Of a stretch of 64,000 bases of DNA, positions 1 through 64,000 are shown piece by piece. The stretch comes from Sphingomonas radiodurans (GTDB taxonomy: Bacteria; Pseudomonadota; Alphaproteobacteria; Sphingomonadales; Sphingomonadaceae). Both the position numbers and the translations under genes were made by a program. The stretch lies in contig NZ_CP086594.1 in the NCBI RefSeq assembly GCF_020866845.1, positions 1,860,001-1,924,000 on the forward strand. Reading direction: 5' to 3'. A model generated the notes under the pieces. It made no database searches. It was not told where the DNA came from and worked only from the letters and a program-made list of their open reading frames with translations. Each line of letters starts with the position of its first letter. Position 1 is the first letter of the stretch.

Positions 1-601
1 CATCGTCGGCGACTCGCGCGATGTCGCGGTCGGGTCGTTCACGCAGTACCGCCAGCGCGTGCGTCAGCCGCCTATCGAGGGGTGTGGCGCGGGCAAGGGC
101 CATCTCCAGAACCTGATCGAGAATTTCCGCGCGCGAGTTCGCGCCGCGGGCATCACCAAGCGCGTCGCCAAGTTCCCTCGCGCTACGCCCCAGCAGCGCA
201 TCCAGCGGCACGACACGGTCGACGAGCTCGTCCATCGGCACGCCGAGCAGTCGGCGCACAGTCGCGAGCGGAAGGAAGACATGGATGCCCGCCTGAGTAC
301 CAGTCGAGTGCGACAGCGCGGAGCGGGTGTGGACGCCCGCCACGAACGCCTCGCCGGCTAGCAGTCGGATTGCGCATCCGTCGCCACCCGTGATCTCGAT
401 CGGATCGGCGAAGTTGACGATCAGCACGCCCTCGGCATGAGGAAGCTCGCGCCGCACGGTGAAGCCTCCGGTCCGCTCCCAATAGTCGGCGTAGCCGTGA
501 ATCTCGCCTTCAAGCTGAGCGGATGCCGCCATGCGCGTGGTGCGCCACGCGTTAACCTCGTCGACGTAGGACAACTCCACGGATCGACGTTGCGCGGCCA
601 T
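1..601 (-). CDS. AraC-family transcriptional regulator, N-terminal part (runs off the left edge)
   Basis: Reading leftward from an ATG at 601-599 gives 200 open codons with no stop before the window edge. The protein has the layout of AraC-type regulators with an N-terminal DUF6597-like sensor half: an opening beta-rich stretch with an LPHAEGVLIVNF-like core, a GIHVFLPLA strand, then LLGVPMDELVDRVVPLDALLG, a run seen in this family just before the helix-turn-helix domain. The visible part ends at RPDRDIARVADD, about where the first DNA-binding helix should begin, so the DNA-binding half is outside the window. The ligand and target genes cannot be read from here. The IS3 element lies 450 bases upstream of its start. 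Family call is from remembered motif patterns; no search was run. Confidence 0.75.
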   Translation of the reverse strand, partial: MAAQRRSVELSYVDEVNAWRTTRMAASAQLEGEIHGYADYWERTGGFTVRRELPHAEGVLIVNFADPIEITGGDGCAIRLLAGEAFVAGVHTRSALSHSTGTQAGIHVFLPLATVRRLLGVPMDELVDRVVPLDALLGRSARELGDALGDARGANSRAEILDQVLEMALARATPLDRRLTHALAVLRERPDRDIARVADD

Positions 602-1051
602 CGAAGACGTTGTCCTGCAGCATCAGCTTCGATGCAAGCGCGTCGATGCATGTGGCACCAATCAACCCGCCTAACGCCTGTCGCAGACGACATGAACGAA
701 TGGCGAGATCTAAGAAACGGTAGGTCGCCGCTGAACGTCCACAATTGAGTCAGTCGTAGCCACTAAACTGCCCGGCGGCTTTCGGCCCAGCTTCAGTCGT
801 AACGCCACGTCGCGCGGACAAGCGCTGAACGTCGGCTTCCGACAAGAGCTGACGCTCAACTTGCGGCATCGGAACGACGGGTTTGTCCCAACCCAAGCCC
901 TTCCAATCGGTCTCATACAAGAGGAACAAGTGGCCGGAATTGAGAAGCTGAAAAGAGCTGGTGAGCGTCCGGTTGTGTGTCTAAGAAACCGCTGAGCCTC
1001 GGCAGCTAAATCGCCTTCTCCGCGGCTAACAAACATGCCCGTCAGGCAAAA
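602..1051. other. Intergenic stretch left of the IS3 element, possible gene remnant
   Basis: No complete gene is visible. On the minus strand an open stretch 980-750 encodes about 76 residues with ordinary protein-like composition (GHLFLLYETDWKGLGW, then VERQLLSEADVQRL) but has no clear start and is preceded by a stop at 983-981. It may be the 3' end of a broken gene. I do not recognise it. The other open frames here look like shadows. Confidence 0.3.
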
Positions 1052-1081
1052 TGAGCTGCTGCCGGTTCCGTGGACACCGAG
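1052..1081 (+). repeat. Left terminal inverted repeat of the IS3 element
   Basis: Starts TGAGCTGCTGCCGGTTC and continues CGTGGACAC. It pairs with the right end at 2251-2280, with 24 of the first 26 positions matching. Confidence 0.9.
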
Positions 1082-1111
1082 ATAAGGTGTTTTTGGAACC
1101 GGAGGATGGAG

Positions 1112-1402
1112 ATGCAACGACGGAAGTTCAGCCGCGAGTTCAAGCTCGAAGCGGTGAAGCTGGTGCGGGAGCGTGGCGTGGCGGTGTCGCAGGCAGCCCG
1201 CGATCTGGACCTGCACGAGAACGTGTTGCGCAAGTGGGTGCGCGAGCAGACGGCTGACCCGGGATCGGCGTTTCCCGGGCACGGCGTGATGAAGCCCGAG
1301 CAGCAGGAGATTGAGCGGCTGCGCCGCGAGTTGGTTAGAATGAAGGCCGAGCGCGACATCCTAAAAAAAGCGGCGGCCTACTTCGCCAAGGACTCGATAT
1401 GA
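1112..1402 (+). CDS. IS3-family transposase OrfA
   Basis: A 96-residue helix-turn-helix protein that binds the element ends. The N-terminal RKFSREFKLEAVKL segment and the SQAARDLDLHENVLRKWVRE segment are the typical HTH_Tnp_1 layout. A leucine-rich coiled coil follows (IERLRRELVRMKAERDIL). I chose the ATG at 1112 because the GGAGG at 1101-1105 sits six bases upstream; the in-frame ATG at 1106 directly abuts that GGAGG and is less likely. The stop overlaps the orfB start (ATGA at 1399-1402). Confidence 0.9.
   Translation: MQRRKFSREFKLEAVKLVRERGVAVSQAARDLDLHENVLRKWVREQTADPGSAFPGHGVMKPEQQEIERLRRELVRMKAERDILKKAAAYFAKDSI
1363..1370 (+). promoter_or_regulatory. Likely programmed -1 frameshift site in the IS3 element
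   Basis: A run of seven A followed by G lies near the end of orfA. In IS3-family elements an A-rich heptamer of this kind (A AAA AAG) lets ribosomes slip back one base to make the OrfAB fusion, the active transposase. The downstream frame is orfB. Slippage itself is inferred. Confidence 0.65.
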
Positions 1403-2250
1403 GGTTCGAGTTCATCGCGAAGCACCGAGGGATCCGGCCTGTCTCGTGGATTTGCGAAGCGCTCGGTGTTTCGCGCAGCGGCTTTCACGCCTGGCTGGTT
1501 CGCGCGCCCAGTTCCCGCGCTCGGAGCGATGAGGAGTTCGGCGCCAGAGTCCGCGCCAGCTTCATTTCCAGCTATCGGACCTACGGCGCGCGGCGCGTCT
1601 GGCACGACCTTCTGGCCGAAGGCCAATCATGTGGCTTGCATCGCATCGAGCGGCTGATGCGTGTCCACGGCCTGAAGGCCCGTCCGCGACGTTGTGGCCT
1701 GCCCAAGGACGACGCGGTCATTGCAGACAACATCCTCGACCGCCAGTTCACCGCCGAGACGCCCAACCAGAGGTGGGTCGCCGACTTCACCTACATCTGG
1801 ACCGCCGAAGGGTGGCTCTACGTCGCTGTCGTCATCGACCTGTTCTCGCGCCGCGTGGTCGGATGGTCGATGAGCGACACCATGACCGCTCAGCTCGTGA
1901 CTGATGCGCTGATGATGGCGATCTGGCGACGCGGAAAGCCCGACGCCCTGCTGCATCACTCGGACCAGGGCAGCCAATACACGAGCGAGCAGTTCCAGCG
2001 GTTGATGGCCGACAATGGCGTCACCTGCTCGATGAGCCGGTCGGGCAACGTCTGGGACAACGCGGCGATGGAGAGCTTCTTCTCGTCGATGAAGACCGAA
2101 CGGATCGGCCGGAAGACATATCGCACGCGCAATCACGCAAAGGCAGACGTGTTCGATTACATAGAGCGCTTCTACAATCCCACACGCAGGCACTCTACCC
2201 TGGGCTATCTCAGCCCCATGGACCTCGAGCGGCAGGCGCAGGTAGCTTAA
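1399..2250 (+). CDS. IS3-family transposase OrfB (DDE integrase core)
   Basis: A 283-residue transposase catalytic subunit. The N-terminal HTH_21-like region (residues about 40-95, with the TYGARRVWHDL segment) is followed by the rve integrase core. The three catalytic acidic residues are visible: D in ADFTYIW, D in LLHHSDQGSQYT, and E in NAAMESFF, 35 residues after the second D in the usual spacing. The C-terminal RRHSTLGYLSP end is standard for the family. Full length and intact. Probably made mostly as an OrfAB fusion through the A-run frameshift near the end of orfA. Confidence 0.93.
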   Translation: MRFEFIAKHRGIRPVSWICEALGVSRSGFHAWLVRAPSSRARSDEEFGARVRASFISSYRTYGARRVWHDLLAEGQSCGLHRIERLMRVHGLKARPRRCGLPKDDAVIADNILDRQFTAETPNQRWVADFTYIWTAEGWLYVAVVIDLFSRRVVGWSMSDTMTAQLVTDALMMAIWRRGKPDALLHHSDQGSQYTSEQFQRLMADNGVTCSMSRSGNVWDNAAMESFFSSMKTERIGRKTYRTRNHAKADVFDYIERFYNPTRRHSTLGYLSPMDLERQAQVA

Positions 2251-2280
2251 CCTCGTGTCCATTGAACCGGCAGCAGCTCA
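2251..2280 (+). repeat. Right terminal inverted repeat of the IS3 element
   Basis: Read on the minus strand it begins TGAGCTGCTGCCGGTTC and continues AATGGACAC, matching the left end. Confidence 0.9.
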
Positions 2281-2523
2281 CGGCGCGCGATCTGGTGACA
2301 GCGGGACCCACGATCGTAGTCTCTCACCCGATCGGCGCCGCCTAGCGCAACCTGCTGATGAACGCCGATCGGAGCGGTGAGCGGAAGCGTGGGCCATCTA
2401 GTGGATGCTCATGCCTCCTAACGAACGCTTCTGGCGTGTGCGATGCGGGCGTCACGTAGTCGTCCTGGTTTGCGTGAAACGCGCGGCCGCCTACTGATGC
2501 TGATTACGTCACCTCCTTTTCCG

Positions 2524-3068
2524 CTAGCCGGCTAAGAGCTTCTCGATATGATAGAAGCGTGCAGCCGCACCCGCAAACAGCTCGTGCCTTTCCTCGGGGC
2601 TCGCACCTGATGCGATCAACTTAAAGGCGTTCCACAGCGTGGCGTAATCTGCGCCCCAACGATCGACGGGAAAGTTGCTCTCAAACATCGCGCGATGAGT
2701 GCCGAACGCCTTGATCGAGGTCTCGACGTAAGGACGGAACAGGCGGGCCAATGTCTCGGCATCGGTGTGGGTGTCCGGCCCAAGGTCCCCAAGCGCACAG
2801 AACGGCATCGCGAGTCCGCCGAGCTTCACCATCACATTCGGGCAGGTCGAGAGCTCGTTAATGGCTGCTCTCCAAGCGGAGAACCGCTCCTGGTGTCGGC
2901 CCTTGTAGACACCCAAGCCCAGCGGGGTGCCGACGTGGTCGAGCACGATGGGCTGGTCAGGAAAAGCGCGTGCGAGGCTGGTGACATGAGCGATTTGCGG
3001 CTTGAGGACCCACGCGTCAAAGGTCAATCCGCGCTTGCCCAGTTCGGCGAAAAGCAGTTCGCGAAAGC
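2524..3068 (-). pseudogene. Amidohydrolase family protein, C-terminal fragment
   Basis: The C-terminal two thirds of an Amidohydrolase_2-type enzyme, the TIM-barrel metal hydrolases that include lactonase-like enzymes. Recognisable pieces are GLTFDAWVLKPQI, VLDHVGTPLG (the barrel strand with a conserved His), a strand with VMVKLGGLA, and MFESNFPVDRW with the conserved Asp. The N-terminal strands carrying the first metal-binding HxH are missing. Instead, the frame reads upstream into the antisense frame of the YHYH/Excalibur gene, with the join near 3054-3068. There is no proper start: the first in-frame start is a TTG at 3027, inside the domain. Read as a remnant left by a deletion or rearrangement. 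Confidence 0.7.
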
Positions 3069-3266
3069 ACTGCCACCGGACGACCGAAAAGCTAACGGAG
3101 GCGTTGCCGTTTGGGCCCCTCCACCATGGGAATGATAGCCGGTGCCGCCCTTACGATCGTTGTGGCACCCTTGACCGTTGAGCCCGCCGGGTGTTGCGTC
3201 AGCCACTTTTATGGTCACGAACGCTGCAGCCGCTACAACTTTCGGGACGAGGGGCAAGGCCCGCAT
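3024..3266 (-). pseudogene. YHYH/Excalibur-type small secreted protein, 3' end lost at a junction
   Basis: The ATG at 3266 opens an 80-residue frame with a hydrophobic signal-like N-terminus (VVAAAAFVTIKVADA). A GLNGQGCHNDRK...GYHSHGGG segment matches the YHYH-type metal-binding motif common in small exported proteins. It is followed by the start of an Excalibur-like calcium-binding module (FRSSGGSAFANC). In complete relatives the Excalibur module continues for about 35 residues to a DRDxDGxACE end. Here the sequence changes after FANC to an unrelated 9-residue tail that lies in the amidohydrolase fragment. The first half looks intact and could still be expressed. Family calls are from memory of the motifs. 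Confidence 0.55.
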
Positions 3267-3519
3267 GACTCAGCATCTGTCGAACACTATCTCCGTGCAA
3301 GTGAATGATCGCGCTGTTTGCTGCTCAGTCGCGCGGGCCCGGCTTCACGTAGGCGTCTTCCTCCCACAAACAGCGCGGCCGTCGATAACTGCCTAGTGCC
3401 TGATACAAAGCTGATCCTCTTGGAGCTGAATTCTCGCCAACACAGATGGGGGGCGCTTTGGCGAAGTGTCGCCCGCTTCCGGCAGATCTGCATGCCGCGG
3501 ATAATCGGGGATAAATGAC

Positions 3520-4491
3520 ATGGATCGCAAACAGGTACTGGCAGTGTGCGGCGGTTCACTGGTTGCAGTAGCAGCGGCAAGCTATGCTTTTGTTGGAGGC
3601 AAAGGAGAGGCTTCACGCAACGCCGTGCCCGTAAGCAAGCAGGCGGCGGTCGTTGCTCGTACCAAGGCCAAGGCAGTTCTCGCACCTCCCGCCATCGCGC
3701 CGCCGGGACTCGATGCTGCCCGCCCGTCCGATTGCCTGATCGAGCCATCGGCGGTCGTGCGCGTCAACAGCGGTGTCGAGGGGGTGATCCAGGCAATTTA
3801 TGTCGACCGCGGCGATAGGGTGAATGCGGGTCAGGTTGTCGCTCAGCTTCGCGCGGATGTTGATCGCGCCGGCGCGGCTGCCGCCCAGGCCCGGGCGAAC
3901 AACGTCCATTCGGAACGCGCCGCAGCAAGCCGCGCGGCCTACCTCGAATCGGTCAACCAGCGCAGCCAGAAGATCTCCGAGTTCCTCGCACGGGACTCGG
4001 TGGAAGAGGCGCAGGCCAACGCCCGCGCCGCTCAGGAAGAGCGATTGGCGGCGGCCCAGAACCGTCGCGTGGCTGAGCTTGAATCGGTGCAGACCCAGCG
4101 GATCATGGGTGAAAAGACGGTGCGCACGCCGGTTTCGGGCATCGTGACGCAGCGGGTTATGTCGCCGGGCGAATATCGCGGCGCGGATGCGACGCACATC
4201 CTTACCGTAGCCCGGGTGCACCCGCTGCATGTGGAGGTGTTCGCGCCGATCGCCCAGCTGGGTTCAGTTCGCGTCGGCGACATGCTGACCGTCAAACCGG
4301 AGATGCCGGTGGGCGGGGAATATCGCGCGACGGTGAAGGTCGTGGACCGCGTGTTCGATGCTGCGAGCGGCACTTTCGGCCTGCGGTTGGAATTGCCCAA
4401 CGCTGATTATGCGCTGCCTGCCGGACTGCGGTGCACGACCGAGTTCGACAAGCTGCCAGTCGCGCCCAGCCGCGCCCGGGCGAGCCGATGA
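3520..4491 (+). CDS. HlyD/RND-type periplasmic adaptor (membrane fusion protein)
   Basis: A 323-residue periplasmic adaptor that would link an inner-membrane exporter to a TolC channel. It starts with a signal-anchor-like hydrophobic stretch (residues about 6-26). The two halves of the biotinyl-lipoyl-like barrel are visible: SGVEGVIQAIYVDRGDRVNAGQVVAQL (about 87-112) and VRTPVSGIVTQRVMSPGEY (about 205-225). Between them is a predicted coiled-coil hairpin rich in Ala, Arg and Glu. A beta-barrel strand region follows (HVEVFAPIAQLGSVRVGD). TolC begins 45 bases downstream, so the two are probably cotranscribed. No inner-membrane pump is encoded next to it. It could serve any tripartite system, but its place at the head of the giant-protein block suggests that role. 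Confidence 0.85.
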   Translation: MDRKQVLAVCGGSLVAVAAASYAFVGGKGEASRNAVPVSKQAAVVARTKAKAVLAPPAIAPPGLDAARPSDCLIEPSAVVRVNSGVEGVIQAIYVDRGDRVNAGQVVAQLRADVDRAGAAAAQARANNVHSERAAASRAAYLESVNQRSQKISEFLARDSVEEAQANARAAQEERLAAAQNRRVAELESVQTQRIMGEKTVRTPVSGIVTQRVMSPGEYRGADATHILTVARVHPLHVEVFAPIAQLGSVRVGDMLTVKPEMPVGGEYRATVKVVDRVFDAASGTFGLRLELPNADYALPAGLRCTTEFDKLPVAPSRARASR

Positions 4492-4536
4492 CCAGCACCG
4501 CCACCTATTATCCAGTCCGTTGACAGGAGCCTGCCG

Positions 4537-6030
4537 ATGACCCGCAAGTCTGTGTTTCTCGCCTGCACTTCTGCGCTTTTGATGGGAGTTCCCCAGGCGA
4601 GTGCCGCCGACACACTCCAGGAAGCGTTGCGGACGGCCTATGTTCGCAATCCGACGCTGACGGCGCAGCGTGCGGCGGTCCGCGCGGCCAGCGAGGAAGT
4701 GCCGCAGGCACGCGTCGAGGGGCGACCGACCCTGGACGGCGATGTCACCTACCAGGAGAACGTCCTGCAGGGCGAACCGGCGGGCGGCGGCCTGCTCTCC
4801 GATCCCGACCGCCAGGTGAGCGCGCAGCTTAGCGCCAAGGTGCCATTGTTCAACTTCGGCGCGGTGACCCAGAACGTCCGCGCAGCCGAACAGCGGGTGG
4901 AAGCGAGCCGGCTCGGTCTGCGCAGCACCGAGAGCGAATTGTTCACCAATGTCGTGGGCGCCTACATGGACGTGCTCAAGGACGAGGCGGTGGTGCAACT
5001 GAACCTGCGCAACAGCGAGGTGATGCGTTTCACCGTCCGAGAGACTGGCGAACGTCGGCAGGCGGGCAATCGTGGCCCGACAGATGTCGCACAGGCCGAG
5101 GCGCGGATGGCGCTCGCCGAAAGCCAGCTGGAGACCGCCAGCGCCCAGCTGATTTCCAGCCGCGAGAATTATGTCCGTCTGGTCGGAAGTCCACCCGGCA
5201 CTTTGTCACAGCCCCCGGTGCTGCCCAACATGCCGACCAACGTCGATATGGCCGTGGCCGCAGCGCTGGAGAAGAATCCTCGGCTGCTGGCCGCGCGCAA
5301 GCAGCAGACCGCGGCGGGCTATGATGTAAAGGTGGCAACGGCACGCCGATATCCGCGGCTGAACGGCATCGGCGGGCTGAACCAATATGGTTATCTCGGG
5401 TCGCTCGCCGATAACACCGGGCCGCGCAACCGTGCCAATGAGGGTACGACGGCCTATGTCGGCGTTCGACTGGAGATGCCGATCCTCGACGGTGGCCGCG
5501 GAATTTCGCAGCAACGAGAAGCGCGCGCGCTAGAGCAGCAACGATACTTCGAAGTGCTGGCTGCGGAACGCGCCGTGGTGGCTGAGGTGCGATCGGCCTA
5601 CGCGACCTGGCTTGCTGCAGGCCGCGTCGTCAAGACCGCGCAGCGTGGCGTAGATGCCAATTCACGCGTGCTTTCCGGCCTCCGTGCCGAGACCGTGGCC
5701 GGATTTCGCCCGCTGCTTGACCGCCTGAATGCAGAGCAGGAACTGCTCAACGCGGAAGTCACGCTGGTGACCGCCGGGCGCGACGCCTACGTGGCTGGCT
5801 TCGCCCTGCTGGCAGCGATGGGCATGGCCGAGGCGCGTGACCTGAATTTTGACCAGGGTGTGCTGTATGACCCGACACTGACCTACAAGGAACTCCAGCG
5901 CCGGACGGTCGGCGGTGATGCCGGTCAATCATTGATCGAGGGCACAAGCACCGCGGACAGCCCTGCCCAGGATGCCGTAGTTGCCCCCACCACCGTGCCA
6001 GCTGTTCCCCAGATTCCGCCTGAAAACTGA
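4537..6030 (+). CDS. TolC-family outer-membrane channel protein
   Basis: A 497-residue outer-membrane efflux/secretion channel. A cleavable signal peptide ends near QASA (residues about 1-24). The mature part begins DTLQEALRTAYVRNPTLTAQRAAVRAA, the typical start of the first outer-membrane efflux repeat. The two long alpha-helical OEP repeats cover about 25-230 and 235-440. The motif DVAQAEARMALAESQLETA marks the coiled-coil helix of repeat one. The Pro/Thr/Ala-rich tail (about 460-497) is probably flexible and periplasmic. Length and layout fit the type I secretion TolC subgroup. It lies between the adaptor gene and the sigma factor gene (5-base gap), so it belongs to this block and would be the exit channel for whatever the block secretes. 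Confidence 0.9.
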   Translation: MTRKSVFLACTSALLMGVPQASAADTLQEALRTAYVRNPTLTAQRAAVRAASEEVPQARVEGRPTLDGDVTYQENVLQGEPAGGGLLSDPDRQVSAQLSAKVPLFNFGAVTQNVRAAEQRVEASRLGLRSTESELFTNVVGAYMDVLKDEAVVQLNLRNSEVMRFTVRETGERRQAGNRGPTDVAQAEARMALAESQLETASAQLISSRENYVRLVGSPPGTLSQPPVLPNMPTNVDMAVAAALEKNPRLLAARKQQTAAGYDVKVATARRYPRLNGIGGLNQYGYLGSLADNTGPRNRANEGTTAYVGVRLEMPILDGGRGISQQREARALEQQRYFEVLAAERAVVAEVRSAYATWLAAGRVVKTAQRGVDANSRVLSGLRAETVAGFRPLLDRLNAEQELLNAEVTLVTAGRDAYVAGFALLAAMGMAEARDLNFDQGVLYDPTLTYKELQRRTVGGDAGQSLIEGTSTADSPAQDAVVAPTTVPAVPQIPPEN

Positions 6031-6035
6031 ACGCC

Positions 6036-6725
6036 ATGCATGCTCGGCAGACATCTCCGGCCAGTATTGCGCGATCGCCACAACTGTTCGATTCTCGAAC
6101 AGATCGTCGCCGCAAGCATCGGCACGCCAAGGTTGCCATCGCCGCGGGCGTTAGGCATGTTTCGAGCGACGGTGGGGGGCAGATCATCGATTACGCGAAA
6201 CTCGCTGCGGAGTGGCAAGAGGGCGATCGCGAGGCCGGAAACGAGCTTTTCGGAGCTCTGGGCAATGAGCTTCGCGCTATTTCGGGCGCACTGCTGCGGC
6301 AGGAACGGAACACTTCGCTTTCCATCGGCGATCTTGTCAACGAGGCGATGATCAAGCTTTTGCGGCTGAACGTGATGGAGTTGCAGAGCAGGGCTCATAT
6401 TCTTGCGATGACGAGCCGGTTGATGCGGCAGATCTTGATCGACGAGGCACGAAAGCGCGCGGCGACGCGGCACCATCACACGTCCGTTACGCTAACCACC
6501 CATATCGCCGAATGGGAAATGTCGATCGACATCATGACGGTGGAAATGGTGCTGAAAGAGTTGGCGGAAATCGATCCCCAGCGCGCCCAGATCGTCGAGA
6601 TGCGCTTTTTCGGGGGCATGTCTTCGGCCGATGTCGCTATCGTGCTCGGCATTTCGGAGCCAACCGTCAAGCGGCGCTGGGCAGCCACGCGCGCCTGGCT
6701 TCGCCATCGTCTCAGGCAGCCATGA
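6036..6725 (+). CDS. ECF-type RNA polymerase sigma factor (TIGR02999-like)
   Basis: An alternative sigma factor of the small ECF type. The recognisable part begins about residue 50 (DYAKLAAEWQEGDREAGNELF, region 2), with SIGDLVNEAMIKLLRL and MTSRLMRQILIDEARKRAA matching regions 2.3-2.4. Region 4 is LKELAEIDPQRAQIVEMRFFGGM followed by the helix-turn-helix SSADVAIVLGISEPTVKRRW. This fits the ECF subgroup that often sits beside Ser/Thr kinase genes. The first 50 residues from the ATG at 6036 are not part of the domain; I see no better in-frame ATG, so the start is uncertain. Its stop overlaps the kinase start (ATGA, 6722-6725), which suggests coupled translation. Probable targets are promoters of this block, but that is inference. 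Confidence 0.85.
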   Translation: MHARQTSPASIARSPQLFDSRTDRRRKHRHAKVAIAAGVRHVSSDGGGQIIDYAKLAAEWQEGDREAGNELFGALGNELRAISGALLRQERNTSLSIGDLVNEAMIKLLRLNVMELQSRAHILAMTSRLMRQILIDEARKRAATRHHHTSVTLTTHIAEWEMSIDIMTVEMVLKELAEIDPQRAQIVEMRFFGGMSSADVAIVLGISEPTVKRRWAATRAWLRHRLRQP

Positions 6726-9163
6726 CATCACGCGGGGAGGGTACTGGCGTGAGCCGGGAAACCGAACGCCGGGCGATGGGCCTGATCGAGGAAGCGCTCG
6801 AACTGCCGTCTGACGAACGATCCGCCTACATCGAGGGGCGCGAGGACGTGTCCGCCGAGGTTCGCACGCTGGCCCTTGCCATGATGGAGTCCGACCGCGA
6901 GGGGCATCTCTCAATCCGGACCGGCGGGGCAAGGGACGCCCTCGGCCCCGACGATAACATTCCGCCCGAGCTGCCCGGCTATCGCATTCTGCGCCAATTG
7001 GGGCGTGGCGGCATGGGTGCCGTGTGGCTGGCCGAACGCACCGGCAGCGATTTCGCGCATCAGGTCGCCATCAAGGTCATCAAACCAGGGGTTCTGCAAG
7101 AAAGCATCGTCGAGCGTTTTCGGCGCGAGCGGCAGATCCTCGCACAATTGAACCACCCCAATATCGGCCATCTGCATGACGGCGGCGAAACGGCTGATGG
7201 GCAGCCCATCATCGTCATGGAATATATCCGCGGCATCACGCTGCGCGAATGGCTGCAGACCGCAAAACCGACGCTCGACCAGCGCCTGAAGCTATTTCGT
7301 CAGGTTGCCGGTGCGGTCGGTTTTGCCCATCAGAACTTGGTCATTCACCGCGACCTGACCCCCAGCAACGTGCTGGTAACCGACGACGGGCAGGCCAAAC
7401 TGATCGATTTCGGCATTGCCCGCCCGCCGCTTCAGGATGACCAGGCGGCACGGACGAGCACCTTCTCCGCGCTCAGCCTAACGCCCGGTTTCGCGGCGCC
7501 CGAGCGCGAACAAGGCCTCGCGTCCAACACACTGACCGACATCTTTTCGCTCGGCCGCCTGTTCGCCTTGTTGATCGAGGGCCAGCGCGAATATGAGCTG
7601 GAGGCGATTGCCGAACGAGCCTCCGCCCCGGCGAAGGAGGAGCGATACCAGAGCGTCAGCGATCTCATCGACGATCTGGACGCCTTTCACGATCATCGCC
7701 CGGTAACGGCAGTCCCGGATAGCCGCCGCTATCGTTTTGCGAAGTTCGTCGAGCGCGAGCGGACCATCGTGATCGCATCGACCGTCGTGATGGTGGCGCT
7801 TGTCGTCGGGCTGTTGGTAGCAATCTGGGCGTACGACCGCGCCGAAACAGCGCGCGGCGAGGCAGAGCAGCGCTTCGACCAACTGCGAGATCTGGCGCGT
7901 TTCCAGCTGTTCGAACTGTACGATGCGATGGACAATGTGGTCGGCAATACTGCCGCTCGCGTGGCGCTTGCGCAACGCGCGCAGGGCTATCTGATCACGC
8001 TTGCAGCCAGCCGGAGTGACGATCCAGAACTGCAGCTGGAGACCGCGCAGGGCTTCCTGCGGCTCTCGCGGATTCAGGGCGTTGCGGCGCATCCCAACTT
8101 TGGCGAATCCGCGCTGGCGGCGAAGAATATCGATCGGGCCGAGCCCATCTTCCGGGCGTTGGCCGCGCGTGGTATATCCGCCGGCGATACGGGGCTGGCG
8201 ATGGCTGAAAGCTATCGTGCGCTGTGGCTGGCGCATTCCGAGAGCAAGCCCGAGAAGGCGAAGGAAGCCATCGCACGGGCCGAGGCGGCGCTGGCCCGTG
8301 TGCCCGCCGCGGAGCGGAACTGGGAGTGGATGCAGGCACGGCGGATCGCTCGGGTGGCCGCTCTGGAACGCGCCGATCTCGAGCTCGATACGCCGGTCAT
8401 CGCGCGATACGTGGCCCTGGTCGAAAGCGACATCGGTGACTGGCCGGCCAATCGCCGGACGGGGTATGAGGCTCGTTTCGACCGAGCAATGGCGGAAAAC
8501 TACCGCGCGATCGCCGATCAGAATCGCGCGGGCTCCGGAGACCCGCTCAACAAACAGCTGTTGCAGCAGTCACTTGGGCGGTTCCAGAAATCAGACCGGA
8601 TGTTCGGCGCGCTCGAAGCCGATTTCCGTAATGATCCCCTGGTGATCTATCGCCGGGCCTGGAACGCCTATTACGGCTATGCCGCCGCCGCCACACTGGA
8701 CGAGGCCGCCGAGACGGAGCGGCTGCTGACCCAGGCGCGTTCATCGGTGGAAAGGCTGATGAAGATCGAGGAGGCCGATCACTCGCTGACCGTCTTTGCC
8801 GAGCGGTTGCGCGAAGCACAGGCGCAATTCCTTTCGAATGCCGGGCGGCACGCCGAAGCTATCCCGTTGATGGCGCAGGTGATCGAAGGGCGACGGGGCA
8901 AGATCAGAGCCAACCGGCGGTCCGCGCCGTTGAATGATCTGGCCTATGGGCAGGCCATCATGGGGACGATCTATCGCAAGGCGGGAATGCGTTCGGAGAC
9001 CTGTGCTGCCTGGGCCGAAGCGGAAGCCCTGATGGTCGAGGTTGACCGGCGAGGCGAATTGCATGGCTTCATCAAGAAGCTGCGACCCGGGGTCCAGGCC
9101 AATCTGCGGCATTGTCGCGCGGGTGATCCGATCAGCGCCATGACCCCGCTGGACGCTGCGTGA
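6722..9163 (+). CDS. Membrane-anchored PknB-type Ser/Thr protein kinase
   Basis: An 813-residue protein. The kinase domain spans about residues 86-345: Gly-rich loop LGRGGMGAVW, VAIK lysine at K118, catalytic loop HRDLTPSN at 209-216, DFG at 229-231, and an APE-like segment (FAAPERE). The usual Lys of HRDLKPxN is Thr here (T213). One transmembrane helix follows (about 349-372, VVMVALVVGLLVAIWAY), then about 430 mostly helical, TPR-like residues. The topology implies a cytoplasmic kinase and a periplasmic sensor part. The start at 6722 overlaps the sigma factor stop; the frame is open further upstream only as a shadow inside the sigma gene. It probably controls the sigma factor or the secretion block, as is common for such pairs, but no direct evidence is in the sequence. 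Confidence 0.87.
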   Translation: MTSRGEGTGVSRETERRAMGLIEEALELPSDERSAYIEGREDVSAEVRTLALAMMESDREGHLSIRTGGARDALGPDDNIPPELPGYRILRQLGRGGMGAVWLAERTGSDFAHQVAIKVIKPGVLQESIVERFRRERQILAQLNHPNIGHLHDGGETADGQPIIVMEYIRGITLREWLQTAKPTLDQRLKLFRQVAGAVGFAHQNLVIHRDLTPSNVLVTDDGQAKLIDFGIARPPLQDDQAARTSTFSALSLTPGFAAPEREQGLASNTLTDIFSLGRLFALLIEGQREYELEAIAERASAPAKEERYQSVSDLIDDLDAFHDHRPVTAVPDSRRYRFAKFVERERTIVIASTVVMVALVVGLLVAIWAYDRAETARGEAEQRFDQLRDLARFQLFELYDAMDNVVGNTAARVALAQRAQGYLITLAASRSDDPELQLETAQGFLRLSRIQGVAAHPNFGESALAAKNIDRAEPIFRALAARGISAGDTGLAMAESYRALWLAHSESKPEKAKEAIARAEAALARVPAAERNWEWMQARRIARVAALERADLELDTPVIARYVALVESDIGDWPANRRTGYEARFDRAMAENYRAIADQNRAGSGDPLNKQLLQQSLGRFQKSDRMFGALEADFRNDPLVIYRRAWNAYYGYAAAATLDEAAETERLLTQARSSVERLMKIEEADHSLTVFAERLREAQAQFLSNAGRHAEAIPLMAQVIEGRRGKIRANRRSAPLNDLAYGQAIMGTIYRKAGMRSETCAAWAEAEALMVEVDRRGELHGFIKKLRPGVQANLRHCRAGDPISAMTPLDAA

Positions 9164-9222
9164 CATCAATGCATGGCCGCGCCGAGGCGGACTTGGCGAA
9201 CATGATGCAAACCGAGCGCGCT

Positions 9223-9274
9223 TTGACATTTCCTGATCCGTTACCCCCGATTTTAACGCCTTAGTTATCGGGGG
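9223..9274 (+). promoter_or_regulatory. Leader region of the giant gene: -35-like box and strong hairpin
   Basis: The 294-base gap between the kinase stop and the giant gene holds a perfect inverted repeat, CCCCCGAT at 9244-9251 and ATCGGGGG at 9267-9274, with a 15-base loop. A TTGACA box at 9223-9228 lies just upstream, but I see no good -10 box at normal spacing. The hairpin lacks a clear U-run, so it is more likely a regulatory or RNA-stability element than a plain terminator. The giant gene ATG is about 180 bases downstream. Confidence 0.45.
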
Positions 9275-9457
9275 CATTGCGCGTCGTGCGCGATTGTCCC
9301 TTCGCAAAGTAGGGGGCGATATGGCCATGCAGGGAATGTCTGCACACCAATCGGGGCGCTTTCCGGGAGGAACGCGACCGATCGCCCTGGCAACAGCGCG
9401 CGCGATCACTCGCGCAACCGAGCGTTGCCCATCAACCATGTCTCCGATGGTGCCGGC

Positions 9458-12400
9458 ATGAACAAGATGACCTTTTCCGACATGCGTGACGGCCTTGCCC
9501 GGCGTTTGGGCGGCATGTCGGAGCTTTCCGGCAGCTTCAGCGAACGCAAGCGCGCCGCGCTCCGCACCTCGACCATGCTGTCGCACCGGATGACGATCGA
9601 AGCGCTCGAGCCACGCCTGCTGCTGAGCGCCGATGTCCCCCCGATCGTCGGTCGCATCGATGTCGCGGGAGAGGTCGACAGCTATGTCATCGATATCAAG
9701 GAAACGTCGAAGTTCCTGTTTGATTCACTCACCGACACGGATGCGATCAACTGGACGCTGAGCCACGGCGACGGCAAAACCATCGTATCGAACAGGACTT
9801 TCGGCGCGTCCGACGGTCGCGACTTCATGGGATCGCCGGTGCTCGATCTGGCGGTCGGCGAATATGCGCTCACGATCGACGGCGCAGCCGACACGACCGG
9901 AAACTACGCCTTCCGGCTCCTTGATCTTGCCGACGCCCCGCCGCTGACGCTCGGCGACCGGATTGCCGAGAACAATCCCGGCAAGGAAACTGACCTGTAC
10001 AGTTTCGATGCGGTCGCGAGCGACAGTTTCTTCTTCGATGCACAATTGTTCTCGGCTGGCGACGGTACGTGGCGTCTGCTCGGCCCCGATGGCGAGCAGG
10101 TGATAAGGCCGACCAATTTCGAAGATACCGGGCCGTTCACGCTCGCCCGCACCGGAACATATACGCTTGCGGTTGAGGGCCGAGACAGCAACGCTGCAGG
10201 GTTCGATTATGCCTTCACCGTCAATCGCATCAGCCAATCGACAAGCGAACTGCTGCTCGGCCAATCCTATGATGGCATCATCGACGGCGCCGGCAATTCG
10301 GCGATTTACAATTTCTCCATCGGCGATCGCAGCCGGGTGCTGTTCGATACGCTGCTGGCGTCGAGCGGCCTCAACTGGACGCTGACCGGCCCGCGCGGCA
10401 CGACGGTCAGCGCGCGCAGCCTGCTGTCATCGGATTCAGTTGATGGCGATCCGATCGTCATGCTGGTTGCGGGCGACTATCAGTTGCGTATCGCCGGCGC
10501 GGGTGCGGCGCAGGGGGCCTATGCCTTCCGTCTGCTCGACCTCGCCGACGCGACGCCGCTGGACTTCGCCGACCCCTTCTCGCGCACCATCGGCGATGGC
10601 GGCCTGACCATGCGGCGCGTGCGTGATCCAGGCGCGCCGCTCGATTATTCGGGCATCGAAGACCGGCCGAACCGCAGCTGGCCGGTCGATCGGCAGGCGG
10701 ATCTGGCGGTCCCGGATTCCGCCGCCCTGCGCTCCGAGCAGATCACCGTGGAAGCATGGGTCAAGGGCGACGGAGAGGATTTCTACGAAGGGCTGGTGGG
10801 CAAGACCAGCAGTTCCAGTTGGAGCGATGGTTATGCCATCGTGCGCACGGGCAATACTGTCCGCTTCTTCATCAACCGATGGAATGGGAGCTTTGTCGAG
10901 GCGCCGCTCGATGGATCCGATTGGCACCATGTCGCGGGAACCTACGACGGCGCGGCGCTCAAGCTGTACATCGATGGCGCGCTGGTGGCCGAGCAGGCCT
11001 CTGCGCTTGCGATCAATCACAGTGCGGCGCCGCTCGCTATCGGCGCCACGCCCAGCGGCGTGTACCAAGCGAGTGGATCGATCGACGAGGTCCGCATCTG
11101 GAACGCGGCTCGCACCGCCCAGGAGATTGCCGCCAATTGGCTCGTGCCGCTGACCGGCGCCGAAGCGGGGCTGGTCGGCTATTTTCCCTTCGACGAGGAA
11201 AGCGGGCTGACCAGCCTCGATCTCTCTCCCTCGAGCGCGATCGCGACCCAGCGGGCGATCCGGGCGAGCGAGACGCAATTGTTCCGCTTCGATGGCGCGC
11301 AGGGCGAACGCATCCTGTTCGACCTGCTCAGCTATACCGGCGACCCGCTCTATGTGCGGGTCTACGATCCCGTTGGTCAGCAGATCGCCGGATCGACCTA
11401 TCTGGGCGATTTCGAGCTGGCGTCGTTGCCCGCGACTGGCACCTATACGCTGGCGATCGAGGCGCGGGCGAGCAATCGGAACGCTGCGCAATTCAGCGCC
11501 GCGCTGCGCCGGGCGAGCGTGACGTCGGCGGCGCTGGAGATTGGCGCCACCGCGTCGGGCAGCATCCTGCCGGCCGAGACCAAAGCTTATAATTTCACCC
11601 TCCCCGGTGCGAGCCAGATGGTGTTCGATTCGCTCAGCGCCGCGTCGGGGCTGTCTTGGACCCTGAACGGCCCGCGCGGGGAGGAGGTCAGCGCAAGGTC
11701 GTTCTTATCTTCCGACAGCGTAGATGCCTACACGCTCGATGCGCTTGACCTGCCGGCGGGCGATTATGTCCTGCGGGTGGCGGGGCAGGGCAGTTCCGCC
11801 GGGGATTTCAGCTTCCGTCTGCTCGACCTCGCCGCTGCCGTGCCGGTGACGCTGGGGGTGGCGGCTAGCGGATCAATCGATCCCGGCAATTCGACAGATG
11901 TTTTCACCTTCAATGGCACTGCCGGAGACCGGATCAGCCTGGCTCGGCTCACCACGTCCGCCGAAACCCCGGCCTACGTCCGTGTGCTCGATCCGACCGG
12001 GCGGCAGATCTATGCACCCGATTTTTTCAACGGTGACGAACAATTCACGCTGCCGTCGACCGGCGCCTACACGATGCTGATCGAGGCGCGCTACTATACT
12101 GCCGCCGCTCAGGACTATACTTTCCAGCTTAATCTGCTGTCCAACACGCCCCCGGCGAGTACGGCGGAGGGATCATCGATCGCCCTCGGTGCGACGGTCA
12201 GCGGCACGCTGGAAGCGGCCGACGAGACCGATCTGTTTACCTTCAGCACGACCGGCCCGTCACGGCTCTACATGGACTCGCTGACCTACGATTCGGGCAA
12301 GAGCTGGACTCTGGTCGGCCCGCGCGGGGTGGAAGTGGGGCCGTGGACGCTGGCGAACACCGACAGCTACGAGCGCGGCGGCGATCTCTCGATCGATCTG

Positions 12401-15400
12401 CCGCTGGCGGGCGATTATCAGCTGCGCATCACCGGCACCGCCGGTGCCTACGGCTTCCGCATGCTCGATCTCTCGACCGCAACGCCGATTGCGCCGGCGC
12501 CGGCGCCGGCACAGGTGAGCGGGGCGCTGACCCCAGCCAATACCACGGCTGCGTACAGCTTCGCCGGAATCGCGGGCGAGCGGCTGATGCTGGACGTCGT
12601 GACTTCGGCCAACGGCTCATTCCGGCTGATTGACCCCTTCGGTCGGCCAGTGTCCGGGACGAGCGGCATCTCCGATCGCAGCTACGACCTGCCGGTGAGC
12701 GGCACCTATACGCTGCTGGTCGAAGGGCGCGTGTTCGACACCGCGAGCAGCGATGATTTTGTATTCGTCCTCAATCGCCCGGTCGATCCGGCCCCGGTCG
12801 ATCTCACGCTCGGCGCCAGGATCGATGGCACGCTGGCGGCGGCGGGGGATCGGCAGCGTTATCGCTTTACCCTGACCGAAGAACGACTCCTGGTGATGGA
12901 CGCCCTGCTCGAAAGCGCGATCGGCTGGACGCTGACGGGGCCAGAAGGCACGTTGACGAGCGCATTTTCGAACTCGGACAGCTTTGACCGCACCATCCTG
13001 CCCCCGGCTGCGCTGGCGCCGGGCGAATACGAGCTGACTGTGGGCGGCAGTGGCTTCGCAAGCGGAGCCTTCGCCTTCCGCCTGCTCGATCTGGCCGCCA
13101 GTGCAGTGCCGGTCGCCGGGATGGGCGAACTGTCGGGCGGAACCCCGGATCCGGGCAATGGCACGCGCGTCTATGGCTTCACGGCGGCAGCGGGCGAGAC
13201 CTTCAGCCTCGATATCGTGACCGCCTCCCCGCGCGCGGCGCTGCGGGTTGTCGATCCATTCGGCCGCGATTTGACCAGGGCATTGGGCTTTTCCGATCGC
13301 ACCTTCACCGCCGATGCGGCGGGCACTTATTACCTCCTCGTCGAAGGCCGCGTGGGGCACACCGGGACAGAACCCGAGCACAGCTTCCGGCTCGACCGCC
13401 CGGTCGATCCCGCGCCGGTGACGCTGGCCCTGAACACGCTGACCACCGCCACCGTCAGCCGCCCGACCGAGCAGACCAGGCTGACCTTCACGCTGACCGA
13501 GCCGACCGAGGTCTATCTCGATTCGCTCACCCCCAATACCCAGCTTAACTGGACGATCGCCGGGGTCGGCGGGGCAATCGCCTCGGCGAGCTTCTATTAC
13601 AGCGATTCCTACGAGAATTACGGCGAGCGGGTGATCCAGCTCGATGCCGGCACCTATACCCTGACCGTGGCGGGCACTGGCTTCAATGTCGGCGCCGCCA
13701 CCTTCCGCCTGCTCGACATCGGCGCGGCCACCCCGCTGGTCCTGCGCCAGCCGGTCAGCGGCACGATCAACCCGGTGCAGGAAACCGACAGCTATCGCTT
13801 CGAGGCGGCAGCGGGCGAGCGGTTCTTCCTCCAGACCTTGCAGAATACCGGCAGTGTCAGCCTGCGGATCATCGGGCCTGACGGGAAGCAGGTGCATGGC
13901 CCGGCCGGATTCGACAATTACGAATTCATCGCGAGCAGCGCCGGAACCTACACGATCCTGATCGAAGGCCGGGTGTGGGATACGGTGGCGGAGCGGCCCT
14001 ATTCCTTCGCACTCTACGATGCCGACAGCCCGGCCAGCGCCCTATCGCTCACCGGCGCCACTGGCGGGCCGGTGCTGACCTCTGGGGTGGTCGGCAATGC
14101 GCTGCGAATGGGCGGGCATGAGGAAGTGCGGATCGACAATCCGGCGCTCGATATTCGCGACGACGTCACGGTCGAGATGTGGGTCAATCCCGAATACATG
14201 CCCGATGCCTGGGTGCCGCTCGTCTATAAGGGGATCAACGGACAGCGGACCTATTCGGTCTGGCTGAATTCCAACGGTTCGATCTACTTCGGCAGCGCGC
14301 GCGGCGGGGCGGAGGATTCACTGCAGACCGCCGGTGGTCTGATCAAGTTCGGCCAGTTCAACCATGTCGCGGCCGTCATGAGCCGCACGACCGGTCTGAT
14401 GGAAATCTACATCAACGGGGTGCTGGCGACCTCGCGCGCGATCAGCACCGCGATCGGCAGCGGCAGCCCGGACACGCCACTCTATATCGGCGCCTCAGAC
14501 GAGTATAACGAGAGTTTCCGACGGCTCGAAGGTGTCATCGACGAGGTGCGCATCTGGGATACGGCGCGCAGCGCGGCCGATATCCTGGCCGACATGAATG
14601 CGGGTTCGCCGTCGGACGCCAGCGGTCTGGTCGCGCGGCTGTCGTTCGACAATCTGGCGGGCGGCGCCACGACCGAGGCGGTTTCGGGCGCGTCGGTGCC
14701 GGTGCTGTGGGATCTGGCGACACTGGCGGGTGCGGTGCAGGGCCGCATCGATGTGCCGGGCGAACAGCGCGTCTACACTTTCACGCTGGCGCAGGCGACC
14801 CGGCTGGCGTTCGATTCGCTGCACGACAACAGCAATTTCACCGTGCGGATCGACGGGCCGGAGGGGCTTTCGATCACCCGCAATCTGCGCAATGGCGACA
14901 GCACCGAATTCGGCGCGACCAACCCGCTGATCACTACGCCCGCGGGGCAATATACGGTGACCGTCGACGGGACCGGGGCCAGCACCGGCATCTTCGCCTT
15001 CCGCCTGCTCGACCTCGCCGGGGCGACGGCGATCGCCACCGACGCGGCCGTATCCAGCACCATCAGTGGCTCGGGCGAGAATAGCGCCTACAAATTCGAT
15101 GTCAGCGCGGGCGAAGAGCTCTTCATCGACGCGCAGGCCTTCGGCAGCTCGTCCGGCCGCGCGACCTTCCGCCTGTTCGACCCGCTCGGGCGGCAGGTGT
15201 TGGGACCGGTCGGCTTCGAGGACCACGCGTTCGGGCAGGTTGCGGTAGGCGGCACCTACACCCTGCTGGTAGAAGGCAAGAGCTGGACGAACTGGCCGAT
15301 CGATTATCGCTTTGCCGTCTATACCGTGCCGCAGTCCGCCGCGATCCCGGTCTCACTCGACGGGCCGAATCCCGGCCAACCGCTGGTGGTGCCGGGGCAG

Positions 15401-18400
15401 AGCGGCAATGCGCTGGCGCTCCGCGGGGTGGATCATGTCGAGGTGGCGGACGATCCTGCCATCGCGCCCGCCCGCAACATGACGCTGGAGGGCTGGTTCA
15501 AGCTCGACCGCTTCACCAGCACCTGGACCTCGCTGGCGATCAAGGGCAACGATCGCACCGCCAATGCCGCCTATCTGCTGTCGGTCGGCAGCAGTGGCCA
15601 GTTGGTGGCGTTGGTGGGCGACAATGCGGGCGACCAGTCGGTCTCGACCGCCGCCGGTTTCTTCGCCACCGGCCAATGGGTCCATGTGGCGATGGTTGCC
15701 GACCGCGACGGCGGCACGCTCAAGATCCTCGTCAACGGGATCGAGCAGGCGTCGGGCGCAATCCGCAACTCGAGCAATGTCGATGTCGATGCCCCGCTGC
15801 AGATCGGGCGCTACAGCGAGATTGCCACCGATTACGGTTCCTATGAGGGCGCGGTCGATTCGTTCCGCATCTGGGATGTCGCCCGCGGTGCGGCGGATAT
15901 CCTGGCCGGCATGGCCGACCCTGCGGCGGCGGGGACCGCGGGCCTGACCTATGCACTCGATTTCGAGAGCACGGCGTTGTCCGGCGGGGCGGTGCTGCGC
16001 AACCTCAATCCCGACGGGATCAGCGGCCGGATTGCAGTGCCGGGCGAGGTCAAGCGCTACAGCTTCACGCTGGACGAGCGCACGCTGGCGCTATTCGACG
16101 GCTTCACCAACAACGACCGGCTTACCTGGAGCTTGACCGGCCCCGAGGGCCAACTGATCCTGAACCGTCGGTTCGACATCTCGGATTCGCGCGATTTCGG
16201 TGCCAATCCGGTGATGCGGCTGGAGCCGGGCGATTATGAGCTGACCGTCGACGGTACTGGCGACGCCATCGGCTATTTCAATTTCCTCCTGCGCGATATC
16301 GCCGATGCGCAGCCGCTGGCGATGAACACGCTGATCGAGGGCGCCCTGCAACCCTCCAGCGCCAGCGCGCTCTATCGCTTTGCCGGCACTGCGGGCGAGC
16401 GCTTCGTGTTCGATGCCATCACCGCCGGCAACGACATAATCTGGCGCTTGATCGATCCGTTTGGCCGCGATGTCTTCTCGGGCAGTCTTGCCGATGTCGA
16501 TGGGCTGGAACTGCTGCTGACCGGCACCTACACGCTCGCCATCGAGGGCCGCGTCAGCCACGCGTCGAACGCCAATTACGCTTTCCGCGTGTCGCCATTG
16601 TCGTTGCAAAGCGCGGCCTACACCGTCGGCCAGCGGTTCGACGCGAGCATTTCGGAGGCGGGCGAGAGCGACCGCTACACGTTCGAGCTGGCCGATCGCA
16701 CCCGGCTGGTGTTCGACAGCTTCAGCGACGTCAGCCAGGTAAGCTGGACGCTGTCCGGGCCGGATGGCGAAGTGATCACCGCGCGCCAGTTTCACCTTTC
16801 CGACGGTATCGATTTCTCGGGCAATCCGGTGCTAGATCTTGCGGCCGGCGAGTGGGTGCTAACGGTCGATGCGACGGGCACATTCACCGGCGATTACGGC
16901 TTCCGGCTGCTCGATCTCGCCGATGCCGAGGAGCTGGTGCCGGAAGGAGTCTACAACCGTGTTCTCGGTCAGCTGGGGAAGGAAACCGACCTCTACCGCT
17001 TCGACGCGACCGAGGGGATGGTGTTCCGGTTCGATTCAACCACCAGCATTTCGGGCAACAACCGCTGGCGGCTGGTCGATCCCTTCGGGCAGGTGGTGTT
17101 CGGCCCCGATGCGGTAACCGACACGCTCTATTACGCCGCGCAACACGCGGGCACCTACACCCTGCTGGTCGAAGGGCGTGATTCCAACGCCGCCGACGTG
17201 CCCTACAGCTTCATCTTCGACGTGCCGGTCCAGCCGCTCGCTGCCGGGCAGTCCAGCCAGACCTTCGACAGCGCGGGCCTCCCCTATGTGCTGGTCAATG
17301 TCGCGGGCACCGCCGCGCAGGTGCTGGACGACGGGAGCGATGATTTCCTCCGCCTGACCGATACGCTTTCGACGAACAGCCGCAACAATATCTATTTTTC
17401 CGCCAATGGCACCGGCCGGCAGGATGCGATCGATTTCGAATTCGATTTTCGCATCCAGAACCGCCCCGGCCAGGCGGTCAATCCCGAAGGGATCACCTTC
17501 GGTCTGCTGCCCGTATCGCTGTTCGGCCTTGCCGGCCCCGCCAATGGCGCGGCCGATGCGATCAACACCGCTGGCGCGCTGACCTTCCAGCTCGATACGA
17601 ATGACGCGGGCACCACCGATCCCGATGCCAACCATCTGCAGATGCACCTCAACGGGCTGAAGCTGCTCGACGGGATCAACCCCGGATTCGATCTGGCCAA
17701 TGGCGATTGGGGAACGGCCCGGGTGCTGTTGGAACGCACCGGCGGCGGCACGTTCGTCACGGTGCAGATGACCGGCCCCGGCGGCAGCCCGTCGACCGTG
17801 ATCGATCGGTATTTCCTCGGCGGATACGAGCTGGAAGCGCACCGCGCCTTCCTATCGGCCTTCAACAGCAGCACCGTCACCGGCAATCACGATATCGACA
17901 ATGTCTCGGTGACGATGACGCCTGCAGCGGAGCCCGCAGCGCCGCTGGTGCCAGGCGAAGTGATCAATGGCACGATTGCGAGCACGGGCGCGATCAACCG
18001 CTACGCCTTCACCGTGACCGAGGGTACGCGCATTGCGGTGGATGCGCTGACCAACAACGGCAGCTTCTACTGGCGCCTGACCGGGCCGACGCAGGCCGGG
18101 GGGAATGTCGCCTTCACCGCCACCGACAGCTTTGAGGGCCGCAACCGCGATGGCGTGCTCGATCTTGCGTCGGGCACCTACGAATTCCTGGTCGGCGCGA
18201 CCGGCACGGCGACCGGCAGCTACGCCATCCGCGCGCTCGACCTGGCCGATGCGAGCCCGATCGCGTTGGGGCAGCCGGTCGAGCTGGTGCAGGCACCGGG
18301 CAATTCGACCGCCATCTACAGCTTCGCCGGCACTGCCGGGCAGGCGGTCTATTTCAGCCATATCTCCGGCTCGACCACGCCCTATTGGCAATTGGTCGAT

Positions 18401-21400
18401 CCGGCAGGTCGGTCCGTGTTCGGGGCCTCGCAGGTCGGCGACGGCCCGGTCGTTCTGCCGCTCGAGGGCACGTACACGCTGCTCATCGAAGGCCGCATCG
18501 ACACCAGCTCGCCGCAGACGTTCAGCTTTGCCATTTACGATGTGGTCGAGCAAACCGCCGCGCTCAATCTCGGTCCGGCCATCACAGGTACGCTCGCAAA
18601 TCCCGGCGAGCGCGACAGCTATGCCTTCACGCTGGAGAACGATGCCCAACTGCTGTTCGATGGGCTGACCAACGACAACCGCTTCGGCTGGACCCTTGCC
18701 GGACCCGCCGGAACCATCGCGAGCGGTGATCTCCAGCGGTCGGACGCGTTCAACCGTAGCAGCCTCACATCGATCTTCGCGCTGGCGGGTGACTATGTTC
18801 TCACCATCGCGGGCACCGCCGATACGACTGGCGATTACGGTTTCCGCCTGTTCGATCGCGCCGACGCGGAGCAACTGCAACTCGGCGTGCCGACTGCGGG
18901 ATCGCTCGATCCGGGCAATGGCACGCGTATGTTCGCCTTCGACGTGATGGCGGGCGAGCGGTTCTTCTTCGATGCACAAAGCAGCACTGGAAGCGAAATC
19001 TGGCGCCTGCTCGATCCCGATGGGCGGCAGGTGTTCTGGACCAACGGCAACACCGACGAGGGGCCGCTGACGCTTGGCCGGACCGGCCGTTATACGCTTC
19101 TGCTTGAAGGTGCGATCGGCGATCTTGTGCCGAACACTTTCCAGTTCCAGGTCACCCGGATCGTCAACCTTTCCGGTAATCTAACGCTCGGCGAGACGTA
19201 TCAGGGCAGTCTGACGCTGCCTCATCAGGCGACCGAACTGGCCTTCACGCTCGGCGAGGCCGGGTTGGTCTATGTCGATTCCATGACCAACGACAGCACG
19301 CTGTCATGGTCGATCATCGGGCCGAACGGTGAAATGGCCTCGCGCGTCTTCCACCAGACCGACGCATCGGCCGTGGAGGACAATCCGGTCGTGCCGTTGG
19401 CGGCCGGCAATTATGTGCTGCGGATCGTCAGCAGCAATGTTTCCCCGCGCGACTTCGCGATCCGCGTTAGTGATCTGACGCAGGGGCAGACGATCACCCC
19501 CGGCCTCCCGGTGACCGGCACGCTTAGCCCGGCAACCGAGACCGAGATCTATCGCTTTGCAGGCACGGCGGGGGAAAACTTCTTCTTCGACCGGCAGAGC
19601 CTGTCGGGTGGATCGATCAACTGGCGGCTGATCGGGCCGGGCGGGGCGCAATTGTTCCGCAATGGTTTCGTTGATGTCGAAGGCTACATCCTACCGGCAG
19701 ACGGAATCTACACGCTTCTGGTGGAGGGGACGATCGGTTCCGGCACCGGGCAGGCCAATTTCGGCTTCGCGGTGATCGAAAACACCGTCGGCGAGCCGGT
19801 CGTGATCGATCCGGGCGCCAGTGACGCGCCCGATCTGGTTCCTGCAGAACTTGCGGTGCTCGCCGAGGACGGAATCTATTCGGGCGGCACCGTCACCTTT
19901 TCATGGAAGGTGCGCAACACCGGGACCGAGCCGACCACGGGCAGTTGGCAGGACCGGGTGATCGTGCGCAATCTCGATACCGGGCAGGTCATCGGCACCT
20001 TCCTGTTCGACGATGCCGGCACCGTCATCGCGCCCGGCGGGGAGCGCCAGCGGCAGGCCGAGATCACGCTGCCCTCGGGCAATGCCGGCGTCGGCAATCT
20101 GTCGTTCGAGCTTGCCCTAGATGTCGGCAACACGCTGGCCGAGGGCAATGCCACTGGTACGGCCGAGACCAACAATGCCGCCTCGATCACCGTCGTGTCG
20201 ACCCTCGCGCCGTTTGTCGATCTGGTGGTGACCGGTCTTACCCCGATGCCTGCGCAGGGCTGGGCTCCGGGTGACACGATCACGCTCAACTGGACGCTGA
20301 CCAATCAGGGCAACAGCGCCACTCCCACCGGTTTTGCGGAACGGGTGGAGGTGCGCAACACCACCGCCAATGCCACCTTTCTGCTCTCGACCCGCGAGAT
20401 CGAGCAATCGCTCGGCGCCGGCGAAAGTCTGGCGCGTTCGGTGCAGGTCGTCGTGCCCGCCGGGATCGATGCCCATGGCAATTTCCGCTTCTCGGTGATC
20501 GCCGATGTGCTGGCCGAGATTGCGGAGGCCAACCAGTCCGTCACCGGCGAGACCAACAACACCACGCTGATCGACGTCGTATCCGCGCCCGACCTGACTT
20601 TCACGAACCTCGCCATCAGCGAGGCGGCGCCGAAGGCCGGCGACAATGTCACCATTACCTGGACCGAGACCAACGCCGGCAACGCCGCCACGCTGCAGGG
20701 CTTCACCAGCCGCATCTATATTCAGAACCTCGATACCGGTCAGCTTCTGTCCGACACCGTATTCACCTCGCCGGGCGTTCTGGGGGCGGGCGAAAGCCGA
20801 AACCAGAGCCTGGTCTTCGCTTTGCCGCAGGGCGCCGCCGCGGTGGGCCGCCTCCGGGTGATCATCTATGGTGATCGCGGCGAGCGAGGCGGCGCCGGCA
20901 CCGTGCGCGAGGTCGCCTCGGGGATCAACGCCGAGGCCAATAACGACGCCTCGCTGATCCGCGACATCGCCGCGAGCATCTATCCCGATCTGCGCGCGTC
21001 TGGCGTGACGGTGTCTGATGGTGCGACCGGGGGCGGGGAGCTGACCATCGGCTGGACCGTCACCAATGCCGGATCGGTGGCGGCAGCGGCCGACGGCGGC
21101 TGGGTCGACCGGATCGTGCTCAGCGCGGATGAAATACTCGGCAATGGCGATGACATCGTGCTGGGAGACATTCCCCGCGCGACCCCGTTGGCAGCGGGCG
21201 CGTCCTATGCCGCCAGCGCCACCGTTGCCTTGCCGGGCAATGTCGGCGGAGCGGACTACCGGGTGTTCGTGATTGCCGACGGCGCGGGCGCTGTGATCGA
21301 GCCCGATACGCGGGTCGACAATGCGGCCGTTTCCAGTCCGTTCACCATCACCACCGACGCGCCCAACCTGATCGCGGAGGCAGTGTTCGGCCCGAGCGGC

Positions 21401-24400
21401 ACCGTGTCCGGCGGCGAAACCTTCATCGTCAGTTGGCGGGTGCGCAACGACGGCACGGCCGCCGCGCCCGGCGGTCATGTCGATCGCATCGTGTTGTCAG
21501 CCGATGACGTGGTGGACGCCGACGATCTCGTGCTGGCCGAGATCACCCGCGAAGCGCCGCTCGCCGTGGGCGGCACCTATTCGGTTTCGGTGCCGATCAG
21601 CGTGCAGGATGGCCGCTCGGGCGCTTTCAAATTGATCCTGATGACGGACGCTGGCGGGGCGGTGTTCGAAAATCTCGCCGAGGCCGACAATACCGGCCTG
21701 TCCACCCCCATCACCTTCGCCTCCGCGCCTTCCGCCAATCTGGTGGTGGAAGACATCACGGTGCCCGAAGGCGCGGTGCCGGGTCAGAGCGTGCCGGTCA
21801 CGTTTGCCATCCGCAACACGGGCACCCAGCCGGCGACGGCTCCGTGGACCGATCGCATCTATATCGACGACGACACGACAGTTTCCGGCGCCACCCTGCT
21901 GGCGAGTGTCGTACGGACATTCGATCTCGCACCGGGCGAAAGCTATCAGGTCGTGCAGACCGTCACGCTGCCGACCTCGATCGGCGACGACGGCTATCAC
22001 ATCATGGTTCGCGCCGACGCGCTGGGCCAGGTCTTCGAGGGCGGGGCCGAGGCCGATAACGACGGGGCGAGCCTCGAACTGGTGCTTTCGCATCCCGATC
22101 TGGTGCCCTCCATGCTGGCCCATGATGGCGGCGAGAGTGCGGAGTCCAACAGCCAGATCGAGGTGCGCTGGCAGATCGCCAACACGGGCACCGGCACCAC
22201 GCTGGGCGGCTGGACCGATACGCTGTGGCTGAGCCGTGATGATGTGGTCGGCGCGGGCGATATCCGGCTGGGCGATCTGGTGGCCACCGGTCCACTCGCG
22301 CCGGGCGAGACTTATGCGGGTGTGCTCGCGGTCACCCTGCCGATCGATGCCCAGGGTGCCTATCGCCTGATCCTGCGCAGCGACAGCGGCGCGCAAGTGG
22401 CCGAGCTGAGCGCAGGCGAGGCCAACAACCAGATCGGCGCCGATCTGCAGGTTGGCCTCGCGCCCTATGCCGATCTGGTGGTTGGCGATGTCACCGCCCC
22501 AGCGCTGACGATCCAGGATCCGGCGCGGGTGACGGTCGGCTATACCGTCACCAACACCGGCACCGGGCGCGGCTTCAGCGACGAATGGGTCGACCGCATC
22601 ATCCTCTCTCGCGACGACATCTTCGGCGATGCCGACGATATCGTGCTTGCCAGCTATACCCGCAGCGGTGGGCTCGATCAGGGCGCCAGCTATACGGCGA
22701 GCGAGGATCTGATCCTGCCACCCGGCCTGACCGGGCGCTTCACGCTCTATGTCGTCAGCGATGCCACCGGCACGGTGTTCGAAAACGGCAATGAGGTAAA
22801 CCGCGGCGTGCTCGCCACGCCGTTCGACATTTCCCCCACCCCCTGGGCCGATCTTGTCGTGCCCGAGGTCACCGTGACCGGCGGCACGCAGTCGGGCGGC
22901 GAGGTGACCGTCACTTGGGAGGTCGCCAACCAGGGCAATGGCCTGACGAGCAGCGCCAGCTGGAACGACACCGTGTGGCTGGAGAAGGCCGACGGCACCG
23001 GTCGCGTCCGGCTGGGGCTGGTCAACCATCTCGGCTTCCTCGAGCCGGGTGACAGCTACGAACGCACCACCAGTTTCACCCTGCCACAGGGGATTTCCGG
23101 TGATTACCGGATCGTGGTCGAGGCACCGGGCAGCGCCACGCCGGGCGCCACGTCGGCGCCCTACGAATTCATCTACAGCAACAACAATGCCACCACGTCA
23201 GCCAGCTTCACGGTCGCGCTGGCGCCGTCGCCGGATCTTCGCGTCACCAGCATCACGGTGCCCGAAACCGGCCTCGAAGGCAGCGTGATCGATGTCAATT
23301 GGACCGTGATCAACGAGGGCGCCGCGACCGCCAATGGCAGCTGGGTCGACCGGGTCTATCTGCGCAAGGTCGGCGATGCGGGCAACGGCACGTTGATCGG
23401 TACCTATTCCTACACCGGGCCGCTGGCGGCCGGGCTCAGCTATTCGCGGCGCGAGGAAATGCGCCTGCCTGCCCAGACCAGCAGCGCGTATGAAGTGATC
23501 GTCGTCACCGACGCGTCCAATCAGGTCTATGAACACCAGGCCGACGCCAACAACACGCTCGTCGACGATCGGTCGATCCTCGTCTCGATCCTGCCGCGGC
23601 CGGATTTGCGGATCGGCGAGATCATTGCGCCCGAGCGGGTCACGGCTGGGGCCACCGCCTCGATCGAGTTCAGCGTCTTCAATCAGGGGCTGAAGGAAGC
23701 CAGCGGCACCTGGACCGACCGGGTCTATCTGTCGCTCGACGACCAGATCAGCAGCGACGACCTTCTCGTCTCCTCGCACCAGAACCAGTCGGCGCTCGGT
23801 TCGCTCGAGGATTATCGGACGATCTCGGACGTCTTCACCGTCCCCAAGCGCTTTCGCGGCACCGTCTATGTGTTGGTTCAGGCCGACAGCGGCAATGCCA
23901 TCGACGAATGGCCCAACGACACCAATGCCAGCAATATTGCCGCGCAGGCGATCTATATCGATCCGATTCCCTTCGCCGATCTGGTGGTCGACAATGTCGT
24001 GGTCCCCGAGCAGGCGTTCGAGGGCAATACGATCGATGTCCGCTACACCGTCACCAATCGCGGCGCGGGCGAGACCGACAAGGGCACCTGGGCGGAGCAG
24101 ATCTGGCTCACGCTGGACAAGAACCGCCCGCATCCGGGGCAGGGTGACCGGCTGTTGGCCACGCTGACCTACAACAACGGTATTCTGGTGGAAGATGCCG
24201 GATACGACCGGCTGGTGACGGTGACGCTGCCCACTGGGCTGACGTCCGGAACCTATTACATCACGCCCTGGGTCGATCCTTACGGCACGCTGCTCGAGGA
24301 TTCGCTCGCCACCAATGTCAATCCGGACGATCCCAACGAGATCAATTCAAGCAATTACCGCTCGGATGCGATCGCCATCGTTGGAACGCCGGTGCAATCG

Positions 24401-27400
24401 ACCACCCGCGCGATCGCGGTCGAGCAAGTCACGGCCGATCCGGTGGCGGTCGGCGGCGGTAATCTGACCGTCAACTGGACGGTGCGCGCGGGCGGCGATG
24501 CCACCGCGATCCGCTGGACCGACCGGGTCGTGCTGTCGGACACCCCGCTGCTGGAAAACTCTACGTACCGCTTCGAACTCGGCAGTTTCGCCAACCAGCG
24601 CCCGCTCGATCCCGGCCAGAGCTATACCGCCAGCCATACCTTCGCACTAAACCCTGCGGCCGCGGGGATGTATGTCATCGTCACCAGTGCGCTGCCCGGC
24701 GATCCCGTGCCGCTCGACAATGCCAATTTCGCCGCCACCAGCGTCACCAATGCGCCCGCCGATCTGCAGGTCACGTCGGTGGTGCCAGCCGCGCCCGGCA
24801 TGCCCGCTTACTCGGGCGAATTGACCGCCGTCACCTATACGGTCGCCAACCTCGGCGCCGATGTCTGGAAGGGCACGCAATACTGGAAGGACGAGATCTG
24901 GATTTCGAAGGATCCGACCTTCATCCAGAGCCGGGCGCAACTGGCCGCCACGGTAATCCAGCCCAATGGTCCGCTGGCCAATGGCGACAGCTACACCAAC
25001 ACCGCCGAGTTCGCCCTGCCGCCGGGGATCGAGGGCGAATATTACATCTATGTCTTCACCAACGTTTATCAGCAGGCCAAGGTGCCCGCCGATATCATTC
25101 GTGCGGGTAGCAATGACGCGCTGCGCGACAGCACCTTCGCGAAGGCCGCGTTCGAGCTTCCGCAGGGCAATGTCGGGGTAGCCACCTTCCCGGTCGAATA
25201 TCGCGAGCCTGATCTGCGGGTTACGGAGCTGATCCTGCCCGTCACTTTGCCCGAGACGATGGCTGCGGGCAGCACGATTGAGATCAGCTTCCGGGTGGAG
25301 AACGTGGGCAACCGTGCCACGCGCGAGGACGAGTGGATCGACCGGCTCTACCTCTCGCTCGACGCTTCGCTCGACGAGGGCGACTGGCTGATGAGCCGCG
25401 AGAGTTCGCCCGGCGTGATCGTGAAGGCGGAATCGGTGCACCGCGGCGTGCTCAATCCCGGCGATTCCTATCTCGCCACTGCAATCGTCACCCTGCCGTT
25501 CGAGCTGGTGGGCGAGTTCCACGTCATCGCCATGGCCGATTCCGGGCCGGGCGAATCCGGCTATCGCACAAGTTCGCTCTCGCCCCGGCTGCGGGGCGTG
25601 GCCGGCGATCCCGATGGCACAGTGCGGGAGTATGAGGGCGAGGGCAACAACACCACGTCGCAGCTGGTGAGACTGTCCCCCTATTCGCCGCCTGATCTGC
25701 AGGTGACCGAATTGAGGGTTCCCGAGCGGGTCACGCGCGGGCAGCGCTTCACCGTGGAATATACCGTCACCAACAGCGGCGGCGCCACGCCTGCGCTGCA
25801 GGCGCGATGGGACGATCTGATCTACCTGTCGCGCGATCCCTTCCTCGATCTCACCTCCGATCGCTTCCTCGGAACGGTGCAGCGCGTGGGCGGGCTGGCA
25901 GCCGATGGCAGCTATGACGTGTCTGCCGAATTTACCATGCCGACCAACCTTGGTACGGACGCCTATTACGTATTCGTGGTGACCGATCCGGCGCGCTACG
26001 ATTCCACCGGCGCCGTGTTCGAGGCGGACGAGCGCAACAACACCGCCGTCAGCGCCGATCCGATCCTGGTCGAGCTGCCGCCACCGTCCGATATCGAAGT
26101 GAGCGAGATCGTCGTGCCGTCGGATGGTGAAGCCGGCGATCCGGTCACCATCAGCTGGACCGTGACCAACAACAGCGCAGTGGCCGCAACCGGCAGCTGG
26201 ACCGATGCGGTCTATCTGTCGCGTAACGCGAGCTGGGATCTGGGTGACCAGTTGCTCGGCTATGGGGATTTCTCGGGCACGCTGAACCAGAACGGCAGCT
26301 ACACCCGCTCGCTGACGACCACGCTGCCGGGCGCCGAGGGTGGCAATTACCGGGTGATCGTGCGCGCCGACGTGCGCAACCAGCTGTTTGAGGATACTGG
26401 CGAGGGCAACAATACCACCGCTTCGGCGGACACGATCGGCATTGCGGTCGATGCGCTGACGCTTGGCATTCCGCTGACGGTCGATCTCGAACCGGGGCAG
26501 GAGCGGCTCTACCGGATCGAGGTGCCTGCCGGGCAGACGCTGCGGCTGCGGATCGGCTCGAACGACGAGCGCAGCATCAACGAGGTGTTCGTGCGCCACG
26601 ATGCGGTGCCGACCTCGGCGGCTTTCGACGCCACCTACACCGGCCCGCTGGCGCAGGAACTGACGGCGATCGTTCCCGATACCGAACCGGGCGTCTATTA
26701 CGTGCTGGTGCGCGGCTATGCCGGTCCGGCCGCGGGCAGCGAAGTGACCATTACTGCCGATCTGTTGCCGCTGGTGGTTACCGATATCGACACCGATGTC
26801 GGCGGCGACGGGAAATATGTCACCACCACCATCAAGGGTGCGCAATTCCATCCCAATGCCATCCTCAAGCTGGCGCGGCCGGGGATTGCCGAATACGAGC
26901 CGGTCGCCTGGCGCGTAGTCGACGCGTCGACCATCATCGCCACCTTCGATTTCACCGATGCGCCGCACGGCCTGTACGACCTCAAGGTCATCAATCCCGA
27001 TGGATCGCAGACGGTCGAACCCTATCGCTTCCTGATCGAGCGTGGGATCGAGCCTGAGGTGACCATCGGCGTTGGTGGCCCGCGGGTGATCCTGGCGGGC
27101 GATCAGGCGACCTATTCGGTAGCGCTCGAGAACCTATCCAACCTCGATGCCCCTTATACGTATTTCCAGGTCGGCGTGCCCGAGCTGAACTTCAATAAAT
27201 ATGTCTACGGCCTCAAATTCCTTGAATTCTACACCAATGTCCGGGGCACGCCCGAAGGCACGGCGGGCTCCGACAATGCCGGGGTGCCGTGGCTCAATCT
27301 GGAATCGATCATCAACACCAACGGCCAGTTGCTGACCTCGGGCTTCCTCTACGATCAGCCCGCGGCCGGCTTTGCCGGATTCAGTTTCAACCTGCTGACC

Positions 27401-30400
27401 TATCCCGGCCTGAAAGCGATGGCCGACCGCGCCTTCGAAACCTTCCGCGGCCAGATGCAGATCGTGTTCCCCGAACTCGATGAATTGCTCGCTGCCGGCG
27501 AAGGCAATCTCGATGCCTGGTGGGAAGCGGTAAAGGAGAATGTCGAGGAGAAAACGCCGGGGGCTGGCGGAATCCTCGAAGGACTGGATTTCGTCGGCCT
27601 CTACAACGCCAATACGGCAGTGCCGAGCGAGGACGAGATCCCGTTCATTCCCTATCGTTTCCATGTGATGGCCACGGCCACCACGATGACCCGCGCGGAA
27701 TTCGTCGCGTTCCAGGCAAACGAGGCGCGCGCGCTGCGTCTGGCGATCCTCGAATCGGACGATTCCACGCCCGGCCTGCTGGCGCTCGCCGCCGACGAAC
27801 AGGAATGGGTCGAGCTTTACCTCGCCGCGCTGGAAGAGGCGCAATTGCTGCGCCCCGATGGCGAGGTGCCGCCGGTCCGCACACAGGCGCATGTCGTGTC
27901 AAAGATGGCGGTGCTCGCCTCGGGCCTGCTGTTCGGACCGTCCGGCAGCGAAATCCGCTCGAACGGCGATCTGCCCGCGTTCTTCGAGCAATTGCGCACG
28001 CTCTATGGCCATCAGGATGGCCAGATGGCGGCGATCGAGTTCATGGATCCACGCCAGAGCCCGCGCTATATCGGTGAAGTGCCGATCGCGGCGCTGCCCG
28101 AGTTCGCCGATTACGACCTCGGCCTGTCGAACCCGACCCATTTCGAGGCGTTCCGCATCTTCGTGCCCTGGCTGTCGTTCGACCAGCGCGGCGCGGGGCT
28201 GCCAGCCGATTTCCAGATCAATGGCCCCGAACCGGTCGATGGCGATCCCTTCGCCTCGCTCGATTTCAGCAATGTTTTCAACACCGAGGGGCAGGTCGGC
28301 CGGCTCGCCTCGATCACTGGTCCGCAGACGCTCGACACATTGGGCTGGCTGCCGGGCGCAGCCGAACTGCCCTATTCGATTGGCTTCGAGAATGCCGAAG
28401 GGTCAAGCTCCTTCGTCAATGAAATCCGCATCACCACCCAGCTGGATCCCGATCTCGATCCGCGCAGCTTCACCTTCGGCGATATCAAGCTGGGCGATAT
28501 CACCATCGACGTGCCCGATGGGCGCACCAGCTTCCAGGCCGAGGTCGATTTCACCGCGACGCGCGGCTTCGTGCTGCGGGTCAGCGCGGTGCTCGACCTG
28601 TTCCAGCAACCGGCCGCGGCCAGTTGGCTGATCCAGGCCATCGACCCGCTGACCGGCGAGGTGCTCGAGGATACCACGCGCGGCCTGCTCGCCTCCAACA
28701 CCGCGCTCGGCAATGGCGCCGGCTTCGTCAATTACACCGTGAAGCCGCGCGATGTGATCGCCACTGGCGACCGCATCACCGCGTCCGCACGCGTGGAGAT
28801 GACCGGCTTCGCACCCGAGGATACTACCGTCCTCAGCCAGGCGGTCGATGCCGAGGCGCCGGGCAGCACCATCACCGCCACGCGCCTTGCCGGCACGCAG
28901 GACTTCCAGATCGACTGGAAAGTGACCGATGACAACAATGGCTCGGGCGTTCGCCATGTCACGCTGTATGTCGCCGAGAACGGCGGCGATTTCCGCATCT
29001 GGCAGCGCATGCTGCCGCTCGTCAGCGGATCGCTGATCTTCGAGGGCGAGACCGGCAAGACCTATGAGTTCCTCGCGTTGGCGACCGATGTTGCCGGCAA
29101 TCGCGAAGTGCCGCGGCCTGGCATCAACGCGGTCGACGATGGTTCCTCGGTCAATCTCGGCGGGCTGCCGCAAGTGCCCGGCACCACGCCGCCCAATTTC
29201 GGCCAGCCGCCGGTGCCGTCGCCCGAGCCGTCGACCAATGCGCTGTTCCTCGCCGCGCAGGCCAACGTCCCGGCCGCCGATCCGCTGACCGCGCCGAGCG
29301 AATTCGATACCGTGCTCAGCCCGTTCATCGCCCGCGCCTTCGCCACCGGCATCGGCCGCAGCGATGGCGGGATCGGGCCGATGGCGATCGTCGAAACGCC
29401 GGAGGGCGATATTCTCGTCTCGGGCGGCCCTAACAGGGGCAGCATCTGGCGGCTTAGCGCCAATGGCGGCGCGGTGGATGCGCCGCTCGCCACGCTCGAC
29501 GTGCCGGTGTTCAATATGGTCTTCGACGGCGAAGGCCGGTTGTGGGCGACCACCGGCGGCGGCGCGCTGCTGCGGCTCGATCCCGTCACCGGCCAGATCC
29601 TCGAACGCCATGGCGACGGCATCACCATTGCGGTGGCCGTGCATCCGGAAACGGACGAAATATTCGTTTCGACCAACAATGGCATCTCGACGTTCAATCC
29701 CGATACCGGCCTGTTCGAGCAGTGGAGCCGCGACGAGGGGCTGCGCGTCGGCAGCCTGGCGTTCGACGAGGCAGGCAATCTGTGGGGGGTGACCTGGCCC
29801 GACCGGACGCAGGTGGTGCGCTTCACCGATCTGCGCCGGGCAGAGACGATCCTGCGGTTCGATTCGCCGGCGGACTCGATCAGTTTCGGCAAGGCGGGCA
29901 CCGCGCTGCAGGATCTGCTCTTCGTTTCGCACACGTCGGGCGTCGTGGCGGACAACGGGGTGGCCACGCAGGGCAGCGAGTTGACCATGGTCGACCTGGC
30001 GACCCTCAAGCGCATTGCGGTCGCGACCAGCGGATCGCGCGGCGACGTGGTTCATGCGACGAGTGACGGACGGCTGCTTATCAGCCAGTCGAACCAGGTC
30101 GATCTCATCGCCCCGGCGACCGCGCCCATGGTCATCGCCACGAATCCGCCCGCCGGGACGCAGGTGGCCTTGCCCCAGCCATTCCTGTCGATCACCTTCG
30201 ATCAGGACATGTTCGTGGGCTCTGCAACTGCGGCCGGGTCCGTGCTCAACCCGAGCTACTACCGGCTTGCCGGAGAAGCCGTTGGTACGCTCACTCCGCA
30301 ATCGGTCACCTACGACGCCGCGACCCGCACTGCCTATGTCAGCTTCGGCGCGCTGCTGGCCGACAAATACACCCTGACCGCCGCAGCCGCGCTGACCAGC

Positions 30401-33400
30401 CAGTATGGCCAGCGGATGGGGGCCAATTACGCCTCGCAATTCGAAGCGTTCGACGATGTCAGCCTGCTGGTCGATGTGATCTTCACCAACACCAGGCTCG
30501 ACCGCGCGACCGGGACGATCTCCTACGACGTGGTCGTCACCAACCGCACCGACGGGCCGATCGCGCTGCCCGTGCTGCTGACGATCGATCCCTTGGCGGG
30601 GTTCAGCAATATTCCGCTCAATGTCGCCGGGCAGACCGATGACGGGCGCTGGCTGATCGACCTGGCCGGGTCGTTGCCGCCAGGCGGGATTCTCGCGCAA
30701 GGCCAATCGACCACGGGCCGCACGGTGTCGATCATCACTGCCAATGGCCAGCGGCTGGCGTTCGTTTCGGGCATAATCGCGGGCACCGTGCCCAACACCG
30801 CGCCGGTTTTCACCAGCCCCTTGCCGACGGCTGCCGCGCAGATCGGCGCGACCTACAGCTTCCAGGTCGCCGCCACCGATGCCGAAGGGCAGGCCATATT
30901 TTTCGGCCTGCTGTCCGCGCCCGAGGGCATGACGATCGACAGCACCACCGGGCTGATCAGCTGGACCGTGCCTGCTGGCGCTCCGGCCAGTGTGTCGGTG
31001 GTGGTCGAGGCGTTCGACACGCGCGGCGCGGTCAGCCTGCAGCGGTTCACGCTGGCGGTGGCAAACGGCAATCGCGCGCCCGAATTCCTCGCCCCGCCGA
31101 CCCGGATCGATGGGGCCGAGGGTGCTTCCTTCGCGTTCCAGCTGGTCGCCGTGGACGCCGATCGCGATCCTCTGACGATCTGGGCCGACGATCTGCCGGC
31201 CGGATCGAGCTTCGATCCCGCCACGCGCATTTTCACCTGGCACGCAGACTACAATTCCAGCGGTTCCTACCAGACGCGCTTCTTCGTGTCGGACGGCGCG
31301 TTGCTGGACGAGATCATCGTCGATATCCGCATCGCTGAGCGCAATCAGCCGCCCCAGGTGGTGCTGCCCGCCAATCGGGTCGCGCGCGAGGGCGAACCCA
31401 TTCGCATCGCAATCGACGCGGTTGCGGCGAGCGACCGGCCGCTGACTTTTTCCAGCCCGGTCCTGCCCTTCGGCGCCACGCTCGACCCGTCGACCGGCGA
31501 GTTCCTGTGGATCCCGACTTATGTCCAGGAGGGAGTCTATGAGGTTCCCTTCGAGGTCAGCGATGGCGAGACCAGGGTCAGCTTTACCACGCGGATCGAC
31601 GTGCTGGCCGCCAATGCCCCGCCGGTGTTCGACAATCTCGACGGCTGGCAGGTGCTCGAAGGGCAGTTGCTGGCCTTCTCGGCCTTCGCCTTCGATCCCG
31701 ACAATCCCTATTACACTCCGGCTTTGCGCAATGCCGCGGGCGTGGTGGAAGTGTCCTCGGCGACGCCGCAGACGGTCTCGGTCGAATTTGTCGGCGAATT
31801 GCCGCCGGGCGCGATGTTCGATTCCGCTTCGATGCAATTGCGCTGGACGCCCGGCAGCAGTCAGGCGGGAACCTACGAATTCCGCTTCCGCGCCACCGAT
31901 TATGGCGACCCGGCCAACGTGCTGGTGACCGAGATGGTCGTGCCGGTCACGGTGCTCAACCAGAACCGCCGACCTGTCGTGCAGGCGATCGAGAACGTCC
32001 AGATCGAGAGCGGGCAGGTAATCGAAATTCCGTTGCTTGCCACCGATGCCGACGGCAACCCGCTCGTCCTCAGCGTCCTCAACGAGAGCCCGTTCCGCGC
32101 GGTGCCCGACTTCATCACCCTGACCGACAACGGTGATGGCACTGGCGTCCTGCGCATTGCGCCGGGCAGCGGCTCGCGCGGCGATTACACCATCCTCGTC
32201 GCCGCGACCGACAATGGCGACGGTCTGGGCGAGCCCCTTAGCGGCGGATATCTGTTCAACATCAGCGTCAACAGCGCCAACGAAGCGCCGGTGATCTCTT
32301 TTCTGGGCGATGCAGTGGCAGTGGCGGGGCAGGTGTGGCAGGCCATTGTCGACGTCTCCGACATGGACCAGGATGCTTTGTCCTATGCGCTTTCGGGCCT
32401 GCCCGGGGCGACGATCACCGCCACGTCGGTCTATGGTCGCGCGCTGATCCAATGGACCCCGACCTTCGCGCAGATCGGCACTTTTTCCGCCCAGGTGACG
32501 GTGACCGACAGCGGCAGTGGGCTGGTCACTCCCGCCAGCGACAGCCGTGCTTTCAGCGTGGTGGTGCGCGCTGCGAACAGCGGACCGGTGATTGCCCCGC
32601 TGGGTGCGCAATCCGCCGTGGAAGGCGAGGAGCTGGCTTTTGCCGTGCGCGGGAGCGACGCGGACAACGACCGCCTGACATTCACCATGCAGGGTGCCCC
32701 CGACGGTGCGGTGCTCGATCCGGTGAGCGGCGCGTTCCGCTGGACGCCGCCGCTCAACGCCAGCCGCAGCTATCAGGTATTGTTCACCGCCAGCGATGGC
32801 CATTCGTCGAGCAGCGAAACGGTGACGATCACCGTCGCCAACACCAATCAGGCGCCGCAGATGGTGCCGCTCGGCTTGCAACTGGTGCGCGAAGGCGCTC
32901 CGATCGTGTTCCGCGTGGCCGCGGGCGACGCCGATGCCGATCCTGTCCAGCTTTCGGTGGTCAGCGGCTTGCCCGCCGGCGCGCTGTTCGTCGCCAGTCG
33001 CGGCGAATTCCAGTGGACCCCGACCTTCGACCAGGCAGGCGACCATGCGATCACCTTCCGCGCGGTCGATCCGTCCGGCGCGATCGACGAGATGATCGTG
33101 ACCGTGCGTGTCGCCGACATCAACCGTGCGCCGGTGATCAGCGAGGGCTACCACGCCTTCATCATCGGCGAGGCCAAGAGCTTCGTCATCGACGCCATCG
33201 ATCCCGATAGCGATGACGTGCTCGCGTTCTCGGCGCTGGGCCTGCCCGAAGGGGCGACCATCGATGCCGCGAGCGGCACATTCGCGTGGACTCCCGGACC
33301 GGGCCAAGCGGGCGAATATGTCGTCACGCTGCTGGTCGACGACGGAACCACGGTCACAAGGCGACCCATCCTGCTCCGCGCGCTCCTCGAACCGGTCGAG

Positions 33401-36400
33401 CCGGTGCTGCGGATCGAACTGACCCCCAGCTTCCCGGCCATTCCGGGCCAGTCTGTGCTGGTCCATGCGGTGGCCGACAGCCTGTCGGATATCACTTCGC
33501 TTCGCCTGTGGCTCGATGGTGAGGAACTGCTGCTCGACGCCAACGGCCGGGCCACGATCGTGGCGGGTGCTCCTAGAAAATACGCGCTGACGGCCGAAGC
33601 GCGCGATGCCGACGGCGGGGTCAAGATTGTCACCAGCCAGCTCAAGGTGCGCGATCCGTCCGACTCTTCGGCGCCGGTTGTGAGTTTCCTGTCGGGGCTC
33701 GAAGGGGCGCTGGTCGATGGCCCGCTGTCGATCGCGGGAGTGGTCGCAGACGCCAACCTCGACACGTGGACGCTCGAATTGATCGCCCGCGACGGGACGG
33801 CCACCGAGCTGGCGCGCGGCGAGACGCCGATAACCGGCACCTTGGCCGAAATCGATGCCCGCCGCCTGGCCGATGGCTTCTACAGCCTGCGGCTCACCGC
33901 GCGCGACATCTCCGGCCGCAGCAGCGTAACCTCGGCGGATATCGAAATTCGCTCGGGCGAGGACAAGCTTGGTCGTTACCTCGTCCGCGAAACCGACTCT
34001 GCCGGGACGATCGGCGGGGTGCCATTTTCGCTGCTGCGGCAATTCGACAGCCTGACCGGGGAATGGAGCTTCCCCGGCCTCGATCCAGATCTTGTGGCGA
34101 GCGTCGGCGACAACCGCGATGCCAGCGGCGCGCTGCCGGGCTTCAAGCTCGGCACGCGGGTCTATCTTTCCCTGCCGACGGGTGAGCGCGCGGTGTTCAC
34201 CTTCGCCCCGGTGGCGGAGCAGATCGGGGGGATCACATTCTGGCGCCCGGCATGGCAGGCCGAGGGGGATCACGGGTTCACAATTGATTCAATCGACGTC
34301 CAGTTGCGCCGCACCGGTGCGTCTTTTCACGATGTCGCGACCGGGCTCGCCTACAACCCCGCCGCCTCGTTCTATGGCGACGAGGATTACACGCTGACCT
34401 GGCCCGATGGCACGATCCAGACGATCGACAGCGATCGCGGGACGGTGGCGCTCGACACACCGCAAGGCAGACTGCTGGTGGGGAACGGAGCGATCACCGC
34501 GCTCGGCGGAGCATCCTTGCAACTCCTCCGCGATGGCCAGGGCGATATCACGCGCGCCAGCACGGCGGACGGCCGGTCGGCGGTTTACAGCTACGACGCC
34601 GAGGGACGCCTGATCGCGGTTCGCGACATCGCCACGGGGGAAGGCACCCGCTACGGCTATTCGGCTGGACAGCTGTCGATCGAGATACCCTCGGGTGGCG
34701 ACGGCACCCGGATCCTGTATGGCAGCGATGGCGGAATTTCGCTCCAGCCGGTTAAGGCCGATCTCGCCAGCGTCGCCAATTTCACCGGAGTCCCTTTCAC
34801 CGGTGACCTCGGTGCCGGTGGCAGCGAGACCTACGCCTTCACGCTGCGCGAGAGCGAGATGACCGGCCCCGCCGGAGGCGCGGTGATCCTGCGACTGGCG
34901 ACGAGCGGCAACGTCATGCCCGAGATCGCCGGGATCGAGGCGCTCGCGAGCGCGATGATCGGCGGGCAGCGGGTCACATTGTTCGCGGCGGTGGACCCCG
35001 GGTTGTTCCAGCTGACGCTGACGGGTTCGGGCAGCTACATCGCGGACCTGCGGATTGCTGGCGATATCGACGGCAACGGCAATGTGGACGGGGCGGACAG
35101 CCTCGCGCTGGAAACCGGGACGACCGGCGCCGATGTCAGCGGCGACGGGATCGTCGATGCGGCTGATCGCCAATTGGTGGCGGCCAATTTCGGCTTTATT
35201 GCCAATCTGGCGCCGGTGCTGGCAGCGCAACTTCCTGACATTTACACCCATGTCGATCTCGCCGCATGGCTGACCTTGTCCGATGTGGCGACCGATCCCG
35301 ATGGCGATGTTCTATATTACCGGATCGTGTCGGTCGAAGGCGGCACCGCGCAGCTCAATTCGCGCGGCGCGCAGGTGCTGTTCACCCCACACGAGGGCTA
35401 TGTGGGCGTGGCGAGCATCACGCTGACCGCCGATGACGGGTTCGGCACGTCGGCGCAGGCGGTTATCGATATCAACGTGTCCGATGCGGCGCTGCTGTCG
35501 ATCAATTTCGTCGAACGGCAATACAATTTCGGCAATATCGGCGAGCAGGGTCTGGTGATGGCGATGGGCACCTTCGCCGATCAGGAGAATGTGTGGTTGC
35601 CGTTCTCCTATGTCGACGTGCTTGTTGCCGATCCCGCAGTCGCTCAGCTCGACGCCGAAGGCAGGCTGACCGCGATGGGCCGGGGGACCAGCTATATTAC
35701 CGCAAGGCGCGGCAATATTGCGGCGGCGACCGTGGTGACGGTGGGGCCGCCCAGCGACTACATCGATTTCACCACCAGCGCCTATGGCATCGATGCCTAT
35801 CCCGACGCGGTGACCATCCTGCCCGCAGGCCAAGCGCGCCAGATTGTCACCCGGCTCGATCCGACCGACGAATTCTATGCCGATGGCCCAGAAGCCGGGA
35901 CGATCTACATCTCTGGCAATGACAGCGTGGTCACCGTCGATGCCAACGGGCTGATGCGCGGGGTTGGTGTCGGCGTCACCACCGTGACGGTGATCAACGC
36001 CTTCGGCGAGGACCGGATCGAGGTGCGGGTCGAGGCCGCAGTCAACGGCAATGCCGTGACCATCGGCGCCGATGGCGCGATCGTCGAGAACGACGAGGGG
36101 ATCCAACTCGCATTCGGCCCCAGGCAGCTCGACGGCGATACCAATGTCCAGGTTACCAGCGTCGCCAAGGCCGATCTTGCCCTCGCACCGCCGAACGAGG
36201 CTTTTTTCGATTTCATTGCGGCGTTCAACCTCACTGTCGAGGGCGACGCGATCGAAGGTCCGCTGCAAATCGCCGCCCCGGTCCCGGCGGAGATCGGTGC
36301 GCCCGGCGACGAGGTGTATTTCTTCCAGCAGCAGACGATCGAGACCACGGCCGGCGTATTCATCGAAACATGGGTCATGATCGACAACGGCACGATCGAC

Positions 36401-39400
36401 CAGAACGGCATCGCCCGCACCAGCTCGCCGCCGTTCCCCGGACTGAGCAAGAGCGGGCAGGTCATGATTGCCCGCGCTTCGCAGCCGATGCAGCAGGTGC
36501 GGATCGATGTGACCGGTCAGCTGACCTTCACCGCCATGACGATCACCGCGCTCGGCTTCTCGGTCACCGGCGGACTGGTCGGTACGGTCGTCAACACCGG
36601 GATCATCGCGACCATGCTCGCGCTGGCGGTGCCGGTCTTGGGCGAGGGCCTCTCGGCCATCCTTTATGCCAAGGCACGCAGCGGCCAGATCACCGAGGTC
36701 GACCTCAATTTCAACCCGTCGATCGGCGATCGCCTGATCCGCCAGACCGTGTCGATCCCGCCGGCCGATCCCAAGGTGGTGGGCAAGCCCACAATCTTCC
36801 GCGAGGAAGACAATGTTTCAAGCCCGTTCGACCCCGATCCTGATGCCGGGCCGGCGCAGGGCGCCAGCGTGCAACTGGTGCAGGGCGTGGATGGCATCAC
36901 CGCCTATCTGACCTTGCAGGGCCGTGACTTCCTGGCCGAGACCGGCCTTGGCGCCAGCCCCGATGCGTTGCGCTTGGTGTTCAAGACCGGCAATTTCGAG
37001 GTGGTTCTGACCAAGGACGATTTTACCTTCATCGGCAGTCGCGAGTTCGGCCGCATCGTCCTGAAGGTGCCGAACACCATCCTGCTGGGCGCAGCGGACA
37101 TCTTTGTCGAACGTCCGATAGAGGGCGAATACGAAAGCGAAATCTTCGATCCCACCTACCACCGCAGCCAGCCGGTGACGATCGACAACAATCGCGGCTA
37201 TGCCTTCGCGGGAAGTCCCGTGGGGGTCCAGGTCATCGATATCGTGACCAAGGACGAGGCCCTGCTGGCCGAGGCTGCACAAGCAGCGGACCCGTCGGCC
37301 GTCGCCAATCTGGTGGAGCGGGTGCTGTTCACCATCCCGACCGCAGGTACGGTGCGCGATATCGTCGTCCGGCCCGACCTGGGTGCGGCCTATGTCGCCA
37401 CCGATGCCGGGATCATGGTGATCGACACATTTACCTTGCAGCAATACGACGTCGACCCATCCACGCCCGAAATCGACATGATCTATACCGGCGGTGCGCG
37501 CGCGGTCGATTCAGACGGCGATGGCAGGCCCGACACGGTAGAATACGTCAACAACGCGGTCACCGCGCTCGCGCTCGATCCCGGCGGCCGCTATCTCTAC
37601 GCCGCCACTCTGGGCAAGGTGAATGTGATCGACCTCGATCCCAATTCGCCCAATTATCTGAAAATCCTTGCCGCAGACGCGCTGACTTCGATCGATGTTT
37701 CCATCACGACGAGCGATGGTGCCAAATATGGTCACGTGACCGATATCGCGCTCAATGCCGATGGCACGCGTCTCTATGTCACGGTTCCTGTTTCGGAGAT
37801 GTACGGCCCCAATGGCTGGGTGTGGCAGAATGGCGACGACCAGGGCCAGGTCATCGTCATCAATGTCGCGCAAGCGGATCGCCCGGCTGATGGCAGCGAC
37901 GCCAATCCACGCAAGTGGCGCCAGGTGATCGCACGCCAGGACGCCGGAATCGAGCCGTTCGAGATCATCGCCGTACCGAACGATCCCGACCGCATGATCG
38001 TCGCCGCGCGCGGCTCGATGGGTCAGGGCGTGATCCCGCTCCAGGTTGCCGACAACAGCCCGCTCAATTTCCAGTTCGACCAAACCATCCGCCCTATCGC
38101 CACGCGGCTCAATGCCGAAGCGATCGGCGTGACTGATGATTACGCTATGATCGGCGGATTCAACTTCGGCACCGCGACCTATGGCACGGGCAATACGGCG
38201 GATCTCGACATCCGCCACGCCTCGGGTCTGGCAGTCGATCGTTCGGCCAGCTACCTGTTCGTCGCCGACTGGGGCCTGCCGGCCTATTACTGGTTCCGCA
38301 ACACCGACGTTGGCGAGCAGATCGACGACTATCATCAGATCGGCTCCAAGATCATGGTGATCGCCGATCCATTCTCCGCGCTTCCCAGGATCCTCGGTTC
38401 GACCACCCCGATCCCGATGGCCTTCCTCGAGGATCTCGAACTCGATGTCACCGGCCAGAAGCTCTACGCCAATTATCGCGGCGCTGGAAACATCGTGGTC
38501 ATCGATGCCGAGGAACTGATCGCGCGGGTCGATATCCCCTTCAACCGCGACCGCGGCAATGTCCGTTCGAGCAATTTCGTCGGGCAGCAATACGCGCTCG
38601 ATACCAATGGTTATCAGTTCGAGGTCAACGGGTACTTCTCGGAACAGCATCCGTTGGAAGCACTATACCTGCCGGCGATCGACGTCGCTCGCCATGGCCA
38701 CGGACTTGCCTTGCAGGACGTGCTGGCTCTCAAGCTGCTCGGTCCGGTGACGCAACAGGACGTGCACGGCGACGAGAACCTGCAGATCACCTTCCAGTGG
38801 GAAGTCGATACCGATCTGGCGCCGATCGACGAATACGAGACGCAGCTGTTCGTCAGCGCGCTGCGGCCCGGGGAGGGCCTGTGGCCGGACGATAAATGGC
38901 CCGATCGCAGCCTGGTTTTGGGCGAGGAAGATCCCGATCCCGCCGATCTGAAGGACTTCAACCCCAACCGCATCTTCACGTCCGAGCGGCTGAAACCCGG
39001 CAACTATTTCTATGACATCGTCGTGGAGGACGGCAAATATGTGATGACCAAGGGCTTCACCGCCCCCGAGCCCGGCAGCAACATCACGCAGGTCACCTTC
39101 GGGCGGCGGCTGTCCGAACTGCTGACCGCGGGGCAGGAATACCAATGGGGCGTGCGGATGTTCGTCGGCCACAGCGATCCCGACGACGACCTCGATCCCA
39201 ATGATTATGTCGCGCATGGCAACGCCTCCTTCAAGGTTGCCCCGGTCAATCTCGTCGATACGCTCGGGGTCGCGTTCAACGGGGTGACCGTTATCACCCA
39301 CGGCATGGAACTCGGCTTGTCGACGGGTGAGGACAACTTCGCCCAGCGCGATGCCGACGGTGAGTACACCTGGTTTGCCCAGATGGCCGATGCCATCGTC

Positions 39401-42400
39401 GAGGCGAGCGGTGGCGGCGTGGCGCTGTGGTACGACAAGAAAACCGGCGACTGGTACGATCCGATCAGCGGCAAACGCAACGCGGCGGCCTTGCAGCCCG
39501 GCAAGGCGGTGGCGCTGGTGGCCGACTGGCACAAGGAATCGGACATCACCGATTCGGGCTTTGCCGAAGCCGCCGCCGAAGCGCTGTTCGCCTCGATCGT
39601 CGCGCTCGACCGTGCGAGTGGCGGCGTCGGGCCCTCGGGCCAGGGCAACCTTCTGTCCACTCCGCTCCACTTCATCGGGCATGGGCGCGGCACGGTGGTC
39701 AATTCCGAGATCATTCAGCGGCTGGGCACGGTGTTCCCGAATGCGGGCAGCCCTTCGGCAAGCCATCCGCTGGCGGGCCATGGCGGCATCCAGATGACCA
39801 CGCTCGACATCCACGATGGCAACCAGCCTTCGCTGGATATCGATGTCGTCGCGGTGGCGGATAAGCTGTTCCGCGCGGCGGAACTGGTTGCCAAGCTGTT
39901 CGGCAAGACCGCCTTCAAGGCGGTCCAACACTTCCACAAGATCGTGAATGCCGCCTTCAAGGTCGCCGATTATGCGGGCGTGAAGCTCAATCCCGCCAGC
40001 TTCAGCGAATTCTCCGATCCCGACGTCCAGATCTGGAACAACGTCACCTATTCGGACAATTATTACCAGCAGACCGCCAGCTACAAAATCGACGGAATTC
40101 CCGTGTTCGAAGGGGATTCGCTGTTCACCACGACGATCAACGGGCGCGCGCTGGGCGGCACCGTGGTTACGCTTCCGGGTGGAAGCAAGCCGGGCAATTC
40201 GCCCGAGATCGAATACCTGCTCGGCGCGGCCAACAAGCCCGTCACCGACGAAGCGGGCGCGATCACCAATGAGGAAATCGAACAAGCTTACTCACTGCTC
40301 AATATGGACGGGGTGAAGCTGGAGGAGATGGCGCTCGCCGGTTTTACCGGCGACGACATCGTCCGCGCGCTTGATCTGCTCACCTCGGTGGTGGGGCTGG
40401 GATCGATCGGGTTTGGCGGACCGCATGATCGCGTGTGGCAATGGTACACCGGCACGGTCGACACCAGCGAGACCGATATCGACGGCAATCCGATCTTCCG
40501 CCGCATCACCGATGAAGGTCGCGTCACCTTCGCCAAGGGCATTCTCCCGACGCAATTGCTGAACAACGTGCCCTGGTACGAGGTCGGCATCACCGACGAC
40601 GATCCCGATGCCGAGGAGGGCAATCGCTCGATCTGGGAAGGCATCCACTATGGGTGGTATTATTCGCTGGTCGGCGGTGGCGGCAACGCGCGTCCGGGCG
40701 AGGGCACCGGGCAGGGCCGGGTGCCGGTCTATTACGACAACACCGAGACGCAGAAGAACGAGGAAGTCGTCCCGACGATCTTCAACGGCGAATTCGAGGC
40801 GGGGCTGAAGCAGAGCTTCTACACCGCCATTGACGGCAGCGATCGCGGTCGTTTCCCGCTGTCCTATGAAATTCCCGGCTGGTCTTTCCACGGCGGCGAG
40901 GGATACACTGTCGGCGGGTTCAACCTCGAAGTCGGCGCGGTGGATCTCTCCGTGCCAGCGCTTGATATCGGCGCGCTGTTCGTGATCGAAACCAATATTG
41001 GCCCGGAAGTGAAGTCGACTTGGGCCAATTTCTGGAAGGGCTACGGCCGCAAGGTCAGCAGTTCGCTGGTTGGCAAGCTGGTTACGGCGGCGGACCCGCC
41101 CCCCGTTCTCACGACGGCGCAGCAGGCCGATTTGAGCGCCGCCGAACTGATTCAATACAACACCATCCAACTGGCATACGAAAAGCTCAACGCCTTCCTC
41201 GTGGCTGCCGACGGGGCGCTGGCGGGCGTGCTCGACGACGGGTTCAAGCTGCTCGATTACATCACCCGCACACCGACCGAAGCGCTGCGCGATTTCCTCC
41301 ATGAGGAAATCGGCAAGCGGATCGAGGGGCTGCTCGCCACGCTGTTCGGCGAGACCCAGGATTACGGCCTGCTGATGGGCTCGGAAGTCGCGCTGTTCGC
41401 GCTGGTCAACGGCATGCTTGACGCGGTCTTTCCGATCGATTCAGAGGTCACCACACCGGAAGAGCGGCAGGCCAACGGGGAAATCCGCGCCTTCGTCGAG
41501 CAAAGCCTCGAGAAGCTGTTCGATTTCGAGGATGGCGCGATCAACGTCACCAAGGTCACCCACAACCGCGTCTATCTCGACCCGGCCAAGCCTTTCCTGA
41601 CTTACGAAACGTTGATCCCCTATCTCTCCGACGCCAGTGGCGGGCTCAACATCACCTTCACGCCGGCGGATATCTCCGGCGGCGCGCCGGTGACGGTGTT
41701 CGAGCCGCTCAAGCCGGGCTTCTTCAGCCGTCACGACAATGTGGTGACCATCCCCGAAGCCCTGCTCGGCAAGACCGTCACGATCAGCTTCGAACTGGTC
41801 GGCGGCTTCGAGAGGCTTTCGCCAGCGGTGATTGCCGCGCTCGGCGCCAACACGACGCTCGACGCGCGCAATGACGAAACCATTGTCGGCACCGTGCTGA
41901 TCCTCGACGCGGTCAAGCTGTCGGCGGTGCCGCAGGGCATACCGCTGCTGCTCCAGGGAACCGTACCACTCGAACCTGCCGGCAGTTCGAGCGAGTTAAC
42001 ACAAGAGCGCCTGGCGGCCCTGCTCGACACCGCAAAGCAGGCATGGCTCGCCTCGACCTTTGTCGATGCGACGCCGGAAGTGTTCGCCGGTATCGAAATT
42101 CGCTTCGAGGATTTCGGCAGCAACGCGCTGGCCACCTTTGCCAACGGGGTCATCACCATCGACGACGATGCAGCCGGTGCCGGCTGGTTCGTCGATCTGA
42201 CTCCGGGTGAGAATGAGGAATTCGCGGCTGGAGCGGCAACGCACCTCCTTGCGGCAGCCGATGGAGCGCAATCGGCGGGCCGGATCGACCTGCTGACCGT
42301 GATCATGCACGAACTCGGCCATGCCCTGGATCTGCCGCACATCCCGGCGCTCGACGGCAAGCAATTGATGAGCGAGATGCTTGTCATGTCCGAACGCCGC

Positions 42401-45400
42401 CTGATCGCAGCGCATGACATTCCTGCGCCAGAGCAGGAGCAGGACCAAAACGGCGGTGCTGGCGGCAATGCCTCGACAATCGCTGATGCGCCCACCATTG
42501 TGCTTCAGCCGGTTGAGGGGGGCGAGTTCGTCCAGACCCTCGCCATGGCATCGCCTCTGCAGCTCGGCATCGTGGCCACCAATCCGCTCACAAATGGCGA
42601 TTTTTCCGCCGCGAGCGGCTGGAGCGGCACCGGCGCGGGCTCGGTTTCGGGCGGCGTCGGGGTGCTGGCGGAGCATTCGCAGCTGCTCAGCTCGCTGCGG
42701 GAGGGCTTCGCCATCCCCGCGGGCGCGCAGAGCATCAGCTTCCGCATCGAATCCGCCACGCTCGGCACCAGCGCCGACCTACCGCCCGACGCCTTCGAAG
42801 TGGCGCTGCTCGATCCGGTGACCGGGCTGTCGCTGCTCGGCGCGCTCGGCGGGCTCGACTTAAGCGACGCGATGCTCAACCTGCAGGCCGACGGTTCGCT
42901 CTACCTCGCCCCCGGCGTGGTGGTGCAGGGCAATCCGCTGACGGGACCGGCGATCGTAACCATCTCGCTTGCCGGAATGGACACCACCAATGGCGTGCTG
43001 CTCAGCTTCGACCTGATCGGGCAGGGCGCGCTCGACAGTCTGGTGACGGTCGACAATGTTACCTTCGGCGGCACCGTCAACACCCAGCCGGTGGCGCAGG
43101 ACGATGCGGTTTCCTTGCCCGAAGACGGCTCGCTGGCGATTGACTTCCTCGCCAACGATGCCGATGTCGATGGGGATCCGCTCGCGGTGACGATCCTGAC
43201 TGGCCCGGCCAACGGGACCTTGGTCGCTCCCGCCCAGCCGGGTGGCGGATGGACCTATGTGCCCAACGCCAATTATTTCGGGCCTGATAGCTTTACCTAT
43301 TCGGTCACCGACAACATCAACCCGCCCGCCAACGCCACGGTCAGCATCACCGTCAATGCCGTGAACGATGCGCCCGCAATCGACCCGGTGGGCGATTTCA
43401 GCGCCGGGCTCGGCTCGGCGATCGCCCTTGCGGTCGCGGCAAGCGATATCGACGATGCTCCCGAGGATTTGACTTTCACCTTGGTCTCCGGTCCCGAGGG
43501 GGCGATCCTGTCTCCGGATGGCCAATTTACGTGGAATGCGGTTGGCGCCGGCGATCAGGCGGTCACCGTGCGCGTCACCGACGCCGCTGGAGCCTTTGTC
43601 GAAACCAGCTTCACGATCACCATGACGCCCGCGGAGAATGCGTCGCCGCTGATCGGCGCGGTCGGTTCGCAGGTGGTGGCCGAGGGTGAAACCCTCTCTG
43701 TGCAGCTGACCGCCAGCGATCCCGATCACGAGCCGGCTGCGCTGGTGTACAGCCTCGTCTCCGGCCCGGCCGGCGCCAGCATCTCGCCCGGTGGTTTGTT
43801 CAACTGGACCGCAACTGGCGACGCTGCCCAGCAGCAGGTGACGGTCCGTGTGACTGATCCGGAAGGAGCCTCTACCGAGACCAGCTTTGCCATTGCGGTA
43901 ACCCTGATCCCCGGCAACACCGCCCCCGTGGCCACGCCGGTCGATGACCGCGCGGTGAAACCGGGCGGGATCGTCATCATCCCGCTGACGGCCAGCGACG
44001 CCGAGGACGAGCCGGGCGATCTGGTGTGGACGCTCGTTTCGGGGCCAGAAGGAGCGGCAGTCTCCCCGACCGGCGTGTTCAGCTGGACCGCAGACGCGGT
44101 GCCGGGCGACCAATTGGTTACGGCCCGGGTCACCGATAGCGCGGGGCTTTTCGCTGACGTCAGCTTCAGCATCACGGTCGATACGCGAGCGAACATCGCG
44201 CCAGTGTTCGGCCCGGTGACCAACCGCGCGGTCACAGCCGGTGACGCCGTAAGCGTGCAATTGTCCGCTACCGATAATGATCACCCGCAGGACGCGCTGG
44301 TCTTCAGGCTGGTCGCTGGTCCCGAAGGCGCCAGCGTCACCGCGGACGGGCTTTTCAGCTGGAATGCAAGCCGGCCAGGCGATCAAACGGTCATCGTCCG
44401 CGTCACGGACCCGGCGGGTGCTTTTGACGAGGCGCGCTTCACGATCGCCGTCACCGCCCAACCGAACACCGCCCCCGTGGCGATGGCGGTCGACGACCGC
44501 ACCGTGAATCCGGGCGGCGTCATCATCATCCCGCTGACGGCCAGCGACGCCGAGGACGAGCCGGGCGATCTGGTATGGACGCTCGTTTCGGGACCGGAAG
44601 GCGCTACCGTCTCGCTGACCGGCCAGTTCAGCTGGACCGCCGGTGCGCCGGGCGATCAGGCGGTTACGGCCCGCGTCACCGATAGCGCGGGGCTTTTCGC
44701 TGACGTCAGCTTCACCATCACGGTCGATGCGCGGGCGAACGCGTCGCCAGTGTTTGGCCCGGTAACCGATCGTGCCGTGACGGCAGGTGACGCCGTAAGC
44801 GTGCAATTGTCCGCTACCGATAATGATCACCCGCAGGACGCGCTGGTCTTCAGCCTGGTCGCTGGTCCCGAAGGCGCCAGCGTCACCGCGGACGGGCTTT
44901 TCAGCTGGAATGCAAGCCGGCCAGGCGACCAAACGGTCATCGTCCGAGTCACGGACCCGGCGGGTGCATTTGACCAGGCGAGCTTCACGATCGCCGTCAC
45001 CGCACGACCGAACACCGTCCCCGTGGCCACGCCGGTCGATGACCGCACCGTGAAGCCGGGCGGCCTCGTGATCGTTTCACTGACGGCCAGCGACGCCGAG
45101 GAAGATCCGGGAGATCTGATGTGGTCGCTCATTTCGGGACCGGAAGGCGCTACCGTCTCGCCGACTGGCGTGTTCAGCTGGACCGCCGGTGCGCCGGGCG
45201 AGCAAGCCGTGATCGTGCGTGTCACTGACCGGGCGGGTGCATTTGACGAGGTGAGCTTCATCATCGCCATCGCAGCGGTTCCCAATCAGAGCCCGGTGCT
45301 GGAGGCACTGCCTGCGTTGACGGTGGCGGAAGGGCAGACGGTTACGTTCAGTCTCGTCGCGACGGACCCGGATGGTCCGGCCGAGGCGCTCGTTTGGGAT

Positions 45401-47215: not shown

Positions 47216-49104
47216 TGGAGGACAGCACGGCGCGGGTCGCCGATCCTCGCGGCGAACCGACCGACGACGCTGCTTCGCCCGATGCGGCCGAAGCCCAGCT
47301 TTGGACGGCCCTCGCCTCGGCGAGCGATGGGGCGAGCTTTTGCCGGGCGTGGCTGGATCTGCAATGCGCCCGCACGCCCGGAACGATCGCCGGGCTCGTT
47401 CTGCTGGAGGCGGGGCCGCGCGCTTACGCCCCCGCGGCAATCTGGCCCGCTGCGCCGGTCGATCTCGATCCGTTGCGCCAGGCGGGTGAAACCGCGCTGG
47501 CCAGCGGCCAGCCACAGATCATCCCGCCCGTCGCGAAGAACGGGCACACGTTGATCGCATATCCGGTCGCCTCGTCCGAGCAGATTCATGGTGTCATCGT
47601 CCTGGCACTTGCCGATTCCAGTTCGTCCGGCCTGCAACGGGCGTTGCGCGAACTCCACTGGGGCGTCGGCTGGATTCTCTCGCTGGTGTGGCAGCACAAG
47701 GCGGCGAGCGGCGGTGAAGCGGTGGCGACGGCGCCCCCCGCTGCGGTGGCGGCAATGGAATTGCTGGCTGCGGTGCAGGAGAAGGACAGCCTACAGGAAA
47801 CATTGATGGCCTTTGCCAACGAGGTTGCGCGCGCCGTCCAGGCAGATCGTGTGGCGATAGGATTGGTCAGGCACAATTCGGTGAAGCTGGCGGCAATGTC
47901 GCACGGTGCCTGGTTTCGAAAGCGTTCCGATATCGTCGAACTGATCGAGGCCGCGATGGACGAGGCGCATGACCAGCATGCCCGCATCGTGTTGCCCCAC
48001 GAAAAGGACGGTGGTGCGATTACGATCCAGCACGCGCGGCTTTCTGCCGCCAGCGCGAGCGGGGCCGTTGCCTCGATCCCGTTCGAGGATCGCGGTATTC
48101 CCTCTGGCGTGCTGACGATCGAGCGGGACAAGGACGGCCAGGCTTTCACCGCGGCTGAGCTTTTGCTGTGCGAAACCGCGGCTTCGCTCGTCGCACCCAC
48201 GATATCCCTGAAGCAGCGCGAGGCCCGCCTCTTCAGTGGGCGTATCCGGAACAAGGCGATGGACGGCGCCCAGGCGCTGTTTGGTCCGCGTCGGCCCTTG
48301 GCCAAGGCTGTCGGGATCGCCGCGCTGTTGCTCGCCGTCGTGCTGCTCGTGCCGCTGGCGCAATTCCGGGTCAGTGCCGATGCGGCGCTCGAAGGCCGGG
48401 TTCAGCGTGCCGCCGCCGCACCCTTCGATGGCTTCATTGCGCGCTCCAGCGCCCGGGCGGGCGATACGGTGCAGGAGGGCGAGGTTCTGGCGACGCTGGA
48501 TGATCGCGATCTCCGCCTCGATCATGCGCGCGCAGAGGCCGAAACGCAGCGACTTGGCCGCCAGTATCGCAAGGCACTGGCGGAGCACAATCGCGCGGAA
48601 ATGAACATCTACGGCGCGCAATTGCGTCAGGCTGAATCAGAGCTTCGCCTGATGGCCTATAAGCTCGATCGGGTGAACATCGTCGCCCCCTTTTCGGGCG
48701 TGCTCGTCTCCGGGGATGTGAGCCAGTTGGTCGGCTCGCCCGTGGAAGAAGGGAAAGTCCTGTTTGAGGTTGCCCCGCTCGATGATTTCCGCGTCGTGCT
48801 GAACGTGCAGGAGGGGGATATCGCCTATCTGGAGTCAGGACAGAAAGGGCGCTTCGCGCCGGCCGGGCTGGCCGGGGAAACAGTCGCCTTCACCGTTACC
48901 AAGCTGACGAGCGTCACCGACAGTCGCGACGGCAACAATACGTTCCGGGTGGAGGCGGAACTCGATCCGACAGCGCGTGAGATGCTGCGGCCGGGTATGG
49001 AGGGCGTGGCAAAGGTGGATATCGATCGCCGCAGCCTGCTGGGGATATGGACGCGCCCCGTGATTGATTGGCTGCGCCTGTTTGCCTGGAAATGGCTGCC
49101 GTAG
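47215..49104 (+). CDS. GAF-domain HlyD-type membrane fusion protein
   Basis: A 629-residue protein. Residues about 25-165 resemble a first, degenerate GAF-like domain (LIAYPVASSEQIHGVIVLAL). Residues about 194-335 are a clearer GAF domain (LMAFANEVARAVQADRVAIGLV, then IPSGVLTIERDKDGQAFTAAE). One transmembrane helix is at about 365-383 (IAALLLAVVLLVPLA). The HlyD periplasmic part follows: lipoyl half AAAPFDGFIARSSARAGDTV (about 402), a coiled-coil hairpin, the second half VNIVAPFSGVLVSGDVS, and a barrel. A cytoplasmic GAF sensor joined to a periplasmic adaptor is unusual and suggests ligand control of export. The start overlaps the stop of the giant gene (TGATG), and the next gene begins 13 bases downstream. 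Confidence 0.88.
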   Translation: MEDSTARVADPRGEPTDDAASPDAAEAQLWTALASASDGASFCRAWLDLQCARTPGTIAGLVLLEAGPRAYAPAAIWPAAPVDLDPLRQAGETALASGQPQIIPPVAKNGHTLIAYPVASSEQIHGVIVLALADSSSSGLQRALRELHWGVGWILSLVWQHKAASGGEAVATAPPAAVAAMELLAAVQEKDSLQETLMAFANEVARAVQADRVAIGLVRHNSVKLAAMSHGAWFRKRSDIVELIEAAMDEAHDQHARIVLPHEKDGGAITIQHARLSAASASGAVASIPFEDRGIPSGVLTIERDKDGQAFTAAELLLCETAASLVAPTISLKQREARLFSGRIRNKAMDGAQALFGPRRPLAKAVGIAALLLAVVLLVPLAQFRVSADAALEGRVQRAAAAPFDGFIARSSARAGDTVQEGEVLATLDDRDLRLDHARAEAETQRLGRQYRKALAEHNRAEMNIYGAQLRQAESELRLMAYKLDRVNIVAPFSGVLVSGDVSQLVGSPVEEGKVLFEVAPLDDFRVVLNVQEGDIAYLESGQKGRFAPAGLAGETVAFTVTKLTSVTDSRDGNNTFRVEAELDPTAREMLRPGMEGVAKVDIDRRSLLGIWTRPVIDWLRLFAWKWLP

Positions 49105-49117
49105 GCGCGCGCGAGCA

Positions 49118-51292
49118 ATGGCAAATCCTTTCGAAAGCGCCAGCTGGTTCAACGTAGCGCACTTGAAGCCAAAGCTGCGCGCGCATCTGCGGGTGCGGCG
49201 CCACGTCTATCGTGGGCAGGTGTGGTATATCCTCGATGACGGTGCGACCGGCAGGGTCCATCGCTTTCCGCGGGGGGCCTATCTCCTGATCGGCCGACTG
49301 GACGGAACGCATACCGTCAACGGACTCTGGGAATGTCTGGTGGACGAGATCGGCGAGGACGCACCGACGCAGGACGATGTCATTCGTGCCCTCGGCATGC
49401 TGCACGGTTCAGACCTTCTCGCCAGCGATGCGACGCCCAACACGGCCGAGCTCTTCAAACGACAGAAGAAGCAGAAACGCCAAGTGTGGCTGCAGAATCT
49501 GAAAAGCCCGATGTCGCTGCGCTTTCCGTTGGTTGATCCCGACCGGTTCCTGACGCGGACCATGCCTTGGCTTCAGCCGTTGTTTGGCTGGTTCGGTTTG
49601 GTGTTGTGGTTGGTGCTGGTCATCTCGGCCCTGGTTCTGGCCGGCGCGAATTGGGACGAGCTGACGGGAAATTTGTGGGATCGCGCGCTCGCAGCAGACA
49701 ATCTGTTCATCATGGCCTTCGTCTATCCGGCCGTGAAAATCGCCCATGAACTGGGTCACGGCTATGCCGCAAAGATGCGGGGCCGCGAAGTACGCGAGAT
49801 GGGCGTGATGCTGCTGTTACTGTTTCCGGTGCCGTATGTCGATGCATCGGCGGCGGGAGCATTGGCAAGCAAATGGCAGCGGGCTCTTATCGGTGCAGCA
49901 GGGATGCTGACGGAACTGTTGCTCGCCGCCGTGGCGATGTTTCTCTGGGTCATGGTCGAACCGGGGGTTTTTCGGGCGATTCTGTTTAACGTGATGCTGG
50001 TGGCGGGAATTTCCACGATCCTCGTCAACGGCAATCCGTTGCTGAAATTCGACGGCTATTTCATCCTGTCGGATCTGATCGAGATCCCCAATCTTGCGCA
50101 GCGCTCGAACAAATACTGGGGCGACCTGATGTCCCGGCATGTGTTCAAGACGCCCGGGCAGGAGGAGTTTGCCGCGACCCGGGCGGAAAAGCGGTGGTTC
50201 ATCGTCTATGCCCCTGCCGCATTCTTCGCACGCATGGCGATGATGCTTGGCATAGCTTTGCTCGTAGCGAAGAAGTTCTTCTTCATTGGCGTCGCCATCT
50301 CGATCTGGACTTTATGGACCTCCATCGCGCTGCCGGTGTGGAAGATGTACGCGCATGTCTTCACGAGCCCGCAATTGCAGCGCAACCGTCGTCGCGCAGT
50401 GCAATGGACCGTCGGCGCGACCGCCGCGCTGATGCTTGGTCTGTTCGTGATCCCCGCACCGCATCATGTCACCACACAGGGCATCGTCTGGTTACCCGAG
50501 GCGGCCCATGTGCGGGCCGGTGGTGATGGCGTTATCGACACCGTGTCCGCACGCGAGGGTCAGCAGGTTCGCGCCGGCGAATTGCTGGTCGAAACGGCAA
50601 ATCCGATCCTCGATGAAGAAGTCGAAAAGCTGCGCTGGCGCGCGCGCGAACTCCAGGCGAAGGCCGATACCGAACTCAGGGCAGGGTTCGGTGACGCTGC
50701 GGGAGACCGGGTGCTGCGCGATGTCGGCCAGATCGAGGTGGCAGAGGCGATCAAGCGGCTTGCCGTGGAGCAGAACAGGCTTGGTGACCTGAGCATCGAA
50801 GCCGGCACATCGGGTCGCTTCGTCCTTGCCGCAGCGACCGCTGCGGATCTTCCGGGGCGTCATGTCAGAAAGGGCGAGCTGATCGGCTATGTCACGCCCG
50901 GTAGCGCTGACGTTGCCCGGATCGCGGTTCCGCAGGATGATTTCGAGCTGATCCGCGGTCGCCTCGACAGCTTGAAACTGAAGATCGCCGACCGTCCGGT
51001 GCAGACCTTTGACAGCGCCATCGTGCGTGCGGTGCCCGGCGGAACGTTCGACCTGCCAAGCCCGGCACTCGCCACGACCAACGGCGGACCGTTCGCGCTT
51101 GATCCGACGGCGCAGAATGGCCCGGTCTCGCTCACGCGGGTGTTCCTGTTCGATGTCGCCTTGCCGGCGACGGCCGAGACGGTGCCCTTCGGCACGCGCG
51201 TGCATGTTCGCTTCCAGCTCGATTGGGAGCCATTGGGGTGGCAGCTCTTCCGCCGCGTTCGCCAGCTGTTGCTATCGCAATTCGATGCTTGA
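49118..51292 (+). CDS. PqqD-like / M50 site-2 protease-like / HlyD fusion membrane protein
   Basis: A 724-residue protein starting at the ATG at 49118. Residues about 25-105 resemble the PqqD/RRE winged-helix fold (WYILDDGATGRVHRF, then LDGTHTVNGLWECL and DDVIRALGMLHGSDLL). The membrane part begins at about 150. The M50 zinc motif HELGHG is at residues 210-215, and the third-ligand motif NPLLKFDGY has its Asp at 312. Several transmembrane helices surround these (about 152-175, 200-300, 375-460). From about 455 the chain becomes an HlyD-type lipoyl/coiled-coil adaptor (GGDGVIDTVSAREGQQVRAGELLVE). A barrel-like C-terminus reaches the stop. It looks like an intramembrane protease fused to a periplasmic adaptor. 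The SecA-like gene starts inside its last eight bases. Confidence 0.88.
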   Translation: MANPFESASWFNVAHLKPKLRAHLRVRRHVYRGQVWYILDDGATGRVHRFPRGAYLLIGRLDGTHTVNGLWECLVDEIGEDAPTQDDVIRALGMLHGSDLLASDATPNTAELFKRQKKQKRQVWLQNLKSPMSLRFPLVDPDRFLTRTMPWLQPLFGWFGLVLWLVLVISALVLAGANWDELTGNLWDRALAADNLFIMAFVYPAVKIAHELGHGYAAKMRGREVREMGVMLLLLFPVPYVDASAAGALASKWQRALIGAAGMLTELLLAAVAMFLWVMVEPGVFRAILFNVMLVAGISTILVNGNPLLKFDGYFILSDLIEIPNLAQRSNKYWGDLMSRHVFKTPGQEEFAATRAEKRWFIVYAPAAFFARMAMMLGIALLVAKKFFFIGVAISIWTLWTSIALPVWKMYAHVFTSPQLQRNRRRAVQWTVGATAALMLGLFVIPAPHHVTTQGIVWLPEAAHVRAGGDGVIDTVSAREGQQVRAGELLVETANPILDEEVEKLRWRARELQAKADTELRAGFGDAAGDRVLRDVGQIEVAEAIKRLAVEQNRLGDLSIEAGTSGRFVLAAATAADLPGRHVRKGELIGYVTPGSADVARIAVPQDDFELIRGRLDSLKLKIADRPVQTFDSAIVRAVPGGTFDLPSPALATTNGGPFALDPTAQNGPVSLTRVFLFDVALPATAETVPFGTRVHVRFQLDWEPLGWQLFRRVRQLLLSQFDA

Positions 51293-53315
51293 ATATCGCG
51301 CGATAAAGGCAGGTGCCGCTGACGTATGGCGCGAGGTCCGCGCCGACAAGCGCCCGGTGATCGCACCGTATCCCGAGCTTGGTCCCGCGAAGAAATGGAA
51401 ATGGGATCGTCCGCTGGAAAAGTTGATCGGTCGGGTGCTCGTCGATGCGCCCGTTCTGGGAAGAGGACTGCTCGCACGCGCCGAGGCAATCCTCGAGCGC
51501 TTCGCCGATCTGACGGCGTTGGGCGAGGAGGCTTTCCTCGTTCGGTGCCGCGAGATGCGTGCGCGCCTGACGCGTCACGGCATGGTGCCCGACCTTGTCG
51601 ACGAATGTTTCGCCCTGATCCGGGAGGCGACAGGGCGCCAGCTGGGCATGCGGCATTATGCGGTCCAGCTGATGGGTGGGCTGGTGATGGTGGAAGGCGG
51701 GGTGGCCGAAATGGCCACGGGCGAGGGCAAGACGATCACGGCCTTGCTGCCGGCCATCACTGCCGCATTGGCCGGGATGCCGACACATATATTCACCGTA
51801 AACGATTATCTCGCCACCCGTGATCTTGAGAAGCTTGATCCGGTGTATCGCCTGTTCGGCCTGTCCACCGGCCTGATCGTTCAGGACACGGAGCCGGAGG
51901 AACGGCGGCAGGCCTATCTTGCCGATGTCGTATACGGGACCAACAAGGAAATCGCCTTCGATTATCTGAAGGATCAGGCAACGCTGGCAAACGGTCGAGG
52001 CCTGGCGCGGCGCCGCGTCCGGCGTCTGTGCGGCCAGCCCTGTCCGCCCTTGACGATGCGCGGGTTGCATTTCGCGATCGTGGACGAAGCGGATTCGATC
52101 TTCATTGACGAGGCGCGTACCCCGCTGATCCTCTCTGCCACGCGCCCCGCAGGGGATGACGGCCTATACCTGTGCGCGCTCGAGCTTTCGAAACAGCTCG
52201 AAGTGAAGACGCACTTCTCCGTCAAGGAAGCTGAACGCGCGATCGACCTGACCGAACGGGGCAAGCGCGCGGTCGAGGCGCTGGCGGCTGGCCTGCCGCA
52301 GCGTCTCTGGCGTATACGCCAGGCACGCGAGCAACTGGCCGCGCAGGCGCTCTCCGCCAGGCTGCTGTTCCTTAAGGACCGCGACTATGTCGTCGTCGAT
52401 GGCAAGGTGCAGATCGTCGACGAATCTACCGGGCGCACCATGCCGGACCGATCATGGGAAGGCGGACTGCACCAGATGGTCGAGGCCAAGGAAGAGGTGG
52501 AAGTCACTGGCAATCGCACCACGCTCGCCCGGATCACATACCAGCGCTTTTTCCGCCGGTATCGTCGGCTGTCCGGGATGAGCGGGACGGTGCGCGAGGT
52601 GGCTGGCGAGCTGTGGGCGGATTTCGGGCTGCGCGTGTACACGGTTCCGACCAATCGACCGTGCCAGCGGATCCATCGCGGCCACGTGCTGGTGCGCCAC
52701 GCTGCCGAAAAATGGTCGCTGATTGCGCACACCGTGGCTGCGGTGCGCGACGCGGAGGGGATGCGTCCGGTTCTGGTCGGAACCCGTTCGGTGGCGGATT
52801 CGGATGCCGTCAGCGCAGAGCTGAATGCATGTGGCATCGCTCACCGCGTCCTGAACGCACGACAGGATCATGACGAGGCGGAGATTGTCGCGCGGGCAGG
52901 GCATTTGGGCGCCGTGACGGTGGCGACGAACATGGCCGGTCGGGGCACGGATATCGAAATCCCGGCCGACGTCAGGGCGGCAGGCGGCCTCCACGTCATC
53001 CTGACCGCCTTTCACGAAACGGCCCGGGTCGACCGCCAGCTTTATGGGCGCGCCGCGCGACAGGGCGACCCCGGATCATCGGAAGCGATCACCGCCCTCG
53101 ACGATGAACTTTACCGCCACTTTGCCCCGCAGCTGGCGAAAACGGTCGCGTCCTTCAGCCGCGAATGGCCGGTCGTCGGCGGCGCCGCCAAATGGCTGCG
53201 CCGATGGGCGCAATCCGTCGCCGAACGTCGTCACGCTGCTAGCCGACGCCAGGCCGAACTCTCCGAAGAACGGTTGAAGGAAAGCCTGGCGTTAGCCGGG
53301 ACCCTGTCAGACTAA
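51285..53315 (+). CDS. SecA-like ATPase lacking the C-terminal half of canonical SecA
   Basis: A 676-residue protein; canonical SecA is about 900. The ATG at 51285 overlaps the previous gene by eight bases; the frame is open further upstream only as a shadow. Motor motifs are intact: Walker A GEGKT at 146-150, DEAD-type box DEAD at 267-270 followed by SIFIDEARTPLI, motif TYQRFFRRYRRLSGMSGT (about 416-435), GRGTDI at 552-557, and GRAARQGDPGSS at about 588-599. The preprotein-crosslinking region between them is roughly full size. Only about 77 residues follow the last motif, so the wing domain, two-helix finger and Cys-rich zinc tail of canonical SecA are absent. An extra Cys-containing insert (LCGQPCPPL) precedes the DEAD box. 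It is probably a dedicated motor for the giant protein, not the housekeeping SecA. Confidence 0.9.
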   Translation: MLEYRAIKAGAADVWREVRADKRPVIAPYPELGPAKKWKWDRPLEKLIGRVLVDAPVLGRGLLARAEAILERFADLTALGEEAFLVRCREMRARLTRHGMVPDLVDECFALIREATGRQLGMRHYAVQLMGGLVMVEGGVAEMATGEGKTITALLPAITAALAGMPTHIFTVNDYLATRDLEKLDPVYRLFGLSTGLIVQDTEPEERRQAYLADVVYGTNKEIAFDYLKDQATLANGRGLARRRVRRLCGQPCPPLTMRGLHFAIVDEADSIFIDEARTPLILSATRPAGDDGLYLCALELSKQLEVKTHFSVKEAERAIDLTERGKRAVEALAAGLPQRLWRIRQAREQLAAQALSARLLFLKDRDYVVVDGKVQIVDESTGRTMPDRSWEGGLHQMVEAKEEVEVTGNRTTLARITYQRFFRRYRRLSGMSGTVREVAGELWADFGLRVYTVPTNRPCQRIHRGHVLVRHAAEKWSLIAHTVAAVRDAEGMRPVLVGTRSVADSDAVSAELNACGIAHRVLNARQDHDEAEIVARAGHLGAVTVATNMAGRGTDIEIPADVRAAGGLHVILTAFHETARVDRQLYGRAARQGDPGSSEAITALDDELYRHFAPQLAKTVASFSREWPVVGGAAKWLRRWAQSVAERRHAASRRQAELSEERLKESLALAGTLSD

Positions 53316-53738
53316 CGTGGTGCCCCTTTTAGATCTGAAATAGCGCGGCTAGATGAGCCGACGATCGAGAGCTAAGCCGCCGAGACCGTTTCTCCGGTTT
53401 GACTCGTCACCCGAGGCGATCTGGTCGGTGGGGCTTTGTCAGGCCAAATGCACCGCAATTTAAGCGAGATGGATTAGCGGCTGTGCATGCCTCGTCTAAG
53501 CGGCACCACCTTCTTTATGGCGCTTCAACAAGGGAAGCGGCGTCTGCTGAGGCCAGGGGGCTTTGGCTTGGGAACCCGCGTGGGTCCTCGCTGGGACGGC
53601 TTTCAATAGGAACGGCGGCCGGCTCCATGGCGGCTTTGACCCTCGCATTGATTATGCGTGAGCGCTTCCCGGCGGACTATTCGATCCGTCGTGCGTTGTT
53701 GATATCGCGTACTTTGCGCGCAAACCTGAGGAACTGAG
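53316..53738. other. Gap after the SecA-like gene with no supported gene
   Basis: An open frame 53399-53737 on the plus strand gives 112 residues with one hydrophobic patch (MAALTLALIM), but it lacks a recognisable family and its first half looks random. No strong terminator is seen after the SecA-like stop. I see nothing else here. Confidence 0.35.
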
Positions 53739-53903
53739 ATGCCGGATCAGATCGACACCGACATGGGCGACCAGAAGGATCGTCCAACTGACTAAACTAT
53801 CGAGATGGGCGGCGAGAGCAGCGTCGATAATGACGATCCACACAAGGCTGAAAAGCTCACCAAGGCAGGTCGCGACAAAGATCCCGATGAGGGAAGCGAC
53901 TAG
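53739..53903 (+). pseudogene. Small acidic hydrophilic protein gene with an in-frame stop
   Basis: From the ATG at 53739, 18 codons (MPDQIDTDMGDQKDRPTD) run to a TAA at 53793-53795. The same frame then continues TIEMGGESSVDNDDPHKAEK and on to a TAG at 53901. Both parts are Asp/Glu/Lys-rich and alike in style, so they are probably one 54-codon gene broken by a single substitution. Alternatively, reinitiation at the ATG at 53805 yields a 32-residue peptide. I do not recognise the family. The antisense frame is hydrophobic, but that is the expected complement of Asp-rich codons. Confidence 0.45.
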
Positions 53904-53931
53904 CAGATCCAGGCGCCGTCGCCGTTAGAGG

Positions 53932-54174
53932 CTACTTTCGCGCTTTGCGGGCGGCATAACGGGCGTCGCGTGCTGCTTTCATTTCCTCCGGACTGGCAGG
54001 CTTGAGGCGAGCGGCCTTTAATGCTTCCGCCGTCGCCACTCGGGCAAGCTCAGCGGCCTTGGCGGCAATCTTTTCGGCCTTGCCGGCCGCGGCCGCAGCG
54101 GCCTTGGTGGCTCGCTCCTGCTTGCGCTTGAACCGGGCCAGCGCGTGTTGGATGTAGGTTGCGGCATTGGTTAT
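53932..54174 (-). CDS. Small Ala/Lys-rich basic protein, apparent ATA start
   Basis: An 80-residue frame that reads TNAATYIQHALARFKRKQ, then an Ala/Lys-rich helical run, then a basic end (ARDARYAARKARK). No ATG, GTG or TTG is available at the natural beginning. The codon before TNAATY is ATA at 54174-54172, which overlaps the TAA stop of the gene upstream. An ancestral ATGA overlap changed by one base would explain both. It may be expressed poorly or be a pseudogene. Function unknown; a basic helical protein of this sort could bind nucleic acid. Confidence 0.5.
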   Translation of the reverse strand: MTNAATYIQHALARFKRKQERATKAAAAAAGKAEKIAAKAAELARVATAEALKAARLKPASPEEMKAARDARYAARKARK

Positions 54175-54380
54175 TTGATCGCGATCTCGCCGCGTTCCGC
54201 TCGGTAAGTCTCACTTACGAACAGCTTGGCGGCCTTTTGCGTGGCAAACTTTTCGTCGAGCAGATCAGCCGAAACTAAGGGATATCCTTGCGAATTGTAG
54301 CGAGTAGTGCGGACGGTGACGCGGTAGTCGCCGTCTTCGTTCTTGACGACCAGATAGGGGCGGACGGCTTCTCGTGACAT
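54171..54380 (-). CDS. Small hypothetical protein
   Basis: A 69-residue protein starting at the ATG at 54380. It has alternating beta-like strands (PYLVVKNEDGDYRVTVRTT) and an amphipathic helix (DEKFATQKAAKLFVSETY). I do not recognise it. It overlaps the next small gene by four bases in the same direction, so they probably form one unit. Confidence 0.6.
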   Translation of the reverse strand: MSREAVRPYLVVKNEDGDYRVTVRTTRYNSQGYPLVSADLLDEKFATQKAAKLFVSETYRAERGEIAIK

Positions 54381-54746
54381 GCTCAGTTCCTTGCAGAAAA
54401 GGGTATTGGCACGCGAGATTGTGTCTCAAGCTACTGCCTTGAAGCGGCAGCGCGAACGGATGGCGCCCGTCCCCGTTCGCGTTTCCATGCACAGCCCTGC
54501 TCCCCAAAGTCAAAAAGGGTGTACGCATCTGTAGCGCCGCAGTGTCGGGATCGGGCTCCGACGTTAATATCGCGAGATCCTGAGGACCACCTCTCATACG
54601 ATGATCCCGCTCCTATGCTATAAACGGGGCGATCGGACCCACCAGCTTTGCTCGGCAGTTACGACGGAGCCCTTGTTTGCCAACGAGTAAAACGACTGCA
54701 ATGGTCGAATGCGTGTGTCCGGGGCCCGATTAGGACGTTGAACAGA
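54381..54746. other. Divergent intergenic region with a perfect hairpin
   Basis: Lies between the leftward small-gene pair and the rightward esterase gene. It holds the inverted repeat at 54451-54481; otherwise I see no gene. The frame of the esterase extends upstream to 54648, but that part looks random. Confidence 0.5.
54451..54481. repeat. Perfect 9-bp inverted repeat
   Basis: CGCGAACGG at 54451-54459 and CCGTTCGCG at 54473-54481, with a 13-base spacer. It lies about 70 bases upstream of the small-gene pair. It could be an operator or a transcript hairpin; a short T-run follows on the plus strand but is too weak for a clear terminator. Confidence 0.5.
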
Positions 54747-55601
54747 ATGCCAAACGCCATCTTCGCTCGCGTGGTGGTCGTCGCTAGCCTTTTGACCGCC
54801 GGCTGCTCGCCGCTTGGAATGTTCGACACCTTGGTGCCGAAGGACCGAGGTACCGCGAAGGTCGCATCGGCGGTAGCTTACGGCAGCGAGCCCCGGCAGA
54901 TGCTGGACGTTTACGCGCCTCATTCCGATCAAATCGGCGGGCGACCTGTCATTGTGTTTTTCTACGGCGGCAGCTGGAATAGCGGAACGCGATCGGGCTA
55001 TGCCTTTGTTGGACGAGCGCTAGCGGCACAGGGCTTCCTCGTTGTCATACCGGATTATCGGCTCGTTCCGGCGGTTCGCTACCCCGCATTCATCGAAGAT
55101 GGAGCAGCGGCCGTGCGATGGGCCAAGGCGCATGTCGCAGACTTCGGCGGGGACCCAGCGCGGATCGTACTAATGGGCCATTCGGCGGGCGCTTATATCG
55201 CCGCGATGCTAGCGGTGGACGATCGTTGGCTGAAGGAGGATCGGAGGGCGGTCAGAGGGTTCGTCGGCCTTGCGGGGCCATATGACTTCGCACCGTTCGA
55301 TGTCGAAGCCAGCCGCGCCGCGTTTGGTGCATGGCCCCGGCCCAACGAAACCCAGCCTGTGATATGGGCAGGTGCCGGCGATCCGCCCGCACTGCTGCTC
55401 GTCGGAGCCGATGACACTACCGTTCGCCCACGCAACAGCGAGGCGCTCGGCGCGAAATTGCGCGACGGTGGCGTTTCGGTGGATTTGCAATCCTACTCAC
55501 AAACCGGTCACGTTGGCTTGCTGCTGGCCCTGGCGCGTCCATTCAGAGGCCGGCAGCCGGTGCTCAAGGACATTGTGAACTTTGTACGAAAGGTCGATTG
55601 A
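54747..55601 (+). CDS. Alpha/beta hydrolase (esterase-like) lipoprotein
   Basis: A 284-residue hydrolase starting at the ATG at 54747. The N-terminus is a lipoprotein signal with the lipobox LLTAGC, so the protein is probably anchored to a membrane on the periplasmic side. The esterase motifs are FFYGGSWNSG (the HGG oxyanion motif with Tyr in place of His), nucleophile elbow GHSAG, an acid in LLVGADDTTV, and the catalytic His in TGHVGLL. This is the BD-FAE/carboxylesterase type. The natural substrate is unknown. No operon partner: the next gene is nearly 400 bases away. Confidence 0.87.
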   Translation: MPNAIFARVVVVASLLTAGCSPLGMFDTLVPKDRGTAKVASAVAYGSEPRQMLDVYAPHSDQIGGRPVIVFFYGGSWNSGTRSGYAFVGRALAAQGFLVVIPDYRLVPAVRYPAFIEDGAAAVRWAKAHVADFGGDPARIVLMGHSAGAYIAAMLAVDDRWLKEDRRAVRGFVGLAGPYDFAPFDVEASRAAFGAWPRPNETQPVIWAGAGDPPALLLVGADDTTVRPRNSEALGAKLRDGGVSVDLQSYSQTGHVGLLLALARPFRGRQPVLKDIVNFVRKVD

Positions 55602-55990
55602 AGTGTACTAGCTCGACTACCAGCTCAGCCGACAATCAGCCGGATCGGGCAGCAGGACGGATACCTGGCGTTTATTGTGTAAGTATGAATAGCGCGGTCG
55701 ACGACGGGAGCTGTGACCTTGGTCCGCGCATCGTGAGCAAACGAATGTCGCTCGTCTCACTGGGACGTTCGCAACCGCTCGGGTAGCATGCCGCAGATCG
55801 CCTCGAATATGAACATGAATGAACGGGAGGAGTTAAGCCGCCGGAAAGCGGTGCCGAATGTCCGTAATTGGGTCGTACTGTCTGGCTGTTGTTCGGCTTC
55901 TGCACCGAAGCGCACTGAGCAAACTTAATGAAATCTCAATGCGCAGACCTTAGGGTCGCAGCTTCATCAAGCCCACACAAGGACGGCACG
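55602..55990. other. Intergenic gap with no supported gene
   Basis: No convincing frame, RNA gene or strong hairpin is visible between the esterase and the GGDEF gene. The SD-like AAGGA at 55979-55983 belongs to the downstream gene. Confidence 0.5.
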
Positions 55991-57140
55991 TTGAGCCTTC
56001 TTCGACGGCTTTTTCCACCGGCGCCAGCGGCAATCGAGGTCGAACTGACATCGAAACTGCTGAGCGGTGGCGCGGGATAGGGCTGGTGGGTGCGATCGCC
56101 TGCGGAACAGGTGCGCAAGCGGCACTCAACCGCGATTTGGTACCGGCAGTTCTTCTCCTAATGACCGCCCTCGTGTCGGCGGCTCGCCTGATCGCGATGC
56201 AACGTATGCGACAAACCGGCGGCCCGCATCCGCGCGATCTGTTGTCAGCGCGTCGCCGGGAGCTTGGCTATGGCTTGGGTAGTTGCATCACCAGCCTTCT
56301 CCTAGGCATCACCAACCTGCACGTGTTGTCCTACCGCGATCCGGCGCTGACGCTGCTCGTCGTGTGCGGGCTGTGCTGCTACGTCTTCTCCCTGATTTTG
56401 CGGACGGCGATACGGCCGATTGTGTGCCTGCCGAGCATAATGCTGGCGCTGGTCCCGACAATTATTGGATTGATGTCATTCCTTGATCACGGGACGCGAC
56501 TTGATCCTACCTTTACCTTGCTAGCGTTGGCCACAATCGCGATCGTTCTGTTCATGGCATCGGTGCAGCTGACTAGGCATCTATACCAAACAACGCTCGA
56601 TCAGTTGGTGTCGCAGCGAGACCTGATGCAGTTTGCGCGTCGTGATCCGCTCACCGGGCTGAACAATCGTTTGGCTCTGCGCGAACATTTTGACACGTTG
56701 TTTCGGGGCCCAGTGCGACCAATGGCCCTGTCTATCTCGATCTTGACGGATTCAAGCCGGTGAATGACCTGCACGGTCATCAGCTTGGAGACGCCTTGTT
56801 GGGCCAGGTCGCCGCCCGATTATGCGCCTGCCTCGGCCCTGATGAGGCTGTGTTCCGAATTGGAGGCGACGAGTTTATCGTGATCCTTTCTAGGGTCCGG
56901 CACCAAAGCGAAGTGACAGAGATGGCGCGACGGTTAACGGCGTGCGTGTCCGAGCCCTTTGCCCTTGGCCCTGAGGCGGTACGGGTCGGTGCATCGATCG
57001 GCATTGTGCTTTCCGAGACATCTGTGGAGTTGGATGATCTAATGGCGCGTGCAGATGTTGCGCTTTATGAAGCGAAACGAAGCGGCCGGGGCATGTTCCG
57101 TTTTGCCCAGGATGCGTCTGCGCTGCGGCTGGCGAGCTAA
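55991..57140 (+). pseudogene. Membrane diguanylate cyclase (GGDEF) with two frameshifts
   Basis: A TTG at 55991 with a good SD (AAGGA) opens SLLRRLFPPAPAAIEVELTSKL, which hits a stop at 56078-56080. The natural continuation GLVGAIACGTGAQAALNRDLV is one frame over, so a base is missing near 56071-56074. That frame encodes about six transmembrane helices and RRDPLTGLNNRLALREHF, then loses frame near 56729-56733 and stops at 56763. The third frame continues LDGFKPVNDLHGHQLGDALL, the active-site motif GGDEF (56863-56880), and the final RADVALYEAKRSGR to 57140. Joined, it is an ordinary c-di-GMP-producing enzyme with an MASE-like membrane sensor. The three pieces are otherwise well preserved, so the damage is recent, or the two gaps are sequencing errors. 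Confidence 0.8.
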
Positions 57141-57485
57141 GCGGTTCGCTGTCGCATCAGCAGGTCACGGATCTTGAAGGATCAGCACCGCCTGCTGCTC
57201 AACACTCGTCAGCACCGCAAGCCTCCTTGTCGGCCGGGTCACCGCTTTTAAGATCAAGTCTGAGCGAGCGGCGTTCGTATTCCCGCGCTTTATGCGCGCC
57301 GATTGAAGGCCGGCGGCGTAACATGGGCATGATGCCCATTGCCAGAAACCGTGGTCCCAATGCTCTGCCACTGCGGACGCATCCAACCTGAACTGCGGCA
57401 GCGAGAAAAATGCTGCAGAACATCTTCACGCCGAGGCTGTCGCCGCACCGGTAGCTCGCCGTTCGCAACGCGACGAATGGAGCCG
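57141..57485. other. Gap between converging genes, no supported gene
   Basis: Lies between the GGDEF stop and the acyl-CoA dehydrogenase stop. Several short open frames overlap one another and none has protein-like features I can support. Confidence 0.5.
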
Positions 57486-58589
57486 CTACTCGACCAGCGC
57501 CATGTAACGCGCGAGATGATCATCGCTTGTGCCGAGCAGACCCTCTATCACCGTAGCACGCTTGAAATAGTGCCCAACCGCTAGCTCCTCCGTCATGCCC
57601 ATGCCGCCGTGCAATTGCACGCCGCTTTGCCCAACGAAGCGACAAGCCTCGCCAACCAGGACTTTGGCACTGGACACGGTCATCGCCCGTTCGCTGGCTG
57701 GCGCACCCAGTTTCATCGTCGCCAAGTAAGTGGCAGACGTCGCCATCTCGATCTTCATGAACATCTCGACCATTCGGTGCTGCAACGCCTGGAAGCCGGC
57801 GACAGATTGGCCGAACTGGCGGCGCGCGCGCGTGTAGGCGATCGTGTTGTCGAGGATACGGCGCATGACGCCTAGCGCTTCAGCGCACAGTGCGGCGATG
57901 GTCGCGTCGAGGGCCGCATCGATCGCATGCAATGCCCCGCCCTCGCTACCAATGAGATCCCGCGCCCCAACACGGACGCCGGCGAGCCGCAGGTCGGCAG
58001 CTCTGCGCCCGTCGATCGTGCGATATGGATGAAGTGTTGCGCCCGCGGTGTCGGGCGCAATCGCAAATAACGATGTGCCAGTCGGCGTCGCCGCACTCAC
58101 CAGCAGCGTCGTCGCCCAAGGTGCCGCCCCCACCATCGATTTTACGCCGCTTATCCGCCAGCCATCGCCGTCGGACTCAACGCGGGTTGCGCTGGGCCGC
58201 CAGCAGAGACGCGTCCCGGGCTCGCTACCGGCGAAGGCGACGATCTGCGTGCCTGCCGCTATTCCCTCCAGCAGTTCGCGCGCCCGTTCGCCGTCGCTCG
58301 CCTGTAGTAGAGCGCCAGCGGTCACTACCGTTTCCAGGAAGGGCTCACCCACCAACGCGGCGCCGAGTTCCTGCATGACAACGAGGATATCGAACGGATC
58401 GGGCGCTCCGTCTGCTCCAGTGAGGCTCAGCAGACCCAGCAGATCGGCGAAGTCGCGCCATAGCGGCTCGTTTCGCCCGGAGGCTGATGCCACCACTGCC
58501 TGACGCGTCGCAAAATCGTGACGGTCGCGGAGATAGCCCGCAACGGACGCGCGCAACTGCTCCTGCTCGGGCGTGAAGGTAAAATCCAA
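57486..58589 (-). CDS. Acyl-CoA dehydrogenase family protein, probable non-catalytic partner
   Basis: A 367-residue flavin dehydrogenase. The N-terminal helical domain opens DFTFTPEQEQLRASVAGYL, followed by the beta domain (IVAFAGSEPG, WRISGVKSMVGAAPWATTLLV) and the C-terminal helices (YTRARRQFGQSVAGFQALQHRMVEMF, then QLHGGMGMTEELAVGHYFKR). The Arg of RQFG is typical for FAD and subunit contacts. At the helix where isovaleryl-CoA-type enzymes carry the catalytic Glu, the sequence is LDATIAALCAEALG, with no LER motif, and no YEGT-type Glu is present. It may be the partner in a heteromeric enzyme with the 59011-60213 gene. Leftward cluster with EthD and that gene. Confidence 0.87.
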   Translation of the reverse strand: MDFTFTPEQEQLRASVAGYLRDRHDFATRQAVVASASGRNEPLWRDFADLLGLLSLTGADGAPDPFDILVVMQELGAALVGEPFLETVVTAGALLQASDGERARELLEGIAAGTQIVAFAGSEPGTRLCWRPSATRVESDGDGWRISGVKSMVGAAPWATTLLVSAATPTGTSLFAIAPDTAGATLHPYRTIDGRRAADLRLAGVRVGARDLIGSEGGALHAIDAALDATIAALCAEALGVMRRILDNTIAYTRARRQFGQSVAGFQALQHRMVEMFMKIEMATSATYLATMKLGAPASERAMTVSSAKVLVGEACRFVGQSGVQLHGGMGMTEELAVGHYFKRATVIEGLLGTSDDHLARYMALVE

Positions 58590-58631
58590 ACCGCAACCTC
58601 TCCTTTTACGCCTCTGACACTTCGCTCCGGG

Positions 58632-59000
58632 TCAGATGACGTGATGTTCGCGTACCCAGAACAACGGCGAATTGGGCAAGTCGATGAACTTGCGCTCGTC
58701 TTCGAGCAATCGCCGGCCGGCGTCTCGCCCCTCCTTGGTGCCACCAGCCACTGTCACGTCTTCGATCGTGTCCCAATGCAGTTCGGCGACGCCGTCGTAC
58801 GGCGCCACGATCGCGCCGCGTACGTCGGGTGCCGCCGCAAGCCGCGGATCGTCAAAGCTGTGGCTCTGGACGTATTGGCGGATGCGCAGCAAAGGCGCGA
58901 CTTGCGCCACGAGCGGTGCGTGATGATCGCGCCAATAGGCCTGGAACGCCTCGCGGCTCATGTCAGGGCGTCGGCGCAGGCAGAAGACAAGCTTGATCAT
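58632..59000 (-). CDS. EthD-domain protein
   Basis: A 122-residue protein starting at the ATG at 59000. The opening IKLVFCLRRRPDMSREAFQAYWRDHHAPLV is the EthD signature (dimeric ferredoxin-like fold) and the later YDGVAELHWDTIEDV strand fits the second half. The longer open frame to 59207 overlaps the neighbour and is not used. EthD proteins accompany degradation gene clusters; their biochemical role is poorly known. It lies 42 bases upstream of the first acyl-CoA dehydrogenase and ten bases downstream of the second, so the three are an operon. Confidence 0.87.
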   Translation of the reverse strand: MIKLVFCLRRRPDMSREAFQAYWRDHHAPLVAQVAPLLRIRQYVQSHSFDDPRLAAAPDVRGAIVAPYDGVAELHWDTIEDVTVAGGTKEGRDAGRRLLEDERKFIDLPNSPLFWVREHHVI

Positions 59001-59010
59001 GCCAATACCC

Positions 59011-60213
59011 TCACGACAGCGCTGCATTTGCCCGGTCGAGCGCGCGCCAGACGATGTTCTTCTGGATCTCGGTCGCGCCGCCATAAATCGTCTGCGCACG
59101 CTCGAAGAGGTATGAGGCAGTACGCGGCACCGCGAACGGCGCCACGTCCGGGATTGTCGATCGCCAGTCGGCCTGCGTTCGATCGGCCACCGCCGCGCGA
59201 TCGCCACCGGCCAGTTCGACCCACAATTCGGTGATTTCCTGCGCCAGCTCGGTGCAGGCGATCTTCAGCGCGGAGACGGCCGCCGGTGCCGCCTTGCCGC
59301 ACAATACGCGCAAGACTGACACCTCGACTGCGGAAAGACGCATTTCCGCTAGCGCAACGCGCCGGGCGAAAAGCGGCTCGTCAGCCATCGTCGCCATGAA
59401 CGCGCCTGGTATTGTTGCTGCCACTCGGCGGAGCTCGGCCAAGTCGGCGCGTTTGCGGCCGATATGCGCATAGGACACACGCTCGGCGGCGAGCAGCACA
59501 TTGGCATAATGCCATCCTTTGCCCGGCTCACCGATCATGTTCGCCGCGGGCACGCGCACTTGGTCGAACTCGACGCGGTTCAACTCGTGTGAGCCGTCGA
59601 TCGAGATGATTGGATGGACGGTGATGCCCGGCGTACGCATGTCGGCACAGATCATCGAAATGCCGTCCTGCTTGCGCTCGCACTTCTCCGTTCGCACCAG
59701 GCAGAAGATATAGTCCGCCCAATGCGCACCCGAGGTCCAGATCTTTGCGCCGTCGAGAATATAGTCGTCACCGTCGCGTACCGCGCTCATCCGTAGTGAG
59801 GCGAGGTCCGATCCGGACTCAGGTTCTGAATATCCTTGCGCCCACATCGCGCGTGAACTCAGGATGTCGGGTAGCCAGTGCGCCTGCTGCTCGGGTGTGC
59901 CGAAGGCGCAGATGATCGGGCCGATGTAGACCACAGCCATAGGGATGATCGACGGCGCGCCGGCTAGCTCTAGCTCTTGTTCAAACAAGTAGCGCTGCAC
60001 CGGCGTCCAGCCCGTGCCGCCATGCTCGGCCGGCCATCCAACGCCGAGCCAGCCCTTGGCGTTGAGCGCCTGCTGCGAACGGACATGGTCGTCGCGTGTC
60101 AGCTTTTGCCCATCTCGCAGCAGCGCAAGGACGTCCTTGGGGTAATCCTCTGCGAAGAAGCGGCGAACGTCGGCGGCGAATGCCTCCTCGGCGGGGGAGA
60201 GCGACATATCCAT
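59011..60213 (-). CDS. Acyl-CoA dehydrogenase, catalytic subunit
   Basis: A 400-residue flavin dehydrogenase. The start MDMSLSPAEEAFAADVRRFFAE, the beta domain with GYSEPESGSDLASLRMSAVRDG and GAKIWTSGAHWADYIFCLVRT, and the C-terminal YGGATEIQKNIVWRAL are clear. A Glu sits in VLLAAERVSYA, where isovaleryl-CoA dehydrogenase-type enzymes have the catalytic base. The usual GEPGKGWHYAN segment precedes it. Size and motifs resemble FadE26-type enzymes that act on side chains of steroids or other large acyl-CoAs. It is the first gene of a leftward operon with EthD and a second dehydrogenase. The substrate is not knowable from this window. Confidence 0.9.
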   Translation of the reverse strand: MDMSLSPAEEAFAADVRRFFAEDYPKDVLALLRDGQKLTRDDHVRSQQALNAKGWLGVGWPAEHGGTGWTPVQRYLFEQELELAGAPSIIPMAVVYIGPIICAFGTPEQQAHWLPDILSSRAMWAQGYSEPESGSDLASLRMSAVRDGDDYILDGAKIWTSGAHWADYIFCLVRTEKCERKQDGISMICADMRTPGITVHPIISIDGSHELNRVEFDQVRVPAANMIGEPGKGWHYANVLLAAERVSYAHIGRKRADLAELRRVAATIPGAFMATMADEPLFARRVALAEMRLSAVEVSVLRVLCGKAAPAAVSALKIACTELAQEITELWVELAGGDRAAVADRTQADWRSTIPDVAPFAVPRTASYLFERAQTIYGGATEIQKNIVWRALDRANAALS

Positions 60214-60560
60214 GCAGAAGGGTCACCCAGCGATAGCCTCGACGTCAACCATCATCTTTTTGAACGACCCTGTCTGTCGTCAGGACGATATCCCCACACT
60301 TTAGACAGGCCGGAGGCATGCTTGAGTTTGAGCCTCTCGGCGGCCGTTTCGTGCTGCACGGATTTTCCGGTAAGCTTTCCTTGCTCAGACAGGTGTAGCA
60401 CCCGCGCTGTTGGTTCTCGATCGGGTCGACCATTTTGGCGAGCAGCCTTAAGCGATTGCGGCTGGCGCAATCCTAGCTGATCACGTGCAAACAGCGCCCG
60501 ATGGTCCGTTCGGCATTCCGGAAAGTCGCGACCTTAGCTCGCCGCACCGCGAGAAGCTGC
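60214..60560. other. Intergenic region upstream of the dehydrogenase operon
   Basis: Should hold the promoter of the leftward operon. Small overlapping frames exist on the minus strand (60245-60433, 60252-60470) but none is supported by motifs. I could not pick a confident promoter. Confidence 0.45.
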
Positions 60561-60764
60561 TCAGGCCGGCGCAACACCATCTGCGTTGACAAGATCCGGC
60601 GCAACGAGGGTCCCGCGCAGCCGAACGCGCTTCTCGACAAGATCAACTGGCGTGCGATGAAGTTCGAGCAGGTATCTGCCGCCCATATCCCGGCGAAGGT
60701 AGAAAGCGCCACCATCCCGGATCAGCGTGCCGACCCCATCGACCGGCATTCCAATCTGCTGCAT
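60561..60764 (-). CDS. Small DUF5818-like protein
   Basis: A 67-residue protein starting at the ATG at 60764 (or 60749, at MPVDG). It has the compact beta-rich layout of the DUF5818 family I remember from sphingomonads: GTLIRDGGAFYLRRDMGGRY, then HRTPVDLVEKRVRLRGTLV and a closing LVNADGVA. Function unknown. It is transcribed leftward, away from the rightward gene at 60918. Confidence 0.6.
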   Translation of the reverse strand: MQQIGMPVDGVGTLIRDGGAFYLRRDMGGRYLLELHRTPVDLVEKRVRLRGTLVAPDLVNADGVAPA

Positions 60765-60917
60765 GTTCTGAACTCCCTCTCAATCCCGCAAGTGCAAGTA
60801 GGTTTAGCATGGCAGGTGGTTTGCTCGCATCATGAGCAAACGATCAGGGCGGCATTATGTAGCAAATGCACCAGCATGTAGATAGATGTAATCTCCTGTG
60901 ATGCGGTATGCAACCGT

Positions 60918-61352
60918 ATGACAAACTACATGGTAGAGGGGCTTGCGAAGAAGCAGGCCGAGCTGGCGGGCGAGATCGAGCGCACGCACGAACGGCTCCG
61001 CTCGCTGGCAGCGGACCCAGAGCATATCGACGCGATGCTCCGCATCATCGCGCCAGAGATGGCGGTGGAAGCCATCAAGTCCAAGGTGGTCCGCCCGCCC
61101 GCCGACTGGTCCAAGCGTGGCGAGATGACGCGCATGGTGTTGTCGATCCTCCGCACCGCACGCGCGCCTATGACGACGCGAGAGATAGCGGAGCGGATGG
61201 TTGTGGAGCGCGGCTTACAAGCTGACACGGCGACGCTGAACAGCATGGCAAGGCGTGTGGCTTGTGCGCTTAGGACGCAGCGGGAAAAGGGTGTGGCGCG
61301 CTCGCAGGAGGGCGAGGCGGGGTTCTGGCAGCTATGGGAAGTGGTGCGTTAA
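60918..61352 (+). CDS. Hypothetical protein with coiled coil and winged-helix-like C-terminus
   Basis: A 144-residue protein starting at the ATG at 60918. An N-terminal coiled coil (LAKKQAELAGEIERTHERLRS, residues about 9-30) is followed by a helix-turn-helix-like region (GEMTRMVLSILRTARAPMTT, then EIAERMV and ARRVACALRTQREKG). It may bind DNA. The start of an island-like segment. Its 3' end overlaps the opposite-strand membrane protein gene by 83 bases. Confidence 0.7.
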   Translation: MTNYMVEGLAKKQAELAGEIERTHERLRSLAADPEHIDAMLRIIAPEMAVEAIKSKVVRPPADWSKRGEMTRMVLSILRTARAPMTTREIAERMVVERGLQADTATLNSMARRVACALRTQREKGVARSQEGEAGFWQLWEVVR

Positions 61353-61608
61353 TCTGCTTTTTTGGTAGCCCGTTCCCAACTGCGACGCCTACCGTTATGA
61401 GTAGAGTGTTTTTTAGCGCCGCGATTACATCGTTAGTTTGCGTATTTTCTGGCGCGGTAAATAGTAGGAGCATAAGCAACGCGAGAATGACAAAGCTCAA
61501 TATCATTGCAATCGCTTGAGTAGTGTTGTCAGTTCCAAACTTCACTATTCCAAGATTCAGACGAAAGACGCGTCCATCGGCACGGTCCGGCCCCGTGTGA
61601 TCGGGCAA
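61270..61608 (-). CDS. Small two-helix membrane protein downstream of the Panacea gene
   Basis: A 112-residue protein with two membrane helices: AIAMILSFVILALLMLLLF and ALKNTLLITVGVAVGNGL. Start at the ATG at 61608. It begins 40 bases downstream of the Panacea-domain gene on the same strand, the position a partner gene would take. Panacea antitoxins pair with many unrelated toxins, including small membrane proteins, so a toxin role is possible, but nothing in the sequence proves it. The end overlaps the rightward gene at 60918-61352. Confidence 0.6.
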   Translation of the reverse strand: MPDHTGPDRADGRVFRLNLGIVKFGTDNTTQAIAMILSFVILALLMLLLFTAPENTQTNDVIAALKNTLLITVGVAVGNGLPKKQINAPLPIAARTPPRPPASAPHPFPAAS

Positions 61609-61648
61609 ACCGAGCTGTGTCGCGCGATCGGGGTCTGTCGGCGTGTTC

Positions 61649-62170
61649 TCAGGCGGTGGGATTCGCAGGTTGTGCCCCCAACTTAGCCTTGAACACGTCG
61701 CGAATAAGCGTGTTAGAGATCATAGGCTTGCCACTGGTCCCCAATGCTTGTGCTACAAGCGTCCAAGGTTCGCCAGGAGCGTGCGTTGAATTGGAAAGCT
61801 GTATGCCGGTGTAAGCCTTCATCGTGTCCCAGACGGATTTTAGGAATTCACGTGTTTCTGGATCGTCCACGCCGTCAGGCGCGCCCGAGATAGGACCGCC
61901 CGGCCGATCCCACCGCACTTCAGTTAGATAGTTGCAGACGCGATTACGCCCGGCATCCTTTGTCTGCATATAGACATCGCGGATCACCGGCCCCCAAGGC
62001 CAAGCCTCAAAGTCATTTTCAAAAAGCGGACCGCGATCATAAGCTAGATGCCACGCATGAGTGTAGAAAAGAAGCTTTTGGAGCTTCATCTGATCAAAGG
62101 CAAACTGCGGCTCAGCCTGAGCAAATTTCAGGAACTGGTTAGCCGCCGCGATGGCTGTGGTAGCTGGCAT
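61649..62170 (-). CDS. Panacea (DUF4065) domain protein, possible antitoxin
   Basis: A 173-residue protein. The Panacea signature is visible: AANQFLKFAQAEPQFAFDQMKLQKLLFYTHAWHLA, then LFENDFEAWPWGPVIRDVY, with the KLQKLLY and EAWxxGPV motifs. The domain is known as an antitoxin or adaptor that neutralises diverse toxins and as a partner of proteases. It is transcribed leftward from a promoter that carries palindromes (62177-62223), typical for self-regulated antitoxin genes. The small membrane protein gene follows directly. Confidence 0.82.
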   Translation of the reverse strand: MPATTAIAAANQFLKFAQAEPQFAFDQMKLQKLLFYTHAWHLAYDRGPLFENDFEAWPWGPVIRDVYMQTKDAGRNRVCNYLTEVRWDRPGGPISGAPDGVDDPETREFLKSVWDTMKAYTGIQLSNSTHAPGEPWTLVAQALGTSGKPMISNTLIRDVFKAKLGAQPANPTA

Positions 62171-62176
62171 TGTACT

Positions 62177-62209
62177 GTTCCCGTCGTGGGAACGAATCTA
62201 GTACGTTCC
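62177..62209. promoter_or_regulatory. Two overlapping palindromes over the Panacea gene promoter
   Basis: GTTCCCGTCGTGGGAAC at 62177-62193 has perfect 6-bp arms. GGAACG at 62189-62194 pairs with CGTTCC at 62204-62209 (9-base spacer). They share bases and cover the predicted -10 box and the region before the start codon. This looks like an operator for a dimeric repressor, perhaps the gene product itself or its complex. Confidence 0.65.
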
Positions 62210-62223
62210 GTAGAGGGATGCAA
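62195..62223 (-). promoter_or_regulatory. Predicted promoter of the Panacea gene
   Basis: On the minus strand, a -35 box TTGCAT (62223-62218) and a -10 box TAGATT (62200-62195) are 17 bases apart. The ATG at 62170 lies 24 bases past the -10 box. Confidence 0.6.
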
Positions 62224-62259
62224 TGCTCACCCCCGCTGCCAGTACCCTGCCCAGCGGCG

Positions 62260-63155
62260 TTATACCGGCGACACCATCGTAGCACGCGTAATCATCGCGG
62301 CCTGTGCGCCGTTATCGACGCGGCGGTAATCTTCGCGCCATGAAGCCTCGCCAGCGTAGGCGTTGAGATACGGCCCGGCGATGTGGTGGTGCGTACCGAC
62401 TTCCATGCGGCGAAGGCGCGAGAAGTAGCTTTCCGCCTGATTGGTGCAGGCGCCCTTGTCCATGAACTGAACCGAGTGATTGACGCGCTTCGTATCCCAG
62501 CCCGCGTGCAGCGCATCCCAGCCGGTGCCTTCGTCGGCGTGGATCGTTGCGAGCGTGCCAACGTGATCGCGCACGAACGGGACGGCATCGCCTTCGTTGC
62601 GAACTACGAACGGAAGTGACTTCCCGCCGCGCTCACGCATGATGACGACGCACTGGCGCTTGCCGTTCTGATTGAGGCGAAGGCGGCGATCCTTGCGGTC
62701 AGCCTTCTCGTTCTCGGGCTTCACGTAACCGCCAAAGTACGCGCCATCGATCTCGACAACGCCGTCAAGCTCGCGGTCGCGAAGCTGAAGCGCCATCGCC
62801 TCACGCAGCTTGTGAGACAGCACGAAGGCAGTCTTGTACTGCACGTCCAGATCGCGGCTCACTTGAAGCGCCGACACGCCCTTAGCGCCGTTCACGAAGA
62901 TCACGATCGCGGCGAGTAGGTCGGTGTAGGACAGCTTGCGGCTGGCGAAGATCGTGCCGCTGGTGACGCTGAACTGGTGGTGACAAGCGACGCACTTGAA
63001 GCGACGGCGCGACGTGATGTTGTACGTCTCGACGCAGCCGCAACAGGGGCAGACCGCCTCGCCGTCAAGCACTCGTAAGCGGCATCCTCACCCATCCGAA
63101 ACACGGCCGTGAGGCTCAACGTGCGGGCTTTGGCGGAGAGAAGGAAGTGCTGCAT
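62260..63155 (-). pseudogene. IS1595/ISXO2-type transposase with a frame-disrupting gap
   Basis: The ATG at 63155 opens MQHFLLSAKARTLSLTAVF and on to GEDAAYECL, the N-terminus of this family. The frame is then lost at about 63064-63072. A second frame continues DGEAVCPCCGCVETYNI, a zinc ribbon (CPxC and CxxC pairs), and the ISXO2-type catalytic domain: EIDGAYFGGYVK, IHADEGTGWD and ACTNQAESYFSRLRR. Relatives have about ten more residues between AYEC and DGEAVC, so a small out-of-frame deletion is likely. Without frameshifting it would be inactive. I could not find convincing terminal inverted repeats, so the element boundaries are unknown. Confidence 0.8.
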
Positions 63156-63184
63156 GTCATCGTATCCAGTGCTTATGCACTACA

Positions 63185-63237
63185 TATGATGGCAATACGT
63201 ATCGTTGTCAACGGCATTTGCATTGCGTATGATGGCA
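63185..63237. repeat. Direct repeats around the DUF6471 gene promoter
   Basis: TATGATGGCA occurs at 63185-63194 and again at 63228-63237, spaced 43 bases (about four helical turns). The second copy overlaps the -10 box. They look like binding sites for a regulator. Confidence 0.55.
63205..63233 (+). promoter_or_regulatory. Predicted promoter of the DUF6471 gene
   Basis: A -35 box TTGTCA at 63205-63210 and a -10 box TATGAT at 63228-63233, with 17-base spacing. The GTG start is 27 bases downstream, so the leader is short. Confidence 0.65.
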
Positions 63238-63259
63238 TAACGCATCATAGGAGCGACAA

Positions 63260-63490
63260 GTGAAATCCGCGAAAGACTGGGAAGATCAGGCGAAGTCGCT
63301 GCTGAAGGCGGAGCTGAAGCGCCGCAACGTCACCTATGCCCAGCTTGTCGGGAAGCTCGCTGACATAGGCGTGATGGACTCGGAGCCGAACATCAGGAAC
63401 AAGCTGGCGCGGGGTAAATTTACAGCGGTGTTCTTGTTGCAATGCCTAGAGGCTATCGGTGCATCATCCTTGCGGCTGTCGGATGGCTAG
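63260..63490 (+). CDS. DUF6471-family small protein
   Basis: A 76-residue protein with a GTG start at 63260, set by an AGGAG at 63249-63253 six bases upstream. The family pattern is clear: DWEDQAKSLLKAELKRRNVT, then KLADIGVMDSEPNIRNKLARG and FTAVFLLQCLEAIGASSLRL. This has the look of a helix-turn-helix fold and is common in island and sphingomonad contexts. Function unknown; a DNA-binding role is plausible. The next gene starts within its 3' end. Confidence 0.82.
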   Translation: MKSAKDWEDQAKSLLKAELKRRNVTYAQLVGKLADIGVMDSEPNIRNKLARGKFTAVFLLQCLEAIGASSLRLSDG

Positions 63491-64000
63491 TCTTATGTGG
63501 CGCTCAACCACCAGCCAAGCAGGCTGCAGGCTCCCAAAGCACTGAGCAACCCGGCCCAGCGGCGCAATCTCCCGCGACGCCAACGCCAACCCCTTCCGCT
63601 AGCCAAACCCCCAAATTCACGCCCTATCCAGGCTATGATCCCGACCCCTGCTATAGCGCCAGTGACAAGGATGCCGCCGATTTGTGCGCCCAGTGGCGCG
63701 CCGCCTTGGCTGCTGAGAAAGCAGCGCATGAGGCTCGGCGAGCCACTACTTGGTCGGTTTTCGCAACGTTCTTGAGCTTTGCTGGATTGTGCGGACTGAT
63801 TTGGACTATCTGGCAAACCCAAGGCTCCCTCGGCGAAGCTAGGCGAGGCAACCGCATCACGTTGCTCGTTGAGAAGCGCGCGCGGCGTGAATCTCATAAA
63901 GCGGGCGGAGACACGCAAGAGGCCCTTAGGATCGCCGCGCTTAACGCCCACGCCGCAATCGAGCATGTGCGTGTCGCCGAGCAAACATCTAAGGCGCGAC
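63442..64000 (+). CDS. Hypothetical signal-peptide and single-TM protein (runs off the right edge)
   Basis: An ATG at 63442, inside the DUF6471 gene in another frame, opens at least 186 codons with no stop before the window end. A signal-like start (CIILAAVGWLVLCGAQPP) is followed by a Pro/Thr/Ser-rich linker (about 25-55), a CYSASDKDAADLCAQWRAAL segment, a coiled coil, one transmembrane helix (TWSVFATFLSFAGLCGLIWT, about 100-120) and an RRxNRITLLVEKRARRE segment. This layout is familiar from sphingomonad hypothetical membrane proteins; no function is known to me. The 49-base overlap with the DUF6471 gene suggests they are expressed together. Confidence 0.72.
   Translation, partial: MPRGYRCIILAAVGWLVLCGAQPPAKQAAGSQSTEQPGPAAQSPATPTPTPSASQTPKFTPYPGYDPDPCYSASDKDAADLCAQWRAALAAEKAAHEARRATTWSVFATFLSFAGLCGLIWTIWQTQGSLGEARRGNRITLLVEKRARRESHKAGGDTQEALRIAALNAHAAIEHVRVAEQTSKAR

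Follow-up and report, generated by a model that had tools for sequence, protein, structure and literature searches.

The window analysed here is a stretch of 64,000 nucleotides of Sphingomonas radiodurans (NZ_CP086594.1), and its positions 3520 to 53315 are occupied by eight genes that all lie on the plus strand. A sequence-only reading of this DNA had named these eight genes and their functions, and all of them were found in place. The block opens with a HlyD-family periplasmic adaptor of 323 amino acids (3520..4491; Pfam HlyD_D23/HlyD_3, NCBIfam RND_mfp), followed by a TolC-family outer-membrane channel (TolC/OEP) of 497 amino acids (4537..6030; PF02321, 187 bits; TIGR01844, 245 bits, above its cut-off). 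An ECF sigma factor, a regulator (6036..6725; PF07638, TIGR02999), precedes a Ser/Thr protein kinase (6722..9163, in a frame open from 6512; PF00069, 119 bits), and the ATG of the kinase at 6722 overlaps the stop codon of the sigma factor gene.

Most of the block is taken up by the gene of a giant LEPR-x-LL surface-type protein of 12,596 amino acids (9425..47215; domain and NF012209 matches), which is the predicted cargo. Its domains include Laminin_G_3, CARDB, He_PIG, Big_9, cadherin-like, PKD and cohesin-like units; the protein does not contain a single cysteine, and neither a PF00353 match nor an RTX motif by pattern was found in it. The LEPR-x-LL region (9593..9649; LEPRLLLSAD), in which LEPRLLL starts at residue 61, scores 28.5 bits against NF012209 for a cut-off of 17. 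This region is regarded as a predicted address signal on the basis of that match, of the reading of its sequence and of its co-variation with the machine type.

The next gene encodes a GAF-HlyD fusion of 629 amino acids (47215..49104; PF01590, PF13437, PF16576), a putative sensor adaptor, which overlaps the giant gene by 1 base and is separated by 13 bp from an M50-HlyD fusion of 724 amino acids (49118..51292; PF02163), the predicted leader reader, protease and inner-membrane core. The latter carries the zinc-protease motif HELGH, in line with the HExxH present in 98 of the 99 M50 proteins examined, and its adaptor half matches the MexA, AcrA and MacA folds. This protein had been described as a PqqD-M50-HlyD fusion. 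The M50 and HlyD parts of this description hold; for the PqqD part, Pfam gives no match in the window protein, but PF05402 is found at the N-terminus of 13 of the 17 aligned members.

The last gene (51285..53315), overlapping the M50-HlyD gene by 8 bases, encodes a short SecA of 676 amino acids counted from its ATG, the predicted motor. It matches PF07517, PF01043 and PF21090, and PF07516 is not among the matches listed. When aligned with the full-length SecA, which is separately encoded in this genome (G000:C1:56265), it spans NBD1, PPXD and NBD2 and breaks off ~40 residues into the scaffold helix, without the wing domain, the two-helix finger or the C-tail. The best PDB match of its AlphaFold2 model (pLDDT 79.6) is 1tf5, a SecA, and its scores lie below the curated cut-offs of the SecA2 families TIGR03714, TIGR04397, TIGR04221 and NF012136. 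No ABC gene was found within the block, in agreement with the sequence-only reading, and the four ABC_membrane (PF00664) matches of the genome are all located outside it.

The module in related loci

Related loci were collected via the M50-HlyD alone, and the 80 named loci obtained in this way include Omnitrophota, Nitrospirota, Rokubacteria, Myxococcota and Thermodesulfobacteriota. A GAF-HlyD homologue is present in 78 of them (both misses start at the M50 gene); in 75 loci it has the same orientation as the M50-HlyD and lies no more than 300 bp upstream of it. A SecA-like ORF is found in 76 of the 80 loci, being degenerate in 3 of these 76, and the short SecA stands directly behind the M50-HlyD in 67; the Walker A motif GxGKT/S is kept in 73 of the 76 proteins. 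A similar HlyD occurs in 56 loci. Its gene lies 5' of the giant gene in the window, but directly 3' of SecA, at 500 bp or less, in 43 of the 80 loci. ABC-like ORFs are present in 8. The ECF sigma factor and the kinase had been proposed as regulators belonging to the machine itself; counterparts of these two genes were found with the module in none of the 80 loci (phmmer, E<=1e-4, flanks of up to 10 kb), and they are therefore not supported as parts of it.

Association with the LEPR-x-LL tag

The survey covered 299 genomes of one phylum, that of the source organism. Two types of machine are distinguished, type A with SecA and GAF-HlyD and type B, which is free of both. The thresholds were E<=1e-10 for the M50-HlyD profile, at least 430 bits for a type A M50-HlyD and E<=1e-120 for the short SecA. 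Three candidates were scored per genome in the profile searches, so that further copies of M50-HlyD or SecA may go unseen in the counts, and the Fisher p values ignore the relatedness of the genomes. LEPR-x-LL (NF012209) was detected in 33 of the 299 genomes. All 33 have an M50-HlyD match, versus 38 of the 266 others (p 2e-24). The type A M50-HlyD, present in 28 genomes, coincides with LEPR-x-LL in 26, with LEPR-x-LL only in 7, M50-HlyD only in 2 and neither in 264 (p 8e-29). Among the matches listed, the short SecA is present in 24 genomes, 23 of which also have LEPR-x-LL; 10 have LEPR-x-LL only, one has SecA only and 265 have neither (p 1.5e-25). In these figures SecA counts as absent in G069, where it is cut by a contig end, and in G002, where the match is weak (193 bits; SecA_DEAD 85.6 bits), and as present in G222 and G034 despite internal stops.

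Twelve genera vary in LEPR-x-LL or short SecA. Seven of them (g1, g14, g17, g19, g82, g86 and g106) are concordant and comprise 16 genomes having both and 28 lacking both, SecA being scored among the matches listed. On the same basis, four discordant genera (g94, g107, g114, g129) have LEPR-x-LL without the short SecA, and a fifth, g93 (G034), has a short SecA with an internal stop and no LEPR-x-LL. An M50-HlyD-type match without a LEPR-x-LL call occurs in 38 genomes, only two of them with type A. One of these two, G150, has an ORF reading EPLEPRLLFSA, a tag recognised by eye but missed by the 24-position NF012209 profile; in the other, G002, the large ORF runs off the contig. Both were kept as misses. 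On shared contigs, 26 of 29 LEPR-x-LL genes have an M50-HlyD within 12 kb; the 29th site, the second of G019, is 646 kb away and is counted as a miss. The conservation of the gene set near other LEPR-x-LL genes, whose failure had been named beforehand as a refutation, is borne out by co-occurrence and by adjacency, and the conserved core contains no ABC gene.

Machine types and the place of SecA

Type B forms a sister group in which a LEPR-x-LL cargo is accompanied by M50-HlyD, HlyD and mostly TolC, without SecA. PqqD was called by Pfam in none of ten type B M50 proteins. The residue that follows LEPR-x-LL is D at 12 of 12 type B sites versus 1 of the 33 sites of type A (p 4.5e-10). In these totals, 17 sites with no M50 gene within 100 kb on their contig were assigned to a type according to the highest M50 score in their genome, and the tags of G218 and G141, which read IEPR, were included with their next residue read by eye as S. 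Because five of the genomes typed by score (G018, G026, G030, G061 and G081) hold both M50 types, the sites whose M50 gene is at most 100 kb away are also counted apart: D is found at 8 of 8 type B sites versus 1 of 20 of type A (p 2.9e-6). Two genomes, G006 and G235, carry both pairs of tag and machine, and each tag is nearer to its own machine. In the 11 LEPR-x-LL ORFs in view of the named loci, the next residue is S in 8, A in 3 and D in none. The type A tags that break the S/A rule are those of G206 (D) and G129 (N).

The short SecA had been proposed as the motor of the machine. In eight otherwise recognisable cassettes, however, SecA is either absent beside the M50-HlyD (L097, L137, which is on a short contig, L147 and L164) or degenerate (L099, L119, L129 and L148). 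In L099, L119 and L129 it has lost all ATPase motifs, while the cassette and a LEPR-x-LL or large ORF are kept. These losses are scattered over the M50 tree. The genomes of L099 and L129 yielded no intact short SecA at another place, and among the matches listed there was no short SecA elsewhere in G263 and G150. As these eight cassettes have either no SecA or one without its ATPase motifs, and type B has none, SecA as an indispensable motor is not supported.

Proposed function and known systems

The earlier interpretation as a whole is partly supported. The GAF-HlyD, M50-HlyD and short SecA of the block and the HlyD and TolC encoded close by probably constitute a dedicated, ABC-free exporter of the giant protein, predicted to be addressed by LEPR-x-LL. 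The N-terminal tag would be the address of the giant and is likely to act as such a label because tag and machine occur together across the survey. M50-HlyD is predicted to read the leader with its PqqD-like end, the short SecA, instead of an ABC transporter, would use ATP to push the giant, and HlyD and TolC may form the conduit for the giant across the periplasm. PqqD-like (RRE) domains bind N-terminal leader peptides, M50 enzymes cleave in or near the membrane, and HlyD with TolC makes a periplasm-spanning conduit; it is from this knowledge of the families that leader binding, cutting and conduit roles are attributed here to the putative exporter. Since the constant partner of LEPR-x-LL is M50-HlyD and not SecA, M50-HlyD is most likely the inner-membrane core and SecA a replaceable motor. 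The best reading is therefore that the constant core of the putative exporter consists of M50-HlyD, the adaptors and TolC, with the short SecA as its usual but not universal motor. More tentatively, such machines might form a family of ABC-free exporters that span the envelope and serve the largest surface proteins of bacteria, the tag working as a short N-terminal zip code: LEPR-x-LL followed by S or A would direct the cargo to the GAF/SecA machine of type A, and LEPR-x-LL followed by D to the GAF-free, SecA-free machine of type B. M50-HlyD would then combine reader, protease and membrane gate, and the stripped SecA a bolt-on motor that lineages could gain, blunt or discard.

The scattered losses of SecA would also fit an exporter made of M50-HlyD, HlyD proteins and TolC that draws its energy from elsewhere; the SecA-like protein would then be accessory, serving as unfoldase, as chaperone or in quality control. 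A LEPR-x-LL cargo is indeed paired with M50-HlyD in the absence of SecA at type B loci and at L147, L164 and L137, and the three cassettes whose SecA lacks all ATPase motifs persist. This explanation is nevertheless rather unlikely, given the retention of Walker A in nearly all SecA-like proteins and their usual place directly behind M50-HlyD. Decay may be under way in some of the loci without SecA. When the seven neighbourhoods of type B were clustered, no gene was common to at least 3 of them except M50-HlyD, HlyD, OEP and a reading frame antisense to the M50 gene. The short SecA could instead cooperate with SecYEG, in the manner of SecA2, and bring the giant into the periplasm, where M50 and HlyD would act later. 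Its motor core is clearly that of SecA and the PPXD is kept, but the protein extends no further than the beginning of the scaffold helix, without wing domain and finger, and close to the tag the N-terminus of the cargo is nowhere strongly hydrophobic (best mean over 15 residues 1.01), which makes this route improbable.

Secretion of the giant by a type I ABC exporter encoded elsewhere, the M50/SecA module serving only to trim, tether or release it, is about as doubtful as the SecYEG route. A type I ABC above the curated cut-off is indeed present somewhere in 26 of 34 LEPR-x-LL genomes, and PrtD-type ABC genes lie near the LEPR-x-LL gene in G218 (4.3 kb), G228 (9.3 kb) and G141 (about 21 kb). 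RTX motifs, typical of ABC-exported proteins, are found (at least 4) in 20 of the 58 loci having an ORF of at least 1000 amino acids. However, 8 of the 34 genomes have no type I ABC above the cut-offs, and five (G048, G064, G082, G088 and G106), including the single-contig genome G082, have no match in three type I ABC families at E 1e-120, 1e-100 and 1e-140. In the window genome, the one reported candidate (542 bits) is below the cut-off and has two internal stops, and the giant itself is devoid of RTX motifs. It is very unlikely that the machine exports something else and that LEPR-x-LL genes are merely frequent neighbours. This idea can draw on the 38 of 71 genomes that have an M50-HlyD-type match without a LEPR-x-LL call; it is opposed by the M50-HlyD match in all 33 LEPR-x-LL genomes, by their adjacency, by the co-variation of tag and machine type, even within the two genomes having both pairs, and by the fate of the two type A exceptions, one tagged by eye and the other with its ORF off the contig.

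The composition of the block had been thought to represent an undescribed pathway. It is not novel, because the module and the idea of SecA as the ATPase and M50 as the pore were printed in 2015 by Kamneva, Poudel and Ward, who called its role 'completely unknown' (PMC4452313). Their secondary SecA_DEAD module of Methylobacterium extorquens AM1 unites GAF-HlyD, M50-HlyD, SecA_DEAD and HlyD in one operon, sometimes with OEP and without ABC (PMC4452313). The block resembles it in having a second SecA_DEAD protein besides the full SecA of the genome, neighbouring genes for M50-HlyD and GAF-HlyD, a HlyD, and no ABC transporter at the locus. In the main text of that article the words LEPR, giant, PqqD and adhesin each occur 0 times and the cargo is unnamed, and the part of it available contains no mention of SecA-free or degenerate variants (PMC4452313). 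No published cargo or tag for the module was found in the open PubMed Central literature, outside of which most subscription papers lie. The secretion module, an orphan ever since its publication in 2015, would in this way acquire a class of cargo and, in LEPR-x-LL, a candidate for its address signal. In cells showing no type I ABC, it may be the route to the surface for proteins that are many thousands of residues long and have no evident signal peptide. Because the letter behind LEPR-x-LL differs between the machine types, single substitutions or swaps can test the address, and the SecA-free relatives allow one to ask what SecA does.

With the type I secretion system (HlyB/HlyD/TolC) the block shares HlyD adaptors, a TolC channel and a long, cysteine-poor cargo, of a kind that is sometimes RTX. 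It differs by a membrane protease and a SecA in place of the ABC transporter, which is missing from the block, and by an address predicted at the N-terminus; RTX is absent from the window giant but present in other cargo ORFs, and a non-RTX C-terminal signal is possible. The accessory Sec system likewise has a second SecA besides the housekeeping one, and SecA2 serves certain surface proteins. The two-helix finger of SecA acts in pushing through SecY; the short SecA of the window lacks both this finger and the wing domain, and its neighbours are HlyD, M50 and TolC. Finally, RiPP-type M50/HlyD systems (daptide protease NF041824, NHLP HlyD TIGR03794) also combine a PqqD-like domain with an M50 protease, and NF041824 matches the window M50-HlyD with 134 bits, below its cut-off of 300. 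The block is distinguished from them by a cargo thousands of residues long, a fused HlyD arm and a SecA partner.

The gene block and its giant protein

All eight genes of the block claimed by the sequence-only reading were found in the window (G000:C1:1860001-1924000, on the single contig of a 3.68 Mb genome), on the same strand. The final four are tightly packed: the giant ORF (9425-47215), GAF-HlyD (47215-49104), M50-HlyD (49118-51292) and the short SecA (51285-53315). The giant ORF starts with TTG, an ATG lying 33 bases further in, and LEPRLLLSAD begins at residue 61 of its product. This protein is rich in adhesin-type domains, and neither cysteine nor an RTX motif is present in its 12,596 residues. 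At its C-terminal end (window ~46200-46800), a cohesin-like domain (PF00963) is followed by a calcium-loop-like DADGD stretch, which presumably resembles dockerin; together they form a possible anchoring module. On the basis of family knowledge, the leader of the giant would be read by the PqqD-like domain and cut by M50, and the protein would be pushed by SecA and led out through HlyD and TolC.

The region is flanked by an IS3-family (1399-2250, + strand) and an IS1595-family (62260-63072, - strand) transposase gene, and a LEPR or M50-HlyD match was found in 0/6 same-genus and 0/10 same-family genomes surveyed. The block may therefore have been acquired.

Conservation of the machine and association with the tag

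A profile built from 17 M50-HlyD proteins matched 475 loci, of which the best 80 are considered here as named loci. Among these 80, a GAF-HlyD homologue is found in 78 (both misses start at the M50 gene) and lies <=300 bp from M50-HlyD in 75. A SecA-like ORF is present in 76, directly downstream of M50-HlyD in 67, an HlyD1-like ORF in 56 and an ABC-like ORF in 8; counterparts of the ECF sigma factor and kinase occur in none. The SecA-like ORF is missing in L094 and L138, where the locus ends, in L137, which lies on a short contig, and in L097, whose genome carries intact copies elsewhere. Near 14/80 loci (L133:12015-12974 and 13 more within L067-L146) a gene encodes a protein of the SapC family (PF07277 in the one member tested), in some of them between M50-HlyD and SecA, and the DUF3467 family (two members tested) appears in 12/80.

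Among the 17 aligned M50-HlyD proteins, Pfam recognised M50 (16), HlyD_3 (14) and PqqD (13), with no PqqD match in the window protein nor in ten proteins of the GAF-free, SecA-free type B. HExxH is present in 98/99 M50-HlyD proteins, and the C-terminal part of M50-HlyD matches the MexA, AcrA and MacA adaptors.

In a sample of 299 genomes drawn evenly across the phylum, NF012209, the model of the LEPR-x-LL region, matched 45 sites in 33 genomes. The M50-HlyD profile (E<=1e-10) matched all 33 of these, versus 38 of the 266 others. Type A M50-HlyD (score >=430 bits) was assigned in 28/299 genomes, and co-occurs with LEPR in 26 (LEPR alone 7, type A alone 2, neither 264). The short SecA, defined by an alignment extending to the C-terminal model positions, was found in 24/299, 23 of them with LEPR (LEPR alone 10, SecA alone 1, neither 265). 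LEPR and short SecA agree in seven of the 12 genera that vary in either (both present in 16 genomes, both absent from 28); of the other five, g94, g107, g114 and g129 carry LEPR but lack the short SecA, and g93 has a stop-containing SecA and no LEPR. When a LEPR site shares a contig with an M50-HlyD gene (n=29), the two lie within 12 kb in 26 cases, and 15, 36 and 646 kb apart in the remaining three. Two genomes, G014 and G077, each contain three type A M50-HlyD genes, every one with its own short SecA, which suggests several giant proteins, each with a private exporter.

Two machine types and the fate of SecA

The seven LEPR genomes devoid of type A M50-HlyD have M50-HlyD scores of ~200-265 bits, and a tree built from 99 M50-HlyD proteins places their seven type B proteins in one group (support 100). 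A second HlyD adaptor lies beside M50-HlyD in 7/7; GAF was not called in these seven adaptors nor in two further type B ones. A small HlyD and an outer-membrane channel gene each occur in 6/7 neighbourhoods, and SecA beside M50-HlyD in none of the seven. The residue directly after LEPR-x-LL is D at 12/12 type B sites versus 1/33 type A sites, the latter having otherwise S (30), A (1) or N (1). G006 and G235 possess both machines; there the S-type tag is the one closer to the type A gene, and 4-7 kb separate the D-type tag from the type B gene. In named type A loci, the motif of the eleven visible LEPR ORFs is followed by S (8) or A (3); elsewhere in the same ORF sets, a single copy of the pattern turns up across 559,232 residues.

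The window genome also encodes a second, full-length SecA. Compared with it, the short SecA retains NBD1, PPXD and NBD2 and breaks off early in the scaffold helix, short of the wing domain and the two-helix finger. Its AlphaFold2 model (pLDDT 79.6) has SecA as closest solved fold. Walker A reads GxGKT/S in 73 of the 76 SecA-bearing named loci. The ATPase motifs are gone from long open SecA-like frames in the cassette's SecA position at three named loci (L099:11898-14075, L119:12136-13857 and L129:12333-13868) and one survey locus (L148:12742-14694); these pseudo-SecA proteins deserve separate study. An intact copy exists elsewhere in the L119 genome, and none was found in those of L099 and L129. 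Absent and degenerate cases are scattered across the M50 tree, in which L147 and L164 are long branches, and its starred branches force at least three separate changes for each.

ABC exporters and the published module

Type I ABC exporters (TIGR03375, TIGR01842, TIGR01846) were sought in 34 LEPR genomes, the 33 above plus G150. They exceed the curated cut-off in 26, and a PrtD-type ABC no more than about 21 kb from a LEPR gene in three genomes counts against an ABC-free reading. None exceeds it in the other 8, five of which lack any match to the three families at reporting thresholds. The window genome's candidate matches model positions 130-590 alone and contains two stops. This only reported type I-like ABC gene, at L167 (G000:C1:2668000-2687900), adjoins a short frame and, by eye, apparent flagellar genes; the locus may be decaying or affected by sequencing errors.

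The sequence-only reading knew no described pathway of this composition, yet the module is in print since 2015: Kamneva, Poudel and Ward (PMC4452313) reported GAF-HlyD, M50-HlyD, SecA_DEAD and HlyD together, suggested ATP hydrolysis from SecA and a pore from M50, and called the role "completely unknown". The terms LEPR, giant, PqqD and adhesin are each absent from the main text of that article. Two papers in open PubMed Central mention LEPR-XLL in passing, and nothing beyond PMC4452313 was found there on the machine combined with LEPR. The window machine is a member of the module published in 2015. Three points are added to it here: its likely cargo, a probable address carrying a machine-specific letter, and SecA being dispensable.
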